Source: a virus
Length of the DNA: 33,760 nt
Reading direction: 5' to 3' (one strand)
IMG/VR virus record: IMGVR_UViG_3300009502_000130
Location: 1 to 33,760 of that record
Shown: positions 1 to 33,760 of the stretch, in pieces
Layout: the number at the start of each line of letters is the position of its first letter
Position numbering within the stretch: the first letter of the stretch is position 1
Translations under genes and position numbers: made by a program
The notes under the pieces: model-generated
Seen by the model: only the letters and a program-made list of their open reading frames with translations
The model's database searches: none
Told to the model about the DNA's origin: nothing

Positions 1-125
1 GAAACCAGATAACGGTCGGAACGACCGTATAAGCCGTCTGTCTTGACATAAGACTTTGTTAGAAATAACGAAGCAGTTGATTGGGTCGGAAACACCTACG
101 TCTTTAGCGTAGGGGTAGTTCATAT
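1..125 (+). mobile_element. IS200/IS605-type right end, omega-RNA-like
   Basis: The first 125 bases form a string of hairpins. There is a perfect 7-bp stem with a GAA loop at 12-28, a GTCTT/AAGAC stem at 40-54, a GAAA-loop stem at about 56-71, and a CCTACG/CGTAGG stem around TCTTTAG at 95-113, followed by GGGGTAGTTCAT. The last part has the form of IS200/IS605 right ends, and a chain of hairpins before it is what TnpB-associated guide (omega) RNAs look like. The tnpB gene, if present, would lie upstream outside the window. Only the palindrome and end sequence are seen directly; an RNA product is inferred. Confidence 0.5.
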
Positions 126-130
126 CCATA

Positions 131-958
131 ATGAATAATATCAAAACATTTCTGAAACAATGCATTGCAGAAGTATTGGTTGAGCCAGCAAAGCAATTCA
201 ATCGTCTGCAAGGAAAGAAAATGCGTTCACTGATAAAGCAGTGTATCGCAGAAGTTATAATTGAGCCTGTTTCACGTAAGATGAAGGTATATGGAAATCC
301 TAAGCGTCTTCAAATGGCTCACTTAATTAAAGAATGCGTAATGGAGGTTTTGAAAGAAAACCTATTGTCCGAAATTTTCGATCCTCAATCTCAAGGTCCA
401 AATATGGTGGAAGAAAATCCGTATCCAGCGATGAATGCCAAGATGCGGATGATGGACGAGCAAGAAAATAAGCCCAAAGAAGATGCGTGGACAAGATATG
501 AAAAAGGATATGATGCTGGTCAAGTCCATAAGAGAAGTGGTATAAAGCCAGAAGGTCCGATGGATTCCGTAACTTCGGTTGGTTATCATGATGCACTCAA
601 AGGAAAGGCTAAATCTTCTCCCGAAGTTGTTCGAAAGACTATTAAAGAAACCGAACCCCAGGGGCGTTACTCCAAACAAATAGGGGTAACTCCATCTCAG
701 TCTTCTAGCGATACAAATATTGCGGAATATGAAAACTATCTCAAGGAAGCAAGTCGTACACAATCTACCAGTATTCATTGGACTTGTCCGCATTGTGGAA
801 AATTGACTAATATTGATGTTGAAATTGAATCTTCCTCTGATTATATTGCTTGTGCCGACTGTGAGCATTGCGGCAAAGAAATCAATAGTCCAAAGTTAGA
901 TCAACAAATTTATAAAACCGTTGTCGATCATTGTTCTAGTCAACAACCCCTACCCTAA
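131..958 (+). CDS. Tag-repeat protein with C-terminal zinc ribbon, unknown function
   Basis: I do not recognise this 275-residue protein. Its N terminus carries three copies of one short motif: FLKQCIAEVLVEP (residues 7-19), LIKQCIAEVIIEP (34-46) and LIKECVMEVLKEN (65-77), joined by basic linkers. These resemble the (I/L)xE capsid-targeting/cleavage peptides seen on other proteins here. The middle (about 90-215) is polar and probably disordered. The C terminus has CPHCG and CADCEHCG, spaced like a zinc ribbon. The last residues (QQPLP) and the stop lie inside an IS605-type palindrome, so the natural C terminus may have been replaced. The start follows directly after the element at 1-125. Confidence 0.75.
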   Translation: MNNIKTFLKQCIAEVLVEPAKQFNRLQGKKMRSLIKQCIAEVIIEPVSRKMKVYGNPKRLQMAHLIKECVMEVLKENLLSEIFDPQSQGPNMVEENPYPAMNAKMRMMDEQENKPKEDAWTRYEKGYDAGQVHKRSGIKPEGPMDSVTSVGYHDALKGKAKSSPEVVRKTIKETEPQGRYSKQIGVTPSQSSSDTNIAEYENYLKEASRTQSTSIHWTCPHCGKLTNIDVEIESSSDYIACADCEHCGKEINSPKLDQQIYKTVVDHCSSQQPLP

Positions 959-969
959 AGGGATAGGGG
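947..969 (-). repeat. IS200/IS605-type palindrome (minus orientation)
   Basis: A CCCCTA/TAGGGG plus CCC/GGG stem encloses a TTTA loop when read on the minus strand and is followed there by TTGTTGAC, like an IS200/IS605 right end. The 23-bp core is identical, in inverse orientation, to the palindrome at 6415-6437. The stop codon of the preceding gene (956-958) lies in the loop. Confidence 0.6.
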
Positions 970-1014
970 CTTGTAATACTTCTCTACTAAAGGCAGGATG
1001 CAATTATTTGATAC

Positions 1015-1042
1015 TTGACTTCGTATCCACCTGTGTTATATT
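1015..1042 (+). promoter_or_regulatory. Sigma70-like early promoter for the RlaP-like gene
   Basis: TTGACT (1015-1020), a 16-nt spacer and TATATT (1037-1042) lie 13 nt before the ATG at 1056. The same arrangement recurs before other non-structural genes in this window. It supports starting the gene at 1056 rather than at the ATG at 921. Confidence 0.6.
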
Positions 1043-1055
1043 GGTGGCGAAAATC

Positions 1056-2222
1056 ATGGAATGGTTACATAAAAATCTTGTATATTTGACCGTGCATGGT
1101 AGTCGTGCATATGGTATGGCGAACGATATGTCTGATTTAGACGTTAAAGGTATTGTCGTCCCACCAAGGGAGGTCGAATATCATCTTTATAACAGGTTTG
1201 AGCAAGCCGAAAATAATGAGGAAATTAACGCTATAGTTTCTCACATGGCAAATCCAAAAAATCCAAAAATTGAAGGAACCGTGTATTCCCTTCGAAAATT
1301 TTTTGTGCTTGCAGCGGAAGTAAATCCGAATATCATAGAATTGTTATTTACAGATGAATCCGACCATATTGTAATGGCTCCTACGATGAAGCAATTGATA
1401 AACCACCGGGAGTTATTTTTATCGAACAAAGCTCGTTATACTTTCAGTGGTTACAGTGCGGCGCAACTTAAAAAAATAGAACGACATCGTAAATGGATTA
1501 TTCTCGGCGAAGTTCTGCCTCCTAAGCGTGAAGATTTTGGTCTGCCACCAATCCCCGAAAAGGGATTGGACGAGGTATTCGGGCACATCAAGTCCGTGGT
1601 CGAGTCGTGGAACCTTAATCAGTTCCTACTCGGAGAAATGGACCGTGCCGAACTCAAGAACGTTATTTGGGAACTGATGTCAAATGTGACCGAGAAAGAA
1701 ATCTCGGTTTCCAATTGGCCTGACATTTATGCCGAGGCAGTCATACATAAAATGGCGAAAGAGTTCAATCTTAAAGATGAACTCGTTAAGTATATCTATG
1801 CCGAACGGTCCTACACGAAAGTAAAGCAAGTATATGATAGTTGGATTCTGTGGAAAAAAGAAAGAAATCCCGCACGAAGAGAGTTGGAAATAAAATCTGG
1901 GTATGACACAAAACACGCAGCAATGTTGGTTCGACTTCTACGAGTCGGGTATGAAATTCTTACAACCGGAAAAGTTATTGTCAACCGACATGGACTTGAC
2001 GCCGATGAACTACTTGCCGTTAAAAATGGTGCGTGGTCCTTCGAGAAAGTCATGGAATTCAAGGACGAGATGGAAGGCAAATTAGAGGCTGAGTATCTTC
2101 GTCAGAAGAAACTCATTGCCGAAGGCAAGCCTACGCCTATCCCTCGTGAGGTGAATAAGGTAAAGTTGAATGAGTTATATCATCAACTCTACAATGAATA
2201 TTGGAATAATCAAGAAAAATGA
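1056..2222 (+). CDS. RlaP-type DNA polymerase beta superfamily nucleotidyltransferase
   Basis: The 388-residue protein begins with the nucleotidyltransferase signature HGSRAYGM...SDLDVKG. It has the G15-S16 loop and the metal-binding pair D27/D29, typical of the Pol-beta superfamily branch called RlaP (RNA-ligase-associated, PF10127-like), which occurs next to RNA repair genes in bacteria and phages. Substrate and reaction cannot be read from the sequence. The frame is open upstream to 921, but that segment crosses the IS605-type palindrome and the promoter, so 1056 is preferred. The next gene starts 4 nt after the stop, indicating one transcript. Family assignment is fairly secure; a role in RNA end repair is inferred from the family. 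Confidence 0.82.
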   Translation: MEWLHKNLVYLTVHGSRAYGMANDMSDLDVKGIVVPPREVEYHLYNRFEQAENNEEINAIVSHMANPKNPKIEGTVYSLRKFFVLAAEVNPNIIELLFTDESDHIVMAPTMKQLINHRELFLSNKARYTFSGYSAAQLKKIERHRKWIILGEVLPPKREDFGLPPIPEKGLDEVFGHIKSVVESWNLNQFLLGEMDRAELKNVIWELMSNVTEKEISVSNWPDIYAEAVIHKMAKEFNLKDELVKYIYAERSYTKVKQVYDSWILWKKERNPARRELEIKSGYDTKHAAMLVRLLRVGYEILTTGKVIVNRHGLDADELLAVKNGAWSFEKVMEFKDEMEGKLEAEYLRQKKLIAEGKPTPIPREVNKVKLNELYHQLYNEYWNNQEK

Positions 2223-2226
2223 TTTT

Positions 2227-3054
2227 ATGATCGGAGCCATTCTTGGGGATATTATCGGTTCACCTTATGAGGGAGGACATAGAACTTCTGTAACTACGAC
2301 TGAATTTCCATTGTTCAGTCCTAATTCTAGATTCACAGATGATAGTGTTTTAACTTGCGCCACAGCACAGGCACTAATGCATCCATCATTCTTGCCATTT
2401 TCCCGTCGTTTTGCACAGCAATACAAACAGTGGGGAATGCGCTATTCTGATAGAGGATATGGCAGCAAATTCAAAGAATGGATGGCCAATCCGAAATTTT
2501 CCGTAGTTAATAGCTATGCGAATGGTTGTATGATGCGATGTAGTCCAATTCCAATGATGTATGATAGAATAACTTCATTGAAGAGAGCATTGCAAAGTAT
2601 TGCTTATACTCATGCGTCCCCCGAATCTGCTCGTGGAGTTCAGTCTATTGTCGAAGCTATTTGGATGGCTAGGAACGGATCAAGTAAACACGAAATTAAA
2701 GCCCGAGTCCAAGAACAATACGGGCATATGCTTAATCTTACATTGAAAGAATTAAGAGCCAAGTGGTCACGGGATATTCGTTGCAATCTTACTGCTCCAC
2801 AGGCATTAATATGCTTTATGGAATCCGACAATTATGAGTCAGCAGTCCGAAATGCCGTCTATACATTGGGAGATACTGATACTGTCGCCGCCATTGCAGG
2901 GTCAATTGCCGAGGCGTTCTATGGAGTTCAAACTATTCCTTTCTCCATGATTGACGAGGCGAAAATTCGTCTTACACCAGAGATGATTGAAACTGTCAAT
3001 GCATTTTACAGTAAGTGCGGAGCGGATAAATTCGGGACAATCTTTACGTTGTGA
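2227..3054 (+). CDS. ADP-ribosylglycohydrolase (DraG/ARH family)
   Basis: Predicted to remove ADP-ribose from modified macromolecules with two Mg ions. The 275-residue chain shows the family blocks in order: GAILGDIIGSPYEG at the N terminus, FTDDSVLT (metal ligands T37, D38, D39), YANGCMMRCSP near 98-107 (usual form GNGSxMRxxP), YTHASPES near 127-134, and LGDTDTVAAIAGSIAEAFYG near 214-233 (ligands D216, D218). All metal ligands are present, so it should be active. The start at 2227 is chosen because GAILGDxxG normally sits at the extreme N terminus and the upstream gene ends at 2222. It is co-transcribed with the RlaP-like gene. The target (protein, nucleic acid or small molecule) is unknown. 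Confidence 0.88.
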   Translation: MIGAILGDIIGSPYEGGHRTSVTTTEFPLFSPNSRFTDDSVLTCATAQALMHPSFLPFSRRFAQQYKQWGMRYSDRGYGSKFKEWMANPKFSVVNSYANGCMMRCSPIPMMYDRITSLKRALQSIAYTHASPESARGVQSIVEAIWMARNGSSKHEIKARVQEQYGHMLNLTLKELRAKWSRDIRCNLTAPQALICFMESDNYESAVRNAVYTLGDTDTVAAIAGSIAEAFYGVQTIPFSMIDEAKIRLTPEMIETVNAFYSKCGADKFGTIFTL

Positions 3055-3058
3055 AAAG

Positions 3059-4687
3059 CTATGGATTAGTCCATTCATACTTCAAACTTCCACAGTCCCA
3101 TATTCTATCCCATCCATTCAACTGCATATTTTCCCATTCAGTAAGTATCGGGTCAAATGTTTGTAATTTTTTGGAAAGTTCTGTTTTTCTGAATGCAAAT
3201 CTATGAAATCGTTTTTGATAATTGTGTTTATTTATATACCAATAATTTGGAACTCCATCCGATACCTTTTGAAACCCAATTTTTTCATAGAGATTTCCTT
3301 TGCTCCATCGTCGGTCCGCATATGATACAATTTTGCGGGGGCTGTATTTTTTGATAAAATATGATAAGAGTTTTCCAGCTATTCCAACAACATTTTTTGA
3401 TGTGGCAAATCGTATAAGTTCATATGTGTCATTGAAATGAGATTTTTTATATCCCATAATTTTTCTTAATTTTCCAAAAGTCATTACCGAAACTAATTCG
3501 GAATTATAATATGCTCCGATATGAATGGATGATTTATCGGAGCCTTGAATATGATACATATTTAGAAATTGACATCCGTCGGGAAATGATATTTCTCGCA
3601 ATGTACATTTTCTAGCATAAATCGAATTTTCTATAGATATATTGAGAATATGAGATAATTTTCTTTTAACTATCTCCTTTTTATTTATCCATTCGTCTTC
3701 AAATATTTGAATTAGATAAATCCCTCTATCTTTACATTTTTCCGTTTTATTTAAATGATATAATTTCGATTTTCCGCCAGCAATTTCGGAATGATAATAG
3801 TTCCCATTTAGTTCTATTGCTATTTTTTCCTTGGGCAAATAAATATCTATCTCAAATTTATTATCAAATTCTTTCCTGCAATTAAATCTTATAATTCCAT
3901 TGTATATCTTTTGTATGAATTCTTTTAATTCATTTTCTATTTGAGAACGAGGCATTGGATTACATTTATAGCACTGAACACCTATGTAATTATTCTCAAA
4001 TTCGTTTCCGCATTTTGTACATTTAAACTGATACAATTTCCCTTTGTTGAATCCTATGAATTCAGTTTGAGAAAATTGAGGAATAATTGATGTATTTTCA
4101 AGAAGTTTATCGTATATTTTTTTACACCAAGTCATAGATGTTTTTCGGGAAATTTCGGGCAACATCATTGGGTGTATTACTCCGTATTTCTTTACATTAT
4201 TTTGATGGGTGTTATTTTTTACTGTTTCGGACGATTTACTATATTCCAATCCATATTTTATCAGATTGGTTTGTTTTATTTTTTCAATGATTGATGGCAG
4301 TCGAAAAACATTATCTACGCCGTATTTGTCCAAACATCCTTGTTTAGATCTCGTTTGTATCTCGGAAGATGACATTGCTTCGATAGTTCCAAATTTCTGA
4401 AGACATGTTTTTTGAACCCGCCTTCTTATTTCAGGAGATAATCCAGCGTTGGTTACCCCATAGGTTTTCATTGTTGAATTTTCCCGTTTTTTTACAATAC
4501 ATTTTTTGCCACAACACGTGTCAATTTCGGACTCGGAATTTCGACGAGCCATGAATATTTTCTCCGAGGATTTTTCAAATATAATGCCACAGATGTCACA
4601 CTTTGCTATAATAATTCGGCTGGAAAATTTCCCTGTGGAATTCGGGTCGATGTTGTACTTTCGAATTGTTTCTTCGTGTAAAATCAT
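3059..4687 (-). CDS. Vsr-like (EDxHD) homing endonuclease with KYGV repeats
   Basis: This 542-residue protein is probably a free-standing homing endonuclease. An N-terminal CDIC zinc motif (30-33) is followed by repeats ending in K(Y/F)G (about 74-170) like those of phage endonuclease DNA-binding arrays, then CTKC and CYKC (223-242). The catalytic block of the EDxHD/Vsr type has FEIDIYL (E279, D281), ELNGNYYHSE (H299) and IFEDEW (E330, D331). The C terminus (about 355-500) resembles a GNAT-like domain and matches the endonuclease at 24626-26398 closely, including SYADRRWS and TEWENMQLNG. It ends 4 nt from the convergent ARH gene. It is more AT-rich than the virion genes and has its own promoter. 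Confidence 0.85.
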   Translation of the reverse strand: MILHEETIRKYNIDPNSTGKFSSRIIIAKCDICGIIFEKSSEKIFMARRNSESEIDTCCGKKCIVKKRENSTMKTYGVTNAGLSPEIRRRVQKTCLQKFGTIEAMSSSEIQTRSKQGCLDKYGVDNVFRLPSIIEKIKQTNLIKYGLEYSKSSETVKNNTHQNNVKKYGVIHPMMLPEISRKTSMTWCKKIYDKLLENTSIIPQFSQTEFIGFNKGKLYQFKCTKCGNEFENNYIGVQCYKCNPMPRSQIENELKEFIQKIYNGIIRFNCRKEFDNKFEIDIYLPKEKIAIELNGNYYHSEIAGGKSKLYHLNKTEKCKDRGIYLIQIFEDEWINKKEIVKRKLSHILNISIENSIYARKCTLREISFPDGCQFLNMYHIQGSDKSSIHIGAYYNSELVSVMTFGKLRKIMGYKKSHFNDTYELIRFATSKNVVGIAGKLLSYFIKKYSPRKIVSYADRRWSKGNLYEKIGFQKVSDGVPNYWYINKHNYQKRFHRFAFRKTELSKKLQTFDPILTEWENMQLNGWDRIWDCGSLKYEWTNP

Positions 4688-4711
4688 AGATAATATCCTA
4701 TATCATGATGT

Positions 4712-4739
4712 AGTATATCGGAAAAAAATAAAATGTCAA
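4712..4739 (-). promoter_or_regulatory. Sigma70-like promoter for the endonuclease gene
   Basis: On the minus strand TTGACA (4739-4734), a 16-nt spacer and TATACT (4717-4712) lie 24 nt before the ATG at 4687. It is one of the best -35/-10 matches in the window. Confidence 0.65.
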
Positions 4740-4806
4740 CTTTTTAGAAAATTATTTCGTGCGGCAGTATTTCTAAGCGTTTTAAACCTTTAGGGTGTGG
4801 AGTATG

Positions 4807-5307
4807 TCAACGCTTTTTCTTAGATTCGTTCTGGAGGGGCTGAGGGCCGGGAACTTCCCGATGTTGTTGGTTATTGCCTTGGTTATCATTTAAATTATAG
4901 TACCGACCTAAAATATGACCGATGTCCTGGTAAGCTACACCAGCTTGTTGCATACGAGCATAAGTTTCTTGAACAATTTTCCGAAACTCGGAGGCTCGTT
5001 TTTTCAAATTTTGCATGTCTTTAGTAACAATGTCTTTCTGAAACCATTCTGTACATTCGTTGATCGCATAGGATTCCGCAAGTTCACAGAGTTCAGTAAT
5101 ACCTTTGGCAGAACTCATAAGGGCTTCTTCGTTTTTTAAACATTCTCCAAAGTTCTCATACATGGCAGCAAGTTCCATTAGTTTCTTTTTTTTCTCAGGT
5201 GGCATTGGAGGTGGCGTCTCGCCAAAACCGTTATCGGGAAGAGTATTATTTTGCACTGCTTCTACAATGCGCTTCAAAGTTAGTTTAGTCGTCTTAGGAA
5301 TGCTCAT
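4807..5307 (-). CDS. Small late protein, possibly virion-packaged, unknown function
   Basis: Not recognised. The 166-residue protein is largely helical, with a proline-rich segment near 31-37 (TPPPMPP), then KKKK, and a basic C terminus. Its N terminus, TKLTLKRIVEAV, fits the basic/hydrophobic peptide plus (I/L)xE pattern (IVE before A) shared by several proteins here. A TATTTATA octamer lies 7 nt before the ATG and no Shine-Dalgarno is visible. It heads a minus-strand series with 5341-5664 and 5697-6392, each with its own start signal. Confidence 0.7.
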   Translation of the reverse strand: MSIPKTTKLTLKRIVEAVQNNTLPDNGFGETPPPMPPEKKKKLMELAAMYENFGECLKNEEALMSSAKGITELCELAESYAINECTEWFQKDIVTKDMQNLKKRASEFRKIVQETYARMQQAGVAYQDIGHILGRYYNLNDNQGNNQQHREVPGPQPLQNESKKKR

Positions 5308-5314
5308 ATTATCT

Positions 5315-5322
5315 TATAAATA
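5315..5322 (-). promoter_or_regulatory. TATTTATA late-promoter-like box
   Basis: TATTTATA on the coding (minus) strand, 7 nt before the ATG at 5307. If it acts as a -10 element, transcription would start at or beside the start codon. Confidence 0.5.
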
Positions 5323-5340
5323 TCGGTGAAATAAGGATTG

Positions 5341-5664
5341 TCACATGTTTTTCTCAAGCTGAGGTTGTTTATAATTATCAAAATATTCGATGACATCATT
5401 AAAACATTTGAATCTTTTTGCGGGTTGCTTCGGTTCCTCAATATAAAAATAAGAAGTCTTTTTTCCAGACGCTTCATCAAGACTCGATTTCTTATAAATT
5501 GTCATCTTAGGAGGCTTTTCTGTTTGCATGTGATGGTCATCTTTGACTTTGAATCCCATTGTTAAAAGGTGATCCACATCGGGCCATCTCAAATCATCTA
5601 TTTTTATTAACCCCGATTCCTTTTCGTCGTTAGCGGAGTGTAAAAGTTCTGTGAGTTTTATCAT
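5341..5664 (-). CDS. Small late protein with MIKL-type N-terminal tag
   Basis: Not recognised. The 107-residue protein begins MIKLTELLHSAN, matching the tag of the proteins at 14364, 16377 and 32925 except that the cleavage-type glutamate is replaced (HSA instead of xEA). The remainder is polar and charged, without visible membrane segments or metal motifs. TATTTATA lies only 3 nt before the ATG, leaving no room for a ribosome binding site. A capsid-internal protein is a reasonable guess, not shown. Confidence 0.7.
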   Translation of the reverse strand: MIKLTELLHSANDEKESGLIKIDDLRWPDVDHLLTMGFKVKDDHHMQTEKPPKMTIYKKSSLDEASGKKTSYFYIEEPKQPAKRFKCFNDVIEYFDNYKQPQLEKNM

Positions 5665-5667
5665 ACT

Positions 5668-5675
5668 TATAAATA
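5668..5675 (-). promoter_or_regulatory. TATTTATA late-promoter-like box
   Basis: TATTTATA on the minus strand 3 nt before the ATG at 5664, the shortest gap in the series. Any transcript from it would be leaderless or start just inside the gene. Confidence 0.5.
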
Positions 5676-5696
5676 GTTAAGTTTCCGACTACTCAT

Positions 5697-6392
5697 TTAC
5701 TTCTCTTCTCCATCTTCGGCTCCTTCTGGTTGGCCTTCTTCTTCCGCCGATTCATATTTAGAAAATGCGGTCCAGCAAAATTGATTTCCTTCTTTTACTT
5801 TCTTAATTACAGTAGTAGTGTTTTTTCCGAAGTCATCGGTCATTTCATATTTCAATAAGAACTTATCACTACTTGTAGGTTTCTCATGCGAAAGTCCAAG
5901 TTTAGCTAGAAACCTAATTAAAATATTAGCTCCTTCAGTTTCATTAATAAAGGTAATGCTTTTTTGAATACGAATTTTGTCATCTATAGTTGTCTCATCA
6001 TCCTCGGATGGTTCGTTGGCAGCAGTATTGGATGGAGTTGATTGCATTGGCTGAGCTGGTTGCATTGGCTGGGCTGTTTGGGCGGGAGGATATGATGCTA
6101 ACTCGGTTACTAATGCCTGCCGTTCCTTCGGTGTCATTTCAATACCACGACATTGATTTACATAGCTATCAAAATCTGCGTTGGTATCAAATGTCTTAGC
6201 AATTACGTTTGGTTGTGGACGAGAATCTCCGCCTGTAAATTCATTTTCGGATACTGATAGATTTCCGCTTGCTGGAATATCAGTTTCTCCACCAATACAT
6301 CCTTCTTTGAATTTTCGTAAGCCAACAAGAAGCTTACGCTTCTGATCTTCACTCATTTGTTCTTTTAATGCTCTCAGCCGCTTGATGTTCAT
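5697..6392 (-). CDS. Acidic-tailed protein with PAQPMQ repeat, unknown function
   Basis: Not recognised. The 231-residue protein starts with a basic helix (MNIKRLRALKEQMSED). It has a low-complexity stretch near 102-118 with PAQPMQ repeats, a folded-looking segment near 140-210, and a strongly acidic C terminus rich in EEEG. The ATG at 6392 follows a clear Shine-Dalgarno (AAAGGA, 5 nt gap), unlike the leaderless-looking neighbours. That ribosome site borders a long palindrome (6401-6450) that could fold in the mRNA. Likely a late structural or internal protein from its context. Confidence 0.72.
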   Translation of the reverse strand: MNIKRLRALKEQMSEDQKRKLLVGLRKFKEGCIGGETDIPASGNLSVSENEFTGGDSRPQPNVIAKTFDTNADFDSYVNQCRGIEMTPKERQALVTELASYPPAQTAQPMQPAQPMQSTPSNTAANEPSEDDETTIDDKIRIQKSITFINETEGANILIRFLAKLGLSHEKPTSSDKFLLKYEMTDDFGKNTTTVIKKVKEGNQFCWTAFSKYESAEEEGQPEGAEDGEEK

Positions 6393-6400
6393 GTTTTTCC

Positions 6401-6450
6401 TTTCGTTGCGGAAACCCCTATCCCTTTAGGGTAGGGGATGAGCAACGAAA
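6401..6450 (+). repeat. IS200/IS605-type palindrome inside a 9-bp inverted repeat
   Basis: The core at 6415-6437 is CCCCTA-t-CCC, TTTA loop, GGG-TAGGGG. It is the inverse of the palindrome at 947-969. It is framed by TTTCGTTGC (6401-6409) and GCAACGAAA (6442-6450), which can pair and extend the structure. The left arm overlaps the Shine-Dalgarno region of the minus-strand gene starting at 6392. Confidence 0.6.
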
Positions 6451-6556
6451 TATAATTGATAATTTCTGTTGACATGTTTCTTAGTTCCTGTTATATATAT
6501 CACAGTTCTTTGGTATATAGTTTGGATAGCAGAAAATAATTGCTTCTATCCAGTAA

Positions 6557-6789
6557 AATCAATCAAGCATCGTTTTTGTGAATAGACCAGAAGGCACTCC
6601 GCTTGCGGAGGAACCGTTATGTAGGGTCTTTGACTCACAATCAACATCCTCCTCGTTGCCCGTTAAGGGCAAGCTGGAAGGCAGGCCACGGTCAATTGGC
6701 CAATCGTCTGTAAATCTTTCTTGAATTATGTTAAGCATAAGCATTAGAGTCTGGCAAGCCCCGACCCTTCAGGGTCGCGGGTAGTTGAC
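6557..6789 (+). mobile_element. Possible decayed IS200/IS605 (tnpB tail plus right end)
   Basis: The segment ends in an IS605-type palindrome (6759-6781: CCCCGACCC, TTCA loop, GGGTCGcGGG) followed by TAGTTGAC. Upstream lie a perfect CTCCGC/GCGGAG hairpin (6597-6610), a TTGCCC/GGGCAA hairpin (6656-6672) and a 10-bp palindrome ATTGGCCAAT (6685-6694), as in an omega-RNA region. A 55-codon frame (6557-6724) is open across them and could be the tail of a degraded tnpB, but shows no zinc-ribbon or catalytic motif. The palindromic end is well supported; the tnpB reading is weak. Confidence 0.4.
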
Positions 6790-6856
6790 AATCACTCTAT
6801 AAGTATGACTGTCTAACTGCGGAATGCACATACAGACAGGAATTGCTCTTCGTGTA

Positions 6857-6864
6857 TATAAATA
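6857..6864 (-). promoter_or_regulatory. TATTTATA late-promoter-like box (minus)
   Basis: TATTTATA on the minus strand, directed towards the minus-strand block that starts at 6392 but about 460 nt away. It pairs with a plus-strand copy 36 nt further on, giving a divergent arrangement. Confidence 0.3.
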
Positions 6865-6899
6865 TCTGCGAATTTTTGTATCATTTTAATTTTCGATAC

Positions 6900-6907
6900 T
6901 ATTTATA
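6900..6907 (+). promoter_or_regulatory. TATTTATA box upstream of scaffold and capsid genes
   Basis: ACTATTTATA on the plus strand, 113 nt before the scaffold ATG. It is the only such box before the scaffold/capsid block, so it is the best candidate for its late promoter. Unlike the small genes, this transcript would have a leader with a Shine-Dalgarno. Confidence 0.45.
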
Positions 6908-7020
6908 TTCTGTAATGCCGCAATCTTTTGCCGCTAATTGACCTACCAAGGTCTTCGTTTTAATAACCTTCATTAAAGCTTCAATAGCTTTAGATTCCAA
7001 AAATAAGGAAAAATATAATT

Positions 7021-8601
7021 ATGGACAGTAATCTTTTCAAAGAAGCTATTGCCGATGCCAAGGCAGTTCGCCAAACAGCACTCGCTAACGCAAAGGTAGC
7101 ACTCGAAGAAGCATTTAACGATAGATACAAAATGATGTTCGCCGAGAAACTCAAAGAAGAAGCAGAGCAAGAAGAAACTGCGATGCCAGAAGAAGAAAAC
7201 GGAATGCAACCGCAAGGCGCATCTTCCGTGTCGGAAACAGAAGTGGATGACCTCATCCGTGAACTGGAAGCCGAAGTAGGCGAAGAACCACATCCCGAAC
7301 CCGAAGGCGATGAAGCGGGAGCAGTCCCACCACCGCCCGCAGGAGCAGGAGCACCGCCAATGGGTGGAGCACCAATGGGCGGAGCACCAATGGGTGAACC
7401 TCCAGTAGGCGGAGCACCAGAAGAAATGCCACCAATGGGTGGAGCACCGACAGTGTGTCCTCCAGGGACAATTCCATGTCCGGGCGCTCCGGGTGGACAG
7501 CCAATCCCACAATCAGGTGGAGCAGGCGCACCTCCAATGGGCGGAGCACCGCCAATGGGTGGAGCAGGCGCACCGCCAATGGGTGGAGCACCACCGATGG
7601 GTGGAGCAGGCGCACCGCCAATGGGTGGAGCGCCAGAAGGTCAAGAACCGCCTCCATCAGACGTTCCCCCACCATCGGGAGAAGAAGAAGACGAGGAATT
7701 CGATTTGAATGAACTTTTGGAAAGCCTCAAAGCCGAAATCGGGGAGGAAGACGAAGAGGAAGAAGAAGAAGAAGAGGAAGAGGGCAAGAAACTTGATGAA
7801 CAGACGAAGCTTACTTCATCTGGTATCGGCAGTGGCAAAGCAGGCGGGTCTCCAAATAAGAAACCATCCTCAGCCGCAAGTTCTACCTCGAAAATTGAAT
7901 CCGCTGCCAATGATGACGAAGGTTATCCAACAACGGACCAAGCGAAAGTCGTGGCTAGAGAAGCAACCCAAGCGAGTCGGCCAAATCAAGCGAAGAACGC
8001 AACGAAGACCAATCTGTCTACCCCATCAATGGGCGGAAGTAATGGTTCAGGTGGACAGTCCGATATCGGATATCCAAAGACCGACCAAGCCAAGGTAACA
8101 TCCAGGGAAGCTTCTGGCGCAACTCGCCCTAACCAAGCGAAGAACGCAACGAAGACAAATCTTTCCACTCCTGGTGGAATGTTGCAAGAGAATTCGTTTC
8201 TCAAAAAACAACTTAACGAAGCGGAAGATGTAATTCGCTACGTCAAAGGACAACTTAATGAGGTTAACTTGTTGAATGCTAAACTGCTTTACACGAACAA
8301 GCTGTTTAAACAATACAACATGAACAACGAACACAAAATGCGTATCGTTGAAATGTTTGACCTCGCCAAAAATGTTCGTGAAGTAAAGTTGACTTACGCC
8401 AACATTACCGAGTCATTGAATTTCGGTGGAACTGAAGTGAGAAGGAAGGTTCAAACTTCCTCAACAGTTCAGTCTATTACCGAAGGTCTCGCATCAGGCG
8501 CAGTCGCATCAACACGGCCCAAGGCTATCATAACCGAAGGCAAGTTCGCCAGCAGAATGAAACAACTCGCAGGCATTCGTAGCGAACCAACAAAGAAATA
8601 A
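7021..8601 (+). CDS. Prohead core/scaffold protein (T4 gp22-like role)
   Basis: This 526-residue protein sits immediately before the major capsid gene, where T4-like phages encode the prohead core scaffold. The N terminus (1-50) is a charged helix. Residues about 100-230 are a proline/glycine-rich series of MGGAP units, including 14-residue repeats. An acidic run of E and D follows (about 235-262). Two 49-residue-spaced repeats containing RPNQAKNATKTNLSTP lie near 301-338 and 350-387. The C terminus (390-500) is predicted coiled coil. SITEG and IITEG near the end fit the (I/L)xE prohead-protease consensus. The ATG at 7021 follows AAGGA at 11 nt. Role inferred from context and composition; homology to gp22 is not visible directly. 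Confidence 0.75.
   Translation: MDSNLFKEAIADAKAVRQTALANAKVALEEAFNDRYKMMFAEKLKEEAEQEETAMPEEENGMQPQGASSVSETEVDDLIRELEAEVGEEPHPEPEGDEAGAVPPPPAGAGAPPMGGAPMGGAPMGEPPVGGAPEEMPPMGGAPTVCPPGTIPCPGAPGGQPIPQSGGAGAPPMGGAPPMGGAGAPPMGGAPPMGGAGAPPMGGAPEGQEPPPSDVPPPSGEEEDEEFDLNELLESLKAEIGEEDEEEEEEEEEEGKKLDEQTKLTSSGIGSGKAGGSPNKKPSSAASSTSKIESAANDDEGYPTTDQAKVVAREATQASRPNQAKNATKTNLSTPSMGGSNGSGGQSDIGYPKTDQAKVTSREASGATRPNQAKNATKTNLSTPGGMLQENSFLKKQLNEAEDVIRYVKGQLNEVNLLNAKLLYTNKLFKQYNMNNEHKMRIVEMFDLAKNVREVKLTYANITESLNFGGTEVRRKVQTSSTVQSITEGLASGAVASTRPKAIITEGKFASRMKQLAGIRSEPTKK
7519..7641 (+). repeat. 42-bp tandem repeat encoding a Gly/Ala/Pro/Met unit
   Basis: Two full copies (7519-7560, 7561-7602) and a partial third encode GAGAPPMGGAPPMG in the scaffold gene. 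Looser MGGAP units continue upstream to about 7360. Such a tract can change copy number by slippage. Confidence 0.8.
7921..8181 (+). repeat. Imperfect 147-bp-spaced duplication within the scaffold gene
   Basis: Copies at about 7921-8034 and 8068-8181 both encode GYPxTDQAKV...RPNQAKNATKTNLSTP. The nucleotide sequence has diverged at synonymous sites while the protein motif is kept, which suggests selection on the repeated peptide. Confidence 0.75.
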
Positions 8602-8634
8602 TCTAATTGCGAGAGAAACTAAATAAATAATAAT

Positions 8635-10365
8635 ATGGAAAACGTAAAAGAACTGTTGACAAATGCGTTGAATCCTCAAGCACGCTTGATGGCCGAAACC
8701 CGTGGACTTGTGTCCAAATGGGAAAAGACCGGGCTGCTCGAAGGACTTCGTAACGACATTGAAAAATCAAATATGTCGGTGTTGCTTGAAAACCAAGCAA
8801 AACAACTGATCGAAGAATCATCCGTGACCGGAACTCAGAGCAATTCTGAGCAATGGGCAGGTGTGGCACTTCCATTGGTGCGCCGTGTATTCGCCGAAAT
8901 CGCTGCTAAAGAATTCGTATCCGTCCAACCTATGAACCTTCCCTCGGGACTGGTGTTCTATCTGGATTTCAAATACGGAACTAACTCCAGTGTATTTAAT
9001 GCTCAGCCATCTAGCCAAGATTCACTCTTCGGTGGTGTTTCGGGAAGTGATGACCTCTATAGCTCATGGAAGCTTGGATCAACCAATGCTCCTGTCGGTG
9101 GTCTCTATGGCCCAGGTCGCTATGCCTATACCATCAATGATACTGCAAGTGTTGTCTCTATTGCGGTCGATACTGCGTCTATTGCAGATATTAACTTCGA
9201 TACTGGAAATAGCAACGACCCCGTTGCTGCAAGTATCTCTAGTTCCCTTGCCGCTGGTAATCTTTACACATTGACTACTCGGGGATTGACTGTAACGGCT
9301 TCTGCGGGTGGTTCCTACCCCGACCTGAACGCTGTTCGTTCATTCATGCCTATTAGTGCTCAAATCATTACTTGGTTCCCTGGCTTTTCTAAGTTCAATG
9401 GTCCAGAAGCCGTGTTCGTAGTTAGTGCATCCAAGACTGCTGCACCGTATCTTTCGCTTATAGGTACCTCTTCTATTAACTATAGCTTGCAACCGAAAGA
9501 CACTAGCCGTGGTGACTTCGAAGATCGCCTTGGTAAGTGGCAAGGCACTGATTCTCTCGGAACAAGCACAGGCTTGAATCGTGATATCGGTATCCCAGAG
9601 GTGAACCTTGAATTGCGCTCGGAGCCAATTGTGGCTAAGACCCGCAAACTCAAAGCAGTGTGGACTCCAGAACTGGCACAAGACCTTAATGCCTACCACT
9701 CGGTAGATGCTGAGGCCGAATTGACCGCTCTGTTGTCTGAGTATGTCTCAATGGAAATTGACCTCGAAATCCTTGACATGCTTATTAATAACGCCCCAGC
9801 AATCAATAAAGAACGCTGGTCGGCACGTCTCAACCGTGAAATCATCAAGACGGGACTTAACCAGTACCAAATTGTTGATCAAGTAACGGCTGGCGCAGGT
9901 GGATATTACACCAAGGCAACTTGGTATCAAACCCTTGGTAACAAGGTCCAGAAAGTATCCAATAAGATTCACCAGCTCACGCTGCGTGGTGGTGCAAACT
10001 TCATGGTCGTTGGACCAGACGTTGCGACAATCCTTGAATCTATCCCAGGATTCGTTGTCAATACCGATGGCGATAGCGCCAAGTTCGCAATGGGTGTGAG
10101 CCGAGTTGGTTCATTCGCAAGCCGCTTCCAAGTATATAAGAATCCTTATATGCAAGAGAACCTTATCCTTATGGGATTCCGTGGAAATAATTTCCTCGAA
10201 ACTGGAGCTGTGTATAGTCCGTACATCCCACTCATCCAGACGCCTTTGGTATATGATCCCGTCAATTTCACACCGAGACGCGGTGTTATGACCCGCTACG
10301 CCAAAAAAATCGTTAGACCCGAATTTTATGGTCTAATCTATGTTTCCGATACTAATCAGGTATAA
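8635..10365 (+). CDS. Major capsid protein (T4 gp23-like)
   Basis: The 576-residue protein matches T4 gp23 at several points. The N-terminal delta domain is followed by a likely maturation site QLIEESSVTG near residues 58-67, fitting the (I/L)xE rule of prohead protease gp21. Then come VALPLVRRVF and FVSVQPMNLPSGLVFYLDFK (gp23: VQPM, TGLIFAM). The C terminus reads VYSPYIPL...TPRRGVMTRYAKK, like the gp23 end. LMAET near 19-22 is a second possible cut. Length is close to gp23 (521), with a longer middle insertion. The gene follows the scaffold gene by 33 nt, without an obvious Shine-Dalgarno, and is closed by a strong terminator. GC content is higher than in the nearby endonuclease genes. Confidence 0.92.
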   Translation: MENVKELLTNALNPQARLMAETRGLVSKWEKTGLLEGLRNDIEKSNMSVLLENQAKQLIEESSVTGTQSNSEQWAGVALPLVRRVFAEIAAKEFVSVQPMNLPSGLVFYLDFKYGTNSSVFNAQPSSQDSLFGGVSGSDDLYSSWKLGSTNAPVGGLYGPGRYAYTINDTASVVSIAVDTASIADINFDTGNSNDPVAASISSSLAAGNLYTLTTRGLTVTASAGGSYPDLNAVRSFMPISAQIITWFPGFSKFNGPEAVFVVSASKTAAPYLSLIGTSSINYSLQPKDTSRGDFEDRLGKWQGTDSLGTSTGLNRDIGIPEVNLELRSEPIVAKTRKLKAVWTPELAQDLNAYHSVDAEAELTALLSEYVSMEIDLEILDMLINNAPAINKERWSARLNREIIKTGLNQYQIVDQVTAGAGGYYTKATWYQTLGNKVQKVSNKIHQLTLRGGANFMVVGPDVATILESIPGFVVNTDGDSAKFAMGVSRVGSFASRFQVYKNPYMQENLILMGFRGNNFLETGAVYSPYIPLIQTPLVYDPVNFTPRRGVMTRYAKKIVRPEFYGLIYVSDTNQV

Positions 10366-10384
10366 CTAAACCCCTGTAATACAA

Positions 10385-10412
10385 GGCGTTAGAGCAATCT
10401 AACGCCTTTTTT
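10385..10412 (+). terminator. Rho-independent terminator after the capsid gene
   Basis: A perfect 9-bp stem GGCGTTAGA/TCTAACGCC with a GCAA tetraloop is followed by six T residues, 20 nt after the capsid stop codon. Confidence 0.92.
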
Positions 10413-10468
10413 GTTTATGTGGGTATGCAAACAAAGACATGTGCCTTTTTAGCATATCCGCTTCATTA

Positions 10469-10480
10469 TATTTATAAATA
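10469..10480. promoter_or_regulatory. Overlapping TATTTATA/TATAAATA boxes
   Basis: TATTTATA (10469-10476) overlaps its complement TATAAATA (10473-10480), so the site reads as the late box on both strands. It lies in the AT-rich gap between the capsid terminator and the next gene and may be fortuitous. Confidence 0.25.
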
Positions 10481-10547
10481 TATTTTTGAATTTCTAATTT
10501 ATTGTTTTTTAATGTTTCGGATATGCAAAAAAGAAAGAAATATTTCC

Positions 10548-10576
10548 TTGACTCTTTTTGGTATATCTGGTATAGT
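10548..10576 (+). promoter_or_regulatory. Sigma70-like promoter for the endonuclease-methyltransferase gene
   Basis: TTGACT (10548-10553), a 17-nt spacer and TATAGT (10571-10576) lie 7 nt before the ATG at 10584, so the mRNA would be leaderless or nearly so. This places the start at 10584 rather than at the GTG/ATG codons open upstream from 10419. Confidence 0.65.
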
Positions 10577-10583
10577 TATTGGC

Positions 10584-12584
10584 ATGAATGATAAAAAAAG
10601 AATTGTAATCAACAAACCAAAAAATAAAATGTGTGATATATGTGGTAATGAATTTTCGTTATATTCATTTTCGGGGCATATAAAACACATTCACAAACTA
10701 ACTTCCGATGAATATGCCGTAAAATATAGTGAATTTCGGCAACCAAAGAGAGAGAAATCGACTCGTAATATTAAACAATTGACATGTCAATTATGTAATA
10801 CGTTAACACCATCCGTTGGAATGTTTACTCATTTAAGAGATAGTCATAATATGATAGTAGATGATTATACCAAACAATTCGGAGAATATAGGCCATCTAA
10901 ATTAAGGCAATTGGAATATGTTACTAGATTGGATACTATTAAAGAAGAGGACAAGGAGGTATGTGTTATATGTAATGCGGAATTTGCATCGGGTATTTTA
11001 CTTGGTTATCATATAAAAAATATACATAACTTAACAAAAAGAGATTATATTTTTAAACATGTTTTTAAAGAAACACGACCGCTATGTAAATGTGGATGCC
11101 AAAAAGAAGTAAAACTATTAAATTATTATCCATATAAAGTGGATTATATTAGTGGGCATAATAAACCTACGCTCGGGTTTAAGTTTTCCGACGAATCAAA
11201 AATAAAAATGTCATTAAGTGCAATTGATAGGATTAATACACAAACATTTAAAAAGACAGATACCAAGCCAGAGTTGGAATTCAAAGTAATATTAGACATA
11301 TTGCAGATTAAATATGAGCATCCGTACACGGTTAATTTAGGAAAGCGGTATGCGTCGGTAGATTTTTATTTATCCGATTACGATATGTTAGTTGAGGTAG
11401 ATGGAGAATATTGGCATCCGCAAGAATTGAAAGAATTAAATTTTCATATATTGCCAAATGTTATATCAGATGGGGACAGACGAGGATTGCAAAATTTATA
11501 TAGGATACGGGAATTTGACATTGATAAATTTAAGAATTATGCTACAACCAAGGAATTGGCAATTGAGTATTTAAAAAATTCAATTGGAATTTTTAACCCA
11601 GAATTAAAATATAAGCAAGTTATTATAAGCAAAGAATATTTTAAAATGTGTTTGGATACTAAGGGAGCAAAATATCTTAAATCTTATAATTGGCTATTGA
11701 AAAAATTTATTCGTACATTTGTGCCAGTGTTACCGTATCCAGATTTAGAGGAAAATTTATTGGGTGTGATGGATAAGTTATCGACGATGGATATTGGCAA
11801 GGCATACAATAAAGAAACGAGAGAATTTTCGAATAACATATCTACGGTGGGTCATAATTATTTGAAGCATCATTTCAAATCGTATTGGAAGAGTAAGTTC
11901 AATGGAAACCCGAGTCCTGTAGAGGCATGGTTAGACGATAAAATAATGCAAGAAGTTATAGATTATCGGGTTGGGTGTAATAACAGTGGTGAGATATTTG
12001 ATTTTAGTTTGCATCAATTAATACGGGGATTGAGTGCTAGAAGGATAACGGTATCTTTCTTTAAGCCATTGTTGGCTGCTGCTATTTATAGACATTATTT
12101 GGGAAATAATTCTGTGCCCGTTGTATTGGACCCTTGTAGTGGCTTCGGAGGAAGATTGTTGGGGTTTAAGGGAATATATCCGATGGGAAAATATATTGGA
12201 TGTGAGCCTAATATGGATACATATAATGAACTAATAAAATTGAAAGAAAATGGTAAATGGGAGGATACAGTGGAGATATATAATTGTAAGTTTGAAGATT
12301 TCATTAATTATAACAATTATAAATTCGATTTAATATTTACGAGCATTCCGTATTATGATATTGAGATATATAGTAACAACACAGAATATAAATCATTTGA
12401 CGAGTGGCAGAATACATTCATTAAATCAATAGAACGATATAGCAAAAATAATTGTTACATTAACGTTCCCGCAGAGCTATGCAATAGGTTAGGGTGGAAG
12501 GATATAGATTCATATATTAGTTCCAACAGGAGTCACTTTGATAAGAAGGTTGGTAAAAAACTAGATCCTATTATTAAATTATAA
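10584..12584 (+). CDS. Zinc finger / Vsr-like endonuclease / DNA methyltransferase fusion
   Basis: A 666-residue protein with three modules. Residues 1-175 carry three CxxC...HxxxxH fingers (CDIC at 17-20, CQLC at 68-71, CVIC at 127-130) of the type phage endonucleases use to bind DNA, then CKCGC. Residues 228-315 look like an EDxHD/Vsr nuclease: ASVDFYL (D260), VEVDGEYWH (E271, H278), RIREFDI. Residues 485-630 have methyltransferase motifs: SFFKPLLAAAIYRHY, motif I-like DPCSGFGGRL (516-525) and catalytic-motif-like FTSIPYYDIE (585-594; the usual form is TSPPYxDLE). The Pro-to-Ile change may or may not matter. It is AT-rich and lies directly after the capsid terminator, as expected of a homing element. 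Nuclease plus methylase in one chain resembles a type IIG-like arrangement; activity is inferred. Confidence 0.8.
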   Translation: MNDKKRIVINKPKNKMCDICGNEFSLYSFSGHIKHIHKLTSDEYAVKYSEFRQPKREKSTRNIKQLTCQLCNTLTPSVGMFTHLRDSHNMIVDDYTKQFGEYRPSKLRQLEYVTRLDTIKEEDKEVCVICNAEFASGILLGYHIKNIHNLTKRDYIFKHVFKETRPLCKCGCQKEVKLLNYYPYKVDYISGHNKPTLGFKFSDESKIKMSLSAIDRINTQTFKKTDTKPELEFKVILDILQIKYEHPYTVNLGKRYASVDFYLSDYDMLVEVDGEYWHPQELKELNFHILPNVISDGDRRGLQNLYRIREFDIDKFKNYATTKELAIEYLKNSIGIFNPELKYKQVIISKEYFKMCLDTKGAKYLKSYNWLLKKFIRTFVPVLPYPDLEENLLGVMDKLSTMDIGKAYNKETREFSNNISTVGHNYLKHHFKSYWKSKFNGNPSPVEAWLDDKIMQEVIDYRVGCNNSGEIFDFSLHQLIRGLSARRITVSFFKPLLAAAIYRHYLGNNSVPVVLDPCSGFGGRLLGFKGIYPMGKYIGCEPNMDTYNELIKLKENGKWEDTVEIYNCKFEDFINYNNYKFDLIFTSIPYYDIEIYSNNTEYKSFDEWQNTFIKSIERYSKNNCYINVPAELCNRLGWKDIDSYISSNRSHFDKKVGKKLDPIIKL

Positions 12585-12600
12585 TTGCCAATGACATTAC

Positions 12601-12618
12601 TATTTATACATGAAGGAG
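12601..12618 (+). promoter_or_regulatory. TATTTATA box and Shine-Dalgarno for the C1 protease
   Basis: TATTTATA at 12601-12608 is followed by AAGGAG at 12613-12618, 10 nt before the ATG at 12629. This is one of the few genes here with both the late-type box and a clear ribosome binding site. Confidence 0.45.
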
Positions 12619-12628
12619 AAAAATTTAT

Positions 12629-13414
12629 ATGATTGAGCGAAAACTAGGATGGAAGAAGCAGAAGCCTGACAATCGGGATTTAACGATTCAGAATTTAAAA
12701 ATGGCGAGTGTATTGCCGACAGTATTACCGCCTGCGGTAAATCTTCGTAAGTGGTGTTCACCTGTGGAGGATCAAAACGATTTGGGGTCATGCACTGCGA
12801 ATGCATGGTCAGGGATTCTTGAATTTAATCAGAACAAGTATCCAATTAGTGGGAGTAGGTATTTTGATTTGAGTCGTTTGTTTATTTACTATAATGAGAG
12901 GGTTCTTGAGGATACTGTGAATGAGGATTCTGGGGCAGAGCTTAGGGATGGGGCGAGGGCAATAAACATATATGGGGTATGTCCTGAGTATAAATGGCCT
13001 TATATTACCAGTAAGTTTGCGGTTGAGCCGAGTTCAGATTGTTATGCGGCGGCATTGCCGAATCACATTCACAATTATTATGCACTCAATACGTTTAATG
13101 ATTTAAAGACTTCTTTAGCGGGTGGTCATCCATTTGTATTTGGGATTGCGGTTTACGATAGTTTTTTAAGTGATGCCGTTGCTAATACTGGTATAGTTCC
13201 CATGCCAAATCAAAAGACTGAGCGAATTCGGGGTGGGCACGCAATTATGTGTGTGGGATATAATGATTATGAAGGTCGATTTCTTATTCGCAATTCATGG
13301 GGTAAGGATTGGGGGCTTAAGGGTACTAATGCGGGATATTGTACGTTACCTTATGATTATTTAGCTAACTCACATCTTGCCAGTGATTTTTGGACTTCGG
13401 TCAAAGAAACTTGA
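12629..13414 (+). CDS. Papain-like (C1 family) cysteine peptidase
   Basis: The 261-residue protein has a complete papain-type active site: oxyanion Gln in VEDQNDLGSC (Q49) with nucleophile C55, H204 in RGGHAIMCVGYN, and N222 in LIRNSWGKDWG. There is no signal peptide or long propeptide; the N terminus reads MIERKLGWKKQKPDNRDL. It is therefore likely made active in the host cytoplasm or packaged. Related C1 peptidases occur in large phages, where their substrates are mostly unknown; host-protein cleavage or virion maturation are both possible. The gene has its own TATTTATA box and AAGGAG site and is followed by a strong terminator, so it is a single-gene unit. Confidence 0.88.
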   Translation: MIERKLGWKKQKPDNRDLTIQNLKMASVLPTVLPPAVNLRKWCSPVEDQNDLGSCTANAWSGILEFNQNKYPISGSRYFDLSRLFIYYNERVLEDTVNEDSGAELRDGARAINIYGVCPEYKWPYITSKFAVEPSSDCYAAALPNHIHNYYALNTFNDLKTSLAGGHPFVFGIAVYDSFLSDAVANTGIVPMPNQKTERIRGGHAIMCVGYNDYEGRFLIRNSWGKDWGLKGTNAGYCTLPYDYLANSHLASDFWTSVKET

Positions 13415-13429
13415 TTTGACATAATATTT

Positions 13430-13457
13430 GACCCCGTTTTGGCGGGGTCTTTTTTTT
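13430..13457 (+). terminator. Rho-independent terminator after the C1 protease
   Basis: A perfect 7-bp stem GACCCCG/CGGGGTC with a TTTTGG loop is followed by eight T residues, 15 nt after the stop codon. Confidence 0.92.
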
Positions 13458-13461
13458 GCAC

Positions 13462-13490
13462 TTGACTCATTGTTAAAAGCATGTTATAGT
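13462..13490 (+). promoter_or_regulatory. Sigma70-like promoter for the ATP-grasp gene
   Basis: TTGACT (13462-13467), a 17-nt spacer and TATAGT (13485-13490) begin 4 nt after the terminator T-run. The ATG at 13499 is 8 nt from the -10 box, so the mRNA would be essentially leaderless. Confidence 0.7.
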
Positions 13491-13498
13491 TATAAGAT

Positions 13499-14335
13499 AT
13501 GATTAAGGTTCAATGGTTAGTTGAAAATTTTACACACGAGTCCAGTTATATTGACCTTGTGAAAGCCATTAAAGAGGAAGGGTATCCTGTTCGTGAAATC
13601 ACCAACGATTTTGCTTTTGCTGATATAGATGAGTATGATGGCGAGTTGCCCGTGATGTTTTGTGGTTCTATAAAAATGACTGAGTTAGTTCAGTTGAAGC
13701 TGAGGCATTGTTTTCCTGTATCTTATTGTAATCAAGAAAATTACTTATGTTCGAAGTATATGACTCATTTCGGGAAATATCTTTTCAACGATAGGTATGC
13801 TATTTTATCTCTTAACGAACTCCAGCGAAACAAATGGCTTTACTATGGGATTTTTGGTAAAGAAGCCCTAATTTTTATAAGACCTGACAGTGGGCAGAAA
13901 CCATTTCAGGCTCAACTATTGGATCTACTTGATTTTGATCGTTTTGTTATGTCCAATCAGATTATAGGGCATGATTTAGTAGTTGTTAGCAGTCCTAAAA
14001 AAATATTATGGGAGGGTAGGTTTGTTGTTAGTCGGGGCAAAGAAATCATTGCACATTCCACGTATAGATTTCAGGATCAAATCACAAAAATACCATCTGT
14101 GCCAGAGGGAGCTATGGTATTATGTGAAGAGTTATTGGAGGTTGGATATTATCCCGATTCTGTTTTTTGCATGGACCTTTGTCAAGATGCAGATAATAAC
14201 TACTGGTTATTGGAAATCAATTCTTTTTCTTCCGCAGGTTTGTATGAGTGCAACAAGCATCAAGTCGTACAAAAAGTGTCCGAAATAGCTGCGGACGAAT
14301 GGGACCGATGGCATAAAAACTTTACTCACGCATAG
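13499..14335 (+). CDS. ATP-grasp domain protein (R2K-like)
   Basis: The 278-residue protein resembles the short ATP-grasp proteins found in phages (R2K/DUF4343-type). The N-terminal part (1-120) would be the substrate/cap region. IFIRPDSGQKPFQAQ (about 125-140) carries the expected basic and polar ATP-binding positions. The C-terminal block SVFCMDLCQDADNNYWLLEIN (about 223-243) gives the acidic Mg-binding pattern D...E-I-N. Such enzymes ligate carboxylates to amines using ATP, for example adding amino acids to peptides or proteins. The actual substrate is unknown. It has its own leaderless-type promoter between the protease terminator and the tagged genes that follow. Confidence 0.75.
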   Translation: MIKVQWLVENFTHESSYIDLVKAIKEEGYPVREITNDFAFADIDEYDGELPVMFCGSIKMTELVQLKLRHCFPVSYCNQENYLCSKYMTHFGKYLFNDRYAILSLNELQRNKWLYYGIFGKEALIFIRPDSGQKPFQAQLLDLLDFDRFVMSNQIIGHDLVVVSSPKKILWEGRFVVSRGKEIIAHSTYRFQDQITKIPSVPEGAMVLCEELLEVGYYPDSVFCMDLCQDADNNYWLLEINSFSSAGLYECNKHQVVQKVSEIAADEWDRWHKNFTHA

Positions 14336-14348
14336 TCCTTGTAGGTCA

Positions 14349-14356
14349 TATTTATA
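14349..14356 (+). promoter_or_regulatory. TATTTATA late-promoter-like box
   Basis: CATATTTATA ends 7 nt before the ATG at 14364, with no Shine-Dalgarno between. Confidence 0.55.
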
Positions 14357-14363
14357 TTATGAT

Positions 14364-14714
14364 ATGATTAAATTGCAACATTTGTTGTCGGAGGCTGTCG
14401 GAGTTTTTCTGCTTACCAAGGATGATGTACAGGAAGTAATGCATAAGCTTACTATTCTTCTAAATGAACCCGATCTTCAAGCGGATTACGGGGTGACGAG
14501 AGAGCAGGTTGAGGTGTTACTTAAAAGTATTCCGTTAAATGGTGGGCAGTGGCAAGTCACCAACGAAATGCTTTCAACACTTAAGGGAGAAATGCAGGAT
14601 CATATCGTAGTATTACGAGATATTGCGACAGATGCTTTCAATGCAAACAAACGAGAAGAGGCTTTGCGTATAAATAAACAAGCGGATCGGTTTGAACGAA
14701 TATTCGGATTGTGA
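14364..14714 (+). CDS. Small protein with MIKL-type capsid-targeting-like tag
   Basis: Not recognised. The 116-residue protein begins MIKLQHLLSEA, in which LSE-A matches the (L/I)xE cleavage consensus of T4-type prohead proteases and the whole looks like the T4 capsid-targeting sequence (MKTYQEFIAEA). The rest is helical and soluble, with no metal or catalytic motif. The stop is followed after one nucleotide by the ATG of the next gene (14716), so translation is probably coupled. Likely a small internal head protein; inference from the tag only. Confidence 0.72.
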   Translation: MIKLQHLLSEAVGVFLLTKDDVQEVMHKLTILLNEPDLQADYGVTREQVEVLLKSIPLNGGQWQVTNEMLSTLKGEMQDHIVVLRDIATDAFNANKREEALRINKQADRFERIFGL

Positions 14715-14715
14715 T

Positions 14716-15456
14716 ATGATTTCATTTTTAAAAATATTGCGTCGGTTATTAACAGAACGAATGAGTTTTCATGATCTTATTCGTGGGAGTGAAAGTGGAC
14801 GAAAACAACGTGCTCGTACTGATGTCCGTGTGCGTCCTATACGAGTTACTACGATAAATGGCAATGAAGCATGGACATTTTCATACAAAAGTTATCCTAG
14901 CACAACCGGAATTAGATGGAAAGGCTACATCAATTTCTTTAAAAAAGATGTTTCATCTAAAGACAATGCCGAAGACCTTGATTGTATGGTGGATTGTCAG
15001 TGTCCCGATTATCGTTACCGTTGGGCGTATCCAAATTCGGGGGCTGGAGTGGGAACAACAGGCCCAGAATCGTGGAATAAAAACAATGGTCAACCTCCAA
15101 GACCAAGGTCTCAGGGTGGATTAGGGGTATATCCACCAGGGGCATGTAAACATTTAATTGCGTTGGGCAAATATCTTGAAACTCAGATTTCTTCTAACGC
15201 TCCCGATCCAGAAAATGAAGTGCCACCGTCTGGGCCTCAGACCGTTGATGCACCATACCCATATAATGATACCTATACGGATGATCGCTCCGGTTCAGAT
15301 ACATTACAAGAAAGAAATCAAGATGTTCGGGAAATATATAGAAATTTCAAAGATAAAATGTCCTCTACAAATAAATTGTCATTATATGAACGGATAGACA
15401 ATTTTGTCAAATCACATCCTGAATTTGATGTAGAGTATTATGAGGATGAGGATTAG
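14716..15456 (+). CDS. SWIM-like zinc-binding protein with N-terminal tag
   Basis: The 246-residue protein has a CxC...CxH arrangement (C94, C96, C144, H146) in the context DCQCPDYRYRW...GACKHLIALGKYL, the form of a SWIM zinc finger but with a 47-residue Gly/Pro/Asn-rich insertion between the pairs. SWIM modules bind DNA or proteins. The N terminus (MISFLKILRRLLTERMS) is basic/hydrophobic with LTE, again like a capsid-targeting peptide. The C terminus is acidic (YYEDED). The start at 14716 directly follows the previous gene; an upstream ATG at 14692 would overlap that gene. Its 3' end overlaps the convergent HNH gene by about 50 nt. Confidence 0.75.
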   Translation: MISFLKILRRLLTERMSFHDLIRGSESGRKQRARTDVRVRPIRVTTINGNEAWTFSYKSYPSTTGIRWKGYINFFKKDVSSKDNAEDLDCMVDCQCPDYRYRWAYPNSGAGVGTTGPESWNKNNGQPPRPRSQGGLGVYPPGACKHLIALGKYLETQISSNAPDPENEVPPSGPQTVDAPYPYNDTYTDDRSGSDTLQERNQDVREIYRNFKDKMSSTNKLSLYERIDNFVKSHPEFDVEYYEDED

Positions 15457-16244
15457 GGAATTTATTGCTTTTTCGGATATTGTCATCTCTCCATAAAGGT
15501 TGATAATTTGTATAATGGCACGCTTTCAGAAATTGTTCTCGGTCTTCCAAATTGAAGATGGATATGGGAATGATATGGTCTAAGTGCCAGTTGCCATAGT
15601 TATTCCATGACATTCCATCTTGAAATTTAGATGCGATGTAATTTTTGAACATATCAAGTGAACATCCCAAATCTTTAACTGCGGATCCTACTTTTTGATT
15701 CCTGCGAATAGCCTTTGTTAATCTGGTTCTTAAGTTTCCAGCTAATCTGAATTTAATGTCTATCATTCGTCTCTTATTACAATAATTAGTATGATATTTT
15801 ATTATATCTGTTTTGTTTAGAGTGTAGTATTGTTTGTTATAGTTATCTATTCGAAATTTATTTTTGGTGCGATATTGTTTTCTTGGAACTTTATTATTAT
15901 GATAATACTTTATTGCCAATGACTTTAAGTTTTCTTTATTCTTTCTATAATAATCCTTGTTATAGTTCGGATTCTTTAAATAATAATTTTGTCCAAATTC
16001 TTTGCGTTTATTGGGATTTTTTAAATAATAATTTTTTTGAATTTGCTTAATTTTGTCCGGATATTTTAAGCGGTATGTGTTGCTTTGTTTGTTATGTAGT
16101 AACCTTCGCCTTTCTTTTTCCCCAATATCGTTGCATAGACTTAGCATTGAGTCTGGCTTTGTGTCGTTGGTAATAACGCTTTGCACGAAGTCGTTGTTGT
16201 CCGAGCAATTCGTCTTGTGTTCGGTTAAGTCTTTTTCTTCCCAT
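15407..16244 (-). pseudogene. HNH homing endonuclease, apparently frameshifted
   Basis: Two overlapping minus-strand frames together make one HNH protein. From the ATG at 16244, preceded by AAGGA 6 nt away, the first frame gives MGRKRLNRTQDELLGQQ and the basic RAKRYYQRHKARLNAKSMQR array, then stops at 16092. The second frame continues the array (YYLKNPNKRKE, YYRKNKENLK) into NWHLDHIIPIS...NYQPLWRDDNIRKSNK, a complete HNH motif. Joining them needs removal of one base, most simply in the G4A5 run at 16115-16123; the joined product is 278 residues. Alternatively, translation may start at the ATG at 16285, 4 nt after a TATTTATA box, entirely in the second frame. A sequencing error is possible. 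Confidence 0.7.
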
Positions 16245-16289
16245 ATAATTTCCTTTTCGTTTAAGGTTAACAAAGTGTTGTTCATGTGG

Positions 16290-16297
16290 TATAAATA
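16290..16297 (-). promoter_or_regulatory. TATTTATA late-promoter-like box upstream of HNH gene
   Basis: ACTATTTATA on the minus strand, 4 nt before an ATG at 16285 and 45 nt before the preferred ATG at 16244. Confidence 0.4.
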
Positions 16298-16363
16298 GTA
16301 CATCATAGAATAAAACGTCAGAAAAAAAAACGAAAATATTTTGGGAATGCCGTCTTGTCTTCA

Positions 16364-16371
16364 TATTTATA
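16364..16371 (+). promoter_or_regulatory. TATTTATA late-promoter-like box
   Basis: CATATTTATA ends 5 nt before the ATG at 16377; no Shine-Dalgarno is present. Confidence 0.55.
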
Positions 16372-16376
16372 TGTGA

Positions 16377-17132
16377 ATGAAAATAATTAAACTACAATCT
16401 CTCATTAAAGAATCTCTTTCCGAAGCCCATCAACAGGGGCATTGGTGGATCGACAATGGTGGTGATTTGCAACAATCAGGTGGTGAAAAAGAGATGAAGA
16501 CTGAGAAATGGAAGCATATGAAGGCTTCTGCGGATAAGATTGAAATCACCACGTGGGAACTTACTGCTCAAGACCTTGGTATTATTCTTCAAGGAATCAA
16601 AAAAATCATGGGTGCTGAAGAAACTGAAAAAGATCCTGATGCCGACGTTGGAAAAGATGGTTATACTGGTCCTCGGGTGGATATTATTCTCAAGAAGAAA
16701 GACAAATCTTTTAAGAATGTTCCACTTGGTATTTTGAAAACATGTTTACCTTCTCATATGAAGAACTATGAGAAGGGTAAAGACTCAGACCTTGCTGGAC
16801 CAGTAACTGAGGAATTTCATCATTTACATAAGGATTATCGACTCTACGAGGGTGACGATAGAATTACGGCTATTTTTGAGGATAATAGCAAGTTGGTTTT
16901 TGAGGTTCATTTCCATAATAACCACGGAGAAGATCGAGATAAATGGCGTCGTCAAGCGTTTTCCAAATGGAAATCTGCGGCCAATGAAATTTACAGAGAT
17001 GTTCAACTAACCGAAGCAGGAAATCCAATACAACGAAGTTGGAAAGAATGCTTTCAAGAAGCTCTTAAGCATCCCAAGCTTAAGGATTATATTCGTCAGC
17101 CTCATCATCAACCTGTCTTCGAGAAGAATTAA
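16377..17132 (+). CDS. Tagged late protein, unknown function
   Basis: Not recognised. The 251-residue protein starts MKIIKLQSLIKESLSEA, containing two consecutive (I/L)xE sites (IKE-S, LSE-A), the clearest capsid-targeting-like tag in the window. The body is hydrophilic, with alternating charged helices and strands and a His-rich stretch near 193-200 (EVHFHNNHGED). No known catalytic motif can be defended. It ends 4 nt inside the convergent fiber-like gene. The tag and late-type box suggest a head-internal or injected protein. Confidence 0.75.
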   Translation: MKIIKLQSLIKESLSEAHQQGHWWIDNGGDLQQSGGEKEMKTEKWKHMKASADKIEITTWELTAQDLGIILQGIKKIMGAEETEKDPDADVGKDGYTGPRVDIILKKKDKSFKNVPLGILKTCLPSHMKNYEKGKDSDLAGPVTEEFHHLHKDYRLYEGDDRITAIFEDNSKLVFEVHFHNNHGEDRDKWRRQAFSKWKSAANEIYRDVQLTEAGNPIQRSWKECFQEALKHPKLKDYIRQPHHQPVFEKN

Positions 17133-17815
17133 GTTACTCTTACTCGTTTGGCAATAAGATATGATCCCTGAAATACTGTAACCGTATCATTATTGTTTGA
17201 AACTGCGACTGCAATAGAAATAGTAGTTGTAGTAGATGGGTTAACGATACAAAGTTGTATTTGATCTGGTCCTGGTGTATTTATTTGAGTATGTACAAGT
17301 GTTGCCATCTTTGTATTTACAGCCGTTAATCTCTGGCGTGACGGAGTAGTAATAGCATTTAATTCTGTCATGACCCATCCTTCAACATCTCCTATAGTAC
17401 CAGCCGAAGATGATATTGCATAAACCATTCCACGATTGTTACTGCACTGAGTACTGAGATATGCTTCACATGTCCATGTCTCTCCTGCTTGCATGGTGAA
17501 TGATAACGGTGTTGCTGTTACTGCAATTTGGTCACCTGTGTGGGTAAAATTCGATCCAGATATTGCGGCAACCACAAAATCATTCAGATAACTTGCTGTT
17601 GTAGCATATGAGGCGCTTTCTGCTATTGAGGAAGAAACTGCTGAATGGACGCTTCCCGTGCCAGCAATAAAGGAGGCGGTATCTACCATTGCCAAATTGC
17701 CAAAGGCATCGGACACTATGATACTATTCGGCTGGACGTGAAGGGGGGCTTCCTCAAACGTCTGGTTCGCCGTTCGTCTTTCCAAGAAAATGTCTTTAGT
17801 ACTATATTGGCTCAT
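17129..17815 (-). CDS. Fiber/tail-associated structural protein
   Basis: The 228-residue protein has the composition of phage fiber proteins: rich in Ser, Thr, Ala and Val with few charges. A segment near 56-76 (SAVSSSIAESASYATTASY) matches Ala-Ser-Tyr repeats common in fiber and spike proteins, and a similar segment occurs in the big spike encoded upstream (SWASASISSSYASNA). The C-terminal half alternates strands, as in a receptor-exposed beta domain. It follows the gp15-like gene on the same strand, with AGGAAA before the ATG. It could be an adaptor, chaperone-like or small fiber subunit; the sequence does not decide. Confidence 0.7.
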   Translation of the reverse strand: MSQYSTKDIFLERRTANQTFEEAPLHVQPNSIIVSDAFGNLAMVDTASFIAGTGSVHSAVSSSIAESASYATTASYLNDFVVAAISGSNFTHTGDQIAVTATPLSFTMQAGETWTCEAYLSTQCSNNRGMVYAISSSAGTIGDVEGWVMTELNAITTPSRQRLTAVNTKMATLVHTQINTPGPDQIQLCIVNPSTTTTISIAVAVSNNNDTVTVFQGSYLIAKRVRVT

Positions 17816-17870
17816 TTGATTATTTCCTATACACTGTTTCCAAAAAATTCCACATTATAATGTAATTCCA

Positions 17871-19346
17871 TTACACTAGAGTTGCCGAAAGCGTATTTAT
17901 TCCTTCTGGTGGGTATCCATCTACTGGGCCTCTATCTGCACAGCTAGTTGCAGGAATTTTATCAAATGTTGCAATCGCCACTCGTCTCCATTCTTCACTG
18001 GTATAAATATAAAAATATTGGGCATCATACATTATGTCACCTTGATTTCCGTCATTCGAGAAATTAAATTCGGCAATGGCTACTTTTCGCCAATTGCCTT
18101 TAGTATAAATATAGAAGAACAATGTATTATACGCAACAGAACCTGGAGTTCCATATAAAGGAACATTATCTTCGCAAACAGGCGTAAATTCTGCAATAGC
18201 GACCCGACGCCATTTATGTTCGGTGTGTAGATAAAAATACTCAGCGTCATAAGACATATCTCCGTCTTGTCCGCCAGCGGCTTGTTGCATTGGAACTGGT
18301 ACAATACGCAAGAATAATGGAGAATTATCCACTTTAATGCCTACATGAGGTCCAGCATCGAGGATGCTATTATCCGTTATGCTTGTATCCATAGTCAGAC
18401 CTGGAGATGGAATAATGGTATCGTAACGAAGATTTGGGTAATTTTTGTTTCTCCATTTTTCAGCATTAGCAGTTATTTTGGATAGTTCAAAGTCGGTCTT
18501 TACCACTTCAAGACCCATAACAAATTTTTTCGGGGTCATTCGTTTTTGGGTTGTCATCTTGTGACGGTCTAAATAGGTCACGGAATCGGGGAGGATATAA
18601 CCATGAGTTCTTAAGTCAAATTCAGTTTTGACTGACCGTTCATCGCCAGCTTGTATTTCCACATTGTGGGTATAACCACCCTCGACATTAACACGAAATC
18701 GAAATCCTTTTCTGCTGCCCCAATAGTCTTGTGTGTTATAAATAATCGTCTGCATGATTTGATTCATTTGCTCAACAAGAGCAGTCCATACAATACAGTG
18801 ATAAGTAAGAATCATATGCTTTGGAACTAGCACATTGAAAATTTCATTGACGGGAGCATTCTGACCTGTAAGCGCACCAAATTTGGTGTATTTGTTCTTC
18901 TCCGAATATAATTTCATCACTGGCGTGTCGAGATAACGATTAAAAAACAATAATGACTGGTCATTCTCGGAGTTAGACCGTTTAAGAATCATAGCGGGTT
19001 GCATGATCTTACCTTGTTTATCACGGAGATATCCGTCTCGGGCCGAACTCACCCACCGTTCGGGGGGACCATAGAAAATAGGAACTTTGACTTGTTTGCC
19101 TACGTCGGTAATTTGAATTTGAAGTTGTTCAAGTTGAGTAAGAATGGTTTCATCAATATCATAAAATGTAATGGTAAAATCTTTCTGTCCATCCTTATCC
19201 CTGCGAATTTCTTCTGCGCGATTATTACTAACAAAGGCAGCGGGATCATTGTTAGTAATAAACTTTTCTGCACGATCAATAGGTTCTCTGATCATGTTAG
19301 GTGCAGGATTTGATTTATCCCCATGCCAAGACATCGAATTACCCAT
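17871..19346 (-). CDS. Tail sheath stabiliser/terminator (T4 gp15-like) with C-terminal repeats
   Basis: In T4, gp15 caps the tail tube and sheath and joins the tail to the neck. The first ~330 of 491 residues follow gp15 features: VGKQVKVPIFYGPPERW (gp15: VPITYASKEHF), EIFNVLVPKHMILTYHCIVWTALVEQM (gp15: SPIKMIYELSIFTRYEDDM), and RSVKTEFDLRTHGYILPD (gp15: RRIEWSLTFEVNGWMYPP). The C terminus carries three tandem units of the form YxxxxFYIYTxxxWRRVAIAEF (about 358-393, 394-432, 433-470), absent from T4 gp15 (272 residues). A related CLYIYTGTTW sequence ends the neighbouring spike. The AAAGGA before 19346 abuts that ATG, so initiation at the fifth codon (MSWHG) is also possible. Confidence 0.75.
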   Translation of the reverse strand: MGNSMSWHGDKSNPAPNMIREPIDRAEKFITNNDPAAFVSNNRAEEIRRDKDGQKDFTITFYDIDETILTQLEQLQIQITDVGKQVKVPIFYGPPERWVSSARDGYLRDKQGKIMQPAMILKRSNSENDQSLLFFNRYLDTPVMKLYSEKNKYTKFGALTGQNAPVNEIFNVLVPKHMILTYHCIVWTALVEQMNQIMQTIIYNTQDYWGSRKGFRFRVNVEGGYTHNVEIQAGDERSVKTEFDLRTHGYILPDSVTYLDRHKMTTQKRMTPKKFVMGLEVVKTDFELSKITANAEKWRNKNYPNLRYDTIIPSPGLTMDTSITDNSILDAGPHVGIKVDNSPLFLRIVPVPMQQAAGGQDGDMSYDAEYFYLHTEHKWRRVAIAEFTPVCEDNVPLYGTPGSVAYNTLFFYIYTKGNWRKVAIAEFNFSNDGNQGDIMYDAQYFYIYTSEEWRRVAIATFDKIPATSCADRGPVDGYPPEGINTLSATLV

Positions 19347-19393
19347 TCCTTTCTACAACATTCTTAAAATTAGAGTAAACATCTACCATATGC

Positions 19394-22300
19394 TTAAACC
19401 ATGCTTGAACTCATCCAAGTTGTTCCTGTATAAATGTATAGACATTTATTACCTACATTCACATATGCTGACCCTGTAAGAGTGATTGGAGTTAATACGG
19501 ATGTTGATGATGAATATGGAAGTTGGAACATATTGGTTACAGTTATTTTGGATGCTTCAACTCTTCCTGTATTGAAATATATATCGTTTCCAGAAGTTGA
19601 CCATATTTCAACATCATATGTTCCATAAAGTTGTCCCTTATCACTTCGAATTTTATAATTAACTATGCTAGATGAGAGTGTTATACTTGGATTCTTTAAC
19701 CAATTTATATTGCTTGGCCATGTTACATTATAATATGTATTTGGAACTGTTTGTACAGTCCGTATATTAATTTCTTCGTTTCTGGGAATTATGTTTTGTC
19801 CAATAGTATTGTTGACATCAGCATATGTCCCAACAATATAACTTCCAGTATTACTGAAATTTAAGATACATAAATTATCATCTAGATTTATTATATGATT
19901 TTTTATATTGAAGTTTATGGATGCGGTCGGATAATACTCAAATATTGAAACTTTAGAAAAAGTACCGGTTGATGTTCCAGGCGCAATACTTCGACTGAAT
20001 TCCATTGAAAAACTACCAGTTGGATTGATTAAACTTCCATTGGTTGTAAAATATATTCTGTGGTCACCGCCAGTATTGTGAATTGCATTATTCCATGTGA
20101 ATAATGGAACACCTCCTATTTTAACTTTGGCATCTGTCAATGCAGGAGAAAATACAATGGGTGCCGAATTACCTTCCTGACTAAACATATAATTAAAAAT
20201 ATATGTTTTGTTTGGCTGAAGTTGATTCGTAAAACTAGACGAGTATTGTACTAGCGATGCGGAATAATTGAAAGATAACATTCCATTGTATCCTGCCGAA
20301 TCATTATGCCAAATTGATCCGATATAAGCGAGTGCAGGATTTGAAAGAATATTCTTGCTAATATCAATATATGGAGTAATGATTGAATTTCTTTCCAATA
20401 CCAAATTATTTTTACTATAATTTGGAATGTTATAAAACCCATCTCTATAACTGTGAAGTGACGCGGGAAGTAACCATACTAGAGGAGTTGGCGTTCCAGC
20501 ATCATCATAATTGTTTTCAATACAATATGAGCTTACTAAGTCTGTATATTTGGTCAAATCAACTTGATGCTCCGAAGATGTATTGTATATATCACTATCT
20601 GTTTGAAATATAATTGGAATATTATTAAACCAATTCGCATAAGCATCTTGAAGCTCATTCGCGTTATAGTTATAATTAAATCCTTTGCGTTTTGAACTGT
20701 TGAAATTTATAAAAGTATTTCCCTCAATAGTTAAATGTGATGCGGATGTATAAGTTGAAATCGATTTAAACACAATACCATTACATCGTTGTGTATTACT
20801 GTTTTTATACTGTGCATAATAATAAGGATTATCAATTGTTCGTTGGAATATATTATGAATCTTATCAAAAAATGCAGACCCAACTGCTACGCAATTAGAA
20901 TACGCCTCTCCAGAAAATTGGGAAAATGACCTATTATATGATCCAGAAAAATATGCGTTATATATCACCATACTGGATACATTACTACCATAAATAGTAA
21001 CTCCACATGCATCGGAAATACTGGCAGGTATTAAACATTTAAATGTTGTTGTGGTTGGAACCTCAAGTATTGATACTCCTGGCAATTCGTCATAAGAAGG
21101 AGCGGTGTTTAAATATGAATATGGCGGTATAGAGTTGGCTATATGCACAGTAATTGATCCTGCCAGTTCATGTGCGGTAGAAGACGTAAAAGATGCAGTA
21201 ATATATCCGTTTGTACGTGTCGATAGAGATGCGGTTATTATTGATATATTTGCGATATTATGACCTATAATATTACCATTTATAGACCCGAGAAAATTTT
21301 GTAATTCCCACGGTGCATTTACTCCGACGGTTGCATTTATGCTTGGATAATATTCTTGCGTATATCTACTGGATGCCGCTGGAATTCTAATTGTATTATT
21401 TTGTATTACAATTTCTCCGCTCTTATGTTTATGGAGAATGTCTGTACTTTGGTTTGAGCCAACTATTATTGCATTTAATGTACCTTGGTTGCCATATAAA
21501 TCATCCGATAAATCTCTATCTAGTATTTGAATATAATTATTGCTAATAATATATTTATCCATAGAGCAAATGGCAGAACCTCCGTACGCAGGTATACAGT
21601 TTGCTACATCAATAAATGAATTTCCGTCAATAATCCTACTAAATTGCCATGTATCTTGACCAATACACGAATCCATCCCAGCAGCATAATTATTTTTTGT
21701 TACTGAAGCACCACCAAAAAAAGCGGCATATTCAAATAATCCAGATTTCATCTCCCACCTACCGTATGGGGTGCCATCATTAATTTTTTTCATCCTACCG
21801 CCAACAATTCTATTATCTGGCAAATAACGTATGTTGACTATCGCCCATTGGCCAATAGATCCAGTTTTATATCCATTGCCGGGAATAATTCCGTCCGATG
21901 AACCCGTCAAACTTTCATAAGTACAACTCGAACTTACAAATATCGATAAAATTGATCCATTCCACACACTTGCTGTGGATGGACATCTTGGATATAGATA
22001 TGCAATAGTACAATTTTCTACACTTGATAACAGTTCTACAGTTGATTCGCCAACTGGATTTCCATCTATATCTGTGACCGCAAGCATTGGAGAAATAGCA
22101 AATACAGTTTGGTTAGTACTAGGATTTTGATAATCTGGATTGCCAGGATTTGTAGCGATGCAATTTAACGCCCGATTTGGTTTAAATGTAGTTTGTGCAG
22201 TTACTGGCCACGGAAAAGTAGTGGTGTCTCTAAAACTACTAACATAAGGACACTTTTCAACTCCATGAGATACATCATACTGTAACCCTGGACTAAGCCC

Positions 22301-23479
22301 AGCACCAAAAATAAATCCTTCTATATATGAGCCGCCAATATCTGGAACGTTAATACTCGATGACAATTCTCCGTGGCTCACACCACACCCAAATCCTCTG
22401 GCTTCAATATGATCAAAAATTATATTTTCTCCAGCCAAATTAAATAAATTAATAGTACTTCTTACTTTATTCGCATATTGAGGAAGATAATATCCCCAAC
22501 TGTCAATGCTACCACTACTATTTGAATCTTTCGCCCAACCTTTCCAATTAAAACTACTATGTTTGGCTTGATTATCAAAATTACCATCAATAGTCATGTC
22601 GCAAAAGAGAACATTTCTTCTCATACTTGGTATTCCGCCCCAAGGAAAAGCACAAAGTTCTAACCAATCCGAATCAATAATAGAACTCTGCGAGTTTGCA
22701 TTCATGACCCATCTATTATTTCCTGGATTAATTTGAGTTTGATTGCCAAAACCGTCAAGTCCATCAAATTTTGAATAGTCAGTACTTCCCGAACCACATT
22801 CGGTTCCAATAGGTATAAAATTAGAACCAGACCCAGGCAACCAACGAATATTGTCTGGTAACAATGCAATGCCAAACATTGAAAAATAATGGCTATAACC
22901 ATAGGGAGAGTTATCCATTATTTTTAATGTAGTTCTTCCCATTCCCTTCCCCTTGAATGTAGTATTAGAAGGAACTGGTAACATTCCTCTTACAGCATAT
23001 GTTTTGGCATCAAATTCAATGACGCTATGACTCAGAGTACAGTTTTTAATAGCAATCCAATCGTCTGTAACACCATCACCAACGGCACCATACATTTCTG
23101 GGCGTCCAATGCTTGGAAATGCATTAACGGCATTTGAAGCATAACTCGACGAAATAGACGCAGAGGCCCACGAAGCAGAAATATTATATGAACCACCACT
23201 TACAACACCAGTGCCACCGCCATTTACAACATTTATTGCCCAAGAAGAAGTTCCGAACAATGATGAGGTATAATTTATTAAGTTTTTCCACTGCGAGGAT
23301 GTAACGCCCGGTAAATTATTAAGGTTATTATCAGTTAAACTCGAATAAATATAACCATTATAATGAGTTATATCATTAATATTATAGGAATAAGTCCCCG
23401 CCCAGTCAGGTAACGAGTTAATTTTGGATCGAATGCTTAATCCGAGTTCGCCATTAGAAAATGTTTGTGTTCTTGCCAT
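19394..23479 (-). CDS. Tail spike with pectate-lyase-like beta-helix
   Basis: A 1361-residue surface protein. The N terminus has a carbohydrate-binding-like segment (AGTYSYNINDITHYNGYIYSS, about 27-48) and a Gly/Ala/Ser-rich linker (SWASASISSSYASNA). It enters a beta-helix at about residue 130 with YGAVGDGVTDDWIAIKN, the start motif of pectate-lyase-superfamily tail spikes. The long middle is Asn/Ser/Gly/Ile-rich with irregular repeats, as in right-handed parallel beta-helices. It ends in CLYIYTGTTWMSSSMV, a short unit shared with the gp15-like protein. Such spikes bind or degrade host surface polysaccharide; no catalytic residues can be assigned. It lies between gp14- and gp15-like genes, a place with no spike in T4. 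A TATTTATA box is 28 nt before the ATG. Confidence 0.85.
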   Translation of the reverse strand: MARTQTFSNGELGLSIRSKINSLPDWAGTYSYNINDITHYNGYIYSSLTDNNLNNLPGVTSSQWKNLINYTSSLFGTSSWAINVVNGGGTGVVSGGSYNISASWASASISSSYASNAVNAFPSIGRPEMYGAVGDGVTDDWIAIKNCTLSHSVIEFDAKTYAVRGMLPVPSNTTFKGKGMGRTTLKIMDNSPYGYSHYFSMFGIALLPDNIRWLPGSGSNFIPIGTECGSGSTDYSKFDGLDGFGNQTQINPGNNRWVMNANSQSSIIDSDWLELCAFPWGGIPSMRRNVLFCDMTIDGNFDNQAKHSSFNWKGWAKDSNSSGSIDSWGYYLPQYANKVRSTINLFNLAGENIIFDHIEARGFGCGVSHGELSSSINVPDIGGSYIEGFIFGAGLSPGLQYDVSHGVEKCPYVSSFRDTTTFPWPVTAQTTFKPNRALNCIATNPGNPDYQNPSTNQTVFAISPMLAVTDIDGNPVGESTVELLSSVENCTIAYLYPRCPSTASVWNGSILSIFVSSSCTYESLTGSSDGIIPGNGYKTGSIGQWAIVNIRYLPDNRIVGGRMKKINDGTPYGRWEMKSGLFEYAAFFGGASVTKNNYAAGMDSCIGQDTWQFSRIIDGNSFIDVANCIPAYGGSAICSMDKYIISNNYIQILDRDLSDDLYGNQGTLNAIIVGSNQSTDILHKHKSGEIVIQNNTIRIPAASSRYTQEYYPSINATVGVNAPWELQNFLGSINGNIIGHNIANISIITASLSTRTNGYITASFTSSTAHELAGSITVHIANSIPPYSYLNTAPSYDELPGVSILEVPTTTTFKCLIPASISDACGVTIYGSNVSSMVIYNAYFSGSYNRSFSQFSGEAYSNCVAVGSAFFDKIHNIFQRTIDNPYYYAQYKNSNTQRCNGIVFKSISTYTSASHLTIEGNTFINFNSSKRKGFNYNYNANELQDAYANWFNNIPIIFQTDSDIYNTSSEHQVDLTKYTDLVSSYCIENNYDDAGTPTPLVWLLPASLHSYRDGFYNIPNYSKNNLVLERNSIITPYIDISKNILSNPALAYIGSIWHNDSAGYNGMLSFNYSASLVQYSSSFTNQLQPNKTYIFNYMFSQEGNSAPIVFSPALTDAKVKIGGVPLFTWNNAIHNTGGDHRIYFTTNGSLINPTGSFSMEFSRSIAPGTSTGTFSKVSIFEYYPTASINFNIKNHIINLDDNLCILNFSNTGSYIVGTYADVNNTIGQNIIPRNEEINIRTVQTVPNTYYNVTWPSNINWLKNPSITLSSSIVNYKIRSDKGQLYGTYDVEIWSTSGNDIYFNTGRVEASKITVTNMFQLPYSSSTSVLTPITLTGSAYVNVGNKCLYIYTGTTWMSSSMV

Positions 23480-23507
23480 AGGTTATATTTTGATTTGAAG
23501 TTATAGT

Positions 23508-23515
23508 TATAAATA
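23508..23515 (-). promoter_or_regulatory. TATTTATA late-promoter-like box before the spike gene
   Basis: GATATTTATA on the minus strand, 28 nt before the spike ATG at 23479. Confidence 0.45.
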
Positions 23516-23555
23516 TCGGGTCATAAGGAATATCTTAATTCCAAATGGAAAGTTG

Positions 23556-24044
23556 TTATGATTGACGCTCAACTAAGTCAATTTTAGATAAGCTTGTATA
23601 ATGTGTATTTACAATTATGGATAGGGATTTTGTTGGCTGACCTCCCAGAAATTGCTCTTGCACTACATCATCAATTTCGTGATAACGATCATTGAAATGT
23701 ATCAGATCGCCCGTTTGTGGAAAGAAATTGAGTGTCCGCAAATCTTTCTCCATAAACTTGAAGGCGACATTCTGTTTACGGTCAGGGCCGAAGTCATCGG
23801 CGTCTGTAGTAATGTCGGCTCGATCAACCAAACAAACTATATCAATACCTGGAAAATATTGCTTACCTGCCTTTGGACTGCTTTCACCATAAATATTGGT
23901 TTGAGTAACATCGGCGCACATTTTAAAAAGACGTACTTCCGTTTGTATTATATCTCCCAATAATTCCTGGTTGATCCCGTCAATAAATGAGATGTCCCGC
24001 TCCGAAAAATATCTTCCTGGAAGTTCCATTGCATTATTACCCAT
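23556..24044 (-). CDS. Neck protein (T4 gp14-like)
   Basis: The 162-residue protein aligns by eye with the first two-thirds of T4 gp14, a head-completion/neck protein. Parallels include INQELLGDIIQTEVRLFKMCADV (gp14: [21 protein letters not shown]), NVAFKFMEKD (hydrophobic-aromatic core) and LNFFPQTGDLIHFNDRYHEIDDVV (gp14: [23 protein letters not shown]). T4 gp14 is longer (256), so this version lacks the C-terminal part. It overlaps the upstream gene (24037-24519) by 8 nt and precedes the spike. Synteny with gp13- and gp15-like genes supports the call. Confidence 0.75.
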   Translation of the reverse strand: MGNNAMELPGRYFSERDISFIDGINQELLGDIIQTEVRLFKMCADVTQTNIYGESSPKAGKQYFPGIDIVCLVDRADITTDADDFGPDRKQNVAFKFMEKDLRTLNFFPQTGDLIHFNDRYHEIDDVVQEQFLGGQPTKSLSIIVNTHYTSLSKIDLVERQS

Positions 24045-24519
24045 GTATTTTCAAAAGCTCAAGGGCACGTGCTTCAATTACTTCTAATGCCATGTTCATA
24101 TTATGTAATTCAGTATCCATCAGTTTGCCTTTTGATGACAGTGATCTTACTAATTTTGCCGCTTGAATAATTTCTTTTGCTATTTTAATTTCTCGCTTTT
24201 CATTTGGGTCGGATATATCTGTTTCGCCAGGCATGTCTGATTTATCAAAATACTGCTGATCCTCATCATCCTTATAACCATATTCTTTGGCCAACATTCT
24301 AGCCTCTTGAATAGCAGTTTTCTTGGCTTCTTCTACACTCTTAATATAGCCAAGCCCAACCCCTTGCAGTTTCTTATATGAAAGTCGTTTGTCTCCTGCA
24401 CCAAAGACCTTCTTTAAACCTTCCCGAACAAGCTTTGCCTTGGGATTAACTTCATCAATACTCTCAGTTATGAGTTTGAATTGATTTCCACCGATATTTT
24501 CGAATAGTTTTTGTTTCAT
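24037..24519 (-). CDS. Tagged protein in the neck operon, unknown function
   Basis: Not recognised. The 160-residue protein starts MKQKLFENIGGNQFKLITES; ITE-S fits the prohead-protease consensus and the N terminus is basic/hydrophobic. The remainder is mostly helical and charged, with a Gly-rich segment (KKLQGVGLGYIKS, about 49-61). The ATG at 24519 is preferred over 24567 because the upstream extension would cross the TATTTATA box at 24543-24550. It overlaps the gp14-like gene by 8 nt, implying coupled expression and a virion role. Confidence 0.75.
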   Translation of the reverse strand: MKQKLFENIGGNQFKLITESIDEVNPKAKLVREGLKKVFGAGDKRLSYKKLQGVGLGYIKSVEEAKKTAIQEARMLAKEYGYKDDEDQQYFDKSDMPGETDISDPNEKREIKIAKEIIQAAKLVRSLSSKGKLMDTELHNMNMALEVIEARALELLKIHG

Positions 24520-24542
24520 ATACCTTAAAAATTTGTCTATCC

Positions 24543-24550
24543 TATAAATA
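24543..24550 (-). promoter_or_regulatory. TATTTATA late-promoter-like box before the neck operon
   Basis: TATATTTATA on the minus strand, 23 nt before the ATG at 24519. Confidence 0.45.
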
Positions 24551-24554
24551 TAAA

Positions 24555-24574
24555 TTGCCGCTATCAATCGGCAA
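24555..24574. repeat. Inverted repeat between divergent genes
   Basis: TTGCCG (24555-24560) and CGGCAA (24569-24574) are separated by 8 nt. It lies between the divergent neck operon and endonuclease promoters and has no T-run, so it could be an operator or chance. Confidence 0.35.
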
Positions 24575-24586
24575 TAATAAAATAAC

Positions 24587-24615
24587 TTGATGTTTTATTG
24601 TTTTTGACTTATATT
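24587..24615 (+). promoter_or_regulatory. Sigma70-like promoter for the endonuclease gene
   Basis: TTGATG (24587-24592), a 17-nt spacer and TATATT (24610-24615) lie 10 nt before the ATG at 24626; AAAGG falls between. Confidence 0.5.
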
Positions 24616-24625
24616 GAAAGGTAAT

Positions 24626-26398
24626 ATGCGAAAACCCAATACGGATGAACTTATTAGTATTATATATCAGAATAAATGTCATTACAGGTCAATAATCAAA
24701 TCTAAGTTTCCAGAATTACATCTGTTTATAGAAACTGAATATTATGGGAATTCGTTCGGGGAAAAGTTATATAGATGGATACACGAAAACTCGGCGGGGG
24801 GTGTGTGTAAAGTTTGTCAATCTTCAACCAGGTTCAAAAGTATTTTTGATGGATTCCAAACATATTGCTCATCGAGGTGTTCCAATGGAGATATTATAGT
24901 TAAACAACTCAAAGAAGATTCTTATTTGAAGAATTGGGGGGTTAAAAATCCATCTCAAGCAGAAAAAATTAAAGGGAAGAAAAAACAAACTTGCGAGAAA
25001 CACTTTGGAGTTGATTGCAATTTGAAATTGGGTTCGTGTAAATTACAAATCAAAGAAACAAATCGACAAAAATATGGAGTTGATTATCCTCTTCAAAATC
25101 AAAGTATATTAGAAAAACAACAGGATACCAATCTGCAACGATATGGGAAACGATCTGTCGGTCAAGTAGAAGAATTTAAAACGAAAGCAATTCAAACAAA
25201 CCTGAGTAAATTCGGAGTAGAGCATCCGATTCAAAACAAAGAAATACACGCAAAACTAGAAGAAACAAATCTAAAACGGTTCGGAGTTAGGCATATGGCC
25301 CAAAGTGATAAATATAGAATTGAAAGGCGAAGAAGATTTTTTGAAACATTATTGCATTCCGATAGGTTAAAATCCAGAGTTACTCCGATGTTTGTCTTAG
25401 CGGATTTTATCGACTGTAATACTAAAAATAAGTATGATTTCAAATGCAATACATGTGCAAATGTGTTTCAAGATCATTTGGACAATGGACGAATTCCAAG
25501 GTGTTATAAATGTTATCCGCTGCTTTATCAGTCTTTTGCCGAAAGAGAAATAGCCGATTTTATACGCAATTCTATAGCCGATAAAATAGTTGAAAACGAT
25601 AGGTCTGCGCTTGGAAATTTGGAATTGGATATTTATATTCCGTCCAGAAATTTGGCAATAGAATTCAACGGATTATATTGGCACAGTGAATTGGGAGGTA
25701 ATAAAAATAAAGATTATCATCTCAATAAAACTGTAAGATGTCAATCGAAAGGAATAAGACTTATTCAGATATTTGAAGATGAATGGTTACAAAAACAAGA
25801 CATAGTAAAAAAACGACTTGCTCATTTGTTGGAACTGGACATGTCCAGAATATATGCCAGAAACTGCGTTATTATTCCCATTCCTAACGTTCTTTGTGCC
25901 GAGTTCTTAGAGAAAAATCATTTGCAAGGAAAAGATAATTCTACTATAAAATTAGGAGCATATTATAATAGCGAATTGGTTTCGCTTATGACATTCGGCA
26001 AACATAGATTTTCAAAGAATAAAGATGTTTGGGAAATGTATCGTTTTTGTTCGTCTAAAAATGTGGTTGGAATAGGAGGAAAATTGTTTAAATATTTTGT
26101 GAAAAATTATAATCCCAACCAGGTTATTTCCTATGCCGATAGAAGATGGTCGTCGAATATTGCGTTTTATGAAAAAATTGGATTTCAATCCGAAGGAATG
26201 ACTCGGCAAGGTTATTATTATATGGACGACTATCGGAATCGATATTATAGATTTAACTTTAGAAAATCAGTATTATCTAAAAAATTAAAAGTATATGATT
26301 CTAATTTAACCGAATGGGAGAATATGCAATTAAATGGATACGACCGAATATGGGATTGCGGAAATTTGAGATATAAATGGACTCCACATAACTTTTAA
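24626..26398 (+). CDS. Vsr-like (EDxHD) homing endonuclease, paralogue of 3059-4687
   Basis: A 590-residue free-standing homing endonuclease. The N-terminal zinc region has CKVC (61-64) and CSSRC (81-85). About five repeats with NWGV, HFGVD, KYGVD, KFGVEHP and RFGVRH (104-223) probably bind DNA. CNTC/CYKC (274-296) is a second zinc site. The nuclease block is LELDIYIP (E333, D335), EFNGLYWHSE (H353), IFEDEW (E384, D385). The C-terminal GNAT-like domain ends TEWENMQLNGYDRIWDCG, nearly as in the protein at 3059-4687. Start 24626 (ATG) is preferred over the TTG at 24614, which lies within the -10 box. It sits on the opposite strand between two neck genes and is AT-rich. Confidence 0.88.
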   Translation: MRKPNTDELISIIYQNKCHYRSIIKSKFPELHLFIETEYYGNSFGEKLYRWIHENSAGGVCKVCQSSTRFKSIFDGFQTYCSSRCSNGDIIVKQLKEDSYLKNWGVKNPSQAEKIKGKKKQTCEKHFGVDCNLKLGSCKLQIKETNRQKYGVDYPLQNQSILEKQQDTNLQRYGKRSVGQVEEFKTKAIQTNLSKFGVEHPIQNKEIHAKLEETNLKRFGVRHMAQSDKYRIERRRRFFETLLHSDRLKSRVTPMFVLADFIDCNTKNKYDFKCNTCANVFQDHLDNGRIPRCYKCYPLLYQSFAEREIADFIRNSIADKIVENDRSALGNLELDIYIPSRNLAIEFNGLYWHSELGGNKNKDYHLNKTVRCQSKGIRLIQIFEDEWLQKQDIVKKRLAHLLELDMSRIYARNCVIIPIPNVLCAEFLEKNHLQGKDNSTIKLGAYYNSELVSLMTFGKHRFSKNKDVWEMYRFCSSKNVVGIGGKLFKYFVKNYNPNQVISYADRRWSSNIAFYEKIGFQSEGMTRQGYYYMDDYRNRYYRFNFRKSVLSKKLKVYDSNLTEWENMQLNGYDRIWDCGNLRYKWTPHNF

Positions 26399-26415
26399 CA
26401 TCTTCGTGGCAAGAA

Positions 26416-26461
26416 ATCCCACTTGCTTTAGCGGGTCTCCTTTAGGGGATGGGTAGTTCAT
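26416..26461 (+). repeat. IS200/IS605-type double palindrome with right end
   Basis: An ACTTGC/GCGGGT stem with a TTTA loop (26421-26436) and a CTCC/GGGG stem with a TTTA loop (26437-26448) are enclosed by ATCCC/GGGAT and followed by GGGTAGTTCAT. The end sequence is the same as at 115-121. The terminal TTCAT overlaps the stop codon of the convergent gp13-like gene (26458-26460). Confidence 0.55.
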
Positions 26462-27660
26462 AACATGAATAGCAACCCAAACATCCAAAGACCAATATAT
26501 ATATATAAGGGAACTCCCTTCAAAGTATTTTGGAGTTGTTCGGACATTTGGGCCTGCTTCTCAAGTTGATTGAATCTTCCTGCCGCCTCCAATTGTTCTT
26601 TCAAAGTATCCAAAAGTCGTTCTTTTGACTGTTGCGCCTCTGCCCGAAGTTCTGCTCCATCCAATGTTATCTCTCCCCCAGGAATCGGTATTACTTGATG
26701 CTTTTGACGAATTGCGCCAAGGATTTCTTTACAGTTAGCGAGGAAATAATCACGAATCCATTGTTTACCTGGGTCATTAATAGTCATGTATGGATGATTT
26801 ACATACGGAATATCAGCAAAGTCGGAGGAAACCTGCCCCGCAGACCCCGAAGGTGAAAGACTGCTTGCTTCGTAGCGATCTTGTTCATTAATGTATTCGA
26901 GCCATAGTTTGAAACTGGTGGTTGGAATAGGCATGAGCCGAAGGCGGTTGTTTGCCATTTCAAACGAATAGGCCGACTTGCGAACTAAGTCATTGAACTG
27001 AATGGCCTGACCACGAAGTAAATCCTCAAAGATTGGTGTCATTAAGAATTGAACGGCGGGGCTATAAGCTCCAAATCCAAGTTCTTGTAAAACATTACTA
27101 TATGACATTCCCGTCATGGAGAATGGGTCATATATACGCGCAAATGCTGGAGGTCGGTAATGGAACACTCGTTTTACTTCAATGCGGTCACAGTTTTCCA
27201 ATGTGTTACCAATTAATGCTTGGAGGTCATAATCTTGTTGCATTGGGTTGACTTGGATATTTACCTTTTTCCAGTCAAGTTTTCCACCTGTTCCTGCTTC
27301 GGAGCCATAATCTTTAGCAATGTTGATAAGTTGCGGGAGGCCAGACCCTTGGATTACTCGTCCAGTGATAGTTGTATTTCGGTTAAGTCCTTGGAGCGCC
27401 AGCATGTTATTGATCATGTTGTACTCGTTGACTTTGGCATTATAAACATTACAAGCTTCTTCGAATGCAGCATAGAATTGAATATCGATCATTTCTATAG
27501 CAATTGAGGGCCATCCGAGTCGTTTTGTAGCCCACTGCATAGCGTTATAACAATCTCGTTGGAAGATAGGATCAGAATCATACATTCCAAACGGAGTATT
27601 ATTTTGGACTGCCGACCCACTGCCTGGGTATCGTATTAAAGCTTGATTTGAGATTGACAT
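26458..27660 (-). CDS. Neck protein (T4 gp13-like)
   Basis: T4 gp13 is a head-completion protein that forms the neck with gp14. The clearest match is QWIRDYFLANCKEILGAIRQKHQ then IPGGEITLDGAELRAEAQQ (gp13: [39 protein letters not shown]), near residues 300-345. The N-terminal half (residues 20-60: AMQWATKRLGWPSIAIEMID) matches the gp13 start. It is longer than T4 gp13 (400 versus 309). The extra C terminus ends in a hydrophobic stretch (YIYIGLWMFGLLFML) terminated inside an IS605-type end, so it may be abnormal. The first 25 nt overlap the 3' end of the upstream endonuclease gene, and no Shine-Dalgarno is visible. Confidence 0.82.
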   Translation of the reverse strand: MSISNQALIRYPGSGSAVQNNTPFGMYDSDPIFQRDCYNAMQWATKRLGWPSIAIEMIDIQFYAAFEEACNVYNAKVNEYNMINNMLALQGLNRNTTITGRVIQGSGLPQLINIAKDYGSEAGTGGKLDWKKVNIQVNPMQQDYDLQALIGNTLENCDRIEVKRVFHYRPPAFARIYDPFSMTGMSYSNVLQELGFGAYSPAVQFLMTPIFEDLLRGQAIQFNDLVRKSAYSFEMANNRLRLMPIPTTSFKLWLEYINEQDRYEASSLSPSGSAGQVSSDFADIPYVNHPYMTINDPGKQWIRDYFLANCKEILGAIRQKHQVIPIPGGEITLDGAELRAEAQQSKERLLDTLKEQLEAAGRFNQLEKQAQMSEQLQNTLKGVPLYIYIGLWMFGLLFML

Positions 27661-28550
27661 TTTTTGTATTTTTTTATAGGAAATGGCAATGATTTGTCAC
27701 GTTTCCATTGGTTCCAATCACTTTCCCATATATAATAAATATCATATCCCATTTCCTTTAACTTAATAAACTTATTTGTTGTAGATTGGTACAGATTGCC
27801 GAAGGAAGTTTTATTGGAATTATTCGTTTCCTCGGGCAAAAATATTTTCGGATTCCCGTGCCAATAATCTCCCAAGAATTCAAATATTTTATTTTTACTT
27901 ATACCATCGACTTTATATGGTCTGATATATTTTTGTCTATGTTCGGGGGTAGAAGGAATGTTTAGATAATCCAAAAATTCTATTTCGGGCATGGAGATAT
28001 TATTTCGGGCAAAACAAGAGGGGCACTTTGGAATTTTGCCATCTTCTATATTAGAATTAAAATGTGTGTGGCAAGTTGTGCATTCAAATAGGTATAAATC
28101 ATTTACCGTTTTAAAGTCGTGCGGGTCAAACATAGGTTTGAGTGAAAAATTCAACCGAGACCCGTTGAATAATCGTTCAACAAATTGTTTGGTTCTTGTG
28201 TTCAAAATCTTCAATTGAACATTTTTGTTCTGAATAGGATGCTCTGCTCCATAGTGTTGTAAACATGTTTTATTGGCCAAAATTCGATTGTTATAGTTTG
28301 AGTTATTGTATTTTTGTAATTTTGTTAATTTACTTTTTTCTTTTACGGAATTGAGTTTGAATGGATTATCGACTCCATGTTTTTCTAGACATGTTTTTTT
28401 GGTTTTTTCGGCCCTGGCTTTTAATCGGTCGGGAGTCCAAAAAGATTTCATTTTATCCGAAAACGCTGTTGTTTTGGAATAATGATTAACGCCATATTTT
28501 TCCATACAGGTCTTTTCTTTTTTGGACAGCATTTCGGTTATATTTTCCAT
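27636..28550 (-). CDS. Vsr-like homing endonuclease, short form
   Basis: A 304-residue relative of the two long endonucleases without their GNAT-like C-terminal domain. KYGVNH, KHGVDNPF and HYGAEHPIQN (18-107) are the DNA-binding-type repeats. CTTC and CPSC (157-179) form a zinc site. The nuclease block reads PYKVDGIS (D215), IFEFLGDYWHG (E224, H231) and IWESDW (E276, D278). The start at 28550 is chosen from the promoter position; the frame is open to 28589. Its last eight codons overlap the gp13-like start, as if it had inserted at the 5' edge of the neck gene and replaced its leader. Confidence 0.85.
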   Translation of the reverse strand: MENITEMLSKKEKTCMEKYGVNHYSKTTAFSDKMKSFWTPDRLKARAEKTKKTCLEKHGVDNPFKLNSVKEKSKLTKLQKYNNSNYNNRILANKTCLQHYGAEHPIQNKNVQLKILNTRTKQFVERLFNGSRLNFSLKPMFDPHDFKTVNDLYLFECTTCHTHFNSNIEDGKIPKCPSCFARNNISMPEIEFLDYLNIPSTPEHRQKYIRPYKVDGISKNKIFEFLGDYWHGNPKIFLPEETNNSNKTSFGNLYQSTTNKFIKLKEMGYDIYYIWESDWNQWKRDKSLPFPIKKYKKCQSQIKL

Positions 28551-28560
28551 AATATCTCTA

Positions 28561-28589
28561 ATTATAATTATGATCAACCAAATAATCAA
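28561..28589 (-). promoter_or_regulatory. Sigma70-like promoter for the short endonuclease
   Basis: On the minus strand TTGATT (28589-28584), a 17-nt spacer and TATAAT (28566-28561) lie 10 nt before the ATG at 28550. Confidence 0.55.
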
Positions 28590-28624
28590 TTATTTTTAAT
28601 TTGAGTGGATATATTTAAATTTTA

Positions 28625-28632
28625 TATTTATA
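28625..28632 (+). promoter_or_regulatory. TATTTATA late-promoter-like box
   Basis: TATATTTATA on the plus strand, 44 nt before the ATG at 28677. It is the longest gap among the small tagged genes, so a leader is possible here. Confidence 0.4.
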
Positions 28633-28676
28633 CTCGTCTAGTGTCCTGTATATGATGAGGATACGTATCAATTCAA

Positions 28677-29219
28677 ATGAATAAAAAGAACAATTTATTA
28701 ATACGAGAGATATTGAGTGAGATAGGCATCAACCGAGAAGTTGATCATTTATCACAGGTAAGAGATATTACTACTAAGGTACAGACATATCAATTTGTGG
28801 TAAATGAGATAAAGTATATAATTCAATTTGGATTAGATATAGTTGGGGAGGATACTATTTTGGATATATCTTTTAGGAATTTGACAGCGATTGAGAAATT
28901 GAAGTCAAAGAAGAATAGTTCTGTTGATGATTTTTATTCTGATTTAGATCAGGCCAAGTTTGGATTAACGAAGACAGGAAGTTCTATATTTATTTTCAAT
29001 GAAATTTACAATGTAGTTATAAAATATATAGAAAACAAGATGCCGAGATATATAAAATATGAGGCAGTGGAAGACAATAGGAAGAAGCTTTACTCTGCTT
29101 TAATTAAAAGAGCAGAAACGGAGACTGCATTAAAGTTTGAAAGAATATTTATGGATCCGATTACAAATGTTAAGTTAACAGATACCAGTCAAGTATTTGT
29201 ATATAAAATTAGCTATTAA
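28677..29219 (+). CDS. Tagged protein preceding the multidomain effector gene
   Basis: Not recognised. The 180-residue protein begins MNKKNNLLIREILSEIG, with IRE and LSE sites of the (I/L)xE type. The body mixes helices and strands, with many Ile, Lys and Tyr residues and no visible catalytic or metal motif. It lies 21 nt before the 963-residue NUDIX/SleB protein and is probably co-transcribed with it, so it may be packaged with it or assist it. Codon use is more AT-rich than in that gene. Confidence 0.7.
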   Translation: MNKKNNLLIREILSEIGINREVDHLSQVRDITTKVQTYQFVVNEIKYIIQFGLDIVGEDTILDISFRNLTAIEKLKSKKNSSVDDFYSDLDQAKFGLTKTGSSIFIFNEIYNVVIKYIENKMPRYIKYEAVEDNRKKLYSALIKRAETETALKFERIFMDPITNVKLTDTSQVFVYKISY

Positions 29220-29240
29220 ATAAATAGTCCGCCGATTAAG

Positions 29241-32132
29241 ATGAAACCATTGACTGCTAAATTATCTCAAGAAGTAAATACCGATCAACCGTCCATACAA
29301 AAAGAGTATTGGGATACTGGTCTTGGTGCTGCGGGATGTATTTTTGTGGCTAGAGATACTGGAAAAATTCTACTTGCTCATAGAAATCCAAACAAAGATC
29401 CTGAACGAGGTCGTGTCGAAGAATCAAACACATGGGCTACTTGGGGAGGAGCAATTAATGATGGTGAGACTCCTAAAGAGGCAGTTATGAGAGAGGTCGA
29501 TGAAGAAACGGGTTACGACGGAGAATATAAACTCGCTTTTCTGTGGACTTATGAGGACGAAGAAGAAGGATTTCAATATCACAATTATTTGGCTGTAGTA
29601 GATTCCGAGTTTCTTCCGAAACATTCTTGGGAGAATGACATGGGAAAATGGGTAGAGTGGGGAGAGTGGCCGCATCCCATGCATTGGGGATTAAAAGCAT
29701 TACTTGATAATGCGGGCGAAAAAATTCATCGAGTTATTACCTTGATTAAGCGGAAGAAGGCTGGTATAGTTGAAGGAATGACCGCACCACCAGCAATTGT
29801 GCAACATGTAGCAAAAAATGCTACTGCGAACTACAATATTACAAATACCTATATTGCAGCCACTACTTTGTGGGGAGAAGCCCGCGAGAATGGAAGGCAG
29901 GGAATGCAAGCTGTGATGAATGTTATTATGAATCGGGCCAATGGAGACTTCAGCAAGGCAAAGGATATTGTATTGGCTCACAATCAATTTTCGGTATGGA
30001 ATAATGTTACTAATGCCGAACAAACGGCATTTACTGCTGCCAGTCAATATCGTAATGATGAAGAATGGCAACGGGCTATTCGTATTGTGGATTTAGCTGC
30101 TAGGGGACATCTTCCTGATATTACAGGCGGAGCAACACACTATTTCAATCCAAAGAAACCAGAGAAAACATGGGTAGAGACGGAAATTAAAAAAGTTGGT
30201 AAAAAAGTTGGTATAAAAATGTTAGCTCCAGATTGGGCACATAGTATGAATTGTACTATCGTTATCAAAAAGCATATATTTCTTAAACTGGCACCAATTG
30301 TTAAGAGTCATGCATCTCATAAACCATCGTCACCACCACCAATTATCAAGAAAAAGAAAATAAAAAAAGGGAAGGCTCATGGTGCTATTCGTGAAATGAC
30401 GGATGCTCAAGACTCCAACGAAATTGTTCCCGTCAAGAAAGGGATTGTGGGAGATGGAATATGGGAATACGAATTGAAGTCCTCCCATTCATATTTGCGT
30501 TATAGATATGAGCCAGATACAAAGATATTTTATCTTGATAATATTGGCACTCCTAAGCCAGAGGATAAAAACAAAGGCTATGCTAAGGCTCTTCTCGAAA
30601 CCTTTTTTCGGCTTATTGCGAAGCAAAATGGGGCATTGGACAGTGGACCATTTACAGTTTCAGGTACAGCATATATAAAACATGTTGTCAAGCGATTTGC
30701 ACAAAAATACAATATAAATTTAGTCCAGGGGCGAGACGAAGTGAATGAAGCAGTGCAACGTGCTTCATCAAACATTACAGAATCTAAACTTGATTTTTCG
30801 GTGGAAGGAAAGAATATACCGCCTGAGGAAGTAAAAAAAGCTATACAGCTTCTTTATCGCTTTTTTAAAGAACGAGACACTATGGTATGGCTTATGTCTC
30901 ATAAGTGGTTTTTGGTTTCTGCAAAGACTGATCGTACTTGGATAGACGGAGAACGGTATGAGTTTGATTACATTCCAGTCAAGGGAAAAGAAGTGACGAG
31001 AAAGCCGTTTGATGGATTGGACTACACCCGAAAGATGAAGATGTTTCGCACGCCGAAAGACGCCATTGACTACATGACAGCCAATGAAAAGAAACATGAA
31101 GGTCATTATGCCTTCCGTGGGATGAACATGGCCGAATGGGTAGATGCCCAAAAGCAAGGATACATCAAGTCCAAGGCCGAATACAATTTAGGTGGAGTTT
31201 TGCAGACATATTACGGGTCGAATTGGAGCACTGCTCATAGTTATGCAGGAGGATTTGCCCCGTTTGACAAGGAACCTACGAGGTCTTTGCCCGGAGTCAT
31301 TATCGCCGTTCCATTTGAGTCAACTAAAGATGCCAAAGCAACGACGGGAATGGGAACTCATGGTGATGGTGAACGAGTAGCAGAAAAAATACCTCTCGAT
31401 CAAGTAAAGGGGGTGTGGTATATTGTTCCGACTGAAGTGGGTAGAGGGTCCATAGAATTAGTCTTAAAAGATGGAAATTTGGACAGAGGCTCTGCTTGTC
31501 CTCCATCGGCGAAGTTTGTTATTGTCCCGAAGGAAGGTATTTCCAGAGAGTTGAACGAGGCATATGGTGATCAAGGAGACCATGTGATATTTGGTGGAGT
31601 GTTTTATCCTGACCGAGTTGTGGCAAATATAGTTAAGAGTCATGATAATTATTTTGGGCATACACATGAGCATGGGCCGACTCGTTGGGTGTATTATCAG
31701 GGAATGAAGACTGTATTCTGGCATCAGTATCCGCCTGCGATACCAGAGTGGGAAGTGATTGTGAAAGATTGGCTGGAAAAACATGGTTATGAAGTAGAAA
31801 GACAGACCGACAAAGAACAATATTATAAAATGATGTCATGGTTTCAGAAGAAGGGTCTGTTAAAAGAGATGGAAGATGCTGCTGTGATTTTAGGCGCACT
31901 TAACAAAGATGGATCGAATATGCAGCCTGTGCGTAGTGCTAATCAATTGGATAATCATCCGCCACATATGAAGGTGACAGATGTACGATGGCGTTATTAT
32001 CCAGAACTTCAACAATTGGATTGGCAAGGCAAACCGACACCAGAAGAACATGAGGGCACAAAAGAATTTCTAGCGCAGCGAGGATTAATTGTACGCCGAG
32101 TCCATTATCTCGCAGGGATGCCGAAAAGATAG
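29241..32132 (+). CDS. Multidomain protein: NUDIX, SleB hydrolase, GNAT-like, ADP-ribosyltransferase-like
   Basis: 963 residues, at least four modules. NUDIX hydrolase (about 25-165): perfect box G70-x5-E76-x7-R84-E85-V-D-E88-E89-T-G91. SleB-type cell-wall hydrolase (about 200-350): TTLWGEARENG with candidate catalytic E213, GMQAVMNVIMNRA, NQFSVW, GATHYFNP. A GNAT-like stretch (about 405-500) with NKGYAKALLETFF. An ADP-ribosyltransferase-like region (about 620-745): YAFRGM (R626), NWSTAHSYAGG (S663), PGVIIAVP, GERVAEKIPLDQVKGVWYIV (E711/E715), fitting an R-S-E triad. The C-terminal 190 residues are unknown. The N terminus (MKPLTAKLSQEV) resembles the tags nearby but lacks a strict (I/L)xE. 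Such sites (IVE 178, IRE 385, ITE 514, LNE 773) fall near module borders. Possibly an injected enzyme comparable in concept to T4 Alt; inference. Confidence 0.8.
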   Translation: MKPLTAKLSQEVNTDQPSIQKEYWDTGLGAAGCIFVARDTGKILLAHRNPNKDPERGRVEESNTWATWGGAINDGETPKEAVMREVDEETGYDGEYKLAFLWTYEDEEEGFQYHNYLAVVDSEFLPKHSWENDMGKWVEWGEWPHPMHWGLKALLDNAGEKIHRVITLIKRKKAGIVEGMTAPPAIVQHVAKNATANYNITNTYIAATTLWGEARENGRQGMQAVMNVIMNRANGDFSKAKDIVLAHNQFSVWNNVTNAEQTAFTAASQYRNDEEWQRAIRIVDLAARGHLPDITGGATHYFNPKKPEKTWVETEIKKVGKKVGIKMLAPDWAHSMNCTIVIKKHIFLKLAPIVKSHASHKPSSPPPIIKKKKIKKGKAHGAIREMTDAQDSNEIVPVKKGIVGDGIWEYELKSSHSYLRYRYEPDTKIFYLDNIGTPKPEDKNKGYAKALLETFFRLIAKQNGALDSGPFTVSGTAYIKHVVKRFAQKYNINLVQGRDEVNEAVQRASSNITESKLDFSVEGKNIPPEEVKKAIQLLYRFFKERDTMVWLMSHKWFLVSAKTDRTWIDGERYEFDYIPVKGKEVTRKPFDGLDYTRKMKMFRTPKDAIDYMTANEKKHEGHYAFRGMNMAEWVDAQKQGYIKSKAEYNLGGVLQTYYGSNWSTAHSYAGGFAPFDKEPTRSLPGVIIAVPFESTKDAKATTGMGTHGDGERVAEKIPLDQVKGVWYIVPTEVGRGSIELVLKDGNLDRGSACPPSAKFVIVPKEGISRELNEAYGDQGDHVIFGGVFYPDRVVANIVKSHDNYFGHTHEHGPTRWVYYQGMKTVFWHQYPPAIPEWEVIVKDWLEKHGYEVERQTDKEQYYKMMSWFQKKGLLKEMEDAAVILGALNKDGSNMQPVRSANQLDNHPPHMKVTDVRWRYYPELQQLDWQGKPTPEEHEGTKEFLAQRGLIVRRVHYLAGMPKR

Positions 32133-32133
32133 A

Positions 32134-32829
32134 TCATTTTGTCTTAAGGGTCGGTTTAAGCCATATACCTTTGCTTTCAATTACTTCCCATAAAAAGGGA
32201 TGAGATTGTAGAATCCATATAGCCTTTCTCCAGTTTGCACTGAATGCTTTACAGAGTTCAATTTGCATCATTTCTTTTGTAACTGGGATAAAATCTTCAA
32301 TGGTGCGAAATTCATCAATCGCATCGTGTATTTCCTGGCTAATGGAAAATCCAAGTTGGCATGAAAATCTGATAGCGCGACAAATCCGAAGTCGGTCTTC
32401 TTTGAATCGGTCAATGGCGTTTCCTACCGACTGAATGGATTTAGCAGCAATATCATATTGTCCATTGAATGGGTCAATAAGTATCAAAGACCCAACTTCC
32501 CGGGCAATGGCGTTCAGTCTGAAATCTCTTCTGGCGAGGTCATCTTCTATTGTTAGGGCGGGTGTTACACTATCTGGATGGCGAGCATCGGTGTAGAATG
32601 CTTCTTTGCGAGCAAGTGTAAAATCAACTGCCCCAAGAACGGGATGTTTAGCACGGATGGATACAAATTGGGGGCGCTCTTGATAAAATGTACATCCAAT
32701 GTCTAATAGATGTTGCCGCATTGTCTCATAATCTGGAGAAATTACGGCAAAATCTCTGTCACTCGGAGGTCGTCCCATCAATTCATTTCGAATGGAGCCA
32801 CCGACTTCAAATATTCGGATATTAGTCAT
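32134..32829 (-). CDS. CCA-adding enzyme/poly(A) polymerase-like head domain protein
   Basis: A 231-residue class II nucleotidyltransferase. It carries VGGSIRNELMGRPPSDRDFAV (metal ligands D24, D26), GAVDFTLAR, DLARRDFRLNAIA, LIDPFNGQYDI, and FKEDRLRICRAIRFSCQLGF, i.e. head and neck domains in order. The body/tail domains or HD domain of full-length (~400) enzymes are absent, so tRNA selection may differ or it may need a partner. It could add CCA or other nucleotides to tRNA ends. The start at 32829 is set by a promoter 7 nt upstream and by the usual position of the VGGxxR motif; the frame is open to 32895. The stop is 1 nt from the convergent large gene. Confidence 0.85.
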   Translation of the reverse strand: MTNIRIFEVGGSIRNELMGRPPSDRDFAVISPDYETMRQHLLDIGCTFYQERPQFVSIRAKHPVLGAVDFTLARKEAFYTDARHPDSVTPALTIEDDLARRDFRLNAIAREVGSLILIDPFNGQYDIAAKSIQSVGNAIDRFKEDRLRICRAIRFSCQLGFSISQEIHDAIDEFRTIEDFIPVTKEMMQIELCKAFSANWRKAIWILQSHPFLWEVIESKGIWLKPTLKTK

Positions 32830-32836
32830 TACAACC

Positions 32837-32864
32837 AATATATCACGTTTATTTGAAATGTCAA
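32837..32864 (-). promoter_or_regulatory. Sigma70-like promoter for the CCA-enzyme-like gene
   Basis: On the minus strand TTGACA (32864-32859), a 16-nt spacer and TATATT (32842-32837) end 7 nt before the ATG at 32829, predicting a leaderless mRNA. Confidence 0.68.
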
Positions 32865-32912
32865 TGGGGGGTTTCAGTTTTATTGGGTTCATCATAATGT
32901 CCGAAAGGTTTA

Positions 32913-32920
32913 TATTTATA
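32913..32920 (+). promoter_or_regulatory. TATTTATA late-promoter-like box
   Basis: TATATTTATA ends 4 nt before the ATG at 32925 (10 nt before the alternative ATG at 32931). Confidence 0.55.
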
Positions 32921-32924
32921 TCAA

Positions 32925-33632
32925 ATGGCTATGATAAAACTAAAAACACTTATAATGGAAGAAAGCTCCGATAGTATTGATTTGCAAGAAATCGCGAATT
33001 TACTTGAGCGAGGATATGGGGTTGTATTCGATACCAATGAAGTTCATGCCCGACCAGTGGGGCATTCGATTGAGATAATATTTAGATATCTCGACCATCC
33101 ATATAAAAAATTCGAACATAATACTGGAAGGTATAAAATTATAATTGATATTCGGTCATCATTATATCATGGAAAATATCCGTCGGCTATATTAAAACAA
33201 AACATACCAGATATAGAATATTTTGTAAGTTTCGAGGAGGAATCTCATTTCAAATCTACAAGCCAAAAATCTTCGTCGGAAGACTCTGACGATTCGTGGG
33301 AAGATCAAGGAGAACTTTCAGGTGATTCATGGAAAGGCACGGAGCCAGAAGAACTTCCCGACGATTCGTGGAAAGATACCACTCACGGGAAAATTATACA
33401 ACATATAGGAAATTGGATGAAAGATTTCAGGGACCGTGATATATGGCAAATTTTATATCTTCGTATGCAAGAACCGGATTGGAAAGAAAGCATAAACAAA
33501 ATCACTTTTGCGGGAGAAAATTGGTCATTATATAAAATAGTTTTATTATCAAAAGAAATTATTGATAACAACCTTGAATATTTTAATGGAGACGTAAAGC
33601 ATGTAAACAAAAGGTATCCTAGAAAAATGTGA
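32925..33632 (+). CDS. Tagged late protein with DSW repeats
   Basis: Not recognised. The 235-residue protein starts MAMIKLKTLIMEES; IME-E fits the (I/L)xE rule and IKLxxLI matches the tags at 14364 and 16377. If translation begins at the second ATG (32931) the protein starts MIKL exactly like those. After a folded-looking domain (15-110) comes an acidic, Ser-rich stretch with three DSW units (about 123-151: DDSWEDQ, GDSWKGT, DDSWKDT), then a helical C-terminal domain (155-235). It is followed directly by an IS605-type palindrome. Function unknown; probably packaged if the tag is real. Confidence 0.75.
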   Translation: MAMIKLKTLIMEESSDSIDLQEIANLLERGYGVVFDTNEVHARPVGHSIEIIFRYLDHPYKKFEHNTGRYKIIIDIRSSLYHGKYPSAILKQNIPDIEYFVSFEEESHFKSTSQKSSSEDSDDSWEDQGELSGDSWKGTEPEELPDDSWKDTTHGKIIQHIGNWMKDFRDRDIWQILYLRMQEPDWKESINKITFAGENWSLYKIVLLSKEIIDNNLEYFNGDVKHVNKRYPRKM

Positions 33633-33637
33633 GTATG

Positions 33638-33668
33638 GTGAATGCTCCCAACCTCTAAAGAGATTGGG
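33638..33668 (-). repeat. IS200/IS605-type palindrome (minus orientation)
   Basis: CCCAA-c-CTC and GAG-a-TTGGG (33647-33668) enclose a loop that reads TTTA on the minus strand. There it is preceded by GAAG and followed by GAGCATTCAC, as in the other IS605-like right ends. It lies 6 nt after the preceding stop codon. Confidence 0.5.
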
Positions 33669-33760
33669 CTTCTATGGTTCTTTAACGAGTACCAATGGAG
33701 TCCATCCCGAATCCAAACTCAAATTGTATGACATTGCTTGAAACATTATTCCGTATGGAA
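33669..33760. other. Window edge, possibly inside an IS605-like element
   Basis: No gene seen. If the palindrome at 33638-33668 is a minus-strand right end, this stretch and the sequence beyond would be the body of the element. One minus-strand frame is open from the window edge for about 27 codons, too little to identify. Confidence 0.25.

Follow-up and report, generated by a model that had tools for sequence, protein, structure and literature searches.

Exchangeable N-terminal peptides resembling T4 capsid-targeting sequences in a Far-T4 myovirus and its relatives

Described systems for loading proteins into phage heads

In phage T4, the internal proteins IPI-IPIII and Alt carry a capsid-targeting sequence (CTS) of about 10 N-terminal residues, which is hydrophobic at positions 4, 7 and 8 and is cut after E10 in a process involving the prohead protease gp21 (PMC9026906, PMC5694885); for IPIII, residues 4 and 7 are needed for targeting and residues 8 and 10 for processing (PMC9026906). 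Alt is a known head-packaged and injected ADP-ribosyltransferase (ART) (PMC5512222; PMC10468400). The peptides described here have the same layout, the genome that encodes them holds a protease of the same family, the cargo includes ARTs, and a constant tag precedes variable bodies. About four genes are tagged in T4, whereas in these Far-T4 relatives the number can reach dozens in one genome; the tags are of several distinct kinds, and packaging of the tagged proteins is predicted. The nearest single sequence to the class 1 tag defined below (MIKLxxLLxE) is the propeptide of T4 gp24, MAKINELLRE-S (a hyphen marks the cut), and its register, as well as that of IPII and IPIII (MKTYQEFIAE-A), is common with class 1; gp24, however, is a shell protein, whereas the tag here stands on enzymes and small proteins. 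An E10D variant in T4 still enters the head but stays uncut.

Three further systems are comparable in part. The packaging signal of phage P1 DarB is likewise an N-terminal peptide, sufficient in P1 for loading a reporter into the head, and its cargo is anti-restriction; in contrast to the present tags, the Dar proteins have no common consensus, and P1 is without a separate scaffold (PMC9024508). In phiKZ and SPN3US, the prohead protease removes N-terminal propeptides from packaged ejection proteins, and the diverged paralogues gp53 and gp54 have identical first 15 residues, but the propeptides are mostly longer than 100 residues and the cleavage motifs are SxE or AxE (PMC5694885). Polyvalent proteins combine ART-PolyVal with other effector domains and are predicted to be packaged and injected, but the criterion used there is the mixture of domains and not a loading tag (PMC5512222).

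Source phage and tagged proteins of the window

The stretch of DNA analysed, here called the window (33,760 nucleotides), comes from a Far-T4 myovirus genome, and a portion of an 82.9 kb contig matches it at 100% identity. The features by which Far-T4 phages were recognised were all found: a gp23-family capsid protein nearest to RM378 and related uncultured contigs, a T4-like gp20 portal (PF07230) and a prohead protease of the T4 type (PF03420, E 9e-20), with portal and protease located on the matching contig. By capsid protein, the neighbours are Mel-JY01, immuto and RM378. The first-pass annotation had placed the tag set outside the T4 relatives, which has to be corrected, as the capsid protein, portal and gp21 protease place this phage among the distant relatives of T4. 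The same annotation had made its reading depend on a T4-type prohead protease in the genome. A search of the window alone found none; on the contig, the gene sits beyond the window, about 2-3.7 kb 5' of base 1. The protease was present in 14 of 14 relatives, and its His and Ser motifs, GELNHP and (V/I)SSRG, are conserved.

Table 1. Features of the window, with predicted cuts shown as hyphens
Feature	Position	Strand	Context or basis
Prohead scaffold (T4 gp22 slot)	7021..8601	+	Position, N-terminus, conserved C-terminus; directly 5' of capsid gene
Scaffold C-terminal peptide IITE-GKFASRMKQLAGIRSEPTKK	8539..8598	+	Peptide copied by class 2 tags in other phages
Major capsid protein, gp23 family	8635..10365	+	Profile search, PHROG 138, E 3.7e-66
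Predicted 61-residue capsid propeptide ending KQLIEE-S	8635..8817	+	Site form kept in relatives
963 aa protein	29241..32132	+	NUDIX, cell wall hydrolase, further domains
Class 1 tag MIKLQHLLSE-A	14364..14393	+	Start of orphan 116 aa protein (14364-14714)
Tag MKIIKLQSLIKE-SLSE-A	16377..16424	+	251 aa protein (16377-17132)
Tag MAMIKLKTLIME-E	32925..32960	+	Orphan 235 aa protein (32925-33632)
Tag MISFLKILRRLLTE-R	14716..14757	+	Ahead of conserved RMSFHDL body (14716-15456)
Tag ending FKLITE-S	24463..24519	-	160 aa protein (24037-24519)
Tag MSIPKTTKLTLKRIVE-A	5260..5307	-	166 aa protein (4807-5307)
MIKLTELLHS	5635..5664	-	Start of 5341-5664 protein; predicted docking residues, without cut-site E
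Tag-like N-terminus MNKKNNLLIREILSE-I, ..LLIREILSE	28677..28721	+	Class 3, LxxIIxEE type; orphan 180 aa protein
Three class 3 tag copies FLKQCIAEVLVE, LIKQCIAEVIIE, LIKECVMEVLKE + LLSE	131..373	+	Start of zinc-ribbon-like protein (131-958)

Four window proteins had been proposed to share one tag. Those starting at 14364, 16377 and 32925 do carry it, the first with h4, h7, h8 and E10 as in T4 IPIII and the last with its first ATG two codons ahead of MIKL. The claim did not hold for the fourth, at 5341-5664, where (I/L)xE is absent from the N-terminus and E at position 10 occurs in none of the homologues seen; the combination of hydrophobic 4/7/8 with E10 is thus missing, and the peptide is at best a tag that would stay uncut. 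The variants reported at 5307, 14716, 24519, 28677 and, in triplicate, at 131 were all recovered at those places.

Homologues back four of the window variants (the 14716, 24037, 4807 and 16377 families). At the junction of the 14716 body, homologues read MIKLKDLLLE-KMSFRDLL and MIKLRDLLCE-RMSFRDIL, and the homologue of the 24037-24519 protein in contig L229 has MMIKLKQLLKE-AVNG in place of the window tag. Of the roughly 60 homologues of the 4807-5307 protein, many bear MIKLKxL(V/I)E tags, and bodies homologous to the 16377 protein have other N-termini that also end in (I/L)xE. Because homologous cargos carry differing tags, the tags are interpreted as exchangeable modules, and this natural exchange indirectly supports the idea that a tag might be enough for loading a foreign protein. 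The 4807-5307 protein is probably a prohead core protein, since its Mel-JY01 homologue is the gene directly after the prohead protease. The 131-958 gene, whose triple tag copy is retained by an orthologue of 45% identity, is the first full-length plus-strand gene on the contig after the protease and one endonuclease-like gene.

The capsid protein had been noted to contain a matching site, LIEE-S, and the same form, hhxE-[SA], recurs in relatives as LIEE-S, LLDE-A, LISE-A and IVSE-A; as regards cutting after (I/L)xE, it is only this site form that is conserved. In the 963 aa protein, (I/L)xE sites fall between domains (at 176, 383, 512, 771 and 873), and we speculate that it might be a multi-domain cargo cut by the prohead protease. 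No ART is claimed in the window because the structure predicted for residues 514-773 of this protein, checked for an ADP-ribosyltransferase fold, had a pLDDT of 35 and profile comparison yielded nothing.

Register, enrichment and exchange of the tags

Counts of (I/L)xE alone were only 1.3-1.5 fold enriched across whole genomes, which is too weak, and fixed-register, conditional, shuffle and permuted-pattern tests were used for this reason. The 13 gene sets compared were those of the window and of 12 relatives selected through their capsid protein, with genes called by a simple script except for immuto, where deposited calls were used. In these sets, the register M1-x-x-h4-x-x-h7-h8-x-E10 was found in 52 of 2,275 genes vs 4.8 expected (P 2e-35). 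Given a start of the form Mx[KR][LI], the ending h7h8.E10 followed in 30 of 123 cases vs 1.5% (P 2e-27); this conditional test peaks at positions 7, 8 and 10, and the pattern ends at E10. The first-pass annotation had predicted genome-wide enrichment against shuffled starts, and this was observed: among 2,716 genes of related phages, h..hh.E occurred 279 times vs 93 +/- 10 after shuffling, and the fixed E10 register 59 times vs 5.1 +/- 2.2. In the window itself, h..hh.E occurred in 6 of 26 genes vs 1.1 +/- 1.0 after shuffling of residues 2-25, and [KR][IL]..[ILF][ILV].[ED] had 3 occurrences within residues 1-20 vs 0.06 expected on the basis of the remaining sequence of these proteins (P 3e-5).

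A DNA pattern of the tag matched at least 120 stretches in IMG/VR, compared with 3 for the permuted pattern; in 257 Gb of cellular genomes, the tag pattern matched 29. With the deposited gene calls of Flavobacterium phage immuto, 11 tags vs 0.95 expected fell in the head region (P 6e-9) and 0 vs 0.5 in the tail region. Cut-site glutamates are predicted in this phage for immuto35A_183, 186-188, 190 and 193-194 as well as for its capsid and scaffold proteins. The signal varies among phages: in RM378 and Mel-JY01, two isolates that encode the protease, the broad motif is hardly or not at all in excess, no tag in the strict register occurs in the nearest contig (G003), and the association of tag with protease in random contigs is modest (14/24 vs 5/21, P 0.02). 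The residue after the predicted cut is less constrained than in T4.

Related phages use several exchangeable putative tags, of which four classes are distinguished: (M)IKLKxLLxE (class 1), (E)EFxRMQKLAGI(I/L)xE (class 2), LRxIIKEE(I/L)xxxLxE (class 3) and FDLKKFLVENKLTxNSxxL (class 4). MIKLKDLLKE and EEFRRMQKLAGIITE are examples of tag peptides; the strings QKLAGI and IKLKDLL had no match in the literature searched.

Class 2 is new to this study and was absent from the first-pass annotation; it is a copy of the C-terminal peptide of the scaffold. The string MQKLAGI was located in 104 ORFs (68 C-terminal, 27 N-terminal, 9 other). In 69 of 71 ORFs with the string at the C-terminus, a gp23-like gene followed after about 27 nt; with the string at the N-terminus, this was the case for 0 of 21. 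A protease-type site precedes the C-terminal peptide in 68 of 76 scaffolds, and the class 2 tag hints at the part of the scaffold that holds on to its partner. The herpesvirus scaffold is similarly built, with a maturation cut ahead of a short C-terminal tail that binds the shell; to our knowledge, there is no case of that docking peptide being copied onto cargo proteins.

Cargo, proposed mechanism and alternative readings

A peptide of 10-20 N-terminal residues is common to tagged proteins of at least 86 unrelated families, as compared outside the first 24 residues. The cargo types include ART, NUDIX, zeta-type kinase, HD, CCA-adding enzyme and lysozyme. All six ART-PolyVal matches in Far-T4 records fall on tagged genes; one tagged protein weakly matches the anti-CBASS protein Acb1, and one Acb1 match, in LR756508, is on an untagged gene. 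LR756508 also encodes a tagged paralogue family of at least 12 members that has LYRG and SxFA motifs and an ART-like look, for which Pfam and PDB profiles gave no confirmation as ARTs.

The likeness to the T4 CTS that was first proposed is borne out by the register, the enrichment and the protease in the genome, and we regard it as likely, with good confidence, that these peptides are capsid-targeting sequences like those of T4. While the head is being assembled, the N-terminal peptide would dock a new protein, through h4 and h7, on the core or shell of the prohead. Cleavage by the T4-type prohead protease would follow behind the hhxE glutamate (h8, E10), and the released protein would remain in the head and presumably enter the host together with the DNA. 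What the analysis established is the peptides, their enrichment and register, the protease in the genome, the scaffold-terminus copy, the tag exchange and the cargo types; from genomic data of this kind, we infer docking, cutting, virion presence and injection.

Alternative explanations were weighed against the same observations. It is very unlikely that common amphipathic or lysine-rich starts happen to fit a loose pattern through chance or their composition: (I/L)xE by itself is indeed common, as its low enrichment indicates, but shuffling of residues 2-25 abolishes the in-register signal, the permuted pattern is rare, the tag is kept at the same junction of homologous cargos while its sequence changes, and the pattern stops at E10 where a helix would run on. 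The clustering of tagged genes in runs (231-238 kb in G002, 330-338 kb in LR756508) would suit an origin of the shared 5' ends from a copied mobile DNA cassette that carries promoter, ribosome site and start codon, with the peptide as a by-product; however, the 35 nt upstream of tagged genes are unalike, codons for identical residues vary, and the constraint falls on peptide positions 4, 7, 8 and 10, leaving this origin highly improbable. We give equally little credence to an address for the tail, a membrane or a phage compartment, with CTS likeness arising by convergence, as the class 2 tag is the scaffold's own C-terminal peptide, the immuto tags crowd the head region with none in the tail region, and the site form hhxE is common to the capsid protein and the protease.

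The tags might instead dock assembly helpers on the scaffold or shell, which are then degraded or leave with the core and are not injected. The T4 core proteins gp22, gp67 and gp68 have sites of this kind and are cleaved into pieces, the 4807 and 131 families adjoin the protease and look like core parts, and the 5341 family is without a cut site; even so, this reading is unlikely to account for the set, as the cargo enzymes have no obvious assembly role and the unrelated cargo families are so numerous.

More broadly, we hold with moderate confidence that T4-related phages of open environments use exchangeable N-terminal addresses, one copied from the scaffold's C-terminal docking peptide, that would load dozens of effectors per head and then cut them free; these effectors would be ADP-ribosyltransferases, kinases, nucleotide and RNA enzymes, and probably counter-defence proteins. 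If true, virion content could be read from the genome. Injected head contents are known for very few phages, since identifying them takes proteomics of cultured virions, and no virion proteomics for Far-T4 phages was found in the literature searched. A sequence-readable tag that has a protease site and a register established by T4 genetics would allow injected proteins, mostly from families of unknown function, to be predicted for thousands of uncultured genomes.

Two cargo families from IMG/VR had no match in isolate phages. A third matches Methylophilales phage Melnitz, the paper on which reports no virion proteomics (PMC9004378). In the stretch of the Melnitz genome examined, the broad motif was without overall excess (3 vs 2.6), and the genes of this phage include T4-style starts such as MQGFKTFLSE-A.

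Tags at gene starts in the window and in related phages

The window is a fragment of 33,760 bases from IMG/VR, and its capsid protein (8635-10365) belongs to the T4 gp23 family (PHROG 138, E 3.7e-66), its nearest isolates being Microcystis phage Mel-JY01 (53%), Flavobacterium phage immuto (53%) and Rhodothermus phage RM378 (37%); the group holding these isolates and the window phage is named Far-T4 (PMC4360716). The N-terminal tag peptides that the first-pass annotation had likened to the T4 capsid-targeting sequence were all present, at the gene starts assigned to them or at most two codons away. Three copies of the strict form KLxxL(L/I)x(E/D) stand in the window against 0.06 expected, and the h..hh.E motif (h, hydrophobic) occurs at 6 of the 26 gene starts versus 1.1 in shuffled starts. 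The variants at 14716, 24037, 4807 and 16377 were checked by homology, and tag-type N-termini were seen in the homologues: those of the 14716 gene begin MIKLKDLLLE|KMSFRDLL and MIKLRDLLCE|RMSFRDIL (vertical bar, predicted cut), one of the 24037 gene begins MMIKLKQLLKE|A, the 4807 family has MSIPKTTKLTLKRIVE|A, MIKLKHLVE|N, MIKLKTLIEE and MKILKLRPLIE|G, and the N-termini of the 16377 family differ, yet end in (I/L)xE. The 5341-5664 protein, also proposed as tagged, does have MIKLTELL in common with the tag, but the cut-site glutamate is absent, in its homologues too. The gene starting at 131 opens with a run of three tag copies (131-373), every one of which has a separate ATG, and this arrangement is kept in a 45% identical orthologue.

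The expected genome-wide enrichment was confirmed in the gene sets of the window and 12 genomes or contigs picked by capsid protein, independently of the tags. The register M1-x-x-h4-x-x-h7-h8-x-E10 was found in 52 of 2,275 genes versus an expectation of 4.8 calculated on internal segments of these proteins and, with extra contigs included, in 59 versus 5.1 +/- 2.2 when residues 2-25 were shuffled. In genes whose product begins Mx(K/R)(L/I), residues 7 and 8 turn hydrophobic, glutamate stands at residue 10 in 28% versus 7%, and the excess ends at that residue. Using the deposited gene calls of immuto (all others came from a simple script), the motif was counted 11 times in the head region, versus 0.95 expected, and not once in the tail region, versus 0.5. 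The P values are indicative, because genes were treated as independent and the related record LR756508 (W04) contains paralogues; in that record 66 genes have the motif versus 16.6 expected, with dozens of tagged genes in runs.

The register has the same spacing as T4 gp24 (MAKINELLRE|S) and IPII/IPIII (MKTYQEFIAE|A); in T4 IPIII, targeting requires residues 4 and 7 and processing requires residues 8 and 10 (PMC9026906). T4-style tags (MQGFKTFLSE|A, MKKFSEIIE|A and MKNFKNHIAE|E) were also observed in a cultured marine phage, Methylophilales phage Melnitz-2.

Across IMG/VR, the MIKLKxLLxE DNA pattern gave at least 120 matches versus 3 for the same residues in permuted order, and 29 matches were found in 257 Gb of cellular genomes. 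Among tagged contigs of at least 40 kb, 14 of 24 carry the prohead protease (5 of 21 randomly drawn contigs) and 14 of 24 carry gp23 (4 of 21); this co-occurrence supports the tag reading modestly, since contigs are fragments. Genes that share a tag peptide differ in their upstream DNA and in the codons used, an argument for selection acting at the peptide level.

Prohead protease, scaffold and tag exchange

A T4-type prohead protease, on which the proposed cutting depends, is encoded in the genome. Searching with the 963 aa protein of the window recovered contig G056 (IMGVR_UViG_3300025162_000041, 82,907 bases), which matches the window at 100% identity over bases 36451-70210 and carries, upstream of this stretch, the protease (PF03420, E 9e-20), portal (PF07230) and terminase. 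The protease was present in 14 of 14 relatives tested, and the gp21 catalytic-site motifs are kept (GELNHP, and ISSRG here for VSSRG in T4). All three of these G056 genes are interrupted by insertions of intein type in which LAGLIDADG or HNH endonuclease domains occur, and G001, G005, G008, G009 and LR756508 have the protease split at that same position.

Upstream of the capsid gene lies the scaffold gene, whose product terminates in a short peptide: RMKQLAGIRSEPTKK in the window, and RMQKLAGI(I/K) or something close to it in all Far-T4 genomes in which this end could be read. In IMG/VR, MQKLAGI was found in 104 distinct ORFs: at the extreme C-terminus in 68, near the N-terminus in 27, most of which continue with (I/L)xE, and elsewhere in 9. 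Of the C-terminal cases with enough downstream DNA, 69 of 71 are followed after about 27 nt by a gp23-like gene, versus 0 of 21 N-terminal cases. A second tag class copies the scaffold C-terminal peptide. In 68 of 76 scaffolds the peptide is preceded, at a distance of no more than 26 residues and mostly of 6-10, by a protease-type site ((I/L/V)xE). The scaffold would be anchored through this peptide until a cut releases it, and cargo proteins would borrow the peptide and be released by cleavage at its opposite flank; the partner may be the shell, as the analogy with other scaffolds suggests. The computation establishes the tags and their register, the protease, the copied scaffold peptide, tag exchange and the kinds of cargo; we infer that tagged proteins dock, are cut, and are packaged and injected. 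Among the papers searched, none contained virion data on these phages or the tag peptide strings.

Of two further types, LRxIIKEE(I/L)xxxLxE occurs often near the protease in LR756508, and FDLKKFLVENKLTxNS four times in immuto. Tags are exchangeable: homologous bodies (36%, E 4e-18) follow a scaffold-type tag in one protein (L599) and an FDLKKFLVENKLTxNS-type tag in an immuto protein, and HAD phosphatases exist in both tagged and untagged forms.

Coordinates of tagged-gene runs, T4-style tags and interrupted or endonuclease-like genes
Feature	Record	Position	Remark
Runs of tagged genes	LR756508 (W04)	177-195 kb, 212-224 kb, 255-299 kb, 329-338 kb	
T4-style tags	Melnitz-2 (L627)	12203, 14914, 21306	
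Terminase gene with insertion	G056	20954-23785	upstream of window base 1
Portal gene with insertion	G056	23844-29669	upstream of window base 1
Prohead protease gene with insertion	G056	32751-34526	upstream of window base 1
Endonuclease-like genes, EKYGVxNP (DUF7487)	window	3059-4687(-), 24614-26398(+), 27636-28589(-), 10419-12584(+)	

Tagged cargo and additional features

The 142 tagged proteins collected from IMG/VR fall into at least 86 families, the majority without a known domain; known domains comprise ART-PolyVal, NUDIX, zeta-toxin-like kinase, HD, lysozyme, CCA-adding enzyme, GNAT and cytidylyltransferase. ART-PolyVal was matched six times in 15 Far-T4 records, three times above the curated cut-off, and every match is on a tagged gene, with only about 4% of genes tagged overall. 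T4 Alt is the textbook head-loaded, injected ADP-ribosyltransferase (PMC5512222, PMC10468400). A match to the anti-CBASS protein Acb1, just below cut-off, falls on a tagged protein of the related contig G002. An untagged ADP-ribosylglycohydrolase at 2170-3054 of the window (PF03747, E 5e-32) might shield phage proteins, the tagged cargos of the group including ADP-ribosyltransferases. Among the tagged runs of LR756508 are at least 12 paralogues, 250-290 aa long and sharing LYRG...SxFA motifs, that may be ADP-ribosyltransferases; Pfam and PDB profiles did not confirm this assignment.

The 963 aa protein (29241-32132) combines NUDIX and cell wall hydrolase domains and has (I/L)xE sites at 176, 383, 512, 771 and 873, some in inter-domain linkers, making a polyprotein cut by the prohead protease possible; the single other copy recovered is 100% identical. 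The noncoding stretch at 6388-6593, of about 200 bases, recurs in inverted orientation at two other G056 sites (88-91% identity). An Rfam search of this repeat gave no match; it may be an IS605-type end or a guide RNA, because the sequence of the G056 ORF at 19326-20282 resembles that of TnpB. Some of the endonuclease-like genes with repeated EKYGVxNP motifs sit among the head genes.
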